This document shows positions 1-64,000 of a stretch of 64,000 nucleotides of DNA, piece by piece. Under the pieces are notes generated by a model. That model saw nothing but the letters and a program-made list of their open reading frames with translations, ran no database searches and was not told where the DNA came from. Numbering within the stretch: the first letter of the stretch is position 1; the number at the start of each line of letters is the position of its first letter. Source of the DNA: Betaproteobacteria bacterium HGW-Betaproteobacteria-7 (GTDB taxonomy: Bacteria; Pseudomonadota; Gammaproteobacteria; Burkholderiales; Rhodocyclaceae); assembly GCA_002840765.1 (NCBI GenBank), contig PHCE01000010.1:1-64000 (forward strand), in the 5' to 3' direction. Made by a program: the position numbers and the translations under genes.

Positions 1-1
1 C

Positions 2-1147
2 GACGCCCCCGGCCAACTGCGCACCCGTCTCTCCACCTCAGAAAACGCCAGCCAACTCAGCCTCGGCCACCTCATCCACCACGCCCCGGAAAGCGCCACC
101 CGCGGCGCCTGGCGCGGCGCCGGCTTCGAACTCAGAACCGACGCCTGGCTTACCCTGCGCGCCGGCGAAGGCATCCTCCTCTCCACCACCGCCCGGCCCA
201 ACGGCCAGAGCACCCAGATGGACGTGATCGAGGCTGTCGGCCAACTCAAAGCCGCCGAAGAAACCGCCAAAGCCCTCTCCGACGCCGCCGAGAAACAAGG
301 CGCCCAGCCGCTCAAGGCCAATGCCGAGCAGAGCAAATTCATCAAGAGCATCGACCCCAAACAGGACGGCAAATTCGCCGGCAGCATCGGCGGCCAGCCC
401 GCCAAGAAAGCCACCCCCGGTAGCCGCGACCCGGGCGATCCCACCGAACGCTTCGCCCAAGCGCACATCGTCCTCGAAGCCCCCAGCGACATCAGCCACA
501 GCAGCCCGGCCAGCACGCTCCTCTACGCCGGCCAGCACCTGCACCTGACCAGCCAGCAAGACCTCCACCTCGCCGCCGCCCACACCCACGCCCTGGCCAT
601 CGGCCAGAGCGCCAGCTGGTTCAGCCACGCCGGCGGCATCAAGAGCATCGCCCAGGCCGGCAGCCACACCCTCCAGGCCCACACCGACAAGATGGAAATC
701 CTCGTCGACCAGTCAGCGACCCTGACCAGCAGCAACGACGAGATCCACATTCTGGCAAAGAGCAAAATCGTCCTTCAGGCCGGGCAATCCAGCGTCACGC
801 TGGAAGGTTCGAACATCACCTTCGCTTGCCCGGGGATTTTCTCGGTGAAGGGCAGCAACCATGCCTTTGTCGGGCCGGGGAGCGGGCCTGCACAGATGGA
901 GAAGCTGCCGGATACGAGGGTGAAGATGTTCGATGAACAGGCACGCGCTATCAACTCGCTGACCGGAGAGGCAATTCCCGATCTGCCCTACAAAATTGAA
1001 ACTGGCGATGGTGACGTGCTCTACGGCTTCACCGACGCTGAGGGCAAGACCATGCGTATAGCGTCGATGAATCCTGAGCAGATTAAGGTGTATTGGGGAG
1101 AATTGCCGCCGGAAGACTTGATTGTAGATGGAGTGGGGCATGGATAA
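2..1147 (+). CDS. vgrG: Type VI secretion spike protein VgrG, C-terminal part (5' truncated by window)
   Basis: The reading frame is open from base 2, so the start lies upstream of the window; 381 residues are visible. VgrG trimers form the needle tip of the type VI secretion system and carry effectors into target cells. The visible part holds the DUF2345 region that follows the gp5/gp27-like core, with typical wording such as LSLGHLIHHAP, RGAWRGAGFELRTDAW and LRAGEGILLSTTARP. The last 55 or so residues (QARAINSLTGEAIPDLPYKI and onward) look like the transthyretin-like tail that some VgrGs use to bind a cognate effector. The stop overlaps the start of the next gene, which fits a vgrG-effector-immunity arrangement. 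Family assignment is firm; the adaptor role of the tail is inferred. Confidence 0.9.
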   Translation, partial: DAPGQLRTRLSTSENASQLSLGHLIHHAPESATRGAWRGAGFELRTDAWLTLRAGEGILLSTTARPNGQSTQMDVIEAVGQLKAAEETAKALSDAAEKQGAQPLKANAEQSKFIKSIDPKQDGKFAGSIGGQPAKKATPGSRDPGDPTERFAQAHIVLEAPSDISHSSPASTLLYAGQHLHLTSQQDLHLAAAHTHALAIGQSASWFSHAGGIKSIAQAGSHTLQAHTDKMEILVDQSATLTSSNDEIHILAKSKIVLQAGQSSVTLEGSNITFACPGIFSVKGSNHAFVGPGSGPAQMEKLPDTRVKMFDEQARAINSLTGEAIPDLPYKIETGDGDVLYGFTDAEGKTMRIASMNPEQIKVYWGELPPEDLIVDGVGHG

Positions 1148-1841
1148 GTCAAAGCCGTTTCAGCCCACCACGAATGATCGTCGTGGCAGTGTCGCTGATG
1201 ACAAGCTGACGCCGTCATCGGAAATGCATATCCTCGTGGGTGGGCCTTACACCCTGGAAGGAACACAGCACCGCTACGGTCATACGGCGATCCGCGTCAA
1301 GATAAGGGGTTCTGACACTACCTACGACTTTGGAAGGTATGGTCGGGTTACGGGGGACTTTGGTGCCGAGGGTGAAGGCATTCTGCGTGTCTGGTCTAAT
1401 TTCTCACCATATATTGCGGGTGAGAACGCCACGGGCAGGCGAACGACTGGGTTTGTCTTCTTGATTTTTGATCACCAAGCATCGGCAATCAACAATTACT
1501 ACAAGGCCATCATTGATGCTGCTACCCCACGTCCTGAAATGGAGAGAGGTCGTTCTGGCCTCAAGGTTTATCGTCTTGCGGCGAACTACCATGCCCTTGG
1601 TTACAACTGCACGACTCTCAGTTTGGATGGGGCGCAAAAAGCAATTCCGAATTTTGAAGAGGGTAGTTCTGCGTTCAACAAACCGGAGGCCGTGATGACC
1701 CTAAGCGAACGATTGGCGATGAGAACTGTGGGTGGTGGGACGCCTGCAAGGATATTTTTACCAGCTAATCTCGAAACCTTCCTTATGACGAAGCCAGCAC
1801 AAAAACCTGCGCGCGTCGATACCTATGCCGGGACAAAATAA
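1140..1841 (+). CDS. Candidate T6SS effector, possible permuted papain-like (NlpC/P60-type) enzyme
   Basis: The start at 1140 is chosen because it overlaps the vgrG stop by a few bases; an in-frame ATG at 1128 is also possible. The 233-residue protein has no signal peptide. It contains YGHTAIRVK (His48) followed by YDFGRYG, and much later YNCTTLSLDG (Cys157). A histidine motif preceding a cysteine motif is the order seen in circularly permuted NlpC/P60-like hydrolases, but I cannot name the family, so peptidoglycan amidase, other peptidase or acyltransferase chemistry all remain open. Its position directly after a VgrG with a tail extension, and before a small membrane-anchored protein, is the main reason to call it an effector. 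That function is inferred. Confidence 0.6.
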   Translation: MDKSKPFQPTTNDRRGSVADDKLTPSSEMHILVGGPYTLEGTQHRYGHTAIRVKIRGSDTTYDFGRYGRVTGDFGAEGEGILRVWSNFSPYIAGENATGRRTTGFVFLIFDHQASAINNYYKAIIDAATPRPEMERGRSGLKVYRLAANYHALGYNCTTLSLDGAQKAIPNFEEGSSAFNKPEAVMTLSERLAMRTVGGGTPARIFLPANLETFLMTKPAQKPARVDTYAGTK

Positions 1842-1852
1842 GGCGTTCAATC

Positions 1853-2299
1853 ATGGGCAATAAACGTGTTTTCCAGTATGTAGTCATAGTGGCCCTCTCG
1901 TTCTGTTCCGGCGCATTCTTGACCTACCAAATCATCAAGGAGCAATCCATGCCTCTCGTCCATAAGCTTCAAGCCCCACTGCTGTTCAATGGTGCTGGCG
2001 CAGCTGAGCATCAATACATATTGCCCGCGGGCACAAGTCTTTATTTCGACCAAGCGTTTCCCGAGGGATTCGTACGGTACAAGGTCTATTTCAATGTTGA
2101 AGGTGTTCGTCTCGATTCCCAGGAGGCAACAGACAAATTCTGGCTCGACCCGCTAACAGCATTTCCTCCTGATGAAAGTGAAATAAAAAAGCTATTGGCG
2201 GGATATCCACTTAGCAAAAGTGAACTTGCTGCGATTTTGAAATCTGGCTACCTCACCAAAGATGAGATTCGGGAACTTCTATTGGAATACAGCAAATAG
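1853..2299 (+). CDS. Small membrane-anchored protein, candidate immunity protein
   Basis: This 148-residue protein starts 11 bases after the putative effector and has an AAGGCG ribosome-binding sequence upstream. An N-terminal hydrophobic segment (residues about 8-25, QYVVIVALSFCSGAFLTYQ) would place the rest in the periplasm as a signal anchor; the single Cys is not in a convincing lipobox. The C-terminal third is rich in charged residues and repeats a helical pattern (SEIKKLL, SELAAIL, DEIRELL). T6SS effectors that attack the periplasm are normally encoded next to a periplasmic or membrane-tethered immunity protein, which is the basis of the proposal. I do not recognise the family. Confidence 0.55.
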   Translation: MGNKRVFQYVVIVALSFCSGAFLTYQIIKEQSMPLVHKLQAPLLFNGAGAAEHQYILPAGTSLYFDQAFPEGFVRYKVYFNVEGVRLDSQEATDKFWLDPLTAFPPDESEIKKLLAGYPLSKSELAAILKSGYLTKDEIRELLLEYSK

Positions 2300-2383
2300 C
2301 CATCACAGCACTGGAGCGGCGGTGTCGACGGGGTAGATGACTGCATCTCGGCGCCGAAGCTCTAATTGTCGGGAGGACGGACC

Positions 2384-2950
2384 ATGTCAGACGAAATTAT
2401 CGGCTCGGAACATGCGATGTACGGTATTCGCCTGATGATCCAGAAAGGTCGCGATCTGGGCTATCACGTGAAAATCGAGCGGCGTAATATCAACTATACG
2501 CAGTGGTTCGGCTTTGCCCTGCACGGCGGTCAGGCGGAAGCCCTGGTCGCTGCCCGGGCCTGGCGCGATGCGCAGACCCGACAGCACAAACCGCTGACCA
2601 AGCAGGAATTCGTCTCGCAGATCCGGTGCAACAATTCTTCGGGAGCCGCCGGTGTCATCCGTACCACCCGGCGCAGCAAGAAGCGTTCGGGCCAGTTCTG
2701 GTCCGCCGATTACTGGATTGCCCGACCGCCGCGAAGCATCAAGGTCAGTGCCTGCTACTTCTCGATTTCCCGCTATGGCGAGGAAGGCGCGAAGGCATTG
2801 GCCGTTGAGGCTCGCCGGGCGATGGAGGCGCTGTGTAGCGGCTACCACGCACCGCATGTGCCGGTAGCATTTCAGTTGGGCGCGGCAGAGGAGGCGCCCG
2901 TCAGTGATCTGGCGGAAGACAGAGCGGAAAGTCGGCGAGCTACCGATTAG
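2384..2950 (+). CDS. AP2-like DNA-binding domain protein
   Basis: ATG at 2384 is preferred because GGGAGG lies 6-11 bases upstream; an in-frame TTG at 2366 lacks this. The 188-residue product is basic and contains a pattern close to the bacterial/phage AP2 domain: a GVIRTTRR strand, WSADYWIARP, then an FSISRYGEEGAKALAVEARR strand-helix (residues about 88-150). The N-terminal half has a second, partial copy (IERRNINYTQWFGFALHGG followed by AEALVAARAWRD). AP2 domains bind DNA, and bacterial examples often sit in mobile-element proteins; no nuclease domain is present. The gene stands alone, 84 bases after the candidate immunity gene. Its target is unknown. Confidence 0.6.
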   Translation: MSDEIIGSEHAMYGIRLMIQKGRDLGYHVKIERRNINYTQWFGFALHGGQAEALVAARAWRDAQTRQHKPLTKQEFVSQIRCNNSSGAAGVIRTTRRSKKRSGQFWSADYWIARPPRSIKVSACYFSISRYGEEGAKALAVEARRAMEALCSGYHAPHVPVAFQLGAAEEAPVSDLAEDRAESRRATD

Positions 2951-3098
2951 AGCCAAATACATCGGCGCTTTCACCGCCTCGTCGTTCATTGCGATCAGAG
3001 CGACAATCGCTGAATCAGCCATGCCGGCCAGGTCAGCTGTTACATCCCTGTAACTGACGCCCGCTAAAGTCAGGCACTCACCCTGTGCCATTTTCCCG

Positions 3099-3719
3099 AT
3101 GCCACACCGCACCCTGCTCCCACTTCTGCTCTGCCTCGTCTGCGTCGACGCTTCGGCTGCGCCGGCGGGCATCTTCGCCTTCACCGACGATGATGGCGTC
3201 GAGCATTTCAGCAACATTCCGAACGACGGGCGCTACCGGATGTTCCTGCCCGACCGCCTGGCCCCGGCGCGCGAGGCCTTGCGCCGGCCGCGCGGCATCT
3301 TCGCCCTGCCGGCGGAAAAGCGCCCCTTTCATCAGGAGATTGCCCGGGCCAGCCTGGATACCGGCGTCGCTATCGAATTGCTGCATGCGGTAATTGCCGT
3401 GGAATCCGGCTATCGGCGGGACGCCGTGTCGCCCAAGGGGGCCAGCGGCCTGATGCAGTTGCTGCCGGGAACGGCGCGACGCTATGGCACGAGCAAGCTG
3501 TTCGACCCCGGGGCCAACGTCCAGGCCGGCGCCCGCTACCTGCGTGACCTCCTGCGCCTGTTCGGCAACGACCTCGAATTGGCGCTGGCTGCCTACAATG
3601 CCGGGGAAAACGCCGTCCTGCGCCACGGCCGGCGTATTCCGCCGTACGCCGAAACCCGCCGCTACGTACCCCTGGTCGTCGCCCACTACCGCCAGCTCGG
3701 CGGCACCCTGAGCGAGTGA
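3099..3719 (+). CDS. Periplasmic lytic transglycosylase (SLT domain)
   Basis: The 206-residue protein has an N-terminal signal peptide (cleavage near ASAAPA, residues 18-22). A short stretch reads GIFAFTDDDGVEHFSNIP, a DUF4124-like strand pair common in front of SLT domains. The goose-lysozyme-like SLT domain runs from about residue 78 to the end: catalytic Glu102 in AVIAVESGY, GLMQLLP at 118-124 and AAYNAGE at 164-170. Such enzymes cleave the MurNAc-GlcNAc bond of peptidoglycan with 1,6-anhydro product formation, often to let envelope-spanning machines through. It converges with epsL, whose stop lies 7 bases away on the other strand. Which machine it serves is not shown. Confidence 0.88.
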   Translation: MPHRTLLPLLLCLVCVDASAAPAGIFAFTDDDGVEHFSNIPNDGRYRMFLPDRLAPAREALRRPRGIFALPAEKRPFHQEIARASLDTGVAIELLHAVIAVESGYRRDAVSPKGASGLMQLLPGTARRYGTSKLFDPGANVQAGARYLRDLLRLFGNDLELALAAYNAGENAVLRHGRRIPPYAETRRYVPLVVAHYRQLGGTLSE

Positions 3720-3726
3720 CGGCGGA

Positions 3727-4941
3727 TCAGAAGTTCAGGCGCAGGTTCAGCGACCATTGATCGGAGGTGAAATCGCGACCCCTCTGATTTGCGTCGCGCT
3801 CGTCGCGCTGATAGGCCAGATTGACGGCCAGCCGGTCGTCCGGCAGCCAGTCGACTGAGGCGCGGGCACTCTGCAGATCTTCGCGGCGTTGCGGCAGGCC
3901 GGGGAAGATCGCCCCTTCGTAACGCCGTCGTTGCCAGTCGTAAGCGAGCCGGGCGCTGACCCGGTTGGTCATCTGCCAGGCCGGCTGCAGACTGACGCCA
4001 TCGCTCAGGTAATAGCTGCTGGCGAAATCCTGATAGACGCCGACCTCGCGCCGCACGGCGCTCGTCAGGCTGAGCCGTCCGCTCGGTTGCCAGACGTGTT
4101 CCAGGCGACCGATGGTTTCGGCGTAATCGCGTTGATCAAAGTAGTCGTGCGTCCGCTTCTGCCGGGCCAGCCGCGCACTGAGCGACGACTTGCCGGTCAG
4201 CGGCACGGTCAGGCGCATTTCCAGCTCGCGCTGACGAAAACCGTTGTCGTATTGCGAGTTAAAGGGTGCCGGCACAACATCGAAACCGATGCGCTTGCGG
4301 CCGGTGTACTCCCCCCTGCCCGTGCGCTGGACCAGTTGCAGACTGGCACCGGAGCGCCAGACGTAACGCGCACCGAGATCGCCGCCGTCGAGTTCGTAGC
4401 TGCTCTCCTGGCGGAAGAACTCGCTGTTCTGCTGCTTCTGGCGACTGATCGCCGCCAGCAGATGCAGCCCGCCGCCGGCATGCCAGTCGGCATCGAAGCG
4501 GCTGTTCTCGGTCTCCCGGATGTTGCGGCGCAGTTCCGGCTGGACGGCGGTGTAATCGACGAAGCTGTTCAGATTCTCGGTGCGCACGTGCGAAAGCTGG
4601 CCGACCAATGCTGGGGTGAACGTCCACTGCCAGAGGGCATTGAGGTTGCGGGCGGTGAAGTCGAGATAGCTGTTGCGATCGTAGCGATAGTCGATCAGCG
4701 AGACATCGAGAACGAAGCGTTGCTGGGCCAGCGGCTTGTTCAGCGCCAGGTTCAGCGAACTGGTGAGGATGGTATCGCGCTCCGGGTCCCTGTCCGTGCG
4801 GAACAGATTGCTGTCGGAAAGCAGGCCCAGACCCAGGTACACATTGAAGGTATCGGCGCTATCGGCCAGCGCGCCGCCAGCCCAAGCCAGGACGATCAGG
4901 CAGACGGATTGTCGGATGCGGGGAAGCTTGATCATTGTCAT
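3727..4941 (-). CDS. epsL: Outer-membrane beta-barrel protein of the EpsL type (exosortase/PEP-CTERM-linked polysaccharide locus)
   Basis: A signal peptide (residues 1-26, ending GGALA-DS) precedes roughly 375 residues of alternating amphipathic strands with many Arg, Tyr and Trp residues, ending in the outer-membrane type terminus WSLNLRLNF with C-terminal Phe. The opening NVYLGLGLLSDSNLFR and the closing SDQWSLNLRLNF match the EpsL family that accompanies exosortase B and exopolysaccharide genes in betaproteobacteria. It is thought to be the outer-membrane part of polysaccharide export. It lies 36 bases downstream of the phoB-like gene on the same strand and is probably co-transcribed with it. 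No glycosyltransferase or exosortase gene is in the window, so the rest of that locus must be elsewhere. Confidence 0.75.
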   Translation of the reverse strand: MTMIKLPRIRQSVCLIVLAWAGGALADSADTFNVYLGLGLLSDSNLFRTDRDPERDTILTSSLNLALNKPLAQQRFVLDVSLIDYRYDRNSYLDFTARNLNALWQWTFTPALVGQLSHVRTENLNSFVDYTAVQPELRRNIRETENSRFDADWHAGGGLHLLAAISRQKQQNSEFFRQESSYELDGGDLGARYVWRSGASLQLVQRTGRGEYTGRKRIGFDVVPAPFNSQYDNGFRQRELEMRLTVPLTGKSSLSARLARQKRTHDYFDQRDYAETIGRLEHVWQPSGRLSLTSAVRREVGVYQDFASSYYLSDGVSLQPAWQMTNRVSARLAYDWQRRRYEGAIFPGLPQRREDLQSARASVDWLPDDRLAVNLAYQRDERDANQRGRDFTSDQWSLNLRLNF

Positions 4942-4977
4942 CTTGGCGGGTCGCTGCGGAGCCGCCGGAGGGTGAGT

Positions 4978-5676
4978 TCAGGCGTCGGTTGGCCCGGTCG
5001 AAAAGCGATAGCCAATGCCGCGCACCGTTTGCACCATGGCGTCCAGCTGGTGATCCTCGAGCACGCAGCGCAGGCGCCGGATATGCACATCGACCGTACG
5101 CTCCTCGATGTGCAGACGGCCACCCCAGACATAGTCCAGCAACTGTCCACGGCTGTGCACCCGCTCGGCGTGTGTCATCAGGAAATGCAGCAAACGGAAC
5201 TCGGTGGGCCCCAGAACGATCGGCGTCTTGCCGGCCAGCGCCTTGCGCGTATGCGGCATCAGGCGCAGACCGCCAAGCTCGACACCCTCTTCAATCGACT
5301 TGGCATCGCGACGGCGCAGCACGGCCTTGACGCGGGCAACCAGTTCGCGCGGCGAAAACGGCTTGGTCACGTAGTCGTCAGCGCCCGCCTCGAGCGCGGC
5401 GATCTTGTCGACCTCCGCACTGCGTGCCGTCAGCATGATGACCGGCACCTCGCGACAACGCTGGTCGGCGCGCATGTGACGGATCAACTGGAAGCCCGAC
5501 ATCCCCGGCAGCAACCAGTCGAGCAGGACGGCTTCCGGCCGCTCCTCCCGCAGCAGCTTCCAGGCCTTTTCGGCATCGTCTACCGCATTGACGACAAAGC
5601 CGGCATGGCGCAGGTTGACCAGGATCAGCTCGCTGACGTCCGGTTCGTCTTCAACGAGGAGTATTCGTGCGGACAT
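4978..5676 (-). CDS. phoB: PhoB-like response regulator (OmpR/PhoB family), no adjacent sensor kinase
   Basis: Start at 5676 gives MSARILLVEDEPDV, the usual receiver N-terminus; an upstream in-frame ATG at 5712 would add 12 unlikely residues. The receiver domain has the acidic pair Asp10/Glu11, phospho-acceptor Asp53 in LLDWLLPG, Thr83 and Lys105 in TKPFSPREL. The C-terminal winged helix includes GPTEFRLLHFLMTH, RTVDVHIRRLR and MVQTVRGIGYRFS, which is very close wording to PhoB of the phosphate regulon. PhoB activates genes for phosphate scavenging by binding Pho boxes. No phoR or phoU is nearby, so this may be a second PhoB paralogue dedicated to this locus. Ninety-five bases separate it from the CPBP protease gene upstream. 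Confidence 0.85.
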   Translation of the reverse strand: MSARILLVEDEPDVSELILVNLRHAGFVVNAVDDAEKAWKLLREERPEAVLLDWLLPGMSGFQLIRHMRADQRCREVPVIMLTARSAEVDKIAALEAGADDYVTKPFSPRELVARVKAVLRRRDAKSIEEGVELGGLRLMPHTRKALAGKTPIVLGPTEFRLLHFLMTHAERVHSRGQLLDYVWGGRLHIEERTVDVHIRRLRCVLEDHQLDAMVQTVRGIGYRFSTGPTDA

Positions 5677-5771
5677 GGGCAGGGCCAATTCAGTTGGGTC
5701 AGGGACAGCCACCGAGGATAAGCGGCGCAGATTACGGGAAGATGATGTTTAGATTTCCTGGCATGCCTCTG

Positions 5772-6470
5772 TCACCAGTACTGCCAGGCAGCGGCGTACA
5801 ACACCCAGAGACCAAGACTGCCATTGGTTACCGCGTGGGCGACAATTGCCGGCCATAAACAACCGCTGCGTCGATAGAGCAAGGCATAGACCAGGCCGGC
5901 GATGATCCCGGCGGCCCACAGACTGTGTTCGAAGCCGAAGGCGAGGCTCGACAGCAGCACCGCTCGCAGGCCAACTGCCGCCGGTGCCAGGGTGGCGAAA
6001 TCGCTTCGCTCCAGCCAACGCATCACCAGCGAACGCCAGAACAGCTCTTCGATGAAGGGTACGACCAGCGCCGAACCAAGCAGGCGGGCGATAGCCAGCG
6101 GCCACAGCAGGCTGCCATCGGCGGCCAGCGGCACGAAACCCGAACCGCCCCCACCGAGAACGAACCGTCCGCCATCCAGCGTCAACCAGACGATCAGCAC
6201 GCCGAGGCCGGCCAATGGCGCGGCCAGCAGCAGCGCCGCCGGCCGGCAGCGCAACACATGCAACTCTTCATATTGGCGCCAGAAAAGCAGCAGGAGCAAC
6301 GCCGCTACGCCACTGCGCAACCCGTAAAGCCAGCGCGGGTCAAGCTCATCGCCGAGCAGCCCGGCCAGCAGCGGCTCCGCCATCATCAGCCCGATGAAGG
6401 CGGCAAATGGCAGCAGGCGCGCGGCAGCCGGGCCGATGGCGAACGGCTTGGCGGTGACGCCGGCAATCAT
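5772..6470 (-). CDS. CPBP-family intramembrane metalloprotease (CAAX-protease-related, PEP-CTERM-linked type)
   Basis: ATG at 6470 overlaps the stop of the preceding gene by four bases (ATGA), which fixes the start. The 232-residue protein has about seven hydrophobic segments. The conserved CPBP motifs are present in order: EELFWR (Glu141, Glu142, Arg146), FGFEH (residues 178-182) and AHAVTN (His212, Asn216). Members act as membrane glutamic/metallo proteases related to type II CAAX prenyl endopeptidases. One subgroup, the CAAX prenyl protease-related family, is repeatedly encoded with exosortase systems, and the EpsL, EpsA and PEP-CTERM proteins in this window agree with that. It is the last gene of the long TPS/ExbBD array; its substrate is unknown. 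Confidence 0.8.
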   Translation of the reverse strand: MIAGVTAKPFAIGPAAARLLPFAAFIGLMMAEPLLAGLLGDELDPRWLYGLRSGVAALLLLLFWRQYEELHVLRCRPAALLLAAPLAGLGVLIVWLTLDGGRFVLGGGGSGFVPLAADGSLLWPLAIARLLGSALVVPFIEELFWRSLVMRWLERSDFATLAPAAVGLRAVLLSSLAFGFEHSLWAAGIIAGLVYALLYRRSGCLWPAIVAHAVTNGSLGLWVLYAAAWQYW

Positions 6471-7054
6471 GGCCGCGCGGTATCGTTGGCCAGACGGTCG
6501 CGCAAGTCCTCGACAGCGTTCTCGACGGCGACCCGGCCCAGGCCGGTCAGCGGCTCGCGTTGGCGGAGGGAATCGAAGCAGCCCTTGTTCTCGTAGAGCG
6601 TCAGCACTTCCGTCCCGGCTTCGCGCAAGCCGGTGACCTGCGCCGTACACGCGGCATGCTGCTGCGTGCGTTCGCCCAGCTGCGCCTGCAACTGGCGATT
6701 TTCGGCGCCACTGCTGCGCAGCTGCTCCTGGGCGGCGGCCAGATCGGCTTCCAGCCTCGCCACCCGGGCGCTCAGCTCGCTTTCCCGGCTGCGCAGCGTG
6801 GCCACCTCGCGACCGAGGCCCGCCGCCCGCCGCGCATCATCAGCCGCCTGGCTCCGGCTGCTTTCGAGCTCCAACTCGACCCGTGCCTTGTCGGCAGTCA
6901 ACTGCTGCTTTTCCTGTTGCAACTGGCGCTGCACCTGTTGCAGGCGGCGCATCTGCGCCTTGTTGGCATCGGCCGGCTGCTGGGCAGCAGCGACGACGGG
7001 CAAGCCGGCGAAGACGGCGGCGAGCAGCAGGGTAAGTAGCTTAGAAGCGCACAT
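6467..7054 (-). CDS. Periplasmic coiled-coil protein of unknown function
   Basis: The start at 7054 overlaps the porin stop by 14 bases and gives a clean signal peptide (MCASKLLTLLLAAVFAGLP, cleavage near VAAAQQ). Residues about 25-140 are an almost uninterrupted coiled coil rich in Gln, Glu, Arg and Leu (for example QQVQRQLQQEKQQLTADK). A short globular tail follows, with two Cys residues (HAACTAQV and NKGCFDS). No enzymatic motif is visible. The overlaps on both sides make it an integral member of the operon with the porin and the CPBP protease. It could be a periplasmic tether or chaperone between the porin and the inner-membrane ExbBD/TonB complex, but nothing in the sequence proves that. 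Confidence 0.7.
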   Translation of the reverse strand: MCASKLLTLLLAAVFAGLPVVAAAQQPADANKAQMRRLQQVQRQLQQEKQQLTADKARVELELESSRSQAADDARRAAGLGREVATLRSRESELSARVARLEADLAAAQEQLRSSGAENRQLQAQLGERTQQHAACTAQVTGLREAGTEVLTLYENKGCFDSLRQREPLTGLGRVAVENAVEDLRDRLANDTARP

Positions 7055-8684
7055 TGACGTCAGCCTGCAGAACATCGACCGCATAGCGGTAACTGGTGTT
7101 GGGAGCGAAGGAATCGATCGATTCGGCAGAGAGCCAGCGCATACCCAGCCAGGCGTTCTGCTGGACGCCGTACTGGAAGCCGATCTGGTAGCCCTTGAGG
7201 TTGGTGCCGCCGAGACCGAAATCGGAATCGGTGAAGGCGTCGAGCACGGCGTCCGAACCCAGATAGCGGTAGGAGAAGCTGGCCTGCCAGTCGTGCAGGT
7301 TCTCCAGCTTGGGCATGCCGACGGTCAGCCGGTACTGGTAGCCGTAATCCTTGCCATCGGTAATGTTCAGGCCGGTGCGGCGCTGCATTTCGCCGCGGTC
7401 GAACTGGGTGTTCTTGACGTAATCGGCGGTCAGTACCACGTGCACCGGGTCGAAATGGGCCAGATCAAGCGAGGCGGTCAGGTTGACTGGGCGGAAGCGC
7501 GAGGCCAGGCCCCAGATATTCGGCGCAGTGCCATCGGTCCGGTTGCGGTCGGTGTAGAACAGGGTATTACCCTTCTGGCGCAGACCGCGACCGTACTCGT
7601 ACTGACCGAACTGGGGCACGAAATTGAGCGCTGGATCGGCTTCCAGCTCGCCTTCGATGCCATCGAAGCGATACATGGCGGCGCCCAGGGTCAACTGGCT
7701 GCGGTGACCGAGCTTGAGCCGGGCGCCGGCCTGCACACCCTGCATCCAGCGACTATCCGAAGCCGTTGGATTGCTTTCGCGGATGGGGAAGGCACCGATA
7801 GTCAGGAAGGGACGCACGGCACCTTCGGCGAAGACCGGCTTGAAGGTGGCGGCTACCCCTTCGAAACTGAGATCCTCGTCCCAGACGAGATCGGTTGAAA
7901 ACCACGGGTTGGGAATCCGGCCGCCGGACAAGGACAGCCATTCGGCTGGCTCGTATTTGAGATAAGCGCGATCGACGTGCAGCGCGTATTTGTTGAAGTC
8001 CTGGCCGAGGGTCTGGTTGGTCGACACGCGGTCGGTCGCCGAGCCGGTGGCCAGCCGGATGGCCGCCGACCATTCTTCGGAAACCCGCGCCTGCATGCCG
8101 AGCCGGGCACGCAAGCGGAGGCGGTCGCGGTCATCCTGGGTATTGGCCGTCGTCCCACGCGTGTTGTCGGCGGCGAGAAAACCGGTCGCCCGGGTGCTGC
8201 CGCCGAGAGTCGCAAAAATGTAGGCCAGCGGATCGGCGTTGCTATCCGCATGCTCTTCGTTCTGGTAACGCAGCCGCAGGTCACCTTCCCACTTGATTCG
8301 ATCCAGCCAGGACGGCACCGCATTGGGCTCCGCCCAGCGTTCCTGCTTGGCCTGGGCCAGCACTTCCTGGCGCAACTGATCGCGGATTTCGTTCTTGACC
8401 GTTTCCGGTACGTACTGGACGCGCACGGTGGCCGGCGTTGCCGCTTTCTGCTTGGCAGCGCTCCGGGCGGCGCTGGCCTGGGCAGCCTTGACCAGTTCAT
8501 CGGCCTTTTCGCGGGTGAACACACCACCATCGACCAGGGCGTCGATCAGGTTGAGCGTTGTTTCGCGCAGCATTTCCAGTGATTCGCGCTCGTCGCTGGC
8601 GCTGGCGGCCGCTGCGTTGCCGACCAGGGCCAGCGCCAGCAAGCTGGCGATTAGGCGTCGCTTGGGGGTGAACATCGGTTTCAT
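7041..8684 (-). CDS. Putative outer-membrane porin (Porin_5-like) with N-terminal coiled segment
   Basis: Start at 8684 has AGAGGAC upstream and a good signal peptide (MKPMFTPKRRLIASLLALALV, cleavage near AAAASA). The mature protein begins with a helical segment (about residues 30-110: ETTLNLIDALVDGGVFTREK and following), as in SlyB/porin-type proteins that contact peptidoglycan. A long beta-barrel follows from WEGDLRLRYQNE to the end, with many aromatic girdle residues and the terminus VLQADVNVRF. The family is commonly labelled putative porin. In this operon it is the natural outer-membrane entry route for small products such as nucleosides or phosphate, or a partner of the TonB-like protein. 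Substrate specificity cannot be read from the sequence. Confidence 0.82.
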   Translation of the reverse strand: MKPMFTPKRRLIASLLALALVGNAAAASASDERESLEMLRETTLNLIDALVDGGVFTREKADELVKAAQASAARSAAKQKAATPATVRVQYVPETVKNEIRDQLRQEVLAQAKQERWAEPNAVPSWLDRIKWEGDLRLRYQNEEHADSNADPLAYIFATLGGSTRATGFLAADNTRGTTANTQDDRDRLRLRARLGMQARVSEEWSAAIRLATGSATDRVSTNQTLGQDFNKYALHVDRAYLKYEPAEWLSLSGGRIPNPWFSTDLVWDEDLSFEGVAATFKPVFAEGAVRPFLTIGAFPIRESNPTASDSRWMQGVQAGARLKLGHRSQLTLGAAMYRFDGIEGELEADPALNFVPQFGQYEYGRGLRQKGNTLFYTDRNRTDGTAPNIWGLASRFRPVNLTASLDLAHFDPVHVVLTADYVKNTQFDRGEMQRRTGLNITDGKDYGYQYRLTVGMPKLENLHDWQASFSYRYLGSDAVLDAFTDSDFGLGGTNLKGYQIGFQYGVQQNAWLGMRWLSAESIDSFAPNTSYRYAVDVLQADVNVRF

Positions 8685-8716
8685 GAAGTCCTCTCTGCTT
8701 TCGAATTCGGTGGGGC

Positions 8717-9361
8717 TCAGGCGCCCCGGCTGGTGATGCGGATGCGCCAGGGTTGCGGCACGTTGTCGGGGGGGGCCTCGCGGATCGGCGGCATCTGCAT
8801 CAGGGCTTGGCGCAACAGGCCGTCCACCGACTCGTTGCCGGTGCTCTGCCCCAGTTCGGCGCGCTCGATTGAGCCGTCCTGGCGCAGCCACAGGCGGACG
8901 ACGATGCGGTAGTCGGCCTCGCGCAAGCGGCGATTGCGGCTCAACTGTTCCTGCAGGTGGCGTTGCAGGCGGCTGGCGTACAAGCCCTGCTGCATGCCAC
9001 CCATGCCGACCTTGCCACCGACGTAGTCGCTGCTGACGGAACCGGCAGCGAAAGGTCCGTCGCCATCGCCGGCGGCGCCTTCCATCTTCAGCGGCTCGTT
9101 CTGCGCCGGTTGCGGCGCTTCCATCTTCGGCGGCTCGATCTTGGCTTCCTTGAGGTCCTTCGGCGGCGGCGGTTTCTCTTCCTTCGGCGGCGGTGGCGGT
9201 GGTGGCCGGTCGGGAATCAGGGTCAGGGTCGGCGGCTTGCGCGGCTTGCTCGGCGTGCTGTCGAGCAGACCGGATATGCCCCAGCCGATCAGCGCCAGCA
9301 CGGCGATGCCAGCCAGGGCAGCGAGCACCACCGGCCAGCGGGCACGGCTTTCCTTTTCCAT
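8717..9361 (-). CDS. TonB-like energy transducer protein
   Basis: The start at 9361 overlaps the last base of the exbD stop (TGATG). The 214-residue protein has one N-terminal transmembrane helix (about residues 10-32), then a proline/lysine-rich spacer (residues 36-85, with PPPPPPPKEEKPPPPKD) typical of TonB. The C-terminal domain contains YRIVVRLWLRQDGSIERAEL, ESVDGLLRQALMQMPP and PWRIRITSRGA, matching the TonB_C fold. Such proteins couple the inner-membrane proton motive force, via ExbB/ExbD, to outer-membrane partners. No TonB-dependent receptor is in the window; the nearest outer-membrane partners are the porin and the TpsB transporter, which is unusual. Confidence 0.83.
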   Translation of the reverse strand: MEKESRARWPVVLAALAGIAVLALIGWGISGLLDSTPSKPRKPPTLTLIPDRPPPPPPPKEEKPPPPKDLKEAKIEPPKMEAPQPAQNEPLKMEGAAGDGDGPFAAGSVSSDYVGGKVGMGGMQQGLYASRLQRHLQEQLSRNRRLREADYRIVVRLWLRQDGSIERAELGQSTGNESVDGLLRQALMQMPPIREAPPDNVPQPWRIRITSRGA

Positions 9362-9765
9362 CAGTTGCCGATCCGCGAGGTGATCAGGCCGACCGAGCCG
9401 ATGCCCATGGCCCCGGTCAGGTCGAGCACTTCGACGACACGGGCGTAATCGACCGCCGGATCGCCCTTGAGCACGACGGAAGCCTTGGGATCGCGGGCCA
9501 GCGTCGCCTTCAGCTGGCTTTCCAGTTCGGCCACGGAGACGCCGACGCCGTTGAGCAGCAGGGCGCCGTCCGGACGGATCTGGATGATCTTGATCTCGTG
9601 CTGCTCGGTGCTCGGTTTGGCCGACGGCTTGGGCAGGCTGATCGACAGCCCCTGCACCGAGGCGGTGGTCATGATGATAAAAATGACCAGCAGCACGTAG
9701 GCCAGATCGAGCATCGGCGTCACGTTGATGGTGTCGTAGGGTTTGGATTCGGTCTGGACGTGCAT
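9361..9765 (-). CDS. exbD: ExbD/TolR-family biopolymer transport protein (first copy)
   Basis: The 134-residue protein has the usual ExbD layout: a short cytoplasmic start, one transmembrane helix with the proton-conducting Asp20 in TPMLDLAYVLLVIFIIM, and a periplasmic domain ending LTGAMGIGSVGLITSRIG. ExbD sits inside an ExbB pentamer and drives TonB. It lies four bases downstream of a second exbD and overlaps the tonB-like gene by one base, so the three are translationally linked. The first 40 residues are nearly identical to the neighbouring copy, while the periplasmic domains differ clearly. This suggests an old duplication with divergence of the peptidoglycan/TonB-facing part. Confidence 0.9.
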   Translation of the reverse strand: MHVQTESKPYDTINVTPMLDLAYVLLVIFIIMTTASVQGLSISLPKPSAKPSTEQHEIKIIQIRPDGALLLNGVGVSVAELESQLKATLARDPKASVVLKGDPAVDYARVVEVLDLTGAMGIGSVGLITSRIGN

Positions 9766-9769
9766 GGTC

Positions 9770-10177
9770 TTAGCCCGGTGTGGCCCGCGTCGTGGCGAGG
9801 CCGAGGTCGGTGATGTCGTTGCGCTTGAGCAGTTCCATGATTTCCATCACCGTGGCGTACTGCACCCGGGCATCGCCCTTGATGACGATGGACAGCTGCG
9901 GACTGGACGCCTTGTACTGGACGATGCGGGTTTCCAGCTGTTCCATGGTGACCGGATAGGCATCGAGGAACAGGTCGCCATTGCTGGCGATGGTCACCGC
10001 CTTGGTCTGCGGCTTGGCCAGGCTGGCCACCGCCTGCGTCTTCGGCAGATCGACCTTGACGCCCTGCACCGAGGCGGTGGTCATGATGATGAAGATGACC
10101 AGCAGCACGTAGGCCAGATCAAGCATCGGCGTCACGTTGATGTCGTCGTAGGGCTGGTTTTCTTCCTGCAGCTGCAT
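9770..10177 (-). CDS. exbD: ExbD/TolR-family biopolymer transport protein (second copy)
   Basis: This 135-residue ExbD has a GAGGGCC ribosome-binding sequence upstream. It shares the transmembrane segment TPMLDLAYVLLVIFIIMTTA with the other copy, including Asp20. The periplasmic part (QGVKVDLPKTQAVASLAKPQ up to MELLKRNDITDLGLATTR) is different from the first copy. It starts 10 bases after the ExbB-fusion stop. Two ExbD copies behind one ExbB occur in some TonB clusters, where a heteromeric ExbD pair may form or each copy may serve a separate transducer. Here a single TonB-like gene follows, so the heteromer idea is plausible but unproven. Confidence 0.9.
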   Translation of the reverse strand: MQLQEENQPYDDINVTPMLDLAYVLLVIFIIMTTASVQGVKVDLPKTQAVASLAKPQTKAVTIASNGDLFLDAYPVTMEQLETRIVQYKASSPQLSIVIKGDARVQYATVMEIMELLKRNDITDLGLATTRATPG

Positions 10178-10187
10178 GATCAGGCCC

Positions 10188-11921
10188 TCACCGCGAATAG
10201 AGTTCGGCGGCGCGCGTCACGAACTCGTCGGCGAACACCTGCACGTCGGCCGAAACGTTCTTGATCTGGCTGGCCAGCCAGTTGTAGCCAAACAGCGCCG
10301 GGATGGCGACGGCCAGACCGGCGACGGTGGCGACCAGGGCGGCGGCGATGCCCGGCGCGATGGCGTTGACGTTGACGTCACCGGCAGCGGCAATGGCCGC
10401 AAAGGTGATCATGACGCCGACCACGGTGCCGAGCAGGCCAAGGAAGGGGCCGCCGGAAATGGCGATGGTGAGCAGCACGATCTGGCTGTTCAGGCGCTGG
10501 TTCTCGCGCACCATGCCGGCATCCATCGAGGCGCGGATGGCATCGAGCGAGGCCCCGGAGAGGCCGTCCTCGCGGCCGCGGGCACGGAAGCGCTGGGCCA
10601 TTTCCTGGATGCCGATGGCGTACAGGCGGTAGATCGGCGAGTTGGCGACCGACGGATCGCCCTGCATCGCCTTCGCCTCGGTGGTATCCGGATCGAGCAG
10701 GCGGTCAGCCTCCTGGCGGAAGCGATCAATGAAGCGGTTGTTGGCCGATTTCACCAGGCCGAGGAAGTGGGTCTTGCCAACCATCACCAGAACGCTGATG
10801 ACGAACATGATGCCGAGGATGATGATGACGATCCAGCCGTCAATCGTCACCGCACTGAGCAGGATGTTCATGTAGGACAGTTCTTCGGCGGGCTCGGCGT
10901 CGCTGGTCAGCATCAGCGTATCGGGCTGCTGGCTGCCGTAAAGGGCGAGCAGGTAATCGCTGGAACGGGCTGTGGCCGCCAGGGTGACTTCGTCGATGTC
11001 GCCGCGGAAACCGCCGCCGATGCGCAGGTCGCCCTCGACATCAGCCAGCGCCACCTCGCCGGCGACCGCTTCCAGACCATCGACATAAAGCGTCAGCTTG
11101 CCGCCGATGACGGTCAGCACCACGTGCTGCCAGGTATCCTCAAGCAGTTGCGTGGCCACTGCAATTTCCTTGCCGTCCGCCGTCGCCGTCAGCTTGCCGG
11201 CGCGCAGGCCGAGGCTTAGGCCGCGGCCACCCTCGCCCTGGGCGAAGAGCAGGCCGTCGCCGGCACTGCTACCGACCGCCGGCTTGACCCAGGCAGTGAA
11301 GGTGAAGCCGTTGGCGGCAACCAGCTTGAGGGCCGGCGCTGCTGGCACGACCAGCGGCTCTCCACCCGCGAAACGCAGGGCATCGCCGAGCGGGCCGGCG
11401 ACGCGCGGTGCCGCGAAATCGGCCGGGTGATGCGCGTGGGCGGTCGCGTCGCGCGGCGTCCCGGCGCTTTCCGAGAAATGCAACACCAGCGTCTGTTGCT
11501 TGTCGTAACTGGCCTTGGCATCACTTGCCGGTGCTGCCTTGTCGTTGCCCCAATGCAGGTGGAAGGCATCGCTGCGCGCCAGCGGCACCAGTTTCGGCTG
11601 CTGCAGCCAGATCACCGCCAGTTCATTGACGGCATCGAACTTCTCGAGGTGGAAGGACAAGGGCGTCTTGCCATCGGCCGCCGAAACACGCAGGTCGCTG
11701 CCATCCGGCAGCGCCTCGGCAAACGGGAAGTTGCCAGAATGCAGGCGGACGGCAATCGGCACCTGGGCGGCGCCTTGTTTCAGCTCCACCCCGTCGGCCG
11801 TGGTGTCGATCACCGTTTTCCGGGCATGCTCCCAGTCGTCGGGAGCAAAGGACTGGGCAGCCGCCGGACCTGCACAGAGCAGACCGGCGACAGCCAGCAG
11901 GGAAAGGATTCGCTTTTTCAT
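10188..11921 (-). CDS. exbB: DUF2341-LamG-ExbB/MotA/TolQ fusion protein
   Basis: The 577-residue protein has a signal peptide (residues 1-22, ending GPAAAQ). A DUF2341 region follows (about 50-150, with VPIAVRLHSGNFPFAEA and ELAVIWLQQPKLVPL), then a LamG/concanavalin-like domain (about 165-320: NGFTFTAWVKPA, TWQHVVLTVIGGKLTLYVDG). The C-terminal part is an ExbB/TolQ proton channel (about 350-577), with WIVIIILGIMFVISVLVMVG as first helix and GPFLGLLGTVVGVMITF as the conserved channel helix. The sugar-binding-like LamG domain must face the periplasm while the ExbB helices sit in the inner membrane. The family is known from annotation but its biology is poorly understood. It is the ExbB partner of the two ExbD copies downstream. 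Confidence 0.85.
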   Translation of the reverse strand: MKKRILSLLAVAGLLCAGPAAAQSFAPDDWEHARKTVIDTTADGVELKQGAAQVPIAVRLHSGNFPFAEALPDGSDLRVSAADGKTPLSFHLEKFDAVNELAVIWLQQPKLVPLARSDAFHLHWGNDKAAPASDAKASYDKQQTLVLHFSESAGTPRDATAHAHHPADFAAPRVAGPLGDALRFAGGEPLVVPAAPALKLVAANGFTFTAWVKPAVGSSAGDGLLFAQGEGGRGLSLGLRAGKLTATADGKEIAVATQLLEDTWQHVVLTVIGGKLTLYVDGLEAVAGEVALADVEGDLRIGGGFRGDIDEVTLAATARSSDYLLALYGSQQPDTLMLTSDAEPAEELSYMNILLSAVTIDGWIVIIILGIMFVISVLVMVGKTHFLGLVKSANNRFIDRFRQEADRLLDPDTTEAKAMQGDPSVANSPIYRLYAIGIQEMAQRFRARGREDGLSGASLDAIRASMDAGMVRENQRLNSQIVLLTIAISGGPFLGLLGTVVGVMITFAAIAAAGDVNVNAIAPGIAAALVATVAGLAVAIPALFGYNWLASQIKNVSADVQVFADEFVTRAAELYSR

Positions 11922-11969
11922 GAACAGTACTCGTGGTTTCTTGTGGAATCGGTCGGGGTTGTCGGGAAA

Positions 11970-14900
11970 TCAGCCAGGAGTGGCGCTTTCATCGCATTCG
12001 CCACGCTTGCCGTCGCGCGTCTCGCCGCACTCGAGCACTTCGACGGTCAGCAGACCGGAAGCGTCGTCACGGCGGCCGGCGGCAGTCGGCGCCTCCTCCA
12101 GCAGGCGGTTCTCGTTGTTCGTCGTACTGATCGCCGCCACCGGGGCAGCAGCCGTGGCCGAAGCCGGCGCTCCGCTGACGGCGCCACCGGCCTGGATGTT
12201 GCTGGCGTTGAGGATGACCTGAGCGCCGAGGGTGATGTTGCCGGTACTGCGCAGCCCGGCATCGCCGGCGTCGATCGTGCCGTCCGGGGCGAACAGGTAC
12301 ATGTTGGCCGGCGGCGTATCGTCGCGCGAAGCCAGCGTCCCGATACCGGAACCGGCCACCGAATTCGACGCGTCGAGCACGATCTGGCCGTCGCGTACGA
12401 CGAGCACCGGCGGCGGTGTGGCACTGACCGTCTTGGCGCCGTCGCCGGCATTGATGATGCCCCGGTCGGCCCAGACAAGGATGTCGCTGCCGCCGAGGGT
12501 AAACACACGCTGCTGGTTGACCAGGAAGTCATCACGAAGCATTGCCTGGATGCTGCCACCACGGAAGGTGAACAAGCCCAGGTCGGAGGGCTTCTTCTTC
12601 GCTATCGTCTTCTCGTCCGGCGAGGCCAGACCGACGGTCACACCACCGGCCGGTGCCAGCAGTTCGATCTTGCCATCCTGCTCGGTCTTCACCGTGCTGT
12701 AGAAGAGATCGATATTCGCCGGCTTGAGCGTCGCGCTCGGGAAAAGCGCGGCGATGGCCGCCCGGCCCTCGGCGTAGCCGGCATAGCCAGCACCGGTCTG
12801 GGCGGCAAGGCCGGAATCGCGGAGCAGTTTGAAGAAAACGGTGCGCAAACCAGCCTCCGAGACATCCCCAACGGCAATCCCCTTGCCCTGCAGCCAGGCG
12901 AGAAAGCCGGCGTAGTCCGGCTTCGTCGTGCCGGCAAGCACTGTGATGTCGGCACCGCCTTCCGGCAGGTACGGATTTTCGAGGTTGCCGCGACTGATGA
13001 TGCCGGCTGAAACGCCCAGATTGACGCCTTCTCCGCCAATCACTTCGAGACGGCCGGGGCCGCTTGTCTGGATGCGACTTTCCAGCGCCCCGGGCACATT
13101 AATGTCGGATGGCATCAAGAGTTGGCCAGCCGCTTCGATGCGCGTGACGTCGCTGGCACTTGCGTGCTGCGTGATGATGCTCAGATTCTTGATATCGCCG
13201 CCGGCCTGAACAGTTGCCGCCTCATTGAAGTTGGCGACCGATGTGGCCGTCTTACCTTCGATGTCGCCAGCAAGCGCAATGATCCGGCTCGGCTCCCGGT
13301 CGTTCCCATGCCAAAGCGAGCTGCTGTGCACCAAACTGGCCGCCGTGATGTCCGAGCCGAACGGGTCGGCGCCCTTGTTGCTCGAACTGACCACAGGATT
13401 AGTCAGACTTGGCAGGCGTTCCGCCGGAATGTCCATCTGCATCAGCGAATCGACGATGACATTATTGGCAGCCAGCAGATCAAGCTGCCCTTCACTTCCC
13501 GGCCACTGCAGGATTTTTGCCTTGACGTCACCATTGAGGGCGACGACGGAGACACGTGATGGCGCCATGTCGATCGGCTTCGTCCCGGAGTAACCCTTCA
13601 TCGCGGCACTGGCATCCCCTGTCAGCGCCCTGATTGCCAACGAACTATCCGGGCCATAGGTGCCGATGCGCATGCGGTAGCCGATCGTATTGTTGCCGTA
13701 ATGTGTGTTGACCGACGCTCCCGCCGTGTTCTTCGGAGCCCCTTGAGGGAAGGAGAGTGGATTGAAGATGCTGCCGATGCTGGTCGAGCCGCCGGCGTTG
13801 ACGACGGCGGTGGTATTGCCAAGCGCAACTTGCGTGTCATTGAGGATGTCGCGGGCCGCAGCAAGGTTCAAGCGCCCGGTTTCGGCGTAAAACTGGCCAC
13901 CATCGATCGTCTTCGCCGTCACCTTGAGGTCGCCGCCCCCCTGGATCACCGCCAGATCGGGACGCGCCTCGCCGGCGATGCCGGGAACGCGGCCGTTGGT
14001 CGCCACCGCAGCATTGACCTTGCCAATCGTGCCGCCGGCAGCCAGCGCAATATCGCCCCCGCCGAAAGTCGCGAAACCCTGCTGCAGAGATGCCATACGC
14101 GCCCACCACTGGGTGCTGTCGTAGCCCTTGCTGTAAGTGATCAGCCAGTCACTGACGCTGCCCGTCTTGGCTTGCGTGATGTTGCCACCGGCGTTCACCC
14201 GGATTTCGCCACCGTTCGTCGTGAAGTAATTGCGCTGGCCAGTAGCCGACGTGTCGCCGGCGGCACCGGCTGAGGCGAAGTTGGCTATCACCGTCGCGTC
14301 GGCACGGCCGGCGGTGTAGACGACGGCGCGGTCCGCCAGGGTGACGTTACCTTGCGCCGCCAGTGTGATGTCGCCAGTCCCGGTACGCACGACCTTGGCG
14401 CTGGCGATGTCGAGGTTGCCACCGCCCGCGCCGGCCTTGACGGCCGTGACGGCGGCAGCACCGGTGTCAGCCCCGGCCACCAGGCGATAGCTCCAGCTGG
14501 CGTCGCTACTATCCACCTTGGCGTCGCGTCCGGTGGCCAGGAAGGCTCCTGTGGAGTTGGCCGAGGCCTTGGTGAATCCATCGCTGATCGAGTTGTTGAT
14601 CTTCAGGTTGTTCTGCGCCCGCAGCGTCAGCACTCCAGCCTCGTCGGCGAAGCGCAGAGTAGTGAAGTCGAGATCGGCAGCAATGGTGAAATCGCCGCTT
14701 GCCGCCCCAACGATCTCGACGCCCGGCCGTACGTGGAACTCGGCATTGCTGCCAAAGCCGAGCTGGCTGCGCAGGACGCTCATGTTGGCCGTCGTGTACA
14801 AGGCGCTCAGGTCATTCTTGATCGACGTCAAGCCGAGCGTGGTACCGCTGGTCGTGCCAGCATTCAGCGCCGTGTAGTCGCCACTGTAGCGGCTGACGAT

Positions 14901-17900
14901 CTCGGCGCCGACGTCGCGGGCGCCGGCAACCGAACCGGCGAGTTTGATGTTGAGATCGCCAGCATTGGCGATGCTTGCCGATTTATCGGCGCGGAAGCTC
15001 ACACGGCCGCCCTGCGCCGCACTGCCGGTAGCGGCGCCGACATCAATGTCGCTGCCGGCGACCGTCTTGACCTTGCCGCCGGTCGACGCCAGTAGCACGT
15101 CGCCGCCCTGGCCGCGCGTCCCGGCGTTGTTGATGTTTTCCACCACCTCCTCCCCGCGCGCGAGCAGCGTGCCACCCAGTTCGACATCGCCGTTGCGCGC
15201 CTGCAGCGCAATGCTGCCGCCCTTGCTGCCCGAGGCGTCGATCGTGCCGCCGGCCCTGATGTCGATACCGCCGTTGTCGGCGGCAATGCTCACCTCGGCC
15301 GCGCGAATCGATTTCGTCGCACCGGCGTTCTCGTTCAGCACCAGGCTGCCGTCACGGCGACGGATGTCCCACTGCCCGGTGAAATGCTGCTCGGTGCCAC
15401 CACCGGCCAACGACTCGGTGACCGCGTCGGCGAGGTTATCGAGGCGCAGGGTCTGCGCATCCGCACGCAGCGTACCGCCCTCGCCACCGGTGCCGCGCAG
15501 CGTGCCGGCCACCGCACTGACCTCGCCCTTGGCAGCAAGAAGATTCAGCGTGCCGGCATTGCCACCGCCTGTGGCGGCGGAAACCGAAACGCTCGCGCCA
15601 GCGCCGACGGCGACATTGCCTTCGGCCGCACTCAGCGTGATCGTCCCGCCATCAGCGTAAGCCGCCGTATCGGCGAAGGCGATACGACGCCCCTCGGCGG
15701 CAAGGCGCGCGCCTTCGCCGATGACGACGCCATCGCTGGCGTCGCCACCGGTGGCGGCAAGCGTGATACGGCCGGCGGCGGTTTCGATGCGGCCGGCGCT
15801 CTTCAGTACATTGCCGTCGTCATCCTTCAACGCCGTCACCTCAAGCGATTTGCCGCGCAGTTCGAGTGCGCCACCGAGGCCAGTTTCTTCGCCGACGAGC
15901 GCATTGCCACCGCGCACGATCGTCTTGCCGCTGGCGGCGAGCAGGTGGTCGGCCGTGCCGACAGTGGTCACCCGGCCAGCATCGATGGTCAGTTGCGTGG
16001 CGTTGCCGCTGCCACCCACATTGTCGATGCTGGTTACGCCGCGCCCGGCAAAGCGCAGGTCGCCGCTGGCGAGCAGATCGACCGCGTCAAAGCCGCGCAA
16101 GGCAAAACCGGTTGTCTCGTCATCGCGCGTCGCCTGGTCGGCAACGTTGTCGGCGAAGACGATCTGCCCGGCATTCACCTGCAGCTTGCCTTCGCCATTG
16201 GCGACGAAGCTGGCCGCAGCGCCGCTGGAATTCTCGAAACGCACCTGCTGCGCAGCAATCTTCGCCGTCTCGCCGACGGCGCCATGACCGGCGATGCCTT
16301 TAGCGCTGAGAATCAGTTCCTTGAGCGTCGCCGCACCGAGTATGGCGTTATCGTAAAGGTCGAGCGTGCTGTAACTGGTCAGGCGCAACTGGTCGACGGT
16401 GGTCAGACGTGCGACATCGGCTGGACGCAGGTTGAAGCCCTCGCTGGGCAGCGGGGCATTGCCTACGACGTTGATACGGCTGGCGCCGATGGCCAGCGCG
16501 CCGCCGTTACGGCTGCCGTCGCTCTGCCGGGTGCCGACTTCAAGCGCCCCGTCGACCGTGGTTTCCTTGGTCGCATCAAGGACCACCGAGCGGCCGGCTA
16601 CGGCAGCGTCGGCCGCCACCGTCAGCGTGCCCTTGCTGCTGTTGGCGCCGGTACGCTCCGGCGCCGCCTGACTGCCCTCGGCCACGCGCAGGAAGGCCCC
16701 GTCACCGCTCAGGGCGATGCTGCGCTCAGCGGCGCTACCGGTCGATTCGACGCGACTGCCGGAAGTCACCGTGACCGCATCCTGCGCCGTCAGCATCACC
16801 TCCGCAGCCGTCAAGGCACGCTCGATAGCACGCGTACCACCGGCATTGCCGGCGTTGGCAACGACCACCTCGTCGGCGATGGTCTCGATCGCGGTAATAC
16901 CGTCGGTGTTGCTGCGCGTACCGCCGAGCAGCAGACTGGAGGCGCCGAGGGCGACGAGTTTGTCCTGGTCTATCGCCGACCAGGTATCGTCGACGGCAGT
17001 CGCCGTGCCGTCGCTGACCAACAGCTTCGGTGCCGCAAGGTCTAGTTCGAGACCGATGCCGGCACGTTGGCGGCCATCGGCGGCGGCAAGCGTCGCCGCG
17101 CGGGTCGCGATGACACTCGGGTCGAAGAGCAACTTCTCGCGACCGATGACCGAAAGCTGTCCGGCGTCGCCGGAAAGTCGGGCGCCGACGCTATCGAAGA
17201 AGAAGTCGGTAGCGCTGGTCAGCGAGTAGCGGCCACGTCCGGCGACGACGCTTGGGCTAGCCAATTCGACCGTCAGCGGCTGCTGCGAATAAGCCGTGTT
17301 GCCATGGGCATGGCTTGCCGCCAGAAGCGTCGCATTCGCCAGCCAGGAACCATCGGCCTGCGGGCGCGCTTGGGCGACGACAGCGTTCGAAGTCGGCTTG
17401 ACGCTGACCAGATAAGCCCCGGGAAGCAGCGCGTAGCGTGCCGGCAGCAGCATGTAGTTGCCAGCGGCAAGCCCGCTGCCGTTGCCGTCGATGCGGATCT
17501 GGTCGCCGGCCTTGAGCGTGGGAACAAGGTCGTAGCTGTAGGTCGTCTTGCCACTGCTGTCCTTGCCGGTCGCCTTCGGTGCCGAGACACCGTAAAGGCC
17601 AAGCGCCGAAGCGTCGAGACCAGAGAAGCGCCCAAGCCAGTCGGGCACCACGGCGAACAGGGTAGGATTGGCTCCCTCAGCGGCAAGCAGTAAATCGAGC
17701 TTGCCGGTGGCCCCCGGGCTGAACTCCCAGGCGAAGGCCTCGCCGCCGCCGGAGAGATTCAGCGTGGCGCCGGCTTCGACCGTGCTGTCGCCGGCGTCGA
17801 TGCGGATACGCTTTTCCGGCGCCGCGGCAATTTCCTCGAGCGACTTTGTCAGGCTGCCATCGTTCCAGGTGCCGGTGGCGAAATTCCACTGGCGACCGGA

Positions 17901-20900
17901 CTGGCTGGTCTCGCCAAGCAAGCTGGCCCGCGTGGCGGCGACCGAGGTCACGCTGCCGTCATGCAGGGTGACCTTGCCGCCGCTTGCCGGTGCGCTGAAG
18001 ACGATTTCACCGAGCGGCGCGGAGACCATGCCGTAGACGTCGATCGTGCCGGCGGCAAATTCGCCGCGGCCGCCGACCGAAAGCGTGTCGCCAGCAACGG
18101 CACCGGCTGGGCGCCTGATCTCGATCTTGCCGGCGGGATCGCCCAGCAGATCGATACGGAAATCGCTGTAGGCGGTCGGCCCCACGCGCGCGGCCTTGAG
18201 GACAAGCGTGCCGGTGGCATTCATGCGGCCGTTGTATTTGCGGTTGCTGCCGGGCAGCGTCACGTTGTTCTGCACGCTGGCAAGGTGGATATCGCCGCGG
18301 CTGTCGAGGGTCGTCGTTGCGAAAGCATTCCAGGCGAAGCTGCCGACCAACGCGATATCGTCAGCCTCGACCGTCGCCGTCGCCGTGCCACTACTTGCGG
18401 CATCCGGCGTGCCGGCATTGAGCGCGAAATTGCCGATTTCGACAGCGGCGGCCTTGAGCGTCACATTGGCGCCGGCGGCAGCGGAGTAACTCTTCGCGTC
18501 CAGCCGCAACTGATTGTCTACAGCGACCGTCTGCGTGCCGGCGAAGTGGATCTTGCCCTCGCTGCCGAGATACCAGGAACCGAAGCCGCCACGAGCAAGC
18601 TGGCGGGTATCGAGTTCGGCCTTGCCGTTGTAGATGCCCGGAGCAAGCGACTGGGTGCCGCTCAGGTAGGCTGCGGTGATTTCGTCATCCAGCGCCCATT
18701 TCGCCGCATGCTCCTTACCGCCGTCATATAAAGCCAGGGAACGTTGCGCATCGAGAGCTTCCGGCAAGCCGGTCTGCAGGTACCAATTGCTCACCGAGTC
18801 GTTGGCCAGGCGCAGGGAGAATGTCCCGCCGAGCGCACCCTCGCCGCCCTTGCCCGCAATGTCGCCATCCAGGAACATTCCCTCGCGCGCCGCCAGCGCG
18901 ACGCGACCGCCGCTGCTGCCGATCCGGCGCGGCAACATGGCGGCGACGGCGCCGCCCGTGGCGCTTGCCTGGTTAAGGGTGTCGGTCGTTCCTTCGACCG
19001 TGATTTGCGAGCCGGCGCGAGTAATCAGGTAACCCAGGCCGGCGTCGATTTCAATGCGGCCGCCATCGCTGACGCTACCGGTATAGCGACCGCGCGCCAG
19101 CAGTTGGGCGGGCGTCACGCCGCCTTCAAGGGCGAGGCGAGTCGCCCGGTCGAGGCGGGTCACGCCGCCGGCGAGAAACTTCGCCTGCGGCCCGAGATAA
19201 ATTGATTTCGCTTGCTGATCATCGCTGTAGTCAAGCTGCGCAGGCATGCTGCGCGTCAGGCTGATGGTGCCACCCGCCGCTTCCAGCGTACCCAGCACGG
19301 TGAGCTGGCCGGGGCCGAACTGACCGATGATCCCTGGCCCTACGGCAGCACTGATCAGCCCCCCCGGATCGACGGCCAGGTAACTACCTTGGCCGATGCT
19401 CAGGTTGCGCCCGGCGCTCAGGGCGAGGCTGGTCGGCGCGTTGCGCACGTCGGCATGAAGTTGTTTGAGCGGCGCGAAGCCGGCCAGTGCCGTACCGCTG
19501 GCAACATGGCGGTAGGTCAGGGGCGAAACCAGCCACCACGACAAGGGTGTGGGGCGAACCGTCGTCTTCTCGGCAACGCTCAGGTTGTTGAGCGCCGTCA
19601 GGTTGAAATGCGCAAAGCCGCCCTGGGTGAAACGATTGCTGGCAATCGTCGCGCCTGCCGCAGCAATCAGGCCATCGCCAACGCGGATGAAGGGGCTGCT
19701 GATCGCCAGCGACCCGCCCTTGCCGAGCGCGTAGCCGTAAAGTTCGCCGTCGGCGAACAGCGACGAGGCGGCGTAGGAGCTGTCGCCAGCGGAGCCGTAG
19801 CGCCCTGTTTCCAGGGCAATCTCGCCGGCGTCGCCGCTCTCCAGCTTGCCGTCGGCGGTGACAAGGCCACCACCGGAAACGTCGAGCACACTGCCGGCCT
19901 CAAGGTTGAGATCGTAGGCCGAAGCAAGCGTGATGCTGCCCCCCATCGTTGCCTTGGCGCGTGTCGGCATGCGGCGATCAAGATAGTCGTTCACCCAGTC
20001 ACCGGCGGTCGATAGCTTGGCGCCGCCCTTGACAATCAGTGTCGAATACCGGGCATCGTCAAAGGTCGGAAACTGTCCGGCAGCGGCGCTCATGTCACGC
20101 GTCGCCAGCTCGATGCTGCCACCCACCGCCGTAATGTCCCCGCCGACCACGACCTGGCGTCCGCTGGCCGTGAAGCTGCCGCCCGCACCAAGATCCACTG
20201 CGATATCCGCAGGTATTTCAATACGCCCGTCGCTTTGCAGGACAAAGCGCGAGAAGCCGGCGCCGGCCAGACCATCCGACAACTCAAGGCGTGGCCCCGC
20301 GCTGTCTGTCACAGCCAGTCCGGCCGACGCCGTGGCCGCTCCACGGACAAAGACCATCTGTGCCTGCGTGTAAGCGGCCAGCTTCTCGGCTTCACTGGCC
20401 GCCAGGCGGTCGCCGACCGTGAAATGCTGACCGGCATCCTGCACGATCAGGCGGCCGCCGAGCGGCCGCGCATAACGATCACTGTCCGGATCGCCAAGCT
20501 GGCGCTGCTTCGCACCCGGCGTTGTCGTCGCCGTCAACTGGCCGTCGAGGGCGATGCTGTGACCAACGACTTCGACCGTGCCGGCGTTCTTCCCTTCGCT
20601 GTAGGCCGCCTCCGTGCGCGTTACCGTGCCCAGCGCGGCAATCTGCGCATTCGCTGAGACATCGTTCAGGCGGTCGATCTTGCCGGCCCTGGTCATCACG
20701 CGCGATTCCTTGACCGTTCCTGCGGCATAGTCGACACGACCACCCGAGACGTCAATCGCCGCCCCCCCCTTGACGATGACGCTGCCACCGCTGCGCAACG
20801 ATACCGTGCCGCCGGCCGCCGCCTTTTCTTCCACCGTCTGCCCCACCTTGTCGGTCCAGCCGCTGATATCGGCAATCTTTACCGCATCGCGCATGTCGAT

Positions 20901-23342
20901 CCAGGCCGTCTCGCCGCGCAGTACACCGTTACGCTGCACCGGGTTGGCGGCAAGTTCGTCACCACGCAGTTCGACCTCGATAAACAGGTCGGCAACCGAC
21001 TTGCTAGCGATGGTACCGGCAACATCGATACGCGCATGGTCACCGACGAAAAGGCCGATGTTGGCGTCCGGAGTAGCTGTTTGTGCCGGCTTGACCGGAT
21101 CGCCAACGAAAGCCGCACTGTCGGCGAAGAAGCGATCTCGCGCCTGAAACTCGACCTTGCCGCCTGGTGCATGAATGTCACCGTCGACAACGATCTGCGC
21201 AGCGGCCCCCTCGACCGATGAAGAGAGGAAGGTCTGGTCAGCCGCAATCAGCTTGCCACTGCTACCGTCGATCGCTACCGTCGTAGCGCTGCCGGCGGTC
21301 AGCGTCAGCTTTCCACCCACCTGGCCGACGGCGAAGGTTTGCTTGTCGATTTTCTCCGGGTTGATGGCTTCGTAGGGCACCACCTGGCCGGTGGCGACGT
21401 CGTAGTTGCGCTCGGCAAGCGAGTTCCCATCGATCAGCGAATCCGTGCCCGCTACCGGCATACCGGCCAGCGCCATCTGATCACGCGCCAGCAGGCGGAT
21501 CGAGCCGTTGGCCGTCGCCGAGGTCGAACTGGCAAGGGTGCCAGCCTGCAAGATTTCGTGGCCCACCAGCGTGATGTTGCCGAGTGCCGCGTCGACACGC
21601 CCGGTATTGCTCACGGCATTGGCATCGGCACCGCGCGAGAGAATCTCCCAGGCCGTAGCGAGATCGTCACGCCTGACGTAGAGCGGATTGACTTCGGCGG
21701 CGAACCCACGCAGCGCCTGGGCGAATGGCGGCTTCAGGTATACGTCGGCACCGGCGGCAAGAATCGCCTGTCCTTTGGGTGTACTGATCCAGCCGGCATT
21801 GTTGACCTTGCCACCGGCGAGGATGGCGTAGCCGTTGTCGGCCGTGCGAATCTGGGCGCCACTCGCCACGTTGACCGTCGCTCGGCGAAATTCTTCCAGC
21901 GCCGTCATTTTCGTCGCCTCGGCCGTACCGGCATCGGCAACATACTGATCCTTGCGCAGATAGAACGAACGCGTCGTCGGTTCGCTCTGCATGAGCAGGC
22001 CGCCCGTCAGCACGTCGGCGTGTACATTGAGCGCCGAGAGCACGATATTGTTGGCGAACAGCGAAGCCGCACCGCCGACGTCAATACCGAGCTGATTGAT
22101 CAGAAAAAGCTGGCCGTTGGCGGCAAGCGTGCCATCAAGCCGGGAACGACCGGCATTGCTGGCGCTGCTGGCGCGGCCTGTGTCGTTTACGTGGACGAAG
22201 TTGTAGACCACCGAGCCGCTGTCCGGCTGAATGAACTCGACAGTCTTGCCGGCCCCGACGGAAAAGCCGGAAACCCAGTCAATCTCGGCTTTCTTGCCGC
22301 GCTGGTGGATGGTCAGGCGGTCGGTTTCCGTAGCGCCGGAAACGAGCATGTTGGTGCCGTTCAGGTTGACCGCTCGGGTGGCGTTGATCATCCCCTTTTG
22401 GTTGACGGCGAGGGCCGCCAGCGTCACCACGCCGCCGCTACCGGCGTTGATGGTGCCGGAATGGTTGACGCTGCCGTCCAGTTTGACGGCATTGCCGAGC
22501 GCATCGCGCGTGGCGAAGGCATCGGTTTCGACCAGCAGGCCGCGCAAGGATGGGTCATCGGGTACGGTCAACACCACCTTGCCGCCGGCGGCGAGAATGG
22601 CTTCGATGCCGTTGCCTTCGATCGTGCCCTTGTTTTCCACCGTGCGCGGCGCCAGCAGCACCACCCGGCCGCCATCGGCGCTGGCGATGCGGGCCCCTGA
22701 ATCGACAGTGACGAAGCCGGCGGCAAAGCCGGCATTGTCGCCATCCCAGGTGAAGCTCAGGCTGTCACCGCGGTTGCTCGGCAGCCCCTGGTTGAGCAGG
22801 CGTTCGAGCATGGGCTGCGACAGGTTTAGGGCCGAGGCGATCAGCCCGCCGACATTCACCTGGGCACCGTTGCCAAACAGGATGCCGTTCTGGTTGATCA
22901 GATAGACCTGGCCGTTGGCATCCAGGCGGCCCATGATGACGCTCGGATCGGCCGACCAGATGCGGTTGAGTACGCGCGACGTGGCATCCGGCTGGATGAA
23001 GCGGACGCTGGCATTGCTGCCGATATTGAAGGAATCCCAGTTCAGACCGAGCGTCCGGCTGGCCGTGTTGATCGTCATCGCCGAACCGACGATGCTCGGC
23101 GCTCCGCCGGCGACGCTGCCGCTGAAGACGAAGGGACGGCCAGCCATCGTCGAGGCCACCGGCAGCGCCCCGGGTGACGGCACGCTCTGCGCCCCGGCGG
23201 CGCCGGCGAGCAGTGCCAGCATGGCGGCCGCCAGCGCCTGTCGGCGGCTGCGCCGCTTGCCGCGACCGCGGACGTGTTCGGCCACCGGCACCCAAGTGCC
23301 ATGCTCCTCATCGAACACCAGGCGATACAGATTGCTGTTCAT
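11970..23342 (-). CDS. Giant filamentous-haemagglutinin-like TpsA exoprotein (3790 residues)
   Basis: The start has a GGGGAG ribosome-binding sequence. The N-terminus is an extended signal peptide region (MNSNLYRLVFDEEHGTWVPV, then a basic stretch and a hydrophobic core ending AGAAGAQ near residue 51). The TPS secretion domain follows at about 55-300, with LNWDSFNIGSNASVRFIQPD and LINQNGILFG. A second related copy occurs at about 354-440 (IDWVSGFSVGAG, VEFIQPD, LINQLGI). The remainder is beta-helix-forming repeat of GG/T/V/N-rich strands. On reading the whole protein I see only two cysteines, residues 3772 and 3783, 19 and 8 residues from the C-terminus. It is exported by the TpsB encoded 30 bases upstream and probably forms a very long surface fibre. 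Confidence 0.93.
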   Translation of the reverse strand: MNSNLYRLVFDEEHGTWVPVAEHVRGRGKRRSRRQALAAAMLALLAGAAGAQSVPSPGALPVASTMAGRPFVFSGSVAGGAPSIVGSAMTINTASRTLGLNWDSFNIGSNASVRFIQPDATSRVLNRIWSADPSVIMGRLDANGQVYLINQNGILFGNGAQVNVGGLIASALNLSQPMLERLLNQGLPSNRGDSLSFTWDGDNAGFAAGFVTVDSGARIASADGGRVVLLAPRTVENKGTIEGNGIEAILAAGGKVVLTVPDDPSLRGLLVETDAFATRDALGNAVKLDGSVNHSGTINAGSGGVVTLAALAVNQKGMINATRAVNLNGTNMLVSGATETDRLTIHQRGKKAEIDWVSGFSVGAGKTVEFIQPDSGSVVYNFVHVNDTGRASSASNAGRSRLDGTLAANGQLFLINQLGIDVGGAASLFANNIVLSALNVHADVLTGGLLMQSEPTTRSFYLRKDQYVADAGTAEATKMTALEEFRRATVNVASGAQIRTADNGYAILAGGKVNNAGWISTPKGQAILAAGADVYLKPPFAQALRGFAAEVNPLYVRRDDLATAWEILSRGADANAVSNTGRVDAALGNITLVGHEILQAGTLASSTSATANGSIRLLARDQMALAGMPVAGTDSLIDGNSLAERNYDVATGQVVPYEAINPEKIDKQTFAVGQVGGKLTLTAGSATTVAIDGSSGKLIAADQTFLSSSVEGAAAQIVVDGDIHAPGGKVEFQARDRFFADSAAFVGDPVKPAQTATPDANIGLFVGDHARIDVAGTIASKSVADLFIEVELRGDELAANPVQRNGVLRGETAWIDMRDAVKIADISGWTDKVGQTVEEKAAAGGTVSLRSGGSVIVKGGAAIDVSGGRVDYAAGTVKESRVMTRAGKIDRLNDVSANAQIAALGTVTRTEAAYSEGKNAGTVEVVGHSIALDGQLTATTTPGAKQRQLGDPDSDRYARPLGGRLIVQDAGQHFTVGDRLAASEAEKLAAYTQAQMVFVRGAATASAGLAVTDSAGPRLELSDGLAGAGFSRFVLQSDGRIEIPADIAVDLGAGGSFTASGRQVVVGGDITAVGGSIELATRDMSAAAGQFPTFDDARYSTLIVKGGAKLSTAGDWVNDYLDRRMPTRAKATMGGSITLASAYDLNLEAGSVLDVSGGGLVTADGKLESGDAGEIALETGRYGSAGDSSYAASSLFADGELYGYALGKGGSLAISSPFIRVGDGLIAAAGATIASNRFTQGGFAHFNLTALNNLSVAEKTTVRPTPLSWWLVSPLTYRHVASGTALAGFAPLKQLHADVRNAPTSLALSAGRNLSIGQGSYLAVDPGGLISAAVGPGIIGQFGPGQLTVLGTLEAAGGTISLTRSMPAQLDYSDDQQAKSIYLGPQAKFLAGGVTRLDRATRLALEGGVTPAQLLARGRYTGSVSDGGRIEIDAGLGYLITRAGSQITVEGTTDTLNQASATGGAVAAMLPRRIGSSGGRVALAAREGMFLDGDIAGKGGEGALGGTFSLRLANDSVSNWYLQTGLPEALDAQRSLALYDGGKEHAAKWALDDEITAAYLSGTQSLAPGIYNGKAELDTRQLARGGFGSWYLGSEGKIHFAGTQTVAVDNQLRLDAKSYSAAAGANVTLKAAAVEIGNFALNAGTPDAASSGTATATVEADDIALVGSFAWNAFATTTLDSRGDIHLASVQNNVTLPGSNRKYNGRMNATGTLVLKAARVGPTAYSDFRIDLLGDPAGKIEIRRPAGAVAGDTLSVGGRGEFAAGTIDVYGMVSAPLGEIVFSAPASGGKVTLHDGSVTSVAATRASLLGETSQSGRQWNFATGTWNDGSLTKSLEEIAAAPEKRIRIDAGDSTVEAGATLNLSGGGEAFAWEFSPGATGKLDLLLAAEGANPTLFAVVPDWLGRFSGLDASALGLYGVSAPKATGKDSSGKTTYSYDLVPTLKAGDQIRIDGNGSGLAAGNYMLLPARYALLPGAYLVSVKPTSNAVVAQARPQADGSWLANATLLAASHAHGNTAYSQQPLTVELASPSVVAGRGRYSLTSATDFFFDSVGARLSGDAGQLSVIGREKLLFDPSVIATRAATLAAADGRQRAGIGLELDLAAPKLLVSDGTATAVDDTWSAIDQDKLVALGASSLLLGGTRSNTDGITAIETIADEVVVANAGNAGGTRAIERALTAAEVMLTAQDAVTVTSGSRVESTGSAAERSIALSGDGAFLRVAEGSQAAPERTGANSSKGTLTVAADAAVAGRSVVLDATKETTVDGALEVGTRQSDGSRNGGALAIGASRINVVGNAPLPSEGFNLRPADVARLTTVDQLRLTSYSTLDLYDNAILGAATLKELILSAKGIAGHGAVGETAKIAAQQVRFENSSGAAASFVANGEGKLQVNAGQIVFADNVADQATRDDETTGFALRGFDAVDLLASGDLRFAGRGVTSIDNVGGSGNATQLTIDAGRVTTVGTADHLLAASGKTIVRGGNALVGEETGLGGALELRGKSLEVTALKDDDGNVLKSAGRIETAAGRITLAATGGDASDGVVIGEGARLAAEGRRIAFADTAAYADGGTITLSAAEGNVAVGAGASVSVSAATGGGNAGTLNLLAAKGEVSAVAGTLRGTGGEGGTLRADAQTLRLDNLADAVTESLAGGGTEQHFTGQWDIRRRDGSLVLNENAGATKSIRAAEVSIAADNGGIDIRAGGTIDASGSKGGSIALQARNGDVELGGTLLARGEEVVENINNAGTRGQGGDVLLASTGGKVKTVAGSDIDVGAATGSAAQGGRVSFRADKSASIANAGDLNIKLAGSVAGARDVGAEIVSRYSGDYTALNAGTTSGTTLGLTSIKNDLSALYTTANMSVLRSQLGFGSNAEFHVRPGVEIVGAASGDFTIAADLDFTTLRFADEAGVLTLRAQNNLKINNSISDGFTKASANSTGAFLATGRDAKVDSSDASWSYRLVAGADTGAAAVTAVKAGAGGGNLDIASAKVVRTGTGDITLAAQGNVTLADRAVVYTAGRADATVIANFASAGAAGDTSATGQRNYFTTNGGEIRVNAGGNITQAKTGSVSDWLITYSKGYDSTQWWARMASLQQGFATFGGGDIALAAGGTIGKVNAAVATNGRVPGIAGEARPDLAVIQGGGDLKVTAKTIDGGQFYAETGRLNLAAARDILNDTQVALGNTTAVVNAGGSTSIGSIFNPLSFPQGAPKNTAGASVNTHYGNNTIGYRMRIGTYGPDSSLAIRALTGDASAAMKGYSGTKPIDMAPSRVSVVALNGDVKAKILQWPGSEGQLDLLAANNVIVDSLMQMDIPAERLPSLTNPVVSSSNKGADPFGSDITAASLVHSSSLWHGNDREPSRIIALAGDIEGKTATSVANFNEAATVQAGGDIKNLSIITQHASASDVTRIEAAGQLLMPSDINVPGALESRIQTSGPGRLEVIGGEGVNLGVSAGIISRGNLENPYLPEGGADITVLAGTTKPDYAGFLAWLQGKGIAVGDVSEAGLRTVFFKLLRDSGLAAQTGAGYAGYAEGRAAIAALFPSATLKPANIDLFYSTVKTEQDGKIELLAPAGGVTVGLASPDEKTIAKKKPSDLGLFTFRGGSIQAMLRDDFLVNQQRVFTLGGSDILVWADRGIINAGDGAKTVSATPPPVLVVRDGQIVLDASNSVAGSGIGTLASRDDTPPANMYLFAPDGTIDAGDAGLRSTGNITLGAQVILNASNIQAGGAVSGAPASATAAAPVAAISTTNNENRLLEEAPTAAGRRDDASGLLTVEVLECGETRDGKRGECDESATPG

Positions 23343-23372
23343 CGTGCACTCCCCGCGGGCATCGGCTGCCCC

Positions 23373-24980
23373 TCAGAATTCATAACCCAGGCGGAAATGC
23401 GCGCGCTGGGCGCCGCGTCCGGTCCGTGGTCCATCGCGCAGGGTCTGCGCCAGATCGAGGGCGAACAACGGGCCGCCCGGCCGTCCCTTCAGGCTCAGAC
23501 CAACGCCAGCACTGGCCAGCGTGAAGCGCTCCTCCTGGCCGGGCAGCGCATCGTTCAGCCAGACCTGGCCGTGATCGACGAAGACCAGGGCGCGCAGGCC
23601 GCTGCCCGCAATATCGAAGAGCCCCGGCGTACGCACTTCGCCACGCAGGCGCCAGCCGACATCGCCGGCCGCCTCGCCGGCGAGGTAGCCGCGCACGCTG
23701 TCCACACCACCGAGCAGCATCTGCTCCGGTGACACCAGGGCCTGGCCGGCCAGCTGGAAATCCAGCCGGGCAAAGCTTTCCCAGCCCGACCAGCGGCCGG
23801 TGTAAGCGACATCGCCACGCACTGCCGAGAAGCCCGGCCGCGCATATGCCCGCCGGCACTCGAACTGGTCGAGACGATAGCCCTGGCAATCGATCTTCCG
23901 CGAATGGCTGCCGGTATTGACCACCAGCCCGAGATTGCCGCTGAGCTCCGCAGATTCGCCGTAGTTGCCGAAGGTGTACTGGGCGACCAGCGGCATGTAG
24001 CGCAGTGGCGTGTCCTTACTGTCGGCGCCGAGGGCGTTCTGCGTCTCGTCGAGATTCTTGAAGTCAGCGCCGAGCGACAGGGAATGGAAGAAACCCGGCC
24101 AACCGCCGGCCTGCGGCAAGCTGAGGCTGAACCGCGCACCCAGCGTCGTGCCCTTGCCGACGACGTTTGAGCCGAGCGCCGCCGCGATGTTGCTGTTCGA
24201 ATACTGGGCGAAGGCCGACAGCGACGTGCGCGGCCCCAGCGGCAGGCTGTAGAAGGCGGCAAGGACGCTGACCTGCTCCGGATCCTCGGGGGCAACGACG
24301 TAGTTGAGGCCGGCCGAATGCTGCTTCTGGAACAGGTTGGTGTAGCGCAAACCGGCTTCCAGGCGCAACCGTTCCGTATCCGGGCTGCGTCGGTTGTTCA
24401 GCTCCAGCGAGCCATGCACCGGCAGTTCGTCCTCCACCGCCAGCTCCACTTCCATGGTCCCTGGCCGGGCGCCGGGGCGGAGCAACGGCGTCACCCGCCG
24501 GTCGGGCGAGCGCCCGGCCTGCGCCAATTCGGCCTGCATGGTCGGGAAATGCGGCACCGAACCGGGCGCCAGCTCCGGCACTTCGCTGCGCAACTGGTTG
24601 CGCGAGGTATAGCGATTGCCGCTGACTTTCAGGCGCTCGACCTCACCTTCGACAACGACCAGGCGGATGACCCCACCAGCCAGCGGCTGACTGGGCAGCA
24701 GCACCGACACCGACAGGTAACCGGCGGCCTGGTAAGCAGCCTCCAGCGCCGCCCGCGCCTTCTCGATATCGGCCAGCGTGCGCCCGGGGCCAAGGGAAGG
24801 ATAGACGGCGCGCTCGATCTCGATCGCCGGCAGCACGGAATTGCCCTCGACGGCGAACTCGCGCAGCTCGAAACTGTCAGCGGCGGCGGCAAGGGTGGGA
24901 AGCAGCGCGGCGACGACAACGGCCGTCCGCAGGAAGAGTCGGGGAATAGGCATGGCCGGCGGATTATGGGCAGACGACAT
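23373..24980 (-). CDS. TpsB outer-membrane transporter (ShlB/FhaC/HecB family)
   Basis: Two starts are possible: 24980 (weak GGATGGG upstream) and 24953, which gives a tighter signal peptide MPIPRLFLRTAVVVAALLPT. The mature protein has POTRA-type repeats (ELREFAVEGNSVLPAIEIER at about 38-57; VERLKVSGNRYTSRNQLRSE). A 16-stranded barrel follows with the family signature DSVRGY in loop 6 (ALVSPEQMLLGGVDSVRGYL) and the terminus AHFRLGYEF. Two cysteines lie in one loop (KIDCQGYRLDQFECRR). It secretes the TpsA encoded directly downstream. It is the first gene of the long array, and the 140-base gap upstream contains the terminator of the convergently ordered pstS-like gene. Confidence 0.92.
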   Translation of the reverse strand: MSSAHNPPAMPIPRLFLRTAVVVAALLPTLAAAADSFELREFAVEGNSVLPAIEIERAVYPSLGPGRTLADIEKARAALEAAYQAAGYLSVSVLLPSQPLAGGVIRLVVVEGEVERLKVSGNRYTSRNQLRSEVPELAPGSVPHFPTMQAELAQAGRSPDRRVTPLLRPGARPGTMEVELAVEDELPVHGSLELNNRRSPDTERLRLEAGLRYTNLFQKQHSAGLNYVVAPEDPEQVSVLAAFYSLPLGPRTSLSAFAQYSNSNIAAALGSNVVGKGTTLGARFSLSLPQAGGWPGFFHSLSLGADFKNLDETQNALGADSKDTPLRYMPLVAQYTFGNYGESAELSGNLGLVVNTGSHSRKIDCQGYRLDQFECRRAYARPGFSAVRGDVAYTGRWSGWESFARLDFQLAGQALVSPEQMLLGGVDSVRGYLAGEAAGDVGWRLRGEVRTPGLFDIAGSGLRALVFVDHGQVWLNDALPGQEERFTLASAGVGLSLKGRPGGPLFALDLAQTLRDGPRTGRGAQRAHFRLGYEF

Positions 24981-25046
24981 GACCCATCCGTGACTTGGCC
25001 GTCATCGAAACATGCGCCGATCGGACTATGGTCCGGTTGGCAAACG

Positions 25047-25074
25047 AAAAAAAAAGCCCGCAAAATCTGCGGGC
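25047..25074 (-). terminator. Rho-independent terminator after the pstS-like gene
   Basis: On the minus strand a 7-bp perfect stem GCCCGCA/TGCGGGC with a 5-base loop is followed by nine T residues. It lies 45 bases after the stop of the PstS-like gene and just before the TpsB operon on the same strand. It therefore separates the phosphate-binding/PEP-CTERM unit from the TPS array. Confidence 0.9.
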
Positions 25075-25119
25075 CCCTCCACAAGTGCGCCCCCTCACGA
25101 GGGCGCGCCATGGTAACGA

Positions 25120-26619
25120 TCAGTCGTTATAGTTGCGGTTGTACTGCGCACACTGGTTGTTGCCAACGTAGGCAGCGTCGAGCACCTGCGGGCCGGTGAA
25201 ATCAAACGGGGTGTCCTGACCGGGAATGGCCATGGCAACGTTCTTCAGGCTGGAAATACCCGCGAGCACAGTCGGGCTGCTGACCGCCGCCGCGAAGTTG
25301 TCGAGCAGGGTCTTCTTGTTGCCCGTGGTACGGCTGGGCATGTTGAAGGAAATCCAGCCCTGCAGATCCCAGTCGCCATTCTCGTAGACGGTCTTGGTCG
25401 GGAACTTGCCGGTGCCGGTCAGCGAGGAGCCATCGGTCACCGGGGTACCGCCGGTTTGCAGATCGGCGGTCATCTTGCCTGCGCCATCGATCGAACGGAA
25501 CTGCCAGTTGCCAGCAGCCGTCGACGACGACAGGCTATCCATGGACAGCACGCCAACCGCCTTGTGGCCGGCGCCGTTGAAGGTGACCTTGACCAGGTTG
25601 CCATCGCGGTCGGAGGTATCGTAGGTACCGCCGGTGACGGCCTTGTTCAGGCAGTCGCGAACTTGGCCAGAAGTCGAGTTCTCGACAACCACCACGCCAT
25701 CGGTGCCGGCATTGACCACGTACTGACCGGTGTAGCTCTTTGCGCCTTCGGTGAAGTCGGTGCCGTCGTAGCTACCAGGGCCATCACGATCGACCGGGAG
25801 ATTGGCTTCGGCACTGCACGGATAGTTGCCGGCCCACAGGTTCATCACGGCTTGCGTGCCTGAGCCCGGGACACGGCGGCAGATGACCATGTCGCCCGAC
25901 TCGCCAGCAGCAACCTGACCCCAGGTGCCGACGTTGCCGGTCATGATCGCCGCGACCAGCGCGCGATTGAACTTGACGTTGGCGCCGACAGTCTTGGTAA
26001 CCGGTACGCCGAAGGCCAGACCGTAGATCGGGCGAGCGGTGAGGTCGGCGAGTTCGGCGGCGGACAACTGCTCAGCCGCCACTTCGCCTTCAGTGTTTGC
26101 CGGATTTGTAAACAGTGCGGGGGCGACATCGGAGACGCCGGCATCGGGTACGCGGTTGTTGGTCGAGCACTTGAACGGCGCAGCTTCGGTACCGGAGCCC
26201 AGCGTACCGCAGGTGGCGGCGGTGACATTGAGTGATTCGATGGATTCGCCGCGGGCGACCGGATTCACGCCCTGCACCGAACCACCCTTGGTGCGATAGA
26301 TGACGATGGCGTTGGCGCCAACCGGCCAGCCGCCTTGGGCAGAAGCCAGCTTGCCGGCGACGGCGATGAAATCATTGGAATCGACATTCTTCGTATTGTC
26401 GTTGGCGAAGTAGATCGGCGTGCCGGCCTGGAACATCGTGGCAACGCCGGCGGTGAAGCCCTTCTGCACCGCCGAGGCGCCGGAAATGAAGACGACGCGA
26501 CCGTTGGTGTGGGCTTCGGTGAGCATGGCCTGCTGGGTGCTGTCCAGCGCGGCATGAGCCGAGCCGGCCATGGCGGCGCAGGCGAGGGCGCACAGGGAAA
26601 CGAGTTTCTTGACTTGCAT
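25120..26619 (-). CDS. PstS-like phosphate-binding family protein, secreted
   Basis: The 499-residue protein has a signal peptide (MQVKKLVSLCALACAAMAGS, cleavage after AHA) and AGGAGAATCC just before the ATG. The fold signature of phosphate-binding PstS proteins is visible: VVFISGASAVQKGF near the N-terminus, PDAGVSDVAPALF, FNRALVAAIMTGNVGTW and CRRVPGSGTQAVMNLW. It is longer than classical PstS (about 350 residues) and carries extra Gly/Ser/Thr-rich segments. No pstCAB genes follow, so it is not part of a local ABC transporter; it may be periplasmic or exported. It is encoded 60 bases after a PEP-CTERM protein and probably in the same transcript. Ligand identity is inferred from the fold only. 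Confidence 0.78.
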   Translation of the reverse strand: MQVKKLVSLCALACAAMAGSAHAALDSTQQAMLTEAHTNGRVVFISGASAVQKGFTAGVATMFQAGTPIYFANDNTKNVDSNDFIAVAGKLASAQGGWPVGANAIVIYRTKGGSVQGVNPVARGESIESLNVTAATCGTLGSGTEAAPFKCSTNNRVPDAGVSDVAPALFTNPANTEGEVAAEQLSAAELADLTARPIYGLAFGVPVTKTVGANVKFNRALVAAIMTGNVGTWGQVAAGESGDMVICRRVPGSGTQAVMNLWAGNYPCSAEANLPVDRDGPGSYDGTDFTEGAKSYTGQYVVNAGTDGVVVVENSTSGQVRDCLNKAVTGGTYDTSDRDGNLVKVTFNGAGHKAVGVLSMDSLSSSTAAGNWQFRSIDGAGKMTADLQTGGTPVTDGSSLTGTGKFPTKTVYENGDWDLQGWISFNMPSRTTGNKKTLLDNFAAAVSSPTVLAGISSLKNVAMAIPGQDTPFDFTGPQVLDAAYVGNNQCAQYNRNYND

Positions 26620-26643
26620 GGGATTCTCCTGAAAGGGAATGAC

Positions 26644-26671
26644 GACTGCCGGTGCGAAAGCGCCAGCAGTC
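26644..26671. repeat. Intercistronic hairpin between PEP-CTERM and pstS-like genes
   Basis: GACTGC and GCAGTC close a stem of about 11 pairs with one mismatch and a GAAA tetraloop (bases 56-59 of 26600). There is no T tract, so it is more likely an mRNA-processing or stability element than a full terminator. It would allow different expression levels of the two flanking genes. Confidence 0.5.
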
Positions 26672-26679
26672 CTGGGGGT

Positions 26680-27471
26680 TTAGGCGCGACGGGCCTTGCG
26701 GCGGGCGGCGAAACCGATCAGGCCGAGACCGGCCAGCAACATGGCGGTTTCAGAAGGTTCCGGAACAGCCGGAATGGCTGCGATGTGCAGACCTTCGCCA
26801 TCGACCCAGGCCTTGACGGCGGTACCTTCATCGAAATAGGCATTGTTGGTGCCCTTGTTGAAGCCGGTGCCGGCGGCAAGCGTCTTCTGGAAGGCGACGC
26901 CATTGGCATAGCTGCTGTTGGTAAAGTCAGCCGTGGTATCAAAATTGAACTTGTTGTTGATCTTGTCGCCCCAACGGCCGGCGTACGTGCTGGCGGAAGG
27001 GTCCGAGGTGACAACGAAAAGCGACGAGTTGGCGGTCAGAACCGGGTTAACGGCATTGAGGTAGGTCTGGAGATTGCCAGCGCCAATGCGCAATACATCG
27101 GCATTGCTGTTGAGGGCCGGCAGGGTGGCGGCGCCAACCGTCGTCAAGATGCGGTTTTGGCCGACGGTGTCGGTGGCGAGGACACTCCACTGCAATTGGG
27201 CCGTATTGGCAGCGGCCAGCCAGCCGCTGTAGGCCGGCAGGAAGCCTTCGGTGGCACCCCAGTTCAGGTTGAGGGCACCGGCCTGGCCGAGGCTAGTCTC
27301 GAAGGCGTTGATCTGGATACCCAGATCGAAGGTGAAGGAGCTGGCGCCGTCCCAGGCACCGAAGTACAGACCGCCGTCACCAGTCGAACCATTGTTGATC
27401 GCAGCGTTGGCGCCGGTCGCGGCAGCGGCCAGAACGGCGACGGCGGCGAGCTTCTTGAGTGAAAACTTCAT
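26680..27471 (-). CDS. PEP-CTERM sorting-domain protein
   Basis: The 263-residue protein has a signal peptide (MKFSLKKLAAVAVLAAAATG, cleavage near ANAAIN). The C-terminal sorting tail is complete: VPEPSETAMLL, a hydrophobic helix LAGLGLIGFAA and the basic end RRKARRA. Exosortases recognise this tail and attach or release the protein at the cell surface. The body is rich in Asn, Ala and Ser with no recognised enzymatic motif. It is the first gene of a two-gene unit with the PstS-like protein. Its upstream region holds the paired operator-like repeats and CTGTCA motifs described separately. No exosortase gene is present in the window. Confidence 0.85.
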   Translation of the reverse strand: MKFSLKKLAAVAVLAAAATGANAAINNGSTGDGGLYFGAWDGASSFTFDLGIQINAFETSLGQAGALNLNWGATEGFLPAYSGWLAAANTAQLQWSVLATDTVGQNRILTTVGAATLPALNSNADVLRIGAGNLQTYLNAVNPVLTANSSLFVVTSDPSASTYAGRWGDKINNKFNFDTTADFTNSSYANGVAFQKTLAAGTGFNKGTNNAYFDEGTAVKAWVDGEGLHIAAIPAVPEPSETAMLLAGLGLIGFAARRKARRA

Positions 27472-27676
27472 ATGTGTAAACCCCTATCGGAAAAATTGAA
27501 CACAGGTCCGGAATGGACGGGTGCCACATGCTCGCCAGGGGCTGTTTTGGGTGTCCGCTCACCAGAACAGCGGAATAGTTTTCACCCGATCAGCGCCCCA
27601 AGGCCGCCATGTCGACGAGTGACAGATTGAGTGGGTGAGATGACGCCTCGTACAGTGACAGGGCGGTGATTTGACA

Positions 27677-27712
27677 GGCCGATCGGCTCAGCCACCCGGG
27701 CCGATCGGCTCA
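27677..27712 (-). promoter_or_regulatory. Tandem operator-like repeats upstream of the PEP-CTERM/pstS-like unit
   Basis: Two 14-base copies reading TGAGCCGATCGGCC on the minus strand lie at 27677-27690 and 27699-27712, 22 bases apart, which is about two helical turns. Each contains the palindrome GCCGATCGGC. They are about 206-241 bases before the start at 27471 and directly after the epsA stop. CTGTCA motifs (minus strand) follow at 27672-27677, 27656-27661 and 27620-27625. The two palindromes could also pair as a hairpin terminating epsA, although no T tract follows. Confidence 0.45.
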
Positions 27713-27758
27713 GGCAAAGCGCCCCTGCTTGTCACATTGCGTAATACGCGACGTCTTT

Positions 27759-28529
27759 TCAGGAAGTACCGGGATCGCCGATCAGGCGTGCCTTGACGGC
27801 CTTGGCGACGGCCTGGGCGCGGTTGGCCACTTCCAGCTTGCGCAGGATGTTCTGGACATGGTTCTTGACCGTCAGCGGGCTCAGTTCGAGCGCCTGGGCG
27901 ATCTGCTGATTGGTCTTGCCGTCGCGCACCAGCCCGATGACCTGCGACTCGCGGGCGCTCAGGCGCAGCACCGAGCGCGGCGCACACTCCTGGCTGAGCC
28001 TTTCTTCGGCCAGCATGCGGTGGAGCACGGTATGCAGGTAAGGCATCAGCATGTCGATGAAGTAGCTGTGTCGCCGCCCCGGCACTTCCGGCATGCGCAG
28101 GAAGATGAAAAAGCCGGAACAGTCACCGAAAAACTCGCGGGTGCCATGCGCCAGCGCGTGGCCAAGGCCGAGTCGAGCGAGCAGCTGGCCGGCCGGACAG
28201 CCACGCCCGTCAACACTGGGGACGATGGTGAGCGGCTGATAGTTGCCTTCCAGCCAGCGATCGACGATCAGGTCCACGAGGCGGCGCAGTTCGCCCTGCA
28301 GCGCCAGGTCTTCGAGCGTATTGGCCCGCGCCAGCACTTCGCTGCGAAAGGCCGGCCCGCCATAGGCGCCGTAGCCGAAAACCAGCATGTCGTGCGGCAG
28401 GAAGCCTTGCAGCGCGCCCTGCGTCCACAGGAAGAACTGGTGCCGGCGATGGACTTGTTGCGAGGACTCCAGCGTGATCAGCAGGCGTTCCAGTTCGACC
28501 GCGCTGAGCGTGATCACGCTATCCATCAC
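27759..28529 (-). CDS. epsA: LuxR-family regulator of the EpsA type
   Basis: The 256-residue protein has an N-terminal sensory region with no receiver Asp and a C-terminal LuxR/FixJ helix-turn-helix: LSARESQVIGLVRDGKTNQQ, IAQALELSPLTVKNHVQNIL and RKLEVANRAQAV (about residues 190-243). The opening (ELERLLITLESSQQVHRRHQ) and FFLWTQGALQGFLPHDMLVFGYG match the EpsA regulator associated with exosortase B/PEP-CTERM exopolysaccharide loci. It starts nine bases after the ankyrin gene and is the last gene of the secretin-pseudopilin unit. It is a candidate for binding the inverted repeats upstream of the two PEP-CTERM operons. That link is inferred from proximity and motif sharing. Confidence 0.78.
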   Translation of the reverse strand: MMDSVITLSAVELERLLITLESSQQVHRRHQFFLWTQGALQGFLPHDMLVFGYGAYGGPAFRSEVLARANTLEDLALQGELRRLVDLIVDRWLEGNYQPLTIVPSVDGRGCPAGQLLARLGLGHALAHGTREFFGDCSGFFIFLRMPEVPGRRHSYFIDMLMPYLHTVLHRMLAEERLSQECAPRSVLRLSARESQVIGLVRDGKTNQQIAQALELSPLTVKNHVQNILRKLEVANRAQAVAKAVKARLIGDPGTS

Positions 28530-28538
28530 CGCGCCACC

Positions 28539-29327
28539 TCAATCGAGGACGAGCGGCCAGGCCTCGCGGCCGGCACCGCGCGCCAGCAGGCGGGCTTCGG
28601 CCAGCTGGCGATCGTAGCGCCGGGCCCAGTAGAGAGCCGTCAGCCCGGCCCGGTCGGGCAGGTCGATGGCAACGCCGCCGTCGAGCAGGACTTCCAGGCA
28701 ACGCACGCGGCCGAGTGCCGCGGCGAGGGCCAGCGGATGCAGGCCTTCGCGGTCGCTCAGCTCAGGACGCGGCCCGGCGCGCAGCAACTCGGCCAAGACA
28801 TCGGGATGATCGAAACGCACCGCTTCGTGCAGGGCCGTGGCGCCGTTGGCGCTGCGCCCATCGATGTTGGCGCCGGCCGCCAGCAGCTGGCGGACGATGG
28901 ACAACTGGCCGCCGGCGGCTGCCAGACCGAGTGGCAGGCGACCCGCCGCGCCGCGGGCGTCAGGCCGGGCCCCGGCCTGCAACAGCAAGCGGACGCTTTC
29001 GACATGAGCGCCGGCCACGGCGACCGGCAATGGCCGCTCACCATCGGCATCAGCGGTATTGGGTGGGGAGCCGGCAGCCAGCAGGCGGCGTACGGCAGCG
29101 CTGTCGCCGGCCCGGGCGGCGGCGATGATCTCGGTCGTCGGCGCAGGGGTGGCGGGTGCTTCAGCCGCCCAGGCCGGGCCGGCGATCGCCGAGAAATGAT
29201 GGGGCAGCGGTCGCGGACGCAGTTCGCCCGGCAGCGGGCGTTCGGGCAGCGCCGGGGCATCGTCGAAAGCCAGGGCAGGCAGGGTCGCCAACCCGAGCAG
29301 CAGCATGGCAGTCAGTCTTTGCAGCAT
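28539..29327 (-). CDS. Secreted ankyrin-repeat protein
   Basis: Start at 29327 gives a clear signal peptide (MLQRLTAMLLLGLATLPALA, then FDDAP); an upstream ATG at 29381 would add 18 residues. After a proline-rich segment, about five ankyrin repeats run from residue 72 to the end. Recognisable units are AARAGDSAAVRRLLAAGS, DGERPLPVAVAGAHVESV, GANIDGRSANGATALHEAVR and GLHPLALAAALGRVRCLEV. Ankyrin repeats bind proteins. A periplasmic location within a secretin/pseudopilin operon suggests a scaffold or docking factor. It lies 100 bases after the third pseudopilin gene and 9 bases before epsA. Confidence 0.82.
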   Translation of the reverse strand: MLQRLTAMLLLGLATLPALAFDDAPALPERPLPGELRPRPLPHHFSAIAGPAWAAEAPATPAPTTEIIAAARAGDSAAVRRLLAAGSPPNTADADGERPLPVAVAGAHVESVRLLLQAGARPDARGAAGRLPLGLAAAGGQLSIVRQLLAAGANIDGRSANGATALHEAVRFDHPDVLAELLRAGPRPELSDREGLHPLALAAALGRVRCLEVLLDGGVAIDLPDRAGLTALYWARRYDRQLAEARLLARGAGREAWPLVLD

Positions 29328-29427
29328 GGCTTGGAGGATCCGGAACGGGCGATGCCCGAGAAGAGTGGCGACTCTACCCATTCAGGATTACGCGCATGTT
29401 GCGCTTCGATGACAAACGACAATTCCG

Positions 29428-29955
29428 CTAGTCGCCACCGGCCACAGCCTCGCTGCCTTTGGCTGGCGTCCCTGGCCGGGCGACAAAGCGCCAGCCGGCG
29501 TAGCTGCCCGCCCCTTCGAATTCCTTCTGGGACGGCGGAAAGCCGGCCACCTTGAGCGGGCGCCCCTCGGCTTCGCTGAGCACGCCGATGATGCGCCCCT
29601 GCTCGCGAATCAGTCCCCAGGCACCTTCGGCCGTCATTGGCTCGCGGTACAGGCGGCGCAGATGACGTACCGGCATCGGGAAACGCCGATCCTGCAGCAG
29701 GTCCTCCAGACGCTCCGGGTACTGCTTCTCGGCACCCGGCGAAGCATCCCGGTAGCGGTCGATGGCCACCCGTATCTGCTCGCCGGCGAAGAGCAGTTCC
29801 TGCTCCTTGTCGCGCCGTGCCTCCAGATGCCAGACGACGCCCGTGCCGGCGAGCGCAATAGCGAGCACGGCGACGGCGATGAGCAGGCCGATGAAGGTGA
29901 AGCCGCCGGCGCGCCGGGCGACGGGCACCTTACCAGGCGGCAAAGTCGCTGCCAT
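29428..29955 (-). CDS. Type II secretion-like pseudopilin lacking the usual Glu5
   Basis: Start at 29955 overlaps the preceding pseudopilin gene by 26 bases. The prepilin cleavage motif is RRAGGFTFIGLLIAVAVLAI: cleavage after Gly would give Phe at +1 but Gly at +5 instead of the normal Glu. Loss of Glu5 is known for GspK-type tip pseudopilins, though this one is shorter (175 residues) and lacks the large GspK alpha domain. A helix (QELLFAGEQIRVAIDRYRDA) and a small globular domain follow (YPERLEDLLQDRRF, SYAGWRFVA). It is the third pseudopilin of the unit and could be the tip subunit. Confidence 0.78.
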   Translation of the reverse strand: MAATLPPGKVPVARRAGGFTFIGLLIAVAVLAIALAGTGVVWHLEARRDKEQELLFAGEQIRVAIDRYRDASPGAEKQYPERLEDLLQDRRFPMPVRHLRRLYREPMTAEGAWGLIREQGRIIGVLSEAEGRPLKVAGFPPSQKEFEGAGSYAGWRFVARPGTPAKGSEAVAGGD

Positions 29956-30304
29956 CGCGACCGCTGCCCTCGGCACCGCTGCGCACGTCCCAGGCGCCGG
30001 CAACGCCATTGCCCTCGGGTGCCGGCACCAGCACCCAGGTCTCGGCGCTGTCGGTCAATGGATCGAGCGGCACCCGCCGCAGGTAATTCTTGCGCACCAG
30101 CTCATCGAGCGTTTCCGGATAGCGCCCGCTATCGGCCCGGTACTTGTCGAGGGCGTCGCGCAGGGTGGCCAGCGTGGTCCGCAGCGTCGCCTCACGCGCC
30201 CGGTCGATATGATCGAAGTAACGGGGCACGGCGATGGTCAGCAGAGTGGCGATGACGGCCATGACGACGAGCAGTTCGATCAGGGTGAAGCCGCGGCCGC
30301 GCAT
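29930..30304 (-). CDS. Type II secretion-like pseudopilin, GspG-like
   Basis: This short 124-residue pseudopilin begins MRGRG-FTLIELLVVMAVIA, with the canonical Gly/Phe cleavage site and Glu5. The globular part has DALDKYRADSGRYPETLDEL and VPLDPLTD, close to the major pseudopilin GspG, and ends GSGRDGSDFAAW. It lies 3 bases after the previous pseudopilin gene. The major pseudopilin builds the periplasmic pseudopilus that pushes folded substrates through the secretin. Processing needs a prepilin peptidase (PilD), which is not encoded here and could be shared with type IV pili. Confidence 0.85.
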   Translation of the reverse strand: MRGRGFTLIELLVVMAVIATLLTIAVPRYFDHIDRAREATLRTTLATLRDALDKYRADSGRYPETLDELVRKNYLRRVPLDPLTDSAETWVLVPAPEGNGVAGAWDVRSGAEGSGRDGSDFAAW

Positions 30305-30307
30305 CGC

Positions 30308-30787
30308 TCACCACTCCCTGTAGGCGACGCCGTTGAGCCCGCTGCCGGGCGCCAGCGAGTAGACATCGAAAACATCGGAGCCCTCGCGCGGGGCATCGGG
30401 TGGGCTGTCGTAACTGCGCTTGCCCCAGGTTTCGGCGGCGGCCAGGGCGGTGTCGGCAGCGAAGGGATCGCGCGGCAGGCGACGGAGGAAATAGAGCTGC
30501 CCCTTGCCCGGCTCCTGGCGGTTGTCCATACCGCTCACCAGATCCTCCAGACGACGCGGATAACCGGATTCGTCGGCCTTGCGCTCGACCTTGCCCTCGT
30601 CGACAGCGCGCCGGTAGGCATCGAGGGCGCCGCGAATCTCGCGCAGGGCGGCGCGCAGCTCGGATTCTTTGTGCCGGCGGGCAGCCATTTCGGCCAGCGG
30701 CGTTACGGCCAGGGCCAGGATGCCGACGATGGCGACGGTGACCACCAGTTCGACCAGGGTGAAGCCTTGCCGCCGCCCTTGCCTCAT
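30308..30787 (-). CDS. Type II secretion-like pseudopilin, GspG/GspH-like
   Basis: The 159-residue protein starts MRQGRRQG-FTLVELVVTVAIVGI, a canonical prepilin motif with Glu5. A long helix (RRHKESELRAALREIRGALD) leads into a globular domain with SGYPRRLEDLVSG, FLRRLPRDPFAAD and VYSLAPGSGLNGVAYREW. Its start overlaps the secretin stop by four bases (ATGA), so translation is coupled. The C-terminal NGVAYREW resembles pseudopilins of the GspG/PulG class. Together with the two downstream pseudopilins it makes a three-subunit pseudopilus set. Confidence 0.85.
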   Translation of the reverse strand: MRQGRRQGFTLVELVVTVAIVGILALAVTPLAEMAARRHKESELRAALREIRGALDAYRRAVDEGKVERKADESGYPRRLEDLVSGMDNRQEPGKGQLYFLRRLPRDPFAADTALAAAETWGKRSYDSPPDAPREGSDVFDVYSLAPGSGLNGVAYREW

Positions 30788-33048
30788 GGCCCGACGATAC
30801 GTAACGGACGGGAGGCGGTGGCGCCGGCCAGCGCCTCGCCCCCGTCGACCATGGCGCCGACCACGTCGATGTTGGTATCGCCGCCGGGACCGGGACGCGC
30901 CTTCATCCGCAGCACGGCCTGGCCCTGATCAACGCGGACGATGACCCGCCCAGCCGATGAAGAAGGCGGCTGCACGGCCTCCAGCAACTGCGGGTCGTAA
31001 ACCAGCTCGACCAGGATCGGCCCGGAGAGGCCGGGGACGGCAACGCCAATATCGATCTCGGCACCGGCCGCCACTTCGCCTGGCGCCGCCAATTGGACGC
31101 CCGGCACCGCCGCGCCGCCGGCCGCGGCAGCAACCGGGATAGCAGCCGGCACGACCTCTTCGGCCGCCACCGGCGCGCGACTGGCGCCGCCGCTGCGCGA
31201 AGCCAGTGCCAGGGATTTCGGCCCCGGCGTGCGCACGCTCAGCGGCGACGCACCGACAGCCATTTCGGTACCGGAAGCGAGTGCCGGCTGGCTCATTTCC
31301 GGCCGATGGATGTTGCGCACGATGCGCGGCGTGATCAGCAGCACGATCTCGGTCTTCACCGAGGTATCGCGATGACTGCCGAAGGCACGGCCGATCACCG
31401 GAATTTCGCCGAGGCCGGGGACATGGCTGGTGCTCTTGCGCTCCTCGTCGCTGATCAGCCCGGCGAGCACCTGGGTTTCGCCATTGCGCAGGCGCAACGA
31501 GGTGTTGGCGCTGCGTGTGCCGACCTGGTAGGCGAGTGAACTCGACGGTCCAGCAATTTCCCGTGAGATGCTGCTGACTTCCAGCGCGACCTTGATCGAG
31601 ACCTCATCATCAAGGGTGACATTGGGCTCGACCTCAAGCTTGAGACCGACATCGAGGTAGGTGACATTGGCCGAGACGCCGACATTGGCGGTCGAGGTGG
31701 TGGTGAACACCGGCAACTTGTCGCCGATGTGGATTTTCGCCTTTTCCCGGTTCTTGACGCGGATGCGCGGATTGGCCAGGACGTTGGTGTTGGCGTTCTG
31801 ACCCTTGATGTTGAGTTGGAAGGCCGGGTTGGCGATGAAGGTGGTCAGGTCGCGAAGCTTTTCGGCATTGACATAGCCGGCGGTCAACGTGCCACCAAAC
31901 GTCGTGCCAGCGGCCACTGTGGTTCCCGAGGAAGTGGTCGTCGTCGTCGTATCGGTGGTCAGCCGCCCGAGCCCGATCGAATCCGGCCAGTCCACGCCGA
32001 ATTCGTTGAGCCGGCTGCGCGTGATCTCCAGCACTTCAACCTCCAGCATGACCTCGGGTTCGGCCAGATCAAGCGAATCGATCAGGCGTTCGACCAGGCG
32101 GATGGCTTCCGGCGTGTCCTTGACGATCAGCAGATTCAGCTTCTCGTCGGCAAAGACGTCCTTGCTCTTGGCCACCGTCTTGACCAGGGTCTGCGCCTGT
32201 TTGACGTCGGTATTGGTCAGATAGAAGCTGCGCACCACCAGTTCCTGGTATTCCTTGGCCTTGGCCGCCGTCGCCGGGTAGATGAGGAAGCTGTTGTCGT
32301 TGAGCTGGCGCCGGCTCAGCTGGTTGGTGCTGAGGATCAGTTGCAGGATGTCTTCGAGCGGACTGTTGCGCACGAACAGCGTGACCTTGCTATCGCCCTT
32401 GACGTCCTTGTCGAAGACGAAATTGAGCCCGGAAGAGCGGGAGAGCACCTCGAAGACGCTTTTCAGGGACGCATCGCGGAACTCGAGGACCACCGGCTTG
32501 GCCAGTGCGGCCCGGATGGCCTGACTGGCCGGCGGATTCTCTTCGGCGGCACGTTGGGCATCGATTGCCCCCTGCAGGCGGCGCGCCGTCCCGTGGCGCG
32601 GGTCCTGGGCACGAACGATGCGCACCAGACGTTCGGCGCCGAGCAGATCGCCTTTCCCCAGCAATTGTTCCGCCTGTTGCAACATGCCGGCATGGCGGCG
32701 ATCGACGACGATCTGCTCCAGGCCCTGGCGGGCCCGGGTATTGGCCGGTTCGAGGGCAAGCGCCCGGCGATAGGCAGCCTCAGCCTCAGCCGGCTGTTCC
32801 GCCGCACGGTGGCGCCCCGCCTCCTCAAGCGCCGCGGCGATCGCCGTTTCGCGCTGACGAATCAGCTCCGTCTTCATCTCGGGATTGCGTGGTTCGTCGT
32901 GCACCGCTTTTTCCAGCGAGGCAATCCCGTCGGTGGTACGTCCCTCGTTCAGGGCGCGCAAGCCATCGCGAAAGGCCGGATGTGCACAGGCGCCGAGAAA
33001 GGCGGGGAGCAGCAGCAACAGCGCACGGAGGCGAAAACGGAGGGGCAT
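30784..33048 (-). CDS. Lipoprotein secretin with TPR N-terminus and cohesin-like C-terminus
   Basis: The 754-residue protein has a lipobox (LGAC, Cys21), so it should be lipid-anchored. Residues about 25-150 form TPR-like helices (DGLRALNEGRTTDGIASLEK, AYRRALALEPANTRARQGLE). A secretin N domain follows (VVLEFRDASLKSVFEVLSRS to VDWP, about 190-370), then the secretin core near 430-620 with RNGETQVLAGLISDEER, VPGLGEIPVIGRAFGS and TEIVLLITPRIVR. The last 100 or so residues (VQLAAPGEVAAGAEIDIGVA to LRIVGP) look like a cohesin-type domain. Secretins form the outer-membrane gate of type II secretion or type IV pilus systems. The cohesin-like tail is seen in some MSHA/T2SS-like secretins. Confidence 0.87.
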   Translation of the reverse strand: MPLRFRLRALLLLLPAFLGACAHPAFRDGLRALNEGRTTDGIASLEKAVHDEPRNPEMKTELIRQRETAIAAALEEAGRHRAAEQPAEAEAAYRRALALEPANTRARQGLEQIVVDRRHAGMLQQAEQLLGKGDLLGAERLVRIVRAQDPRHGTARRLQGAIDAQRAAEENPPASQAIRAALAKPVVLEFRDASLKSVFEVLSRSSGLNFVFDKDVKGDSKVTLFVRNSPLEDILQLILSTNQLSRRQLNDNSFLIYPATAAKAKEYQELVVRSFYLTNTDVKQAQTLVKTVAKSKDVFADEKLNLLIVKDTPEAIRLVERLIDSLDLAEPEVMLEVEVLEITRSRLNEFGVDWPDSIGLGRLTTDTTTTTTSSGTTVAAGTTFGGTLTAGYVNAEKLRDLTTFIANPAFQLNIKGQNANTNVLANPRIRVKNREKAKIHIGDKLPVFTTTSTANVGVSANVTYLDVGLKLEVEPNVTLDDEVSIKVALEVSSISREIAGPSSSLAYQVGTRSANTSLRLRNGETQVLAGLISDEERKSTSHVPGLGEIPVIGRAFGSHRDTSVKTEIVLLITPRIVRNIHRPEMSQPALASGTEMAVGASPLSVRTPGPKSLALASRSGGASRAPVAAEEVVPAAIPVAAAAGGAAVPGVQLAAPGEVAAGAEIDIGVAVPGLSGPILVELVYDPQLLEAVQPPSSSAGRVIVRVDQGQAVLRMKARPGPGGDTNIDVVGAMVDGGEALAGATASRPLRIVGP

Positions 33049-33211
33049 CGGCGGGGGCGGACTATCGGGGGCAAGACGCCCATCCTAGAAAGCCCGCGTT
33101 ACAGATTCGTGAAGCTTGGCCATGCGTTGGACATTCCGCCATCCTTTCTTCATCAACATGCAACACGTGCCCGGCATGCTGTTTTGCCATTGCATGCTGC
33201 GGATGCCACTG

Positions 33212-33511
33212 ATGCCTACCTCCCCGCCCCCTCCGGCCGATGAACTCGAGCGCCTGCGTCAGCTGATCGGCGGACTGGCGGCACGCTGCGGCGTCGATTC
33301 CGGCGACCGTCGCGCCCTGCGCCAGCTCATCGATGCGCCGGACGGCACAACCACCGATGACCTGCGCCAGGAACTGCGCACCCTGCTGACTCTGCTTTAT
33401 CGCCTGGAAGCGGCCAGTAGCGAGGACAGCGGTCTGGCCGGACTGCGCCGCCTGTGGCAACTGTGCGCCGAGGCCCGGGCGCGTCTCGACGATCCATGTT
33501 GCAGCCGCTGA
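33212..33511 (+). CDS. Small hypothetical protein, possible
   Basis: The open frame extends back to an ATG at 33122, but 33212 is the last plausible ATG and gives 99 residues beginning MPTSPPPPADELERLRQLIG. The sequence is mostly helical, Leu/Arg/Glu-rich and has two Cys near the end (DDPCCSR). There is no signal peptide and no recognised motif. The codon pattern (GC-rich third positions) is compatible with a gene. It lies between the divergent secretin and PEP-CTERM operons. It might be a small cytoplasmic regulator, but coding status is uncertain. Confidence 0.4.
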   Translation: MPTSPPPPADELERLRQLIGGLAARCGVDSGDRRALRQLIDAPDGTTTDDLRQELRTLLTLLYRLEAASSEDSGLAGLRRLWQLCAEARARLDDPCCSR

Positions 33512-33519
33512 TCAGGAAC

Positions 33520-33535
33520 TGAGCCAAACGGCTCA
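33520..33535 (+). promoter_or_regulatory. Perfect inverted repeat upstream of the PEP-CTERM/nucleotidase/nuclease operon
   Basis: TGAGCC-AAAC-GGCTCA is a perfect 6-bp inverted repeat 106 bases before the first start. Its complement, TGAGCCGTTTGGCTCA, matches the two sites at 27677-27712 in TGAGCCGNNNGGC. A CTGTCAT motif follows at 33563-33569, in the same order as at the other operon. It could also act as a small hairpin after the short upstream frame, but it has no T tract. Confidence 0.45.
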
Positions 33536-33640
33536 TGTTTCCGGTCGCCGCATCACACACCCCTGTCATTCGCCGAGCCTAGCCTGTGTTCCAGTCCGCC
33601 CAGAGCGGACCGCCAAACAACACACGACAGGGGAATTTCA

Positions 33641-34360
33641 ATGCTTCGTCAATCCGCCCTCGCCGTCCTGCTCGCCCTCGGCGCCCAGGCCGCCTCCGCC
33701 GACACCATCGTCCAGTGGAACTTCAACTCCGCCACACCGGATGGCAACACCGGCACCGGCATCTCCACACCCTCTACCGGCACCGGCACGGCCAGCCTGG
33801 TCGGCGGCGTCACCAGCCCGAGCTTCAACTCCGGCAACGGTTCCTCCGACCTCGCCGCCGACAACTCCGGCTGGCAGACCACGACCTATGCCGCACAAGG
33901 CACTGGCGACCTGACGCGTGGCGTGCAATTCACCACCAGCACGGTCGGCTTTGAAAACATCGTCTTCGGCTACGACCTGCGCCACAGCAACACCAGCTCG
34001 CGTTACGAAGCCGTGCAGTACAGCGTCGATGGCGTCAATTTCACCACTGCCGCCACCTTCGACGGCAATGCCGGCGACACCTGGTTCAACGGCCGCACTG
34101 TGGATCTGAGTTCCTTCAACGCCATCGTCGCCAATGCCGCCAACCTCTACCTGCGGGTAGTCGCCAGCTTCGCGCCGGGCACCGTGGCTTATGCCCCCTC
34201 TGCAGACGACAAGAGCTACGCCGCCGGCGGCACCTGGCGCTTCGACATGGTCTCCGTCAGCGGCAGCGTGATCCCTGCCGTGCCGGAGCCGAAGAACTAC
34301 GCCATGTTGCTGGCCGGCCTCGGCATGCTGGGCTTCATCGCCCGTCGCCGCTTCCGCTGA
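33641..34360 (+). CDS. PEP-CTERM sorting-domain protein
   Basis: The 239-residue protein has a signal peptide (MLRQSALAVLLALGAQAASA) and AGGGGAATTTC before the ATG. The sorting tail is VPEPKNYAMLLAGLGMLGFI followed by ARRRFR. The body has beta-strand-rich sequence typical of surface PEP-CTERM proteins (IVQWNFNSATPDGNTGTG, NIVFGYDLRHSNTSSRYEAV, WRFDMVSVSGSV), possibly a jelly-roll fold. No catalytic motif is visible. It is the first gene of a five-gene plus-strand operon that continues with nucleotidase and nuclease genes, so it may be a structural partner of those enzymes on the cell surface. Confidence 0.85.
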   Translation: MLRQSALAVLLALGAQAASADTIVQWNFNSATPDGNTGTGISTPSTGTGTASLVGGVTSPSFNSGNGSSDLAADNSGWQTTTYAAQGTGDLTRGVQFTTSTVGFENIVFGYDLRHSNTSSRYEAVQYSVDGVNFTTAATFDGNAGDTWFNGRTVDLSSFNAIVANAANLYLRVVASFAPGTVAYAPSADDKSYAAGGTWRFDMVSVSGSVIPAVPEPKNYAMLLAGLGMLGFIARRRFR

Positions 34361-34369
34361 TCGTACCCA

Positions 34370-34390
34370 CCCCGCGGCTGGTCCGCGGGG
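34370..34390 (+). repeat. Intercistronic hairpin CCCCGCGG-N5-CCGCGGGG
   Basis: An 8-bp perfect GC stem with a 5-base loop lies between the PEP-CTERM gene and the nucleotidase gene. It is followed by a C/T-rich stretch rather than a T run. It probably attenuates or stabilises the mRNA rather than ending transcription completely. The nucleotidase gene has its own AGGAG ribosome-binding site downstream. Confidence 0.55.
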
Positions 34391-34417
34391 CACTACCCCT
34401 TCCCCAGGAGTCTTCCC

Positions 34418-36700
34418 ATGCGTATTCGCTGCAAGCCGCTCGTCGTCGCCCTTTCCCTCGCCCTTTCCGGTTTCGCCATCGCCGAGGACGTCACCGTCCT
34501 GCACATCGGCGACCAGGAGAGCTGGCTGATTTCCGCCCAGGGCAACCTGCGCGATACGGGCGCCCAGGCCATTTCCTTCTACGGCGGCGCCGACCGCCTG
34601 GCCACCGTCATCGCCAATGCCCGTACCGCCGCGACGGCCGCCGGCCGCTCGGTAATTACCCTCAACGCCGGCGACTCCTTCCTGCCCGGCCCGCGCCTGA
34701 ACGCCAGCTTCGCCAATCTGGCCAACGCCCATGCCGACGGCGGCCAGGATTTTTACGATGCCATCGCCAGCCGCGCCATCGGCTTCGACGCCACTGTCTT
34801 CGGCAATCATGAATTCGACCTCGACAACACCGGCCCGGTCGCCGCCCGCTTCGCCGAAGTTTCCGGTTCGACCTACCTGTCGGTGAACCTCGATTTCAAC
34901 GCCACGCCGGAACTGTCTGCCCTGGCGACCGCCGGCAAGGTCGCCGGTTCGAAGGTGTTGACCACCAACGGCGGCCGCAAGGTGGGCATCGTTGGCGCCA
35001 CCACGCCGCTGCTGCCGTCCATCTCCTCGCCGCCGACGGGCATCATGAAGGTCTGGAATCCGGCCGCCACCAGCGAGCAGAATCTGCAAGCCATCGTGCC
35101 GCTGATCCAGGCTGAAATCGACGACCTGCGCAACAACCAGGGTGTCGGCGCCGTGATCCTGCTCAGCCACCTGCAAAATGCTCAGAACGAAATCGGTGCC
35201 ATAGTCCCGGCCCTGACCGGTGTCGATCTGGTGGTTTCCGGCGGCGGCCATGAACTGATGACCGATCCCGATGATCTTCTGATCAACGGTGGTGTCGCCC
35301 GCACGTTCACGACCCACCCGGTTTATGCCACCGCCGCCGACGGCAAGTCGGTGCCGGTCGTTACCGGCCACTTCGGCAACCGCTATGTCGGCGAACTGAC
35401 GCTGACCCTGGATGACACGACGGGCGCCGTCACCGCCATCGCTGCCACCCGCATGATCCGCGTCAGCGGTGCCGCCGCCGATGCCGACAAGGTTGCTGGC
35501 GACCCGGCCGTCTTCGCTGACGCCGTGCAACCGGTGATGACCTACATCGCCGCCCTCAACGCCCAGATCATCGGCCAGACCGCGGTCGCCCTGAACGGCC
35601 CGACCCACACCACCTGCTCGCCGACGCCCTGTACCTTCACCGAAGGCGTGCGCAATGCCGAAACCGGTCTCGGCAACCTGGTTGCCGACGCCATGCGCTT
35701 TGCCGGCAAGGCCGAGGTCGCCATCCAGAACGGTGGCGGCATCCGTACCAACATCGCCACCCCGGGCGACGTCTCGGTTGGCGACACCTTCAACATCCTG
35801 CCCTTCACCAACCTGGTCAAGCGCGCCGCGAGCATGAACGCCACACAGCTGAAGGCCCTGCTCGAGCACTCGGTGGCCACCGCCAGCCCGGGCGGTGCCG
35901 CCAACGGCCGTTTCGCCCAGGTCTCCGGCATCAAGGCTGTCTATGACTCCAGCCGCGCCGCCAACGATCGCGTCCGCCGCCTGGAACTCGACGACGGCAC
36001 GCTGCTGGTCGACAACGGCGCCGTGGTCAACAGTGCGCGCAATTTCTCCTTCGCCACCATCGACTTCACCGCCAACGGCGGCGACGGCTATCCGTTCGCA
36101 GCGCTCGGCGTGGTCTTCGAAAACAATCCGTTCAGCATCACCTATCAGGAAGCCCTGGCCAACTACATCCAGGCACCGAAGGCTGATGGCGGCCTGGGCC
36201 GCTCCGCGACAGCAGATGGCCCGGCCATCACCGCCAATATGTACGGCGAGGAAAACGCCTTTGAACTGCATGGCCGTCTGATCGACGCGGCGGTCGGTGT
36301 CGCCGTGCCGGGTACCACCCGTACCGGCACGGCCCGACGCGACGTCCTCACCGGCACCGCTGGTGACGACGTGATCCACGCCAGCGTCGGTAGCGACACG
36401 CTGACCGGTGGCGCTGGTGGCGATCGCTTCATCTACAGCAGCCTGCGCGAGGCCGGCGACGTCATCACCGACTTCACGCCTTACGCCGACAAACTCGCTA
36501 TCGACGCGCTGCTGGCCAGCCTCGGCATTGCCAAGGCCAACGCCATCGCCAACGGCCATGTCCGCGTGGTTGATGTCACCGGCGGCGCCAGCATCCAGAT
36601 CGACAGCGATGGCTTCGGCCCCGCCGCCGCGCGACCCCTGGTCACGCTGCGTGGTCTGACCGCCCGCCAGATCGTTCCGGCCCGCGATCTCGGCCTTTAA
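34418..36700 (+). CDS. Secreted 5'-nucleotidase/UshA-like metallophosphoesterase with RTX-like C-terminal module
   Basis: A signal peptide (MRIRCKPLVVALSLALSGFA) precedes a calcineurin-like metallophosphoesterase domain: LHIGDQESWL, GDSFLPG, GNHEFDLDN and VVSGGGHELM in the family order (residues about 25-300). The first metal motif is DQE where most relatives have DxH, which is unusual. The 5'-nucleotidase C-terminal domain follows (about 380-600: NAETGLGNLVADAMRFAGKA, QNGGGIR, GDGYPF). The last 120 residues are a calcium-binding RTX-like module (DVLTGTAGDDVIHASVGSDT, LTGGAGGDRFIYSSL) shared with the nuclease at 38839. Such enzymes release phosphate from nucleotides. Having both a Sec signal and an RTX-like tail is odd. 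Confidence 0.87.
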   Translation: MRIRCKPLVVALSLALSGFAIAEDVTVLHIGDQESWLISAQGNLRDTGAQAISFYGGADRLATVIANARTAATAAGRSVITLNAGDSFLPGPRLNASFANLANAHADGGQDFYDAIASRAIGFDATVFGNHEFDLDNTGPVAARFAEVSGSTYLSVNLDFNATPELSALATAGKVAGSKVLTTNGGRKVGIVGATTPLLPSISSPPTGIMKVWNPAATSEQNLQAIVPLIQAEIDDLRNNQGVGAVILLSHLQNAQNEIGAIVPALTGVDLVVSGGGHELMTDPDDLLINGGVARTFTTHPVYATAADGKSVPVVTGHFGNRYVGELTLTLDDTTGAVTAIAATRMIRVSGAAADADKVAGDPAVFADAVQPVMTYIAALNAQIIGQTAVALNGPTHTTCSPTPCTFTEGVRNAETGLGNLVADAMRFAGKAEVAIQNGGGIRTNIATPGDVSVGDTFNILPFTNLVKRAASMNATQLKALLEHSVATASPGGAANGRFAQVSGIKAVYDSSRAANDRVRRLELDDGTLLVDNGAVVNSARNFSFATIDFTANGGDGYPFAALGVVFENNPFSITYQEALANYIQAPKADGGLGRSATADGPAITANMYGEENAFELHGRLIDAAVGVAVPGTTRTGTARRDVLTGTAGDDVIHASVGSDTLTGGAGGDRFIYSSLREAGDVITDFTPYADKLAIDALLASLGIAKANAIANGHVRVVDVTGGASIQIDSDGFGPAAARPLVTLRGLTARQIVPARDLGL

Positions 36701-36727
36701 CCCCATTCAAAATCCAGGAGAAATTTC

Positions 36728-37237
36728 ATGAAAAACGCTTTCCGCTCCACCGTCCTTGCCGCCCTGCTGATCGCCGCCCTGCCGGCCGCCCAGGCCGCCC
36801 AACAACTCTGGAATGTTTCCGGCTCGTTGGACTCCGGCTACTTCGCTGGCCAGTCCTTCGCTGGACAGTTCAGCTTCGACGACGCCAGCCTCACCGGCTT
36901 CGGCGACGAATGGCTGGCGGTCGACAGCCTGGCGCTGAATTTCGCCGGTATGGCCTACACCCTGGCCGACGCAGATGTTCCGGCCGAGGTCTCCTTCTTC
37001 GACGGCGCCTTCCTCGGCCTGTCGTTCTCCGCTTCCGGCCTCGATCCGCAAATCACCTTCATTACCGGCTTCAGCGCCCTGAACGAAGCCTACGTCGCCT
37101 ACGACACCAGCCTGGGTCTCTCCGGTGCCGGTGATGCGATCTATGCCCCGGTGCCGGAACCGGATGCCTACGCACTGCTGCTGGCCGGCCTCGGCCTGCT
37201 CGGCGTCGCCGCCCGCCGCCGTCGCCTTGCCGCCTGA
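36728..37237 (+). CDS. PEP-CTERM sorting-domain protein
   Basis: The 169-residue protein has AGGAG upstream and a signal peptide (MKNAFRSTVLAALLIAALPA, then AQAAQQ). The sorting tail is VPEPDAYALLLAGLGLLGVA followed by ARRRRLAA. The middle region (WNVSGSLDSGYFAGQSFAGQ, FSFDDASLTGFGDEWLAVDS) is beta-rich, resembling small PEP-CTERM surface proteins. No enzymatic residues are apparent. It is the third gene of the operon and is followed by a strong hairpin terminator, so the genes downstream may be transcribed at a lower level or from another promoter. Confidence 0.85.
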   Translation: MKNAFRSTVLAALLIAALPAAQAAQQLWNVSGSLDSGYFAGQSFAGQFSFDDASLTGFGDEWLAVDSLALNFAGMAYTLADADVPAEVSFFDGAFLGLSFSASGLDPQITFITGFSALNEAYVAYDTSLGLSGAGDAIYAPVPEPDAYALLLAGLGLLGVAARRRRLAA

Positions 37238-37256
37238 TCCCATTTATCGGCGCTTC

Positions 37257-37286
37257 TGCGGCTGTCGCCCGACAGCCGCATTTTTT
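37257..37286 (+). terminator. Rho-independent terminator inside the PEP-CTERM/nuclease operon
   Basis: A 10-bp perfect stem TGCGGCTGTC/GACAGCCGCA with a GCCC loop is followed by six T residues. It lies 20 bases after the PEP-CTERM stop and 21 bases before the next start. It could be an attenuating terminator that lowers transcription of the next two genes. Confidence 0.88.
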
Positions 37287-37306
37287 CGTTTAACAGGACG
37301 ACCATC

Positions 37307-38824
37307 ATGAAACCGACCTTGCTCGCTGCCGCCCTCACCAGCCTCTTCATCGCCGCTCCGGCCACCGCCGAAACCTTCAGCTTCACCCCCTTGTGGACCT
37401 ACAACCATGCCAGCACCGGTGTCGCCGGCATGACTTCCGAAGTCCCCGCCTTCGATGCCGTGACCAATACCCTGTGGTTGGCCGGTTCGGCCGGCGTGGA
37501 TGTCCTTGATGCGACCAACGGCACGCTCGTCCAGCACATCGACACCAGCGGCTGGGGCCTGATTAACAGCGTCGCCATTTCCAACGGCCTGGCTGCCTTC
37601 GCCATCGAAAACGTCAATCGCACGCAGAGCGGCGTCGTCACCCTGTTCGACACCAGCACCCGCAGCCTGATCAGCGGCACCAACACCATCGCCGTCGGCG
37701 CCCTGCCCGACATGCTGACCTTCACCCCGGACGGCAGCCGCCTGCTGGTCGCCAACGAAGGCACGCCGGACGTCTACGGCTCGCGCATCGGCACCTCGAC
37801 GCCTCGCATCTACGCTCCGGCGGCGAACGACCCGATAGGCAGCGTCAGCATCATCGATGTCGCCAGCCGCAGCGTCATCGCCACGCCGACCTTCGACAGC
37901 GCACCACAATCCGGCAGCTACATCCGGACCAATACCGGCATGAATTTCGAACCCGAGTACATCGCCGTCAACGCTGCCGGCACCCAGGCCTTCGTCGGCC
38001 TGCAGGAAGCCAACGCCATGGGCGTCATCGATCTGAACACCAACACGGTGACCAAGGTCATCGGCCTGGGCGCCAAGGATTTCAGCCTGCCCGGCAACAC
38101 CTTTGACCCGAAGAACGACGGCACGGTGAATTTCATCAACGCCGACGTCAAGGGCCTGTACATGCCGGACAGCATGGCCACCTACCAGGTCGGTACGCAA
38201 ACCTACGTGGTCATGGCCAACGAAGGCGATTTCCGCGAGGACGATGGCGACCGCTCAGCCGCCAGCACGCTCGGCGCCACCGATCCGCTCAACGCCCTGC
38301 GCATTTCCAATACCGACTCCTTCGCCGACAACCTGGTAGCCGCCGGCGCCCGCTCCTTCTCGATTCGCGACAGCAACGGCAACATCGTCTTCGACAGCGG
38401 CGACATCCTCGACCGCGAGGCCCACGCTCTCGGCATCTACAACGACGGCCGCAGCCGCGACAAGGGCGTCGAACCGGAAGGTGTTGCCCTGATCGAAATC
38501 GATGGCCGCACCTTCGCTTTCATCGGCCTTGAGCGCACCACGCAAAGCGCCGTCGCGGTTTTCGACATCACCGACCCGGCCAATTCCTCGTTCATCGACA
38601 TGATCGTCACCAACGGCACCTTCGCCCCCGAAGGCCTGACTGCCTACTCGTATGGCGGTCGCCATTTCCTGGCCGTTGCCAACGAAGCCAACATCGATGG
38701 CGGCATCCTCGGCACCACCGCCCTGTACGAAATCAGCGCGCCGGTGCCCGAGCCGGCGTCCTACGCCATGCTGCTCGCCGGCCTCGGCCTGATCGGTGTC
38801 GCCGTGCGCCGTCGCCGCCGCTGA
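37307..38824 (+). CDS. Choice-of-anchor I-type beta-propeller protein with PEP-CTERM tail
   Basis: The 505-residue protein has a signal peptide (MKPTLLAAALTSLFIAAPAT) and a body of repeated beta-propeller-like strands: NTLWLAGSAGVDVLDATNGT, DMLTFTPDGSRLLVANEGTP, YVVMANEGDFREDDGDR and GVALIEIDGRTFAFIGLERT. This wording fits the choice-of-anchor I family, whose members end in different surface-anchoring signals. Here the tail is PEP-CTERM (VPEPASYAMLLAGLGLIGVA and VRRRRR). Some relatives are linked with alkaline phosphatase-like proteins. Its neighbours, a nucleotidase and a nuclease, suggest a role with extracellular phosphate sources. No catalytic residues can be assigned. Confidence 0.82.
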   Translation: MKPTLLAAALTSLFIAAPATAETFSFTPLWTYNHASTGVAGMTSEVPAFDAVTNTLWLAGSAGVDVLDATNGTLVQHIDTSGWGLINSVAISNGLAAFAIENVNRTQSGVVTLFDTSTRSLISGTNTIAVGALPDMLTFTPDGSRLLVANEGTPDVYGSRIGTSTPRIYAPAANDPIGSVSIIDVASRSVIATPTFDSAPQSGSYIRTNTGMNFEPEYIAVNAAGTQAFVGLQEANAMGVIDLNTNTVTKVIGLGAKDFSLPGNTFDPKNDGTVNFINADVKGLYMPDSMATYQVGTQTYVVMANEGDFREDDGDRSAASTLGATDPLNALRISNTDSFADNLVAAGARSFSIRDSNGNIVFDSGDILDREAHALGIYNDGRSRDKGVEPEGVALIEIDGRTFAFIGLERTTQSAVAVFDITDPANSSFIDMIVTNGTFAPEGLTAYSYGGRHFLAVANEANIDGGILGTTALYEISAPVPEPASYAMLLAGLGLIGVAVRRRRR

Positions 38825-38838
38825 AAGGGAGAAGCACC

Positions 38839-41800
38839 ATGACTCATTTCCCCCGCTTCGCCCTGACCGCCATCGCCGCCGGCCTCCTCGCCGCCACCCC
38901 GGCCCTGGCCTCGCCTTCCGGCATCGTCATTTCGCAGATCTTCGGCGGCAACGGCGCCCTATTCAACGCCGATTACGTCGAACTGTTCAATGCCGGCGCC
39001 GCGCCGGTCAACCTCAACAACTGGTCGATCCAGTACGGCAGTGCCACCGGCACCGGCAATTTCTCGGCCAATGGCATCACCGTCGTCAACGCCACCCTGC
39101 AGCCCGGCCAGTACTATCTGGTCGCCCTGCCGGCCAGCGGCGGCAGCGGCGCCAGCCCGGCGGCCGACCTGCTCAGCCCGGCATCGACCAACATGAGCGC
39201 CAGCAACGGCAAGATCGTCCTCGCCAACACGGCCAGCGGCCTGACCTGCAATGGCGGCAGCACGCCTTGCAGCGCTGCCCAACTGGCGCAGATCGAGGAT
39301 CTGGTCGGCTACGGCACGGCCAATTACGCGGAAACCGCTGCCGCCCCGGCCGCCAGCAGCGCCCTGGCACTGTTCCGGGCGGCCAGTGGCTGCAGCGACA
39401 GTAACAATAACGCCGCCGACTTCACCACCGGCACCCCGACGCCGCGCAACAGCGCGACCCCGCTCAACGTCTGCGGCGGCGGTGGCGCAGTTGCCCAGCC
39501 GATTGTTACCCAGTGCCCGGCGACGACGCTGGATGCCGGTAGTGGCGGCAGCGTGATCCTCTCGGCCAGCGACGCCGACAGCCGTGTTGACGGTGTTGCC
39601 TTCGCCAACAGCCTGCCGGCTGCATTCACGCTCGGCACGCTGAACCCGGCCGCCGCCGATGGCGACACGGCAACGGTCAGTCTGAATATCGCCCCCGGCC
39701 TGGCTGCCGGCAACCATGCCATCGCCGTCCGCTTCACCAACGACGACGCCCAGGACGCCTTGTGCACGGTCAACATCACCGTCAGCGGCGTCACCCCGAT
39801 CTACTCCATTCAGGGAAGCGGCCCGAGCAGCCCGCTGGTCGGCCAGTCGGTCAGCACCGTCGGCGTGGTCACCCGCGTCAACAACAACGGTTTCTTCATG
39901 CAGGACGAAGCCGGCGATGGCGACGATGACACCTCGGACGGCATCTTCGTCTATACCGGCAGCGCGCCGACGGTCACTACCGGCGACCGCACCCGCGTTT
40001 CCGGGACGGTGACCGAATATGCTGTCGGTTCCGGCGCGGGCGCTCTGGCCAACCCGCTGACCCAGCTGACCTCGCCATCGGTGACGGTGCTCGCCTCCGG
40101 CGTTGCCGTGGCGCCGAAGGACATCGTTTTCCCGGAAGCCGTCGAGGGCGATCTGGAAAAGGTGGAGGGCATGCTGGTACGCATCGCCGGTCCGCTCACC
40201 GTCGGCCAGAACTATTTCCTCGGCCGCTACGGGCAACTGACGGTGGCCGCCGGCGGCCGTCTGGAAAAGCCGACCAACCGCCATCCGGCCGGCTCCGCCG
40301 AAGCCCTGGCGCTGGCCGACGACAACGCCCGCCGCCGCCTGCTGCTCGACGATGGCAGCAGCCTGCAGAACCCGAATCCGACGCCTTACCTGGATGCCGA
40401 CAACACCCGTCGCGCCGGCAATACCATCAACGAACTGGTCGGCGTCATCGACTACGGTCTGGCCACCGCCACCACCGACGGTCTCAGCGACTACCGCCTG
40501 CACCCGACCCAGGCGCCGGTGTTCGCCAACGACAACCCGCGCCAGGCCACGCCGGAGCCGGTGCCCGGCAATGTCCGCGTTGCCAGCTTCAACGTGCTGA
40601 ACTACTTCACCACCATCGACCAGAGCGGCGCCTCCTGCTTCCCGAGCGGCACCCGCAGCGACTGTCGGGGCGCCGACAGCGCCGCCGAATTCGCCCGCCA
40701 GAAGACCAAGATCGTCGCCGCGCTGAAGGCGCTGGACGCCGATGCCGTCGGCCTGATGGAGATCGAGAACAACGGCAACGGCGCCGTCAATGACCTGGTC
40801 GCCGGGCTCAATGCCGTCGCCGGTCCCGGCACCTACGCCAGCGTCGGCATGCCTGTCGGCGGCAGCGGTACGGATGCCATCCGCAATGCGCTGATCTACA
40901 AGCCGGGACGCCTGACGCCCGCTGGCGCCGCGCTGAGCGACACCGACCCGGTGCACAGCCGGCCGCCGCTGATCCAGACTTTCGCCCTGGTCAATGGCGA
41001 GAAATTCACCGTCGTCGTCAATCACTTCAAGTCCAAGGGCAGTTGTCCGAGCAGCGGCGCCAACGCCGACCAGGGCGACGGCCAGGGCTGCTGGAACGCC
41101 CTGCGCGTCGACCAGGCCGCCGCCCTGCGCGCCACGCTGGACAGCGTACTGCCGGCCGCTGGCAGCAGCGGTGCACTGGTCATCGGCGACCTCAACGCCT
41201 ACGGCAAGGAAGACCCGGTCCTTGACTTCACCGGTCACGGCTACGTCGACCAGATCGCCCGCTTCGCGTCCCTGGGCTACTCCTATGTCTTCGACGGCGA
41301 GGCGGGTTACCTCGACCATGCGCTGGCCAGCCCTGGCCTCGCTGCCCGCGTCGCCGGCTCTGGCCACTGGCGCCTCAATGCCGACGAACCGGCGGTGATC
41401 GACTACAACGTGGAGTTCAAGCAGCCGGTCTGCGTCAACTGCGGTCCGGACTACTACGCGGCAACGCCGTTCCGCTCGTCGGATCACGATCCGGTCATCA
41501 TCGGCCTTGACCTGCGCCGCGCCCTCAACGGCAGCGCCGGCCGCGACATACTGGTCGGCACCTCGGGCGACGACGTGATCAGCGGCGGCCCCGGCAACGA
41601 CAAGCTGACCGGTGGCGGCGGCGCCGACCACTTCGTCTATGGCAGTCTGCGCGATGGCGTCGATACGATCACCGATTTCGCACCTGGTGAAGATCGCGTC
41701 GTCCTTGGCCCGCTGCTCGCCGCCGCCGGCATCGTCAGCAGCGACCCGCTGGCCGCTGGGTTCGTCACCTGTCAGGCTGCTGCAGGCGGCGCCCTGATCG

Positions 41801-41904
41801 GCATCGACAGCGATGGCCCGGGAGCCGCCAGCAGCCGTCCGCTGGTGCTGTTGGCGAATCTCAACTGCAGCGTCGCCGCACCCGGCAACTTCAGCTTCCG
41901 CTAA
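38839..41904 (+). CDS. ExeM/NucH-family extracellular endonuclease with lamin-tail and RTX-like modules
   Basis: The 1021-residue protein has AAGGGAG upstream and a signal peptide (MTHFPRFALTAIAAGLLAAT, cleavage near ALASPS). Domains in order: lamin-tail domain (about 27-130, VISQIFGGNGALFNADYVEL), an OB-fold-like domain (about 320-430, STVGVVTRVNNNGFFMQDEA), and the endonuclease/exonuclease/phosphatase domain (about 580-890). Catalytic motifs in the last are VASFNVLNYF, GLMEIENNG (Glu), VIGDLNAYG and SSDHDPVI. The C-terminal 120 residues repeat the RTX-like module of the nucleotidase. ExeM-type enzymes degrade extracellular DNA. Five genes back-to-back from PEP-CTERM to this nuclease suggest DNA-derived phosphate or biofilm remodelling. 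Confidence 0.9.
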   Translation: MTHFPRFALTAIAAGLLAATPALASPSGIVISQIFGGNGALFNADYVELFNAGAAPVNLNNWSIQYGSATGTGNFSANGITVVNATLQPGQYYLVALPASGGSGASPAADLLSPASTNMSASNGKIVLANTASGLTCNGGSTPCSAAQLAQIEDLVGYGTANYAETAAAPAASSALALFRAASGCSDSNNNAADFTTGTPTPRNSATPLNVCGGGGAVAQPIVTQCPATTLDAGSGGSVILSASDADSRVDGVAFANSLPAAFTLGTLNPAAADGDTATVSLNIAPGLAAGNHAIAVRFTNDDAQDALCTVNITVSGVTPIYSIQGSGPSSPLVGQSVSTVGVVTRVNNNGFFMQDEAGDGDDDTSDGIFVYTGSAPTVTTGDRTRVSGTVTEYAVGSGAGALANPLTQLTSPSVTVLASGVAVAPKDIVFPEAVEGDLEKVEGMLVRIAGPLTVGQNYFLGRYGQLTVAAGGRLEKPTNRHPAGSAEALALADDNARRRLLLDDGSSLQNPNPTPYLDADNTRRAGNTINELVGVIDYGLATATTDGLSDYRLHPTQAPVFANDNPRQATPEPVPGNVRVASFNVLNYFTTIDQSGASCFPSGTRSDCRGADSAAEFARQKTKIVAALKALDADAVGLMEIENNGNGAVNDLVAGLNAVAGPGTYASVGMPVGGSGTDAIRNALIYKPGRLTPAGAALSDTDPVHSRPPLIQTFALVNGEKFTVVVNHFKSKGSCPSSGANADQGDGQGCWNALRVDQAAALRATLDSVLPAAGSSGALVIGDLNAYGKEDPVLDFTGHGYVDQIARFASLGYSYVFDGEAGYLDHALASPGLAARVAGSGHWRLNADEPAVIDYNVEFKQPVCVNCGPDYYAATPFRSSDHDPVIIGLDLRRALNGSAGRDILVGTSGDDVISGGPGNDKLTGGGGADHFVYGSLRDGVDTITDFAPGEDRVVLGPLLAAAGIVSSDPLAAGFVTCQAAAGGALIGIDSDGPGAASSRPLVLLANLNCSVAAPGNFSFR

Positions 41905-41917
41905 GCAGCACCGCCCC

Positions 41918-41956
41918 AAAAAGGCCGGCCCCGGTTACAACCGGGGCCGGCCTTTT
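41918..41956. terminator. Long hairpin terminator after the nuclease gene (possibly bidirectional)
   Basis: AAAAGGCCGGCCCCGGT pairs with ACCGGGGCCGGCCTTTT around a short loop near 41936-41939. A-run and T-run flank the stem, so it can work in both directions. It ends the plus-strand operon 14 bases after its last stop codon. Confidence 0.9.
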
Positions 41957-42179
41957 AGTTCTAACGGACCATGAATCAATCAGCATAAGACCACTTCATG
42001 TCCTGGGTAATAACTGAAGTCATAGCGGTCCTGCAGTTCCAGACGCGCCGTGCTCTCGGTAGGCCGTTCATCGCGTCGCTTCCAACATCGCCAGCGGCAA
42101 CGGCGCTGTGCCCGCTGCTCTGCAATCGACCTATGGGCTGAAGCGTGGCCCAGGTGCTTACTAGTACGAAAGCCTCCTA

Positions 42180-42200
42180 AGGATGCTTGCTAAGCATCCT
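42180..42200. repeat. Perfect 9-bp inverted repeat AGGATGCTT-GCT-AAGCATCCT
   Basis: Nine perfect pairs with a 3-base loop and no T tract on either strand, 115 bases before the HsdR-N-like gene. It may be an operator or the remains of a mobile-element end. Confidence 0.6.
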
Positions 42201-42235
42201 CACGAAGCCATTGTCCTTATCCGTCCTTTGACGTT

Positions 42236-42273
42236 TATCCCATGTGCTAGTGGTAGCTATGGCACATGGGATA
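42236..42273. repeat. Perfect 12-bp inverted repeat TATCCCATGTGC ... GCACATGGGATA
   Basis: The arms are 14 bases apart, and the loop contains a smaller TAG/CTA pairing. It ends 41 bases before the ATG at 42315, a position suited to an operator or an mRNA leader hairpin of that gene. Confidence 0.65.
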
Positions 42274-42314
42274 ACATCCCCACTTCATAGGTCAAACAAA
42301 TACTGGGGGCAGAC

Positions 42315-43391
42315 ATGGACTTTATTGATCAACTTCGCGCTCTTTCTTCTCGTGCTGCAAGTACCAAGGACTTGATACAGACGGAGGAAGCCACAAAGAA
42401 CGCGATGATTATGCCGTTCATTCAGGCACTAGGTTACAACGTGTTTGACCCCTTGGAAGTCACCCCCGAATTGGTGGCAGATGTCGGCACAAAAAAGGGC
42501 GAGAAGGTCGACTATGCAATTCTTAAGGACGGCAAGCCGATCATTCTTTTTGAGTGCAAGAGGAGCGGCGCGGATTTGAGCATTAACCACGCCTCTCAAT
42601 TGTTTCGCTACTTCCATGTCACAGAAGCAAGATTCGGCGTTCTGACTAACGGGCTGACATATCGGTTTTTCACCGATCTCGAACAACCTAACAAGATGGA
42701 CGAAAAGCCCTTTCTTGAATTCAACTTGTTGGACTTCAAGGAACAGGACGTTGAAGAACTGAAGAAGTTCGCAAAGTCCGCGTTTGATCTCGACAACATC
42801 CTGACAACGGCAAACGAGCTGAAATACACCCGCTCCATACAGAATCTACTTGCCGAATGGATGACAAACCCTTCCGAGGATTTTGTTCGCTTAGTGGCTG
42901 CAGACCTCCTAGGCGGCAAACGGTTTACGCCAGCCGTTAAAGAGCAGTTCACCCAAGTCACTAAGCGGGCATTCAAGCAGTTGATCGGTGACCGTATTAA
43001 CGATCGGCTCCGAGTGGCAATGACGCCTGAATCGATGCCAGCCGAGGCGGCAGATCGAGTAGTTGCAGAGCAGGAAGACGCCTCCGCCGGACCGGCCGTT
43101 GAAACGTCAGAGCAAGAACTGGAAGGCTTCCATATTATTCGGGCCATTCTGCGCGATGTTGTAGCTTCCAAACGGATATTCATGCGGGATGCCCAAAGCT
43201 ATTGCGCCATCCTGTTCGATGACAACAACCGAAAACCGATCTGCCGTCTGCGGTTCAATAACCCTGAGCGCTTAGCCCTCGGCTTGATGTACGGGAAAGA
43301 CGAAGAAAAGGTACCCTTGGCAGATTTGGACGATATCTATACACATGCCAATCAACTAAAGGCTACTGTTAGAACCTATCTTGCTGACTGA
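42315..43391 (+). CDS. Orphan HsdR-N-terminal-like nuclease-fold protein
   Basis: The 358-residue protein has GGGGGCAG upstream. Residues about 20-140 carry the PD-(D/E)xK nuclease pattern of type I restriction HsdR N-terminal domains: KNAMIMPFIQALGYNVFDP, then KVDYAILKDGKPIILFECKR with Asp, Glu and Lys in the active-site spacing. The rest (LLAEWMTNPSEDFVRLVAAD, then an acidic linker and FHIIRAILRDVVASKRIFMR) lacks helicase motifs, so this is not a full HsdR. Such stand-alone proteins are often annotated as type I restriction enzyme-like and occur in defence regions. No hsdM or hsdS is present nearby. The role is unknown; a defence function is inferred. Confidence 0.8.
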   Translation: MDFIDQLRALSSRAASTKDLIQTEEATKNAMIMPFIQALGYNVFDPLEVTPELVADVGTKKGEKVDYAILKDGKPIILFECKRSGADLSINHASQLFRYFHVTEARFGVLTNGLTYRFFTDLEQPNKMDEKPFLEFNLLDFKEQDVEELKKFAKSAFDLDNILTTANELKYTRSIQNLLAEWMTNPSEDFVRLVAADLLGGKRFTPAVKEQFTQVTKRAFKQLIGDRINDRLRVAMTPESMPAEAADRVVAEQEDASAGPAVETSEQELEGFHIIRAILRDVVASKRIFMRDAQSYCAILFDDNNRKPICRLRFNNPERLALGLMYGKDEEKVPLADLDDIYTHANQLKATVRTYLAD

Positions 43392-43604
43392 TTGCCGGTA
43401 TTGGCATTTGCCGCGCAAGCCGCTTTCTAGCGTAGTGAACTAGCATGAGATGATCAGAGCGGCAGAGAGGCTTTCAGATCGGTTTCCTCAGTTGGTCCGA
43501 GCGGATGCAGAACTCTCAGGGGAGATAATTCTAGGATTTCAGGCCAGGGAAGAAGCTGCTAGATGGCCTCGACTCTAGAAGCGCAGAGAAAAGGAATCGG
43601 GATC

Positions 43605-44231
43605 ATGGATGAAGTCCCTGTGTCTGTTCCAATCATCGCGGCCACAATCGGTGCTGGAGCAGCATTGCTCGGTACTGCAGTATCGTTTGGTCGGGATTGG
43701 TTCGTCCAGAAGCTTAAGGATGGTGAGCAAAGGACGTTTGTAGCCATTCGCCTGGCGGCAGAGCTTGAGGATTTTGCTACCCGATGCGCGCTTGCCGCTT
43801 CAGATCATGGGGAACCAGAGATTCAATCGCACGGCCAGGAAGAGTATGTTCCTCGCTACAGCACGCCAGAATTCAAACTGGATTATTCAGGCTATGAATG
43901 GCGTTTAGTCCCTAGAGACTTATTGCAGCGAACGCTTGAAATGCCGTACTTGGTGAGTCGTGCACATGCCCAACTTGACGCAGTGAATGAATTCGTCGCT
44001 GGCCCTCCTTACTATGAGGAGTTTTATGCCGAACGAAGTCTAAGATTCGGGCGGCTAGGTTTTGCAGCGCTTAAATTGGCACAAGACTTAAGAGTACGGC
44101 ATGGTGCTACCGCGCTTATTCGTTCAGTTGACCCCGATGACCAATATGACCTTGAACTGCATCTGCGCGAAATTGTCGACGATGTGCTGAAGTCCAAACT
44201 TTATGCTGAGCGATCTTCCACTGATTGTTAA
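43605..44231 (+). CDS. Unknown membrane-anchored protein
   Basis: ATG at 43605 places a hydrophobic segment right at the N-terminus (PVSVPIIAATIGAGAALLGT, residues 4-23); an in-frame ATG at 43563 would add 14 residues. The rest is cytoplasmic-looking, with charged helices (DWFVQKLKDGEQRTFVAIRL, AAELEDFATRCALAA). No known motif is visible. It begins a run of three closely spaced genes of unknown function (17-base gap to the next), and its codon use is less GC-biased than the housekeeping genes, suggesting horizontal origin. Function cannot be assigned. Confidence 0.65.
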   Translation: MDEVPVSVPIIAATIGAGAALLGTAVSFGRDWFVQKLKDGEQRTFVAIRLAAELEDFATRCALAASDHGEPEIQSHGQEEYVPRYSTPEFKLDYSGYEWRLVPRDLLQRTLEMPYLVSRAHAQLDAVNEFVAGPPYYEEFYAERSLRFGRLGFAALKLAQDLRVRHGATALIRSVDPDDQYDLELHLREIVDDVLKSKLYAERSSTDC

Positions 44232-44248
44232 ATTACGGTAAGGGTCAG

Positions 44249-44929
44249 ATGGATTCAGTACAAACTTTCGTCGATTTTCTTCAGAGCATTTCTATACTCG
44301 GTGCTGCTTGGGTGGCGCTCTATGGAATCGATGCTTGGCGACGTGAGCACATAGGCAAGAGGCGGATGGAGTTAGCCGAGGAGGTGTTAGCGCTGTTCTA
44401 TCAGGCGAGAGACGCCATAGCGTCAATACGGAGTTCGTTTGGATATAGCGGCGAAGGTGAGTCGCGCAAGCCAGGACCACAGGAGACGGAGGAGCAAAAA
44501 GCTGCGTTAGATCGCGCCTACGTCCTCATTGAGCGATACAACAGGCACACCGAATTGTTTTCGCGCCTTCACTCAATGCGGTACAGATTCATGGCTCAGT
44601 TTGGAACTGAAGCAGCTGAACCGTTCCTAGCCATCGTTCGGATTGTTAATGAAATGCTCCTGTCTGCTCAAAGACTAGCGCGCTTGACCTCAGTGGCAGA
44701 ATGGTCGCTTCAAACTGATGAGGCGCAGGAACTTCATGGAAAACGGATCATGGAGGTGTACCGTACCTACTATGAGGGCTTTGACGATGACCCCATTGCG
44801 CCCCGAGTTGAAGAGGCAGTGCTACAGATCGAGCGAACATGTCGCGCGGCGATAGAGAGCCAAGGAACCCTTCATGGACTCATTAACGCCCGTATAGCCT
44901 GGCGGCGCGGTCATGGACCAAGGCCTTGA
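44249..44929 (+). CDS. Unknown membrane-anchored helical protein
   Basis: ATG at 44249 follows AAGGGTCAG; an upstream frame start at 44225 overlaps the previous stop and is less likely. An N-terminal transmembrane helix (VDFLQSISILGAAWVALYGI) is followed by a long helical cytoplasmic region (REHIGKRRMELAEEVLALFY, RYNRHTELFSRLHSMRYRFM). The layout, one anchor plus a helical bundle, is like DUF4760-type proteins, but I cannot confirm that. It is 3 bases from the next gene. Possible roles include a membrane-linked sensor in a small defence operon. Confidence 0.65.
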   Translation: MDSVQTFVDFLQSISILGAAWVALYGIDAWRREHIGKRRMELAEEVLALFYQARDAIASIRSSFGYSGEGESRKPGPQETEEQKAALDRAYVLIERYNRHTELFSRLHSMRYRFMAQFGTEAAEPFLAIVRIVNEMLLSAQRLARLTSVAEWSLQTDEAQELHGKRIMEVYRTYYEGFDDDPIAPRVEEAVLQIERTCRAAIESQGTLHGLINARIAWRRGHGPRP

Positions 44930-44932
44930 CGC

Positions 44933-45775
44933 ATGAGGCGCGCCTTTACTCCAACATTGCTGAGTGCGTCAGACGAGCGCATCCGCCGCTTAGAGGATGA
45001 GATCTCTGAGTTACGAGACCTCGTAGTTGGTCTAGCACCTACAAACTTCCGGAGTCTGCTTCGGAGCTACTATCTGTGCAAGACTCGCGAAGATACTTAC
45101 GGCTGGAAAGACGATCTCGCGGAAAAAATTATTGAAGCCGCTGACGTGTTGCCTCAACAGCAAAGCTCATATTTTAGTCCCCGAGCATATTGTCCCCTAT
45201 GCGGCTTTGGATCGATGTCTCCGCATGAAGAAGGATTCAGCCTTCCCGAAGGGCTCCGGCGTCATCTCGTCGGCTGGGGCGGGCGCACGCACCAATGTCA
45301 GATTATGGTGGTAGCTGAAAGGTCCGCGCGAGATTACTGGAATAGGGAATTCGCTCAAACTGACGCCGAGGAAGCAAGAAGGAAGGCGGAAAGAAAAGCC
45401 GAACGCCTTGCCACAGAGACATTATTTCGCACCACCCCGTATGATTCCGATGCTCCTGAATTGTTGGACGACAGATATCGCTCGGCCAGGTCAAAAGAAG
45501 ACCTAAAGTGGGCAGAGGACAGGCTCGAACAGCTTGGATTTCAGGCATTGAAACGGGAGCGAGTCATCTCTTATATCTTGGAAGACGATAATTGTGTTGT
45601 GTATGCAGACCCAAGGACCGAGGGCCAAATAACCTTCAGAGTTTTTAAGAAGCCCATCCCAAAAAGAAAGCCGAACAGGTTCTCCATTACCTCAAGTTTT
45701 TCGTTACAAGACCGATGGAAAAGCGACTTGAAGGGTAAGTTTTTGACACGGCTTAACGAAGTTATCGCGAGATAA
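44933..45775 (+). CDS. Unknown protein with a zinc-finger-like motif and basic coiled segment
   Basis: The 280-residue protein starts 3 bases after the previous gene. The N-terminus has a short coiled coil (DERIRRLEDEISELRDLVVG). Residues about 86-130 contain YCPLCGFG and HLVGWGGRTHQCQ, a Cys/Cys/His/Cys set suited to zinc binding. A highly charged helix follows (DAEEARRKAERKAERLATE), then a C-terminal domain with VVYADPRTEGQITFRVFKKP. There is no recognised catalytic motif. As the last of three co-directional unknowns, it is the only soluble one and could be the effector or nucleic-acid-binding part of the unit. Confidence 0.65.
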   Translation: MRRAFTPTLLSASDERIRRLEDEISELRDLVVGLAPTNFRSLLRSYYLCKTREDTYGWKDDLAEKIIEAADVLPQQQSSYFSPRAYCPLCGFGSMSPHEEGFSLPEGLRRHLVGWGGRTHQCQIMVVAERSARDYWNREFAQTDAEEARRKAERKAERLATETLFRTTPYDSDAPELLDDRYRSARSKEDLKWAEDRLEQLGFQALKRERVISYILEDDNCVVYADPRTEGQITFRVFKKPIPKRKPNRFSITSSFSLQDRWKSDLKGKFLTRLNEVIAR

Positions 45776-45791
45776 GTTCAGCACATTCAGC

Positions 45792-46028
45792 TTGCACTGC
45801 AACTGCCCGATAAACGCCCTGTGTACCCGGTACATCTCGCCTGAGCAGTTAGAAACCATTACTGGCTACGTTGTCGGCATTGCTGACGGCACACCATTAC
45901 CGTACTCGATCCGCTGGGAATCCGATTACATTGTCATCACCGGATTTGAGCGCATACAACCTAACGGGCTTGTAGAGCGCCTATTCGACTATCAGCAGAC
46001 CTGGTACATCACACCGTCTGGCGAATAA
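45792..46028 (+). CDS. Possible small hypothetical protein (TTG start)
   Basis: The 78-residue frame needs a TTG start and has no clear ribosome-binding site. Its sequence (YISPEQLETITGYVVGIADG, WESDYIVITGFERIQPNGLV) looks protein-like rather than random, with an aromatic-rich end. It lies 16 bases after the zinc-finger-like gene, before the tRNA-His terminator. It may be a degraded remnant of a phage-type gene. Coding status is uncertain. Confidence 0.3.
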   Translation: MHCNCPINALCTRYISPEQLETITGYVVGIADGTPLPYSIRWESDYIVITGFERIQPNGLVERLFDYQQTWYITPSGE

Positions 46029-46071
46029 CTGCAACTAGACATGCCGCTTACCATCTGCTTACCGCAGAATC

Positions 46072-46104
46072 GAAAAAGAAAAAGGCCACCGACTTGGGTG
46101 GCCT
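46072..46104 (-). terminator. Terminator of tRNA-His
   Basis: On the minus strand AGGCCACC/GGTGGCCT (8 bp, 6-base loop) is followed by a T-rich run interrupted by one C. It lies 26 bases beyond the tRNA-His 3' end. Confidence 0.85.
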
Positions 46105-46129
46105 AATTCATTGATACTGCTAGGAATTC

Positions 46130-46206
46130 TGGGGCGACTGATGGGGCTCGAACCCACGACAACCGGAATCACAATCCGGGACTCTACCAACTGAGCTACA
46201 GCCGCC
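46130..46206 (-). tRNA. tRNA-His (GTG anticodon)
   Basis: Read on the minus strand, the gene folds as a standard cloverleaf: acceptor GCGGCTG/CAGTCGC (one G-U pair) with the extra 5' G and C73 typical of tRNA-His, D arm AGCTCAGTTGGTAGAG, anticodon loop TTGTGAT (anticodon GTG) and TPsiC arm GTGGGTTCGAGCCCCAT. The CCA end is encoded. The trigger-factor gene is transcribed divergently 110 bases away. Confidence 0.95.
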
Positions 46207-46315
46207 GCTGAAGAAGGCGCGCACTTTTGCCGTCGCAGCGCAGGTCTTTGCCTGCCACCGGCCGTGCTAGAATTGACGGCTTTATTTTTCGGCTCCGACG
46301 TCACAAGGAACTCTC

Positions 46316-47620
46316 ATGGAATCTACTACTGCTCAAGCTAACGAACTCGAACGCCGCGTCGACCTCGCCATCGCCATCGCCGATGTCGAGAAGGAAGTGG
46401 AACAACGCCTCAAGCGCACGGGCCGCAACGTCAAGATGCCGGGCTTCCGTCCGGGCAAGGTGCCGTTCAGCATCGTCAAGCAGCAGTATGGCGACCAGGC
46501 TCGCCACGAAGTGCTGTCCGAGCAGCTCGACCGCGTCTTCGGCGAAACCGTGACCGAGCAGAAGGTGCGTGTCGCCGGCTATCCGCGCATCGAGCCGAAG
46601 ACCAGCGAAAGCACCACCCATCTCGAATTCACCGCCATCTTCGAAACCTATCCGGAATTCGCCCCGGGTGACCTGTCGGCTGCCGAAATCGAGCGCCCGG
46701 TCCTCGAAGTCGGCGCTGCCGAAATCGACAAGACGCTCGACATCCTGCGCCAGCAGCGTGTCTCCTATGAAGACGCCGACCGCGCCGCGGCCAAGGCGGA
46801 CCGCGTGGTCATCGACTTCCTCGGCAAGAAGGATGGCGTGCCGTTCGCTGGCGGCGAAGCCAAGGATTACCCGTTCGTTCTCGGCCAGGGCATGATGCTG
46901 CCCGACTTCGAAAATGCTGTTGAAGGCGCCAAGAACGGCGACTCCAAGACCTTCGACCTGACTTTCCCGGCCGATTATCACGCCAAGGATCTGGCTGGCC
47001 AGACGGTCCAGTTCGACATCACCGTCAAGCAGGTGCAAGGCCCGAAGCTGCCGGAAGTCGACGCCGACTTCGCCATCAGCATGGGTGTCGCCGACGGCGA
47101 CGTGACCAAGATGAAGGCCGAGATCGAAGCCAACCTGAAGCGCGAAGTGAAGCGCCGCATCGAAGGCAAGATCAAGGATCAGGTCATGGAAGCCCTGCTC
47201 AAGGCCAATCCGATCTCGGTGCCGGCCTCGCTGGTTGATATGGAAATCCAGCGCTTGATGCAGGCGGCCCGCCAGGATATGGAACAGCGTGGCATGAAGA
47301 CCAAGGATTTCCCGATCCAGCCGGAGTGGTTCGCCGACCAGGCGAAGCGCCGCGTCACCCTTGGCCTGATCCTTGCTGAGGTGGTGAAGAGTGAGAAGCT
47401 GCAGGCGACGCCGGAGCAAGTCAAGGCCATGGTCGAGGAAACCGCCCAGAGCTACGAACAGCCGGAAGAAGTGGTCCGCTGGTACTACGCCCAGCCGCAA
47501 CGCCTGCAGGAAGTGGAAGGGGTGGCAATCGAGAACAACGTCGTCGCCTGGGTTCTCGGCAAGGCCAAGGTAACCGACAAGGCTGCCGTTTTTGATGAAC
47601 TGATGGGCCAGAAGCAGTAA
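46316..47620 (+). CDS. tig: Trigger factor, ribosome-associated chaperone and prolyl isomerase
   Basis: The 434-residue length is normal for the family. The N-terminal ribosome-binding domain has the signature GFRPGKVP (near residues 43-50, [20 protein letters not shown]). The FKBP-type isomerase domain (about 150-245) contains [20 protein letters not shown] and [20 protein letters not shown]. The C-terminal chaperone arms are helical ([20 protein letters not shown]). The protein binds nascent chains at the ribosome exit near L23. The order tig-clpP-clpX-lon is the classic proteobacterial arrangement, with clpP 34 bases downstream. A possible -10 box TAGAAT lies at 46268-46273. Confidence 0.97.
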
Positions 47621-47654
47621 GCTGGCGGCGTCACAAAAACGACAAACGTCTGAA

Positions 47655-48305
47655 ATGCAACAAACAAGGGCTGACATGAATATCGACAACGCAAGCAACT
47701 GGGATCCCCAGGCACTCGGCATGGTCCCGATGGTGGTTGAACAGAGCGGACGCGGCGAACGCGCGTACGACATCTATTCGCGCCTCCTGAAGGAACGCGT
47801 GATCTTTCTTGTCGGCCCGGTTAACGACGTCACCGCCAATCTGGTCGTCGCCCAGCTGCTGTTCCTCGAAGCCGAGAATCCGGACAAGGACATCTACTTC
47901 TACATCAACTCGCCGGGCGGCTCGGTGACGGCTGGCATGTCGATCTACGACACCATGCAGTTCATCAAGCCAGACGTGTCGACGCTGTGCATCGGCCAGG
48001 CCGCCTCGATGGGCGCCTTCCTGCTCAATGCCGGCGCCAAGGGCAAGCGTTTCGCCCTGCCCAACTCGCGGGTGATGATTCACCAGCCACTGGGTGGTTT
48101 CCAGGGCCAGGCCTCGGATATCGCCATCCACGCCAAGGAAATCCTGTCGATCCGCGACCGCCTCAACCGCATCATGGCGGAGCACAGCGGGCAGCCGCTG
48201 GAACGCATCGAAAAGGATACCGATCGCGATAATTTCCTTTCGTCAGCCGAGGCGGCAGAATACGGCTTGATCGACAAGGTGCTTACCCGCCGCGACGCGG
48301 CTTGA
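47655..48305 (+). CDS. clpP: ATP-dependent Clp protease proteolytic subunit
   Basis: The 216-residue protein carries the serine-protease triad of ClpP: Ser118 in [11 protein letters not shown], His143 in MIHQPLGG and Asp192 in DTDRDNF. The [11 protein letters not shown] oxyanion region is at 85-95. ClpP forms a 14-mer barrel that degrades proteins unfolded by ClpX or ClpA; the residues before MNIDNASN are likely propeptide-like. A second ATG at 47676 is a possible alternative start. It lies 14 bases before clpX, and both are expected to be part of the heat-inducible quality-control set. Confidence 0.97.
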
Positions 48306-48319
48306 ACGGAGATATTCAG

Positions 48320-49582
48320 ATGTCCAAAGGCGGCCAGGAAAAACTGCTGTACTGCTCCTTCTGCGGCAAGAGCCAGCACGAAGTCAAAAAGCTCATCGCC
48401 GGCCCGTCGGTGTTCATCTGTGACGAGTGCATCGCACTCTGCAACGACATCATCCGCGACGAACTGCCGGAAGAAGCGGCCAAGGCCGGTCGCTCCGACC
48501 TGCCGACGCCGCGCGAAATCAGTTCGATCCTGGATCAGTATGTGATCGGCCAGGAAGTTGCCAAGCGCATCCTCTCGGTGGCGGTTTACAACCACTACAA
48601 GCGTCTGCGCCACACCGCCAAGAATGCCGACGATGTCGAACTGTCGAAGAGCAACATCCTGCTCATCGGCCCGACCGGCTCGGGCAAGACCCTGCTCGCC
48701 CAGACGCTGGCCCGCCTGCTCAACGTTCCCTTCGTCATGGCCGATGCAACGACGCTGACCGAAGCCGGCTATGTCGGCGAGGACGTCGAGAACATCATCC
48801 AGAAGCTGCTGCAAAAGTGCGACTACGATGTCGAGAAGGCCCAGCAGGGCATCGTCTATATCGACGAAATCGACAAGATTTCGCGCAAGTCGGACAACCC
48901 GTCGATCACCCGCGACGTTTCCGGTGAAGGTGTGCAGCAGGCCCTGTTGAAGCTGATCGAAGGCACCACCGCCTCGATTCCGCCGCAGGGTGGGCGCAAG
49001 CACCCGAACCAGGATTTCGTCCAGGTCGACACCACCAATATTCTGTTCATCTGCGGTGGCGCCTTTGCCGGCCTGGAGAAGCTCATCCAGAACCGCTCCG
49101 AAAAGGGCGGCATCGGCTTTGGCGCCGAAGTGAAGAGCAAGGACGATGGCAAGACCGTCGGCAAGATCCTGCTCGACGCCGAACCGGAAGATCTGATCAA
49201 GTTCGGCCTCATCCCCGAGCTGATCGGCCGCCTGCCGGTCGTCGCCACCCTGCAGGAACTGGAAGAGTCTGCCCTGGTGCAGATCCTGACCGAACCGAAG
49301 AACGCGCTGCTCAAGCAGTATCAGAAGCTGTTCAGCATGGAAGACGTCGAGCTGGAAATCCGCCCCGGCGCGCTCTCCGCCATCGCCAAGAAGGCGCTCG
49401 AGCGCAAGACCGGTGCCCGCGGACTGCGTTCGATCCTCGAACATGCCCTGCTCGACACAATGTACGAACTCCCCGGCATGGAAAATGTCGAAAAGGTCGT
49501 CATCGACGAGAACATGATCGCTGGCGACACACCGCCTCTGCTTATTTACGCCGATCAGCCGAAGGTCTCCGGCGCCAACTGA
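48320..49582 (+). CDS. clpX: ATP-dependent Clp protease ATP-binding subunit ClpX
   Basis: Start at 48320 follows GGAGAT and gives [20 protein letters not shown], the usual ClpX start; an upstream ATG at 48302 overlaps clpP. The C4 zinc-binding domain (CSFCGK, then VFICDECI) lies in the first 45 residues. AAA+ motifs follow: Walker [13 protein letters not shown], Walker [11 protein letters not shown] and the sensor region. The IGFG loop ([11 protein letters not shown]) that docks into ClpP is present. ClpX unfolds tagged proteins (for example SsrA-tagged) and feeds ClpP. The 420-residue length is normal. Confidence 0.98.
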
Positions 49583-49588
49583 GCCGGG

Positions 49589-49616
49589 CTTGAATTGCGG
49601 TTCCCTGCCCCCACCT
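49589..49616 (+). promoter_or_regulatory. Heat-shock (sigma-32 type) promoter of lon
   Basis: CTTGAA at 49589-49594 and CCCCACCT at 49609-49616, spaced by 14 bases, match the sigma-32 consensus (CTTGAA, 11-16 bases, CCCCAT-T). The site lies in the 66-base clpX-lon gap, 33 bases before the lon ATG. Lon is a known heat-shock protease, so this is the expected place. Confidence 0.75.
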
Positions 49617-49648
49617 AGGGGGCTCATACCTATTTCAGAGGCTTCGTA

Positions 49649-52063
49649 ATGTCGAACCCCAACACCCTTCCGGAAACCGTCGAACTGCCGCTGCTGCCGT
49701 TGCGCGATGTCGTCGTCTTCCCGCACATGGTCATCCCGCTGTTCGTTGGCCGCCCGAAATCGATCAAAGCCCTTGAAATGGCCATGGAAGCCGGCAAGAA
49801 CATCCTGCTGGTGGCCCAGAAATCGGCGGCCAAGGACGAACCCGAGCCGGAAGACCTCTATCGCATCGGCTGCCTTGCCAACATCCTGCAGATGCTCAAG
49901 CTGCCGGACGGCACCGTCAAGGTGCTGGTCGAGGGTACGCAGCGCGCCCGCGTCGAATCCATAGAGGTGCAGTCCTCGGTGTTCATGGCGACCGCCCTGC
50001 CGCTACCCCAGGCGGCCGTCGAAGATCACGAGATCGAGGCCATGCGCCGCGCCGTGGTTGCTCAGTTCGACCAGTTCGTCAAGCTGAACAAGAAAATTCC
50101 GCCGGAGGTGCTTTCCTCCATCGCCGGCATCGAGGATGCCGGCCGCCTGGCCGATACCATTGCCGCCCACCTGCCGCTCAAGCTGGAGCAGAAGCAGGAA
50201 GTGCTGGAGATGGAAAGCATCCGCGAGCGCATCGACCGCCTGCTCTCCCAGCTTGAATCCGAAATCGACATCCTCCAGGTCGAAAAGCGCATCCGCGGCC
50301 GCGTCAAGCGCCAGATGGAAAAGAGCCAGCGCGAGTACTACCTCAATGAACAGGTCAAGGCCATCCAGAAGGAACTCGGCGAAGGCGAGGACGGCGCCGA
50401 CCTGGAAGAGCTGGACAAGAAGATCAAGGCCGCCGGCATGAGCAAGGAAGGCCTGGCCAAGGCACAGGGCGAGCTGAAGAAGCTGCGCCTGATGTCGCCG
50501 ATGTCAGCCGAAGCGACGGTCGTGCGCAACTTCATCGAAACGCTGATCGGCCTGCCCTGGCGCAAGAAGACGCGGATCAGCAAGGATCTGCGCGAAGCCG
50601 GAAAAATCCTCGATGCTGACCATTTCGGCCTCGACAAGGTCAAGGAACGCATTCTCGAATATCTCGCGGTGCAGCAGCGCGTCGAAAAGGTCAAGGCACC
50701 GATCCTATGTCTGGTCGGCCCCCCGGGTGTCGGCAAGACCTCGCTCGGCCAGTCGATCGCCAAGGCGACCAACCGCAAGTTCGTCCGCATGGCCCTGGGC
50801 GGCGTCCGTGACGAAGCCGAGATCCGCGGCCACCGCCGTACCTACATCGGCTCGATGCCGGGCAAGATCCTCAACAGCCTGACCAAGATCGGCGTACGTA
50901 ACCCGCTATTCCTGCTCGACGAAGTGGACAAGCTCGGCCAGGACTTCCGCGGCGACCCGTCGTCAGCCCTGCTGGAAGTGCTCGATCCCGAGCAGAACAA
51001 CACCTTCCAGGACCACTACGTCGAGGTCGATTTCGATCTCTCCGACGTGATGTTCGTGGCCACCGCCAACACGATGAACATCCCGGCGCCGCTGCTCGAC
51101 CGGATGGAAGTCATCCGCTTGTCCGGCTACACGGAAGATGAGAAGGTCAACATCGCAATGCGCTATCTGCTGCCCAAGCAGATGAAGAACAACGGCGTCA
51201 AGAGGACGGAACTCACCGTCGTCGACACCGCCATCCGCGACATCGTCCGCTACTACACCCGCGAAGCTGGCGTCCGGGCGCTTGAGCGCGAGATTTCCAA
51301 GATCTGCCGCAAGGTGGTCAAGACCCTGCTGCTGAAGAAGCGCGACAGCAAGATCATCGTCAATGCCAGGAACCTCGACAAGTTCCTCGGCGTCCGCCGC
51401 TACAGCTTCGGCATGGCCGAGAAGGAAAACCAGGTCGGCCAGGTTACCGGTCTGGCGTGGACTGAGGTCGGCGGCGAACTGCTGACCATCGAATGCGCCA
51501 ACATGCCGGGCAAGGGCAACATCCTGCGTACCGGCTCGCTCGGCGACGTCATGAAGGAATCGGTCGAGGCAGCCCGCTCGGTCGTCCGCGCCCGCGCCCA
51601 GCGCCTGGGCATCAAGGCTGATACCTTTGAGAAGACCGACATCCACATCCACGTGCCGGAAGGCGCTACGCCGAAGGACGGCCCGTCTGCCGGCATCGCC
51701 ATGACCACGGCCCTGGTTTCGTCGTACACGGGCATCCCGGTACGCTGTGAGGTCTGCATGACCGGTGAGATCACGCTGCGTGGCGAAGTGCTGGCTATCG
51801 GTGGTCTCAAGGAGAAGCTGCTGGCTGCCGTGCGCGGTGGTCTGAAGACGGCGCTGATCCCCGAGGAGAACGTCAAGGATCTGACCGAGATCCCCGACAA
51901 CATCAAAAACAAGATCGAAATCGTGCCGGTGAAGTGGATCGATCAGGTTCTCGAGCGGGCGCTGGAGCGCATGCCCGAGGCGCTGCCGGAGCAAAGTGAG
52001 GCAAATTCCGAGGTCAAGGCTTCGGCCGAGGCCGCCGCTGCGGCAACCGTGCTTACCCATTGA
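49649..52063 (+). CDS. lon: ATP-dependent protease Lon
   Basis: The 804-residue protein has the LonA layout: N-terminal substrate-binding domain (LPLLPLRDVVVFPHMVIPLF), a coiled middle region (QMEKSQREYYLNEQVKAIQK), the AAA+ domain with Walker A GPPGVGKTSLGQS and Walker B NPLFLLDEVDK, and the C-terminal protease domain. The catalytic Ser-Lys dyad is in PKDGPSAGIAMTTALVS and AIGGLKEKLLAAVRGG. Lon degrades misfolded and regulatory proteins. Transcription likely starts at the sigma-32-type promoter just upstream as well as by readthrough from clpX. Length is typical, and the alanine-rich C-terminus (SAEAAAAATVLTH) is variable in the family. Confidence 0.98.
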   Translation: MSNPNTLPETVELPLLPLRDVVVFPHMVIPLFVGRPKSIKALEMAMEAGKNILLVAQKSAAKDEPEPEDLYRIGCLANILQMLKLPDGTVKVLVEGTQRARVESIEVQSSVFMATALPLPQAAVEDHEIEAMRRAVVAQFDQFVKLNKKIPPEVLSSIAGIEDAGRLADTIAAHLPLKLEQKQEVLEMESIRERIDRLLSQLESEIDILQVEKRIRGRVKRQMEKSQREYYLNEQVKAIQKELGEGEDGADLEELDKKIKAAGMSKEGLAKAQGELKKLRLMSPMSAEATVVRNFIETLIGLPWRKKTRISKDLREAGKILDADHFGLDKVKERILEYLAVQQRVEKVKAPILCLVGPPGVGKTSLGQSIAKATNRKFVRMALGGVRDEAEIRGHRRTYIGSMPGKILNSLTKIGVRNPLFLLDEVDKLGQDFRGDPSSALLEVLDPEQNNTFQDHYVEVDFDLSDVMFVATANTMNIPAPLLDRMEVIRLSGYTEDEKVNIAMRYLLPKQMKNNGVKRTELTVVDTAIRDIVRYYTREAGVRALEREISKICRKVVKTLLLKKRDSKIIVNARNLDKFLGVRRYSFGMAEKENQVGQVTGLAWTEVGGELLTIECANMPGKGNILRTGSLGDVMKESVEAARSVVRARAQRLGIKADTFEKTDIHIHVPEGATPKDGPSAGIAMTTALVSSYTGIPVRCEVCMTGEITLRGEVLAIGGLKEKLLAAVRGGLKTALIPEENVKDLTEIPDNIKNKIEIVPVKWIDQVLERALERMPEALPEQSEANSEVKASAEAAAAATVLTH

Positions 52064-52145
52064 TTTAGAAGGAAAGGATGCCGGCGTCTTGCGACCGGCA
52101 TCGCGGAGGCCCTGTCGGCGTCTGGCCGATCCCGCCAGAATCCGC

Positions 52146-52175
52146 TTGACACAAGGATTTCGGGAGAGATATAAA
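52146..52175 (+). promoter_or_regulatory. Sigma-70-type promoter of hupB
   Basis: TTGACA at 52146-52151 and TATAAA at 52170-52175, spaced by 18 bases, make a near-consensus housekeeping promoter 52 bases before the hupB ATG. Confidence 0.75.
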
Positions 52176-52226
52176 TCCGTCCGCACAAAATTTTTCCTTT
52201 CCGAAACATCCATTCAGGGGACTTAA

Positions 52227-52499
52227 ATGAACAAGACTGAACTGATCGACCAAATCGCCGCTTCCGCAGAAATTTCCAAGGCCGCCGCCGGCCGCGCACT
52301 CGATGCGACCGTTGCCGCCGTCAAGGACGCGTTGAAGAACGGCGACTCGGTCAGCCTGATCGGTTTCGGCACCTTCTACGTCGGCGAACGCGCCGCCCGC
52401 ACCGGTCGCAACCCGCGCACCGGCAAGACCCTGGAAATCAAGGCCGCCAAGTCGCCGAAGTTCCGCGCTGGCAAGGGCCTCAAGGACGCCATCAACTAA
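52227..52499 (+). CDS. hupB: DNA-binding protein HU-beta
   Basis: The 90-residue protein is a standard [22 protein letters not shown] at the N-terminal helices, the turn [20 protein letters not shown], the DNA-binding arm [20 protein letters not shown] and the end [11 protein letters not shown] bends and compacts DNA as a dimer. It follows lon with its own strong promoter, which is the conserved order in proteobacteria, and it is followed directly by tRNA-Val. Confidence 0.97.
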
Positions 52500-52508
52500 T
52501 CGCATGCC

Positions 52509-52584
52509 GGGTGCTTAGCTCAGTTGGTAGAGCGTCGCCCTTACAAGGCGAATGTCGGGGGTTCGAGCCCCTCAGCACCCACCA
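52509..52584 (+). tRNA. tRNA-Val (TAC anticodon)
   Basis: A full cloverleaf is readable: acceptor GGGTGCT/AGCACCC, D arm AGCTCAGTTGGTAGAGC, anticodon loop CTTACAA (anticodon TAC), TPsiC arm GGGGGTTCGAGCCCCT and an encoded CCA. It starts nine bases after hupB and is probably partly transcribed from the hupB promoter. Confidence 0.95.
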
Positions 52585-52606
52585 GAATGCCCACCAGGGC
52601 GACCAG

Positions 52607-52634
52607 ACCCCGCTCCTGTAGCGGGGTTTGTTTT
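52607..52634 (+). terminator. Terminator after tRNA-Val
   Basis: ACCCCGCT/AGCGGGGT (8 bp, loop CCTGT) followed by TTGTTTT, 22 bases after the tRNA. It ends the hupB/tRNA-Val transcript just before the HDOD gene. Confidence 0.88.
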
Positions 52635-52648
52635 GAAGGACAGGCGCA

Positions 52649-53527
52649 ATGACCGACAATAGCTTCGCCAACGACCCGGACAAAAAGGGCGACGCCCTGA
52701 AGGCCCAGCGTTTCCAGATGCTGGAGGACATTGCCAAGGAATTGGCCGGCGAAGTCGTCTTCCCCACCTATTTCGACGCCATCCTGCGTCTGCGCAAGAT
52801 CCTTCAAGATCCGGATCAGAGCATGGCCGAGATTGCTGCGGCGGTCGCCATCGAACCGCTGATCAGCGCCAAGCTCCTGCACCTGGCAAATTCCGTGGCT
52901 TTCAATCCCGATGGCCGGGAAGTCGTCGACCTCAAGTCGGCGATCATGCGTCTGGGCCTCAACGCCGTACGCAGCGCCGCCCTCTCCATCGTCATGAACC
53001 AGTTGCTGCGCGCCCGCGGCATGGCCGAATACTCCGTCATGACTCACGGACTCTGGGAGCATTCGATCAAGACCTCCGCTGCCGCCCGCGTAATCGCCCG
53101 TAGCGCCAGCCGCCTGAATGCCGACGAAGCCATGCTCGCCGGCCTGATTCATGACTTGGGCGCGTTCTACATGCTGTACCGGGCAACGCAGTATGACGAA
53201 TTGCGTCATCGCCCGGAGAGCATCAAGTACCTGATCATCCAGTGGCACGAAAGCATCGGTGTCTCGCTACTCAACGCCTTGGGCATTCCCGAGGAAATCG
53301 TGGACTCGACCATCGACCACGACCGTCTGCGCCCACCACCCTCGCCCATTCGCAACCTGCGCGATGTTATCTACGTCGCCAACATGCTGGCGGGTGGTCA
53401 CTTCGAGTGGCTGATGCAGGAGCAGGACGATGCCTCCGGTCACCTGGCGGCGATCGAGGCCATGTACGGCCATCTGCATCCGGAAATCGACGCCCTGACC
53501 GGCGAGATGCGTGCAGCCTTCACCTGA
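52649..53527 (+). CDS. HDOD-domain signalling protein
   Basis: The 292-residue protein has AAGGACAG upstream. The HDOD domain covers about residues 20-230: PTYFDAILRLRKILQDPDQS, ISAKLLHLANSVAFN, DLKSAIMRLGLNAVRSAALS and, in the HD-like part, WEHSIKTSAAARVIA and AGLIHDLGAFYML. HDOD proteins are related to HD-GYP phosphodiesterases but usually lack full catalytic activity; they act in signalling and motility regulation. There is no receiver or GGDEF domain here. The gene appears to be a single unit between the tRNA-Val terminator and trmJ, which converges from the other strand. Confidence 0.88.
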   Translation: MTDNSFANDPDKKGDALKAQRFQMLEDIAKELAGEVVFPTYFDAILRLRKILQDPDQSMAEIAAAVAIEPLISAKLLHLANSVAFNPDGREVVDLKSAIMRLGLNAVRSAALSIVMNQLLRARGMAEYSVMTHGLWEHSIKTSAAARVIARSASRLNADEAMLAGLIHDLGAFYMLYRATQYDELRHRPESIKYLIIQWHESIGVSLLNALGIPEEIVDSTIDHDRLRPPPSPIRNLRDVIYVANMLAGGHFEWLMQEQDDASGHLAAIEAMYGHLHPEIDALTGEMRAAFT

Positions 53528-53538
53528 CCGGCTGGCGG

Positions 53539-54300
53539 CTAGTCTTTTCGCCCGTGGCGGGTTGTCTGCTGCGTGGCCGCCAGAATCCCGCGCAGGATAT
53601 TGACCTCGTCACGCTCCAGACGCGCCCGACCGAACAGCCGACGTAACTTCGGCAACAGGCGTCCGGGCTGCAGCGGGTTGAAGAACCCGGTGGCGGTCAT
53701 CACCCCCTCCAGATGCGTGAAGAAGCCCTCTACTTCATCGGCGGTGGCCGTCGGCGAGGTGAATGGCGTCACCCCCTGGCGAGCCAGCGGCGGCGTCCCC
53801 GCAAAGGCCGTCATCCGGCATTCATAGCACAGCAGTTGCACCGCCGACCCGAGGTTCAGCGAACTGAAGGCGGGATCGGTGGGAATACACACCGCCGCCT
53901 GGCAGCGGCACACCTCCTCATTGCTCAGCCCAACAGTTTCGTTGCCGAAGACCAGCGCCACCGGCCCCTCGGCTGCCTCGGCCAGCAATTGCGCCACGCT
54001 TTCCCGCGGCTGCCCGACCGGCGGCCCGAGGTCACGCTGGCGGGCCGACATGGCAACGGCGAAGAGACACCCGGCCAGCGCCTCGTCAAGCGAGGCGACC
54101 ACCGCAGCGCGCTGCAGCAGATCGACGGCACCGGTGGCCCGCACGTCCGCCTCGGGATCAGGAAAACGCTTGGGTTCGACCAGATACAGGTCACTAAGCC
54201 CCATCGTTTTCATCGCCCGCGCCGCCGCGCCGATGTTGCCGGGATGACTTGGGCGGCACAGCACCACCCTGATGCGTGAGAGCAGGAGTTCCGGGTTCAT
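53539..54300 (-). CDS. trmJ: tRNA (cytidine/uridine-2'-O-)-methyltransferase TrmJ
   Basis: Start at 54300 gives MNPELLLSRIRVVLCRPSHP, the standard TrmJ opening; the frame extends upstream without better starts. SPOUT motifs are clear: HPGNIGAAARAMKTMGLSDL, VALVFGNETVGLSNEEV and the knot region PAFSSLNLGSAVQLLCYECR. TrmJ methylates position 32 of several tRNAs using S-adenosylmethionine. The 253-residue length fits. It is divergent from suhB with a 66-base gap, an arrangement often seen in beta- and gammaproteobacteria. Confidence 0.93.
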   Translation of the reverse strand: MNPELLLSRIRVVLCRPSHPGNIGAAARAMKTMGLSDLYLVEPKRFPDPEADVRATGAVDLLQRAAVVASLDEALAGCLFAVAMSARQRDLGPPVGQPRESVAQLLAEAAEGPVALVFGNETVGLSNEEVCRCQAAVCIPTDPAFSSLNLGSAVQLLCYECRMTAFAGTPPLARQGVTPFTSPTATADEVEGFFTHLEGVMTATGFFNPLQPGRLLPKLRRLFGRARLERDEVNILRGILAATQQTTRHGRKD

Positions 54301-54366
54301 GGTGTAAAATTCGACCTTTCCAAATACGAATCGGGTGGCTCTGGCCGCCCGATCGCTCTTTAAGCC

Positions 54367-55173
54367 ATGCAACCAGCCCTGAACATTGCCATCAAGGCGG
54401 CGCGCCGCGCCGGCCAGATCATCAATCGCGCCTCGAACGATCTCGATCTGCTGAAGGTAACCACCAAACAGCCCAACGATTTCGTCACCGAAGTCGACAA
54501 GGCTGCCGAAGCCGCCATAATCGAAACCCTGCTGGAGGCCTATCCGGGGTACGGGATTCTAGCAGAGGAGTCCGGCCGGCGAGTTGCCAAGGGCGACGAG
54601 GAATACCAGTGGATCATAGACCCGCTGGACGGCACCACCAATTTCATCCACGGCCTTCCCCAGTACGCCATCTCCATAGCGCTGGCCAAGGGCAACAGCA
54701 TCGAGCAGGCAGTCATCTTCGATCCCAACCGCAACGAGCTGTTCACTGCCAGCAAGGGCGCCGGCGCCTTCCTCAACGAACGCCGCATCCGTGTCTCGCG
54801 CCGGAGCAAGCTGCATGAATCGCTGATCGGTACCGGTTTCCCCTACCGGATGTTCGAGCACATCGACCTCTACCTCGCCATCTTCAAGGAGCTGGCCCAG
54901 AAGACCGCCGGCCAGCGCCGTCCCGGTGCTGCCTCACTCGACCTCGCCTACGTCGCCTGCGGCCGCTACGACGGCTTCTGGGAATTCGGCCTCGCTCCCT
55001 GGGACATGGCCGCAGGCGCCCTGCTCGTCGCCGAAGCCGGTGGTCTGATCAGCGACCTGCGCGGTGAAGCCAACTACCTGGAAACCGGCAACGTCGTCGC
55101 CGGCACGCCCAAGGTATTTTTGCCGCTGCTCAAGCTGATCGAGGAAAAACTCCCCGACTCGATGCGTGGCTGA
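54367..55173 (+). CDS. suhB: Inositol-1-monophosphatase / SuhB
   Basis: The 268-residue protein has the inositol monophosphatase motifs: GYGILAEESG (metal-binding Glu), WIIDPLDGTTNFIHGLP (the DxDGT metal site) and GLAPWDMAAGALLVAEAGG (the WDxAAG motif). SuhB hydrolyses inositol phosphates and, in E. coli, also joins the rRNA antitermination complex. It starts divergently from trmJ. A strong terminator follows 19 bases after the stop, so it is a monocistronic unit. Length and motifs are normal. Confidence 0.95.
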   Translation: MQPALNIAIKAARRAGQIINRASNDLDLLKVTTKQPNDFVTEVDKAAEAAIIETLLEAYPGYGILAEESGRRVAKGDEEYQWIIDPLDGTTNFIHGLPQYAISIALAKGNSIEQAVIFDPNRNELFTASKGAGAFLNERRIRVSRRSKLHESLIGTGFPYRMFEHIDLYLAIFKELAQKTAGQRRPGAASLDLAYVACGRYDGFWEFGLAPWDMAAGALLVAEAGGLISDLRGEANYLETGNVVAGTPKVFLPLLKLIEEKLPDSMRG

Positions 55174-55192
55174 AATCGGCCAATCAGCCGTC

Positions 55193-55217
55193 AAGCGCCC
55201 TGCGGGGCGCTTTTTTT
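55193..55217 (+). terminator. Terminator after suhB
   Basis: AAGCGCCC/GGGCGCTT (8 bp, loop TGCG) followed by a run of T residues, ending the suhB transcript. Confidence 0.92.
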
Positions 55218-55363
55218 ATCAGTACTCTTGCAGCTTCGCCATGCCGGCAATCCCGGCAAAGCGCTGCGCCGAGCAACAGCCTAGCACCCTTGCTGATATT
55301 CCCGCTTGCGTCCTGAGAACCGTCGCCGCAAACTGAGACGAAGCAATCAACGGGAGAACACTA

Positions 55364-55579
55364 ATGACTCATGCCCAGATTCGCGATTCCATCCTGTCTG
55401 GCTGGCCGTTCTTTGGTGCCACACCGGACGGTGATGTCCTCGCCCGCTATGTGATGTACGGACCGGTCTTCCGCTGGAGCCGGAACCAGATGGTCCCGAC
55501 GCCCCTGCAAGGCAGCGACCTGATCTGGTGGCTGCGGGTTGCTGCCGAGGAAGGCGACAGGCCGCCCGAAGAAGGCTGA
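55364..55579 (+). CDS. Small hypothetical protein
   Basis: The 71-residue protein has a good GGGAGA ribosome-binding sequence 9 bases before its ATG. It contains GWPFFGATPDGDVLARYVMY, a Trp-rich middle (VFRWSRNQMVPTPLQGSDLI) and a short acidic end. No signal peptide or known domain is visible. It lies just outside the tRNA-Ser element and so belongs to the host chromosome. The function is unknown. Confidence 0.6.
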   Translation: MTHAQIRDSILSGWPFFGATPDGDVLARYVMYGPVFRWSRNQMVPTPLQGSDLIWWLRVAAEEGDRPPEEG

Positions 55580-55604
55580 TCTGGCGACACCGATCGAGAG
55601 GCAA

Positions 55605-55629
55605 TAAAAAAGCGCCCTGGCGGACGCTT
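55605..55629 (-). terminator. Probable original terminator of tRNA-Ser, now separated by the element
   Basis: On the minus strand AAGCGTCC-GCCA-GGGCGCTT is followed by TTTTTATT, a weak-to-moderate hairpin with one mismatch. It lies 14 bases beyond the distal att copy, in the orientation and position expected for the tRNA-Ser transcript before integration. Confidence 0.55.
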
Positions 55630-55642
55630 GATCGATTTCATT

Positions 55643-55660
55643 CTGGCGGAGAGGGCGGGA
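55643..55660. repeat. Distal attachment-site copy (att) of the tRNA-Ser element
   Basis: CTGGCGGAGAGGGCGGGA is an exact 18-base copy of the tRNA-Ser 3' end at 61801-61818 in the same orientation; one mismatch then breaks the identity. It marks the far boundary of the integrated element. Confidence 0.85.
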
Positions 55661-55921
55661 CTCTGAGGGTAGCCCACAAACACCACTGATTTAATTACGT
55701 TTTTTCGTAGCCCGAAGAGTTTTTTGTAGCAACTCTTTGCCGCATTCTGCAACCTCTCATTGCTTCAGTCAATTAAAACCCCGGGAACCAGAGAGCGATC
55801 AACCGGCATCTGATGATTTTCAAATTCACACCCCGCAATCGACAAGGAAGGGTATCGAGGGGTCGTGTTTTTTCTAAGACTTCCCACCTTGCCACGAACG
55901 TGCCATCAACGAGCCACCCAG

Positions 55922-56497
55922 TCAGGACAATGCATCCTCTTCTACACCGACCTTTCGCGTCTCTTCAATCTCTTCGTTCGTCAGCTCCTTGATGACCAGT
56001 TCCGGCAGTTCCTTGTCGGTGTCATCAATGCTCTTCTCGATCCGCAGGGTGTGACGCATCATGTCCGAGGTGTTCTTGATCGCGGTTGAGTAGGCAGCCG
56101 CCGCACGCATAACCAGAACGGCCTCCTTTAGCGACGTGGCCTGAAGATGCTCTGTGGCGCTGATCATCAACTCCCGGAGGTGTTGTGCGTGCGCCAAGTC
56201 GTCGTTGATGAGCTTGGCAGCCTCTTCCTTGATAGCTTCATCTGACGTGACACGCTTCAATAGATCAGCCCTGGCTTTGTCCAGGACTTCCTTCTTGATG
56301 CTTCCCTTCTTCGCGCCGTGGTCAGCAAAGTGACGCTGCAATGACCGCACGCTGATCCCAAGGCGCTGGCTGATCGAGAGGGCGGTATAACCGGCCTCTC
56401 TCAATGCCAATGCCTCACTGATCTCTGCCGGGGTTGCTGTCTTCTTTGTCATGTCTTTCTCAGGTTGAATTTCGTGGTCGCAATGAGGGCATTCCAT
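55922..56497 (-). CDS. Terminase-small-subunit-like or HTH protein with CPHC start
   Basis: The 191-residue protein starts MECPHCDHEIQPEKDMTKKT (an internal ATG at 56452 is a second possible start), with a Cys pair that could bind metal. A helix-turn-helix follows (AEISEALALREAGYTALSIS, QRLGISVRSLQRHFADHG, residues about 22-60). The rest is highly helical and charged, as in phage terminase small subunits (SLKEAVLVMRAAAAYSTAIK, IEKSIDDTDKELPELVIKEL). Terminase small subunits recognise phage DNA packaging sites; satellites use their own to redirect helper packaging. No large subunit is present. The identification is tentative. Confidence 0.55.
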   Translation of the reverse strand: MECPHCDHEIQPEKDMTKKTATPAEISEALALREAGYTALSISQRLGISVRSLQRHFADHGAKKGSIKKEVLDKARADLLKRVTSDEAIKEEAAKLINDDLAHAQHLRELMISATEHLQATSLKEAVLVMRAAAAYSTAIKNTSDMMRHTLRIEKSIDDTDKELPELVIKELTNEEIEETRKVGVEEDALS

Positions 56498-56507
56498 TTA
56501 TTTATTT

Positions 56508-56815
56508 CAGGTTAAAGACCGAAGGTCTGAAAACCTGAAAGGTTTGATACCCATGGGTAGGTGAGGTGCAATACTCCCCCAACCCCATCACGTCGATGGT
56601 GGTTGGGTGGCACGCCCGACCTACCGCAGGGTTCCCCATGGTATAGGTTTGAGCCTCAATCGTAGCCACAGCTATGTGTTGCGTGACTCGACTAGATTGA
56701 GGTTCGGCGCTCATCGAATCACACTCACTGACACGGCCTGCGGCGACCTTTTGGGCCAACTCCACCGTTGGGGTTCTGTCAGTTCCTTCTACCCCTGCAA
56801 CATCTTTGATGCTGC
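56508..56815 (-). ncRNA. Candidate structured non-coding RNA within the element
   Basis: Several perfect nested pairings lie in 300 bases: AGACC/GGTCT (56516-56528), AAACCT/AGGTTT (56531-56545), GGTAGGT/ACCTACC closing 56556-56625 with a CCAACC-CCATC/GATGG-T-GGTTGG stem inside, TGAGC-CTCAATC/GATTGAG-GCTCA class pairing at 56650-56713, CACA/TGTG at 56667-56678, and ACTGACA/TGTCAGT at 56727-56783. On the minus strand the first stem has a C-UUCG-G tetraloop. An open frame over part of it (56502-56819, minus) looks unlike a protein. Minus orientation is favoured by the tetraloop. Confidence 0.6.
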
Positions 56816-56863
56816 TCACTCATGCCCGAACGTTTGGATGCCGATAAAGCATGAGGAGAAAAA

Positions 56864-57247
56864 CTACTTGATCCTCAAGACCTCCTTGTATTGCTTAACG
56901 AGGTGCAATGGCGGCGTTGAACGCATCGAATCGGACATGAATGCCTCAACCTCTTGATCGGAAGCTCCACCAGCCCACATCTGTTCGGCCTGAGCCACCA
57001 CTGTCGCCGTCCTGGAGATCGCCATATCTAGTAGCTCATAAACCACTTGAGCGCGACTAGATGAGCCAGCGAGAGCCATACGATCGATGAAGTCCAGCAT
57101 TCCACCGCCAAGACTAATCATCAGCTCTGCCCGACCATCGGCAGCCTTCTTGGCTCGACTTGCACGCTTACGCTCTGCTGCCGTCATCGGCGCATCGCCG
57201 ATGGGCTTGCGACCACGCTTTGCAGGAGGGGGAAGTATCTCATTCAT
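56864..57247 (-). CDS. Small basic protein, possible DNA-binding or antitoxin-like
   Basis: Start at 57247 gives MNEILPPPAKRGRKPIGDAP; an upstream frame start at 57283 is weaker. The 127-residue protein has a basic N-terminus (RGRKPIGDAPMTAAERKRAS, RAKKAADGRAELMISL), then a helical part (MLDFIDRMALAGSSSRAQVV, YELLDMAISRTATVVAQAEQ). Such layouts are common among plasmid- and phage-borne ribbon-helix-helix-like regulators. It diverges from the serine recombinase gene 103 bases away and could regulate it. No toxin partner is adjacent. Confidence 0.6.
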   Translation of the reverse strand: MNEILPPPAKRGRKPIGDAPMTAAERKRASRAKKAADGRAELMISLGGGMLDFIDRMALAGSSSRAQVVYELLDMAISRTATVVAQAEQMWAGGASDQEVEAFMSDSMRSTPPLHLVKQYKEVLRIK

Positions 57248-57349
57248 GGCCGCGACTATAGCACAAATTATGTGACATGTCACTTATTGTTTGATAACAT
57301 GACCACACATTAGACGAACGTCTTGTGGCGTGGTCAAGGAGAACAGTTC

Positions 57350-58024
57350 ATGGCAAACGGCAAATTCATCGCTTACTTTCGCGTCAGCACCCAGAAGCAA
57401 GGTATGTCAGGTCTTGGCCTGGAAGCCCAACGCGCTGCCGTTGATCTATTCCTTAACGGAGGCGACTGGCAACTTATCGGCGAATACCAAGAAGTCGAAA
57501 CAGGCAAGGGTTCAGATGCCTTAGCCAAACGCCCACAGTTAAAGGCTGCCCTAGCGTCAAGTCGCAAGGAGGGCGCCACGCTCATCATTGCCAAGCTCGA
57601 CCGCCTTGCCCGTAACGTCCATTTCGTATCGGGTCTGATGGAGTCGAAAGTTAAGTTCGTGGCATGTGACATGCCGGAAGCGAACGAACTCACCATTCAC
57701 ATCATGGCCGCATTTGCCGAGCATGAGGCGAAGAGAATAAGCCAGCGCACAAAAGACGCTTTGGCTATTGCGAAGTCTCGCGGCGTCGTCCTGGGCAAAG
57801 CTGGTCCCGACAACCTGCGGCCGAACGTCGAAGCACGTCAGAAGGTTGCCGATGCTTTCGCCGATAAGCTGCGCCCGTTGTTCGACGGCATGAAGGCGCG
57901 TGGCCTGTCTCAGCGCGGAATGTGTGCCGAGCTTAACGCTATTGGCGTGCCAGCCCCGAAGGGTGGTGCCTGGCGGCTTTCACAAGTGCAGCGCATCATC
58001 AGGCGCCTAGATTCACCACAATAA
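57350..58024 (+). CDS. Serine recombinase (resolvase/invertase family)
   Basis: Start at 57350 follows GGAGAA. The 224-residue protein opens with the resolvase catalytic region KFIAYFRVSTQKQGMSGLGL, where the Ser in RVST is the nucleophile. Further motifs are GSDALAKRPQLKAALA, ATLIIAKLDRLARN and IMAAFAEHEAKRISQRTKDA. A C-terminal helix-turn-helix is likely (LSQRGMCAELNAIGVPAP, WRLSQVQRIIRRL). It lacks the large C-terminal domain of serine integrases, so it is of the resolvase/Pin size. It may invert or resolve DNA within the element. Confidence 0.9.
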   Translation: MANGKFIAYFRVSTQKQGMSGLGLEAQRAAVDLFLNGGDWQLIGEYQEVETGKGSDALAKRPQLKAALASSRKEGATLIIAKLDRLARNVHFVSGLMESKVKFVACDMPEANELTIHIMAAFAEHEAKRISQRTKDALAIAKSRGVVLGKAGPDNLRPNVEARQKVADAFADKLRPLFDGMKARGLSQRGMCAELNAIGVPAPKGGAWRLSQVQRIIRRLDSPQ

Positions 58025-58081
58025 GTTGCCTTCGCACTCTTTCACTGTGCAGCCCACAACCGTTCAACGATAATTACTGCC

Positions 58082-59203
58082 ATGAGTAAAGCCAAACAAC
58101 TTTTGAACCTGGAATTGACCAATGTCACTCCCGCGCTACCTGTGATTGTTTCCACCGGATGCGGGGAGGCGTTTGCCAGTTACCGAGAATCAACCAACCT
58201 CGACCCGCTGCTCCTGAATGGGGATGCTGTTAGCGTCCTACGATCTGTTCCCGATAAATCTATCGACTTTGCGATGACATCCCCTCCATATTGGGGCAAG
58301 CGTGAATATGACGGTGGGGGGATTGGTCTAGAGTCAGACCCCACAGATTTCGTTAAGAATTTGGCGGCAGTTTGTGCCGAAGTAAAACGCGTTCTCAAAG
58401 ACGAAGGGTCTTTTTGGCTGAACTTGGGGGATAGTTACAACTTAAAGGGGCTGGTTGGTATCCCCTGGCGGGTAGCGTTTGCACTCATTGACGATCAAGG
58501 TTGGATACTGCGAAACAGCGTCGTTTGGAACAAGCTAAAAGGCGGCATGGACAACACCAAAGACCGGCTTGGGAATGTCCATGAAAACGTGTTTCACTTT
58601 GTCAAGAAAGCAAAAGGCTACTACTACGACGCAGACGCCATCCGCACCAAACCACGAGAAGCAAAAATAGTAAATGGCTCAGTGGTTTCAGCAACCGGAG
58701 TTAGCGGCGTTCGTTACAAACGCCAAATCGAACTATCAACCACTCTTACCCTTGAAGAAAAATCAGCAGCTTCAGATGCGCTAGACAAAATGCTTCGCGA
58801 CATCGCCGAAGGGAGGCTTTCTGATTTCAGAATGGTAATTCGAGGCCAGCAGAGAACGACCCATTCTGACAGCGAGAAAGTTTCCGGGAGAGCAAAAGAA
58901 CTTCGCGACAAAGGCTTCTACTTCCTTCGCTACCATCCTAAAGGAAGTAAGCCAGCAGACGTTTGGGACATTATCCCCGAGGATACGCAAAACAGAGAGG
59001 CCCATTTTGCGCCTTACCCTGTTGATTTGTGCCGAATTCCGCTTCTCGCCACTTGCCCAGAAGGCGGGCTTGTCTTGGACCCGTTTTGCGGAACGGGAAC
59101 CACTTTGGTGGCTGCAAAAAGTCTTAATCGTCGATCCGTTGGCATTGACATTTCCCGTCGATACCTCGAATTAACCTCTGAAAGAGTTACACAAAGATTA
59201 TGA
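58082..59203 (+). CDS. DNA methyltransferase (SPPY type, likely N4-cytosine), partner of NotI-like nuclease
   Basis: The 373-residue protein carries motif IV SPPY at residues 67-70 (FAMTSPPYWGKREY) in the N-terminal half and motif I DPFCGTGTTLVAAK in the C-terminal half, the order of class beta amino-methyltransferases. The SPPY form favours N4-cytosine, although N6-adenine enzymes can share it. A target-recognition region lies between (about 190-290). It overlaps the next gene by four bases (ATGA). A protective methylase upstream of a restriction nuclease is a normal type II arrangement. Confidence 0.9.
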   Translation: MSKAKQLLNLELTNVTPALPVIVSTGCGEAFASYRESTNLDPLLLNGDAVSVLRSVPDKSIDFAMTSPPYWGKREYDGGGIGLESDPTDFVKNLAAVCAEVKRVLKDEGSFWLNLGDSYNLKGLVGIPWRVAFALIDDQGWILRNSVVWNKLKGGMDNTKDRLGNVHENVFHFVKKAKGYYYDADAIRTKPREAKIVNGSVVSATGVSGVRYKRQIELSTTLTLEEKSAASDALDKMLRDIAEGRLSDFRMVIRGQQRTTHSDSEKVSGRAKELRDKGFYFLRYHPKGSKPADVWDIIPEDTQNREAHFAPYPVDLCRIPLLATCPEGGLVLDPFCGTGTTLVAAKSLNRRSVGIDISRRYLELTSERVTQRL

Positions 59204-60051
59204 GCAAAGTTATCGAGATTTTCGGCAAATCCGCATTTAAGTCCGACGAGAACTGGGTGGAAGTTATTAGCACGCAGCAATGTGCCTATTCGAATAAGAG
59301 GTGCTACAAAGTTCGAAAGAGCGACCCTGATACTGCCATTGGCTCCTGCACGGTGCTATATGGAAAAAAACCGGAACCAATAATTATTTGTCCATCTCGG
59401 CTAGTCGAACGTCGGCAAATTTTTACCGATTGTTTTCATTTGCTGACAACACACGAACCCGGTAATGAATTGCATATTGTTTCTGAAGTCTCGATTCCAG
59501 GGGGAAGCGTAGATTTCTTTTTGGTGTCCGTGAAGGATCGCAAGGTCAAGGACTTCGTTGGGATCGAGCTTCAGACGCTAGATACAACAGGGACGGTGTG
59601 GCCTGAGCGCCAAAGGTTACTCAAAAAACTATCAGTTTCGCGTAGCGACAATGCGGAAACATCTGACAAGACGTTTGGAATGAATTGGAAGATGACTGCC
59701 AAGACAATCTTGGTTCAAATGCACCACAAAATTCAAACCTTTGAACATGTGCATAAGAAACTTGTTCTAGTGATCCAAGACAAGCTACTCGATTACATGA
59801 AAAGAGAGTTCAACTTTGACCATCTCCGAAGCCCTGCCAGCATCGGCGACTCCATGCATCTGCATGCCTACCGTCTTGACGCTCAACCCGATAAGTCCTT
59901 CAAGATTGCCCTTGATAGCCGACTAAGCACTGACGCAGACGGGATAGGTATCTGCCTGGGCCTACAAGCCGAAGCTAGAATTGAGCTAGAGCAAATTATT
60001 GCAGCGCTTCAGGCGAAGATTTCTGCGGCAACACTATTCACGCCCGTTTAA
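59200..60051 (+). CDS. NotI-family type II restriction endonuclease
   Basis: The 283-residue protein matches NotI in its landmark residues. Four cysteines (28, 35, 50 and 64; the last in IIICPSRL) are spaced like the iron-binding Cys4 of NotI (its CPF, SCV, GVC and LVCPN). The nuclease core has GGSVDFFLVS (Asp105) and FVGIELQTLD (Glu123, Gln125), corresponding to the Asp, Glu and Gln of the NotI active site (FSFDWTL and YGVLEIQTMD). It is about 100 residues shorter than NotI. The upstream methylase overlaps it by four bases. The recognition site, GCGGCCGC or a variant, is inferred from the family. Confidence 0.85.
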   Translation: MSKVIEIFGKSAFKSDENWVEVISTQQCAYSNKRCYKVRKSDPDTAIGSCTVLYGKKPEPIIICPSRLVERRQIFTDCFHLLTTHEPGNELHIVSEVSIPGGSVDFFLVSVKDRKVKDFVGIELQTLDTTGTVWPERQRLLKKLSVSRSDNAETSDKTFGMNWKMTAKTILVQMHHKIQTFEHVHKKLVLVIQDKLLDYMKREFNFDHLRSPASIGDSMHLHAYRLDAQPDKSFKIALDSRLSTDADGIGICLGLQAEARIELEQIIAALQAKISAATLFTPV

Positions 60052-60144
60052 TCTAATTTGAACTCGCCAAGCCCTGTGGATAACCTACCGTACAGTTGGC
60101 CTACCCAACGGGCCTTGAGCGGCCTGGAGAGCGTTTCTGGTGCC

Positions 60145-61695
60145 TTACGCAGTGACTGGAACGTGAAAGCTCATGTTGTAGTCGAGTTGATCTAGCAAAT
60201 CTTTCCGGTCAGACAACGGACTCAGTAACGAAAGCGTCAGGTAGCCCTTCCCTGCTCCTGTTGCATGAATCGGTGTCTCGTCTTGCGCGTGGCCGGTAAT
60301 GCAGAACAAACTCAATGGCGGCTTCTGCATTGCGCCATATGTCAGCAAAGTATGTCTGAACGCGTGCATCCCAAGAATTTTCGCTTTGGGCGTTTCATCT
60401 CTCAGGTTCGTATCACGCAAGAATTGCCGAACCCATTTTTCAGCCTCACCGCTTGCACGTCTGTTGATAGGCAGCCATTCAGGGAAAAGCAGCTTGTGAC
60501 CACCAGCCTTTACACGTTCGACGTAGGCCAAGAAGCCCAACTCAATGAGTTTATGGTGAATGGGAACCTTGCGGGAATCTCCGGTTTTAACTGACTTCCG
60601 AACACGCGAATCTGATTCAGTCTCTTTCGTGATCCAAAGATACCAATCGCCCGACTCTTCATCCTGGAGAATGTCGGTATGGGGATTGATCTGGCAAATC
60701 TCATTCACCCTGGCGCCAGTGAATAGCCCCAAGTGCAAAATCCAATAGCGGTGATGCTGACCTATGTCCTTTGCGAACCCAGTCACTTCATTCCCTTCGA
60801 AGAGTCGAACCAGTTCCTCTGGCTTGAATGCGCGTTGCTTGCTCTCGTCCTCTTCTCTGTCGCCAAGGTATTCGATCCCCTCGGTTGTCAAACCAAGAGG
60901 GAATCCTTGATCTTGCCAGTCCTTTTTTGCTGCCCGTAAAAACGGACGAACGGAGGCTATATAGGTATCCTCGAAGCTCTTGGGGCCGAGCGTTATATCA
61001 AAATCTAGTTCCGCCAACTCACGAATGGTTAATTTCCGCTTTCTGCATTCGTCGCTCCAGCGGGGAGGCATTCGCCCAATCAGCTCGAAAAACTCATTAA
61101 TATCAGCTTGTTTTAGCGCAGTTATCGGCTTATCGCCAACGACCTCCAGAAACATTGACAAAACCGGCTTGTGTTTCTGATACATCGCTGGCTTTTTATT
61201 CTGCTGGTAGCCATTCAAAAACCTATCAACGACTGCCTTCAGTGTAGGAATAGCTTCAGCACGCTGGACCACTGCCTGATTGGTTTGCACAATAACTCGA
61301 TTGGGCACAACAGTATATCTTTGTCGCGCTTGAGCATTATTTTCGATGATGGCCGTAGCAGCAGCAATCACCGCTTCGTTCTCATGTGGCTCTGCCTGAA
61401 TCGACATTTTTTTGACTAGCCCTAGCTCGTCAAAATCGTAACTTAACGTGTAATCCAGTCGGATCAGCTCGCTGCTCATGTCTTTATTTGCCATCTTTCG
61501 CCGCAACTGATTGAATAATTGCTTCGCCTTAGCCGCCAATGATAAAGCCACCGGCAGTGCAATACCCCTATCTGACGTTTTAAGGGTTTTTGTTATTTCT
61601 CGACCACCAAGAAGCTTGCGAAGGTCTGGAGGAACAGCGATTCGGAAATACAGCGTGTCGCTTCTGCGCTGAAGGTACGGCGCCTGACGTGGCAT
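60145..61695 (-). CDS. Tyrosine integrase of the tRNA-Ser element
   Basis: Start at 61695 gives MPRQAPYLQRRSDTLYFRIA, the usual N-terminus of this group (DUF6538-like); a longer frame from 61779 would run into the element's terminator. The catalytic domain has the first Arg in LFTGARVNEICQI, HxxR in HAFRHTLLTYG and the final His in CITGHAQDE, with a Tyr in GAGKGYLTL as probable nucleophile. The core-binding domain lies before (TLKAVVDRFLNGYQQNKKPA). It is adjacent to tRNA-Ser and oriented away from it, as is typical. It should catalyse integration at the 18-bp att core. Confidence 0.93.
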   Translation of the reverse strand: MPRQAPYLQRRSDTLYFRIAVPPDLRKLLGGREITKTLKTSDRGIALPVALSLAAKAKQLFNQLRRKMANKDMSSELIRLDYTLSYDFDELGLVKKMSIQAEPHENEAVIAAATAIIENNAQARQRYTVVPNRVIVQTNQAVVQRAEAIPTLKAVVDRFLNGYQQNKKPAMYQKHKPVLSMFLEVVGDKPITALKQADINEFFELIGRMPPRWSDECRKRKLTIRELAELDFDITLGPKSFEDTYIASVRPFLRAAKKDWQDQGFPLGLTTEGIEYLGDREEDESKQRAFKPEELVRLFEGNEVTGFAKDIGQHHRYWILHLGLFTGARVNEICQINPHTDILQDEESGDWYLWITKETESDSRVRKSVKTGDSRKVPIHHKLIELGFLAYVERVKAGGHKLLFPEWLPINRRASGEAEKWVRQFLRDTNLRDETPKAKILGMHAFRHTLLTYGAMQKPPLSLFCITGHAQDETPIHATGAGKGYLTLSLLSPLSDRKDLLDQLDYNMSFHVPVTA

Positions 61696-61758
61696 AGCCC
61701 ATCCGTAGGTATGAGTGCGTTTGTAGCACTCTCTTGTAGCAAACAAGAAAAACCCACG

Positions 61759-61790
61759 AAAAAACAAAGCCCTGATCATTAAATCAGGGC
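61759..61790 (-). terminator. Element-supplied terminator of tRNA-Ser
   Basis: On the minus strand GCCCTGAT/ATCAGGGC (8 bp, 6-base loop) is followed by TTTGTTTTTT, 12 bases beyond the tRNA-Ser CCA. It lies inside the element and replaces the terminator separated by the integration. Confidence 0.85.
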
Positions 61791-61800
61791 CTTAGCCGTC

Positions 61801-61892
<92 letters not shown>

Positions 61893-61929
61893 GCGGAAGG
61901 CGCGCATTGTAGCAGTTTCGGTTGATTGG

Positions 61930-62196
61930 TCAAAGAAAACTTCGCAGTAATGCGAGGCCGATCCAGAGCGTAAACAACACTGTGAAACAGAGCAGGCCGA
62001 CCAGCCAGGATGGACTACCAGTGGGCAGCAGGCGGGCAACGAGGCCGAGCGGCGGACGAGTAATCAGGGCGAATAGCTGATAGATCGGATTGCGCTCGCG
62101 GCGGGCGCCACTGATGACATGCAGGAAGCCCAGGGCCAGCAGGGAGAGGCCGAGCATTTCGACGATAGCGCGCAGGGCGGCAATCAGGAAGGACAT
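61930..62196 (-). CDS. Small membrane protein (YggT-like)
   Basis: The 88-residue protein has two or three hydrophobic segments (MSFLIAALRAIVEMLGLSLL, ALGFLHVISGA; SWLVGLLCFTVLFTLWIGLA) with a loop NPIYQLFALITRPPLGLVAR between them. The pattern around NPIYQLF.LITRP resembles YggT-family proteins. It is 11 bases after the DUF4212 gene and is likely co-transcribed with the symporter genes. The function is unknown; membrane placement is clear. Confidence 0.65.
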   Translation of the reverse strand: MSFLIAALRAIVEMLGLSLLALGFLHVISGARRERNPIYQLFALITRPPLGLVARLLPTGSPSWLVGLLCFTVLFTLWIGLALLRSFL

Positions 62197-62207
62197 CGGC
62201 CTGCCGC

Positions 62208-62462
62208 TTAATCGTCCTCGATGCGGTATTCCTCATCGAGGGCGCGCATGCGGCGGTTGTAGAACCAGATGATCAGCAGGTAGATGATCAGGATGCCCTG
62301 GGCTCCCATGTAGAAGCCAAGGGGAAAGCCGAAGATGACGATCTCGTTGAGTTCGCGGGCGAACCAGTTCATGACGAAGGTGACCAGCACCCAGATCACG
62401 AACAGGCCGGCCGTCAGCTGGCGCGTCTGACGCCAGTAGTTGGCGCGATCGCTCTGGCTCAT
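62208..62462 (-). CDS. DUF4212 small subunit of a sodium/solute symporter
   Basis: The 84-residue protein has two transmembrane helices (LTAGLFVIWVLVTFVMNWFA and GILIIYLLIIWFYNRRM) with the family-typical opening YWRQTRQLTAGLFVIWVLVT and the loop ELNEIVIFGFPLGFYMGAQG. DUF4212 proteins accompany the VC_2705-type solute symporters, as here. Its start overlaps the symporter stop by four bases (ATGA). In most genomes the small gene precedes the symporter; here it follows, which is a slight oddity. Confidence 0.88.
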   Translation of the reverse strand: MSQSDRANYWRQTRQLTAGLFVIWVLVTFVMNWFARELNEIVIFGFPLGFYMGAQGILIIYLLIIWFYNRRMRALDEEYRIEDD

Positions 62463-64000
62463 CGCTCGCTCCCGTCATGGCCGTGGCGGATGCCGTCGAG
62501 GAAGCGCGCGGCGCCTGGATAGGGCTTGGTGAACAGGCTGACCAGGATGATGGTGACAAAGCCACCGATGATGCCGAAAACACCGGCAGAGGTAGATTGA
62601 ATCTGGAACCACGGCTCCATCTTCAGACCGTGTATGCCGAGCCAGGTGACACCGTCAAACTCGAGACGCATGATGTAGTAGATGGTCAGCGAAATGCCGA
62701 CCACCATACCGGCGAGCGCCCCGGTTCGGGTGGCTCGATTCCAGAAGATACCGAGCACGAGAGCGGGGAAAAAGGCCGAGCCGGCAATGGAGAAGGCCCA
62801 GGCAACCATCGACAGGATGGTGCCGGGTTTTTCGGCAGCCACCGTGGCCGCCAGCACGGCGACCAGCAGGAGCAGCGACTTGGAGATGACCAGGCGCAAC
62901 TGGGTCGAGGCGTTGGGGCGCATGATCCGGTAATAGACATCGTGCGACAGGGCACTGGTGATGGTCAGCAGCAGGCCATCGGCCGTGGACAGGGCGGCAG
63001 CCAGGGCGCCGGCAGCAACGAGACCGGAGATGACGTAAGGCATGCCGGCGATTTCCGGGGTCGCCAGCACGATGACGTCAGGGTTCAGCGATAGTTCGGC
63101 CAGTTGCAGGATGCCATCGCGATTGATGTCCTCGATGCTGACCAGGCCGACTTTGGTCCAGGCTGCCACCCAGCCCGGCAGCTTGGCGATCGGGAGTTCG
63201 GCGAGATTGCTGAGCACCTCGAACTTGGCGAAAACCGCATAGGCCGGGGCCGTCATGTACAGGGCGAGGATGAAGAGCAGCGACCAGAAGACGGATTCGC
63301 GCGCCTGGCGAACGGTCGGCGTGGTGTAGAAGCGGATCAGCACATGTGGCAGCGCAGCGGTACCGACGGTCAGGCAGAAGATCAGGGCGATGAAGTTGAT
63401 CTTCTGCGTCAGCTGCATTTCCGGCGTCTCGCCGGGGAAAGCTTCGGCGTGATGGATCGGCGGCTTGCTGCGCTCGACCGCCGCGAACATTTCCTTTTCC
63501 CAACGGACTCTTGCCTGTTCGGAATCCTGAGGCAGATCGCGGCGTTGGCGTTCGAGGACGACGATGTCGCGCATCTGCGCATCGCTGGCCTTCAGCCGGT
63601 TGATCTCGTTCGACAGGTAGTCACGCTCATGATTGAGCGAATCCGGCAACTGCATGATCTTCTGCGCGTAGCTATCGGCCCGTTCGAGGAATAGCTGGCG
63701 GACTTCCTTTTCCTTGTCGGTGTCGAACAGACGTTCTTCCATCTGCGTGACGTCCTGCAGCACCTTGCCATAAACCAGTTGCGGCACAGGGCTGCCGGTG
63801 ATGTTGTAGGAAAGGATGGCGACCGGCGCCACATAAGCAACGATGAGAATCACGTACTGCGCCACCTGCGTCCAGGTGACGGCGCGCATACCGCCAAGAA
63901 ATGAACAGACAAGAATACCGGCAAGGCCGACGAAGACACCGATCTCGAACTGCAGGCTGACGAAACGACTGGTGATGACGCCGACGCCATAGATCTGGGC
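62459..64000 (-). CDS. Sodium:solute symporter (VC_2705-type), N-terminus outside the window
   Basis: The frame runs open to the right window edge, so the start is missing; about 513 residues are visible. The SSF-type transmembrane pattern is present: GVITSRFVSLQFEIGVFVGL near the edge, RAVTWTQVAQYVILIVAYVA, and the core GLVAAGALAAALSTADGLLL with AFSIAGSAFFPALVLGIFWN. An insertion of about 130 charged residues (KEKEVRQLFLERADSYAQKI and following) splits the transporter, as is typical of the subfamily. Likely substrates are small organic acids such as acetate. It is paired with DUF4212. Confidence 0.9.
   Translation of the reverse strand, partial: AQIYGVGVITSRFVSLQFEIGVFVGLAGILVCSFLGGMRAVTWTQVAQYVILIVAYVAPVAILSYNITGSPVPQLVYGKVLQDVTQMEERLFDTDKEKEVRQLFLERADSYAQKIMQLPDSLNHERDYLSNEINRLKASDAQMRDIVVLERQRRDLPQDSEQARVRWEKEMFAAVERSKPPIHHAEAFPGETPEMQLTQKINFIALIFCLTVGTAALPHVLIRFYTTPTVRQARESVFWSLLFILALYMTAPAYAVFAKFEVLSNLAELPIAKLPGWVAAWTKVGLVSIEDINRDGILQLAELSLNPDVIVLATPEIAGMPYVISGLVAAGALAAALSTADGLLLTITSALSHDVYYRIMRPNASTQLRLVISKSLLLLVAVLAATVAAEKPGTILSMVAWAFSIAGSAFFPALVLGIFWNRATRTGALAGMVVGISLTIYYIMRLEFDGVTWLGIHGLKMEPWFQIQSTSAGVFGIIGGFVTIILVSLFTKPYPGAARFLDGIRHGHDGSER

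Follow-up and report, generated by a model that had tools for sequence, protein, structure and literature searches.

A possible phosphate-linked surface-adhesin system with its own Ton/Tol-like motor for DUF3739 proteins

Nine minus-strand genes at positions 5772-24980 of the window, the whole 64-kb stretch of DNA analysed here, encode a giant two-partner secretion (TPS) protein and its transporter together with putative motor proteins, a porin, a coiled-coil protein and an intramembrane protease. We would put at about an even chance the reading that this array is a phosphate-linked surface-adhesin system, with a dedicated Ton/Tol-like proton-driven motor of its own for adhesins carrying DUF3739. 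The protein on which the motor acts would be TpsA. If this is true, a class of giant TPS adhesins with a dedicated proton-driven motor would form an exception to the rule of energy-free secretion. DUF3739 would then acquire a role, the uncharacterised Ton genes of the Pseudomonas aeruginosa pdt locus a candidate client, and the signal sensed by VreA might be guessed at. In reconstitution, type V secretion can do without an outside energy supply (PMC5422565, excerpt); conservation of a motor-linked adhesin array, accompanied by signs of phosphate control, makes the energy-free assumption testable.

The array and its neighbours

All nine genes proposed by the first-pass annotation were found among the open reading frames, and domain profiles agreed with the families assigned to them there. 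Throughout the array they are separated by gaps of at most 48 bases or overlap slightly. The absence of a TonB-dependent receptor, also proposed there, held in a domain profile search of the nine proteins, which gave no match. The features of the region, in the direction of transcription, are:

26680-27471, minus: PEP-CTERM protein (PF07589, 29.1 bits), upstream of the array
25120-26619, minus: PstS-like protein, 499 aa, PBP_like_2-related, upstream of TpsB on the same strand
25050-25080, minus: terminator-like hairpin of 14 pairs with a T run, in the gap separating TpsB from the PstS-like gene
23373-24980, minus: TpsB outer-membrane transporter (ShlB, PF03865, 74.6 bits; POTRA_2, PF08479, 59 bits)
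11970-23342, minus: TpsA, 3790 aa (ESPR, PF13018; TPS domain, PF05860, 75 bits; C-terminal DUF3739, PF12545)
11970-12053, minus: C-terminal tail of TpsA with the TonB-box-like strand LLTVEVLECGE (tail alignments)
10188-11921, minus: ExbB/TolQ-type channel with fused N-terminal DUF2341 and LamG (DUF2341, Laminin_G_3, MotA_ExbB)
9770-10177, minus: first ExbD/TolR protein, transmembrane Asp present (PF02472, 95.5 bits)
9361-9765, minus: second ExbD/TolR protein, transmembrane Asp present (PF02472, 90.2 bits)
8717-9361, minus: TonB-like protein (TonB_2, PF13103, 28.8 bits, cut-off 22)
7041-8684, minus: Porin_5 (PF16930, 563 bits)
6467-7054 (alternative start 7084), minus: coiled-coil protein with a signal-like N-terminus
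5772-6470, minus: CPBP intramembrane protease (TIGR03008, pepcterm_CAAX, 186 bits, cut-off 81.05)
4978-5712, minus: PhoB (TIGR02154, 310.2 bits, cut-off 296.2), downstream of the array
3727-4941, minus: EpsL outer-membrane protein, XrtB/PEP-CTERM-associated (TIGR03014, 346.6 bits, cut-off 275), downstream

The gene of a TPS-domain exoprotein adjoins that of a POTRA/ShlB transporter, the arrangement of type Vb secretion, and TpsA and TpsB are a predicted two-partner secretion pair. TpsB is separated by 139 bases from the upstream PstS-like gene. The hairpin in this gap is only suggestive, because the terminator scan of the region returned 14 hairpin-type matches against 13.6 in shuffled sequences; the promoter scan returned one match against 2.7 in shuffles.

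Judged by its domains, the motor is predicted to work like TonB-ExbB-ExbD, and it is not filed as canonical ExbBD. It comprises an ExbB channel domain, ExbD proteins with the transmembrane Asp and a TonB C-terminal domain, and the channel and ExbD proteins all scored below the cut-offs of the ExbB/ExbD equivalogs (TIGR02797, TIGR02803/02804). The DUF2341, LamG and ExbB domains occurred together in all 21 aligned fusions, and the N-terminus of the fusion is, by eye, signal-peptide-like. The TonB-like protein has a hydrophobic N-terminus, a Pro-rich linker and the TonB_2 domain at its C-terminus, and its profile matched structures of TonB and HasB weakly. Equivalog scores and partner genes would not place the array in the Tol-Pal system. 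The fusion reached 127.3 bits against TolQ (cut-off 221) and 69 bits, also below cut-off, against ExbB. TolR was the top equivalog of both ExbD proteins (92.3 and 83.7 bits, cut-off 127.3), and none of the nine proteins was identified by domain profiles as TolA, TolB or Pal.

The PstS-like gene upstream, PhoB downstream and an enrichment of Pho boxes in relatives point to phosphate. The PstS-like protein itself had no Pfam match. In the alignment of its family, 6 of the 19 members match PBP_like_2, and the best PDB match of the profile was 4ecf, the periplasmic component of an ABC-type phosphate transporter (E 2.8e-6). PBP_like_2-type neighbours of TpsA occur in another branch as well. The genome has two PhoB copies over the TIGR02154 cut-off, the other one scoring 349.8 bits; PhoB adjoins the array in two of eight order-level loci, both from congeners. 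In relatives, Pho boxes are enriched before the fusion and TpsB, and not before ExbD, TonB or porin. No strong Pho box was found before TpsB of the window, and the Pho box was discarded as window evidence, an 18-base consensus with up to three mismatches giving 2 matches where 3.4 are expected by chance. A single-sequence AlphaFold2 model of the PstS-like protein was unusable (mean pLDDT 32).

The intramembrane protease exceeds the curated TIGR03008 cut-off, and its genome (G000) has two matches to PF09721, the exosortase family. Relatives keep the PEP-CTERM protein in the same upstream position. PF09721 was found in 30 of 40 array genomes versus 11 of 34 others (one of the 11 under cut-off). 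Exosortase dependence as a core feature, raised by the PEP-CTERM protein and TIGR03008, was rejected, 10 of the 40 array genomes being without PF09721. The system cannot be read as nine genes alone; the PstS-like, PEP-CTERM and PhoB genes and, elsewhere, VreA-like genes have to be counted in.

Occurrence in other genomes and the tail of TpsA

Among 369 genomes of the class, the fusion was present in 22, DUF3739 in 23 and both in 21; they were found apart in three genomes, each time near a contig end. (A DUF3739 match in one further genome, G282, which is without the fusion, lay under the cut-off and was dropped.) TPS domains as such occurred in 122 of the 369 genomes, only 20 of which carry the fusion. 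In a phylum sample, all 14 genomes with DUF3739 carried the fusion, 10 of them being new; the system extends beyond the class. A contig search with the fusion also gave a match in a relative, Dechloromonas sp. isolate SB18.

The order of the motor genes, fusion-ExbD(-ExbD)-TonB-porin, is likewise kept: ExbD, TonB and Porin_5 follow the fusion on the same strand in 37 of 43 mapped fusion genes of relatives, 'follow' meaning order among the mapped families at any distance. Relatives of the coiled-coil protein come after the porin in other loci. Loss of gene order in other genomes had been named at the outset as grounds against the first-pass proposal; the order is retained in related genomes, across families and beyond the class, and this argues that the array is not a chance arrangement. 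The proposal that the energised complex serves the TpsA fibre or the porin was borne out in part: the genomic linkage (21 of 369, 37 of 43) supports it well, while TpsA is a candidate for the protein acted upon.

A short conserved strand with the consensus [IV]xVEVLGFG closes the DUF3739 TpsA proteins. Its core pattern was present in 32 of 40 tails, as compared with a mean of 1.9 and a maximum of 7 in 1000 shuffles, the patterns having been drawn from the same tails in which they were counted. The 40 tails remained after 20 TpsA frames were dropped for being cut at a stretch edge, for short profile coverage or as duplicates (the tail of G708 is identical to that of G333). None of 12 TPS proteins without DUF3739 had the core pattern, four of 16 such controls having been dropped for open ends; one of the controls, L242, has a look-alike, YEVLGSG, just outside the pattern. 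The window tail, LLTVEVLECGE, fits the loose pattern and not the core one; the G-x-G part is absent from it and from the tails of G014, G035 and G051, and the tail of locus L189 in G564 has no clear motif. Two Cys residues in the window tail had suggested a cysteine hook at the C-terminus, an idea rejected because the aligned tails do not conserve Cys. A single-sequence AlphaFold2 model of the TpsA C-terminus was unusable (mean pLDDT 35).

A second tail motif was found in 11 of 13 TpsA proteins near a VreA-like gene versus none of 27 without one, an association confounded by ancestry and based on labels assigned to each locus by hand, at distances to TpsA of up to about 15 kb. L222, beside L189, has two TonB-domain frames left unlabelled as VreA-like; with L189 counted as positive, the figures become 11 of 14 versus 0 of 26. 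Of nine VreA-like frames tested with Pfam, four matched STN and three TonB_2 over cut-off. The C-terminal domains of VreA-like and array TonB proteins are homologous (hhalign 99.1%), and in the window a merged VreA/TonB profile matched only the array TonB.

What the motor may act on

Under the favoured reading the mechanism would run as follows. The LamG head would lie in the periplasm, given its signal-like start and the topology of ExbB. TpsB would export TpsA with the N-terminus first, so that the DUF3739 region and the tail would emerge last and could linger in the periplasm. There the tail strand may act as a TonB box gripped by the C-terminal domain of the TonB-like protein, through which the ExbB-ExbD motor would retain, pull or release the adhesin. 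The porin and coiled-coil protein might form an outer-membrane dock, and phosphate shortage would trigger expression. In a subset of loci, the second tail motif could be read by a VreA-like sensor whose TonB domain is homologous. The general form of this idea, proton-powered two-partner secretion, is that DUF3739 adhesins bear at the C-terminus one TonB-box-like strand for docking with each TonB-type partner; that the fibre is exported, anchored or released under the control of a dedicated ExbB-ExbD-TonB motor; and that in some lineages VreA reads the second strand and informs an ECF sigma factor of the state of export. In this full form we regard it as doubtful. Counting against the main reading, that of a phosphate-linked adhesin with its own motor, are the tails without G-x-G or a clear motif, the look-alike in L242, second fusion copies in loci without TPS or porin (see below), the want of a strong Pho box before TpsB in the window, PhoB adjacency in only two of eight loci, the reconstitution of type V secretion without external energy, the finding that sigma-VreI activity does not require VreA in P. 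aeruginosa (PMC7035377, excerpt), and the zebrafish virulence, equal to that of the parent, of P. aeruginosa insertion mutants in tpsA, tpsB, the tonB homologue PA0695 and PA0696 (PMC2729926, excerpt).

Alternatively, the motor could energise Porin_5 as a gated importer, of phosphate esters for example, with the TpsA fibre capturing substrate or merely co-regulated. The place of the porin after TonB in the 37 of 43 cases is in keeping with this, as are the phosphate context and a VRVxYVPE segment, strongly conserved ahead of the barrel in an alignment of 40, which might contact TonB. We nevertheless consider an importer somewhat unlikely: porin-type barrels are normally passive, the genome-level partner of the fusion is DUF3739 TpsA (in a count that covered DUF3739 and TPS domains), and in G675 the porin and TpsB share one contig while the motor is on another.

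Independent modules of one phosphate-starvation regulon might also travel together, the Ton complex serving receptors encoded elsewhere. Such an arrangement would accommodate the Pho boxes of relatives, the TPS genes lying on the strand opposite to the motor genes in G308 and G373, and the separate pdtA and phdA promoters of P. aeruginosa (PMC4971064, excerpt). It would also accommodate second fusion copies in G178, G195 and G209, which come with ExbD and TonB but have neither TPS nor porin genes within the flanks retrieved, and which imply that the motor can have other clients. Mere co-regulation is decidedly improbable, since neither the near one-to-one occurrence across many families nor the specificity of the fusion for DUF3739 TpsA among TPS proteins would be expected from it. 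A Tol-like machine that remodels the outer membrane and cell wall for anchoring of a very large fibre, without gripping TpsA, would agree with the higher score of the fusion against TolQ than ExbB (127 vs 69 bits), with TolQ as its best PDB profile matches, with TolR as the top score of both ExbD proteins and with a LamG head that may bind glycans. This appears highly unlikely, as no Tol equivalog cut-off was reached, the third component is TonB-like, and TolA, TolB and Pal are missing from the nine proteins.

Comparison with known systems

Neither the term DUF3739 nor the DUF3739 rule with its tail motifs was found in the literature searched. Linkage of a TPS pair to motor genes, on the other hand, is partly published. 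The nearest known system is the P. aeruginosa pdtAB-exbB2D2-tonB4-PA0696/0697 locus, the Ton part of which is termed uncharacterised (PMC7035377, excerpt). Held against the published gene lists (excerpts of PMC7035377 and PMC4971064), the window contains the PUMA3/Pdt-type set. Both it and the PUMA3/PhoB regulon locus of PAO1 have a TPS pair, ExbB, ExbD, TonB, a putative porin of the outer membrane and one more protein, a likeness judged from gene lists. In genomes with a PUMA3-type layout, both the DUF2341-LamG-ExbB fusion and a DUF3739 TpsA are present. The PAO1 pdt/phdA locus is PhoB-dependent (PMC4971064, PMC7035377, excerpts): pdtA is transcribed from its own promoter and the motor genes from a second, common one, each of the two requiring PhoB, the second giving the transcript phdA-pdtB-exbB2D2-tonB4-PA0696-PA0701 (PMC4971064, excerpt). 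The window differs from PUMA3 in that the VreA/TonB profile search revealed no VreA-like gene of a vreAIR set there, in its two ExbD genes, in having a TIGR03008 protease as well as neighbours of the PEP-CTERM and EpsL kinds, and in the position of TpsA between TpsB and the motor.

With the TonB-ExbB-ExbD complex the array shares a channel, ExbD with a membrane Asp and a Pro-rich TonB-like rod, but it has no TonB-dependent receptor, and its ExbB bears a DUF2341-LamG head. MotA/TolQ/ExbB homologues, 'generic ion transporters', are described as carrying DUF2341 at the N-terminus, with neither a function nor a partner given for it in the available part of that source (PMC12505986); here, DUF3739 TpsA is proposed as the partner. 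In Haemophilus influenzae HxuCBA, similarly, a TPS pair operates together with a TonB-dependent partner. That operon, however, includes a TonB-dependent transporter, with no motor genes named in the available text (PMC5422565), and the array described here is the reverse.

The array and its gene order in other genomes

All nine minus-strand genes of the array (5772..24980) were found at the positions proposed in the first-pass annotation, and Pfam assigned their families as follows.

TpsB: ShlB/POTRA_2
TpsA, 3790 aa: ESPR, TPS and, C-terminally, DUF3739
ExbB fusion: DUF2341, Laminin_G_3, MotA_ExbB
9361-10177 (-), two ExbD copies: ExbD in both
TonB-like protein: TonB_2
Porin: Porin_5, 563 bits
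Coiled-coil protein: matches below cut-off only
Protease: Rce1-like; the further model TIGR03008, named pepcterm_CAAX, gives it 186 bits

From TpsB on, the genes are separated by 30, 48, 10 and 4 bases, a 1-base overlap and 32 bases; the porin and coiled-coil genes then overlap with either coiled-coil start codon, as do the coiled-coil and protease genes. Two ExbD copies also occur in four congeners and in G059, and a single one at the remaining mapped loci.

Conservation of this order elsewhere, on which the annotation's reading depended, was borne out. Among 60 genomes (window genome included), the fusion, whole or partial, was present in eight others, each with the order fusion-ExbD-TonB-porin; TpsA accompanied it in seven and TpsB in six, and where either is missing (G027, G035), the contig ends before reaching it. 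The mapped loci other than the window contained 43 fusion genes; behind 37 of them, on the same strand, came one or two ExbD genes, TonB and Porin_5. The exceptions were porin-less second copies in G178, G195 and G209, a contig edge in G129, and G069 and G675. DUF2341, LamG and MotA_ExbB were present in 21/21 aligned fusions. Of the 36 genomes sampled from the genus, the window's own among them, only 5 carry the fusion, and this patchy distribution suggests transfer or repeated loss.

The second fusion-ExbD-TonB copies (L104 in G195, L115 in G178, L117 in G209) had no TPS or porin gene in the flanks fetched. Frames adjoining L115 bear PEP-CTERM-like ends by eye; Pfam found no PEP-CTERM in the one such frame searched.

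Partnership with DUF3739 adhesins and the TpsA tail

In a class sample of 369 genomes (window genome included), the fusion occurred in 22, DUF3739 above cut-off in 23, and both in 21 (Fisher p 6e-31, a value that overstates independence, as the genomes are related). The exceptions lie near contig ends: G163 has the fusion without DUF3739, at base 441 of its contig; in G160, DUF3739 is at base 46 and a cut fusion lies at another contig end; in G259, a genome 64% complete, DUF3739 is at base 556 with a cut TonB-like frame alongside. A phylum sample of 398 genomes contained DUF3739 in 14, of which 10 were new, three of them outside the class; all ten had the fusion, with partial or split matches in G690 and G608. 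TPS domains of any kind were present in 122 of the 369 class genomes, yet only 20 of these had the fusion. Thus, judged from gene content, the motor (fusion, ExbD and TonB-like protein) accompanies one TpsA class and not TPS generally. Two or three DUF3739 TpsA genes in a genome with a single fusion gene were seen in G608 (L156, L162, L165), G781 (L154, L161, L164) and G690 (L151, L160), as if one motor were shared among adhesins.

Past DUF3739, a variable, often Ala/Ser-rich linker leads to a conserved strand, [IV]xVEVLGFG[DE], which forms the final residues of several TpsA proteins. Of 40 distinct tails, 32 contained the core pattern, compared with a mean of 1.9 and at most 7 in 1000 shuffles. 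It was also present in 60 of the 2106 further frames that reach 200 aa, and in 0/12 closed TPS proteins without DUF3739; one such control, L242, carries the look-alike YEVLGSG. A looser pattern matched 37/40 tails against 1/12 of the proteins without DUF3739, both patterns having been derived from the 40 tails in which they were counted. The window TpsA (VEVLECG) matches the loose pattern only. The strand is reminiscent of a TonB box.

Loci laid out like the P. aeruginosa pdt/vre region (PUMA3 type) carry VreA-like genes with TonB and STN domains. Among nine frames tested by Pfam, STN was found in four and TonB_2 above cut-off in three; two further frames, from other loci, matched the FecA N-terminus, the remaining assignments being profile matches only. 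The single locus examined further, in G333, has ECF sigma, FecR-type and GspE genes. A second strand (YDPxxxVQVLGxG-like) was present in 11/13 TpsA tails from VreA-like loci versus 0/27 others, the two of the 13 without it belonging to one genus (G333, G795). The C-terminal domains of the array TonB and VreA-like proteins aligned with an hhalign probability of 99.1% over 113 columns.

Flanking genes and phosphate signals

The array is flanked by the following genes.

Upstream: 499-aa protein, no Pfam match of its own
Upstream, beyond the 499-aa gene: PEP-CTERM protein
27759-28529 (-): LuxR-type regulator, upstream
28539-29381 (-): ankyrin-repeat protein, upstream
30784-33048 (-): GspD/PilQ/MshL-like secretin with TPR part
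34418-36700 (+): secreted 5'-nucleotidase-like RTX protein
37307-38824 (+): choice-of-anchor I PEP-CTERM protein
38839-41904 (+): ExeM/NucH extracellular nuclease
Downstream: PhoB, score above cut-off
Downstream: EpsL

A terminator-like hairpin separates the 499-aa gene from TpsB. The profile of the 499-aa family (19 aligned members) gave as top PDB match 4ecf, a phosphate-transport periplasmic component (E 2.8e-6), and 14 further listed matches, mostly weaker phosphate-binding or ABC periplasmic proteins; six of the 19 members matched PBP_like_2. Relatives of the G333 PBP_like_2 protein, in which the domain was verified, adjoin TpsA in six of nine PUMA3-type genomes examined (G333, G708, G795, G540, G729, G690). 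One further PhoB above cut-off is encoded elsewhere in the window genome.

Pho-box-like sites (at least 12/14 matches; 30 shuffle runs) preceded the fusion in 8/41 cases (shuffle mean 0.9, maximum 4), TpsB in 8/33 (0.8, 4) and TpsA in 4/39 (0.9, 3). Before the other genes they numbered 0/50 (ExbD), 0/44 (TonB), 1/40 (porin), 1/33 (coiled coil), 0/19 (the PstS-like 499-aa gene) and 1/17 (PEP-CTERM gene). Since the reverse strand gave 2, 5 and 4 sites for fusion, TpsB and TpsA, respectively, orientation is clean for the fusion only. Upstream of TpsB in the window, no site exceeded 10/14.

The three consecutive plus-strand genes plausibly form a DNA-phosphate scavenging set. Of the 127 flank proteins from relatives, seven are LuxR-type, and an ankyrin protein turned up once, in L042. 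GspE-type Walker patterns lie near the array in G080, G336, G178, G540, G708, G795 and G333, T2SSE being confirmed by Pfam in the two checked (G080, G333). The secretin and these GspE-type patterns are reminiscent of Hxc adjoining pdtA.

A possible motor for the adhesin or for the porin

Gene content, gene order, partner specificity and tail conservation, demonstrated at the sequence level, lead us to prefer a dedicated Ton/Tol-like motor for DUF3739 adhesins. TpsA tail and LamG head would both be periplasmic, and the TonB-like protein would grip the tail strand as a TonB-box-like dock, through which the motor may retain, pull or release the adhesin; the VreA-like protein may act as a sensor. 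The motor might instead energise Porin_5, the gene that so regularly follows it, and we give this about half the weight of the adhesin-directed motor. The term DUF3739 was found in no paper of the open-licence collection searched, and no title among the open-licence papers listed on DUF2341, TPS with ExbB, VreA/VreR/TonB, tonB4/PA0695 or PEP-CTERM with haemagglutinin names a motor for such TpsA proteins. One paper, in the part available, mentions DUF2341 on MotA/TolQ/ExbB-type channels and there gives no function (PMC12505986).

In P. aeruginosa, the available sections of three papers describe pdtA and a PhoB/VreI-dependent transcript phdA-pdtB-exbB2D2-tonB4-PA0696-PA0701, in which the Ton genes count as uncharacterised and PA0696 is named as a putative porin (PMC2729926, PMC4971064, PMC7035377). 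VreA is stated there not to be required for sigma-VreI activity (PMC7035377). For a degenerate second motif to fit this, G333 and G795 would have to resemble P. aeruginosa. Zebrafish virulence is described as fully kept in single mutants of tpsA, tpsB, PA0695 or PA0696, and the same source notes the TPS-ExbBD-PA0696 association in several genera (PMC2729926).
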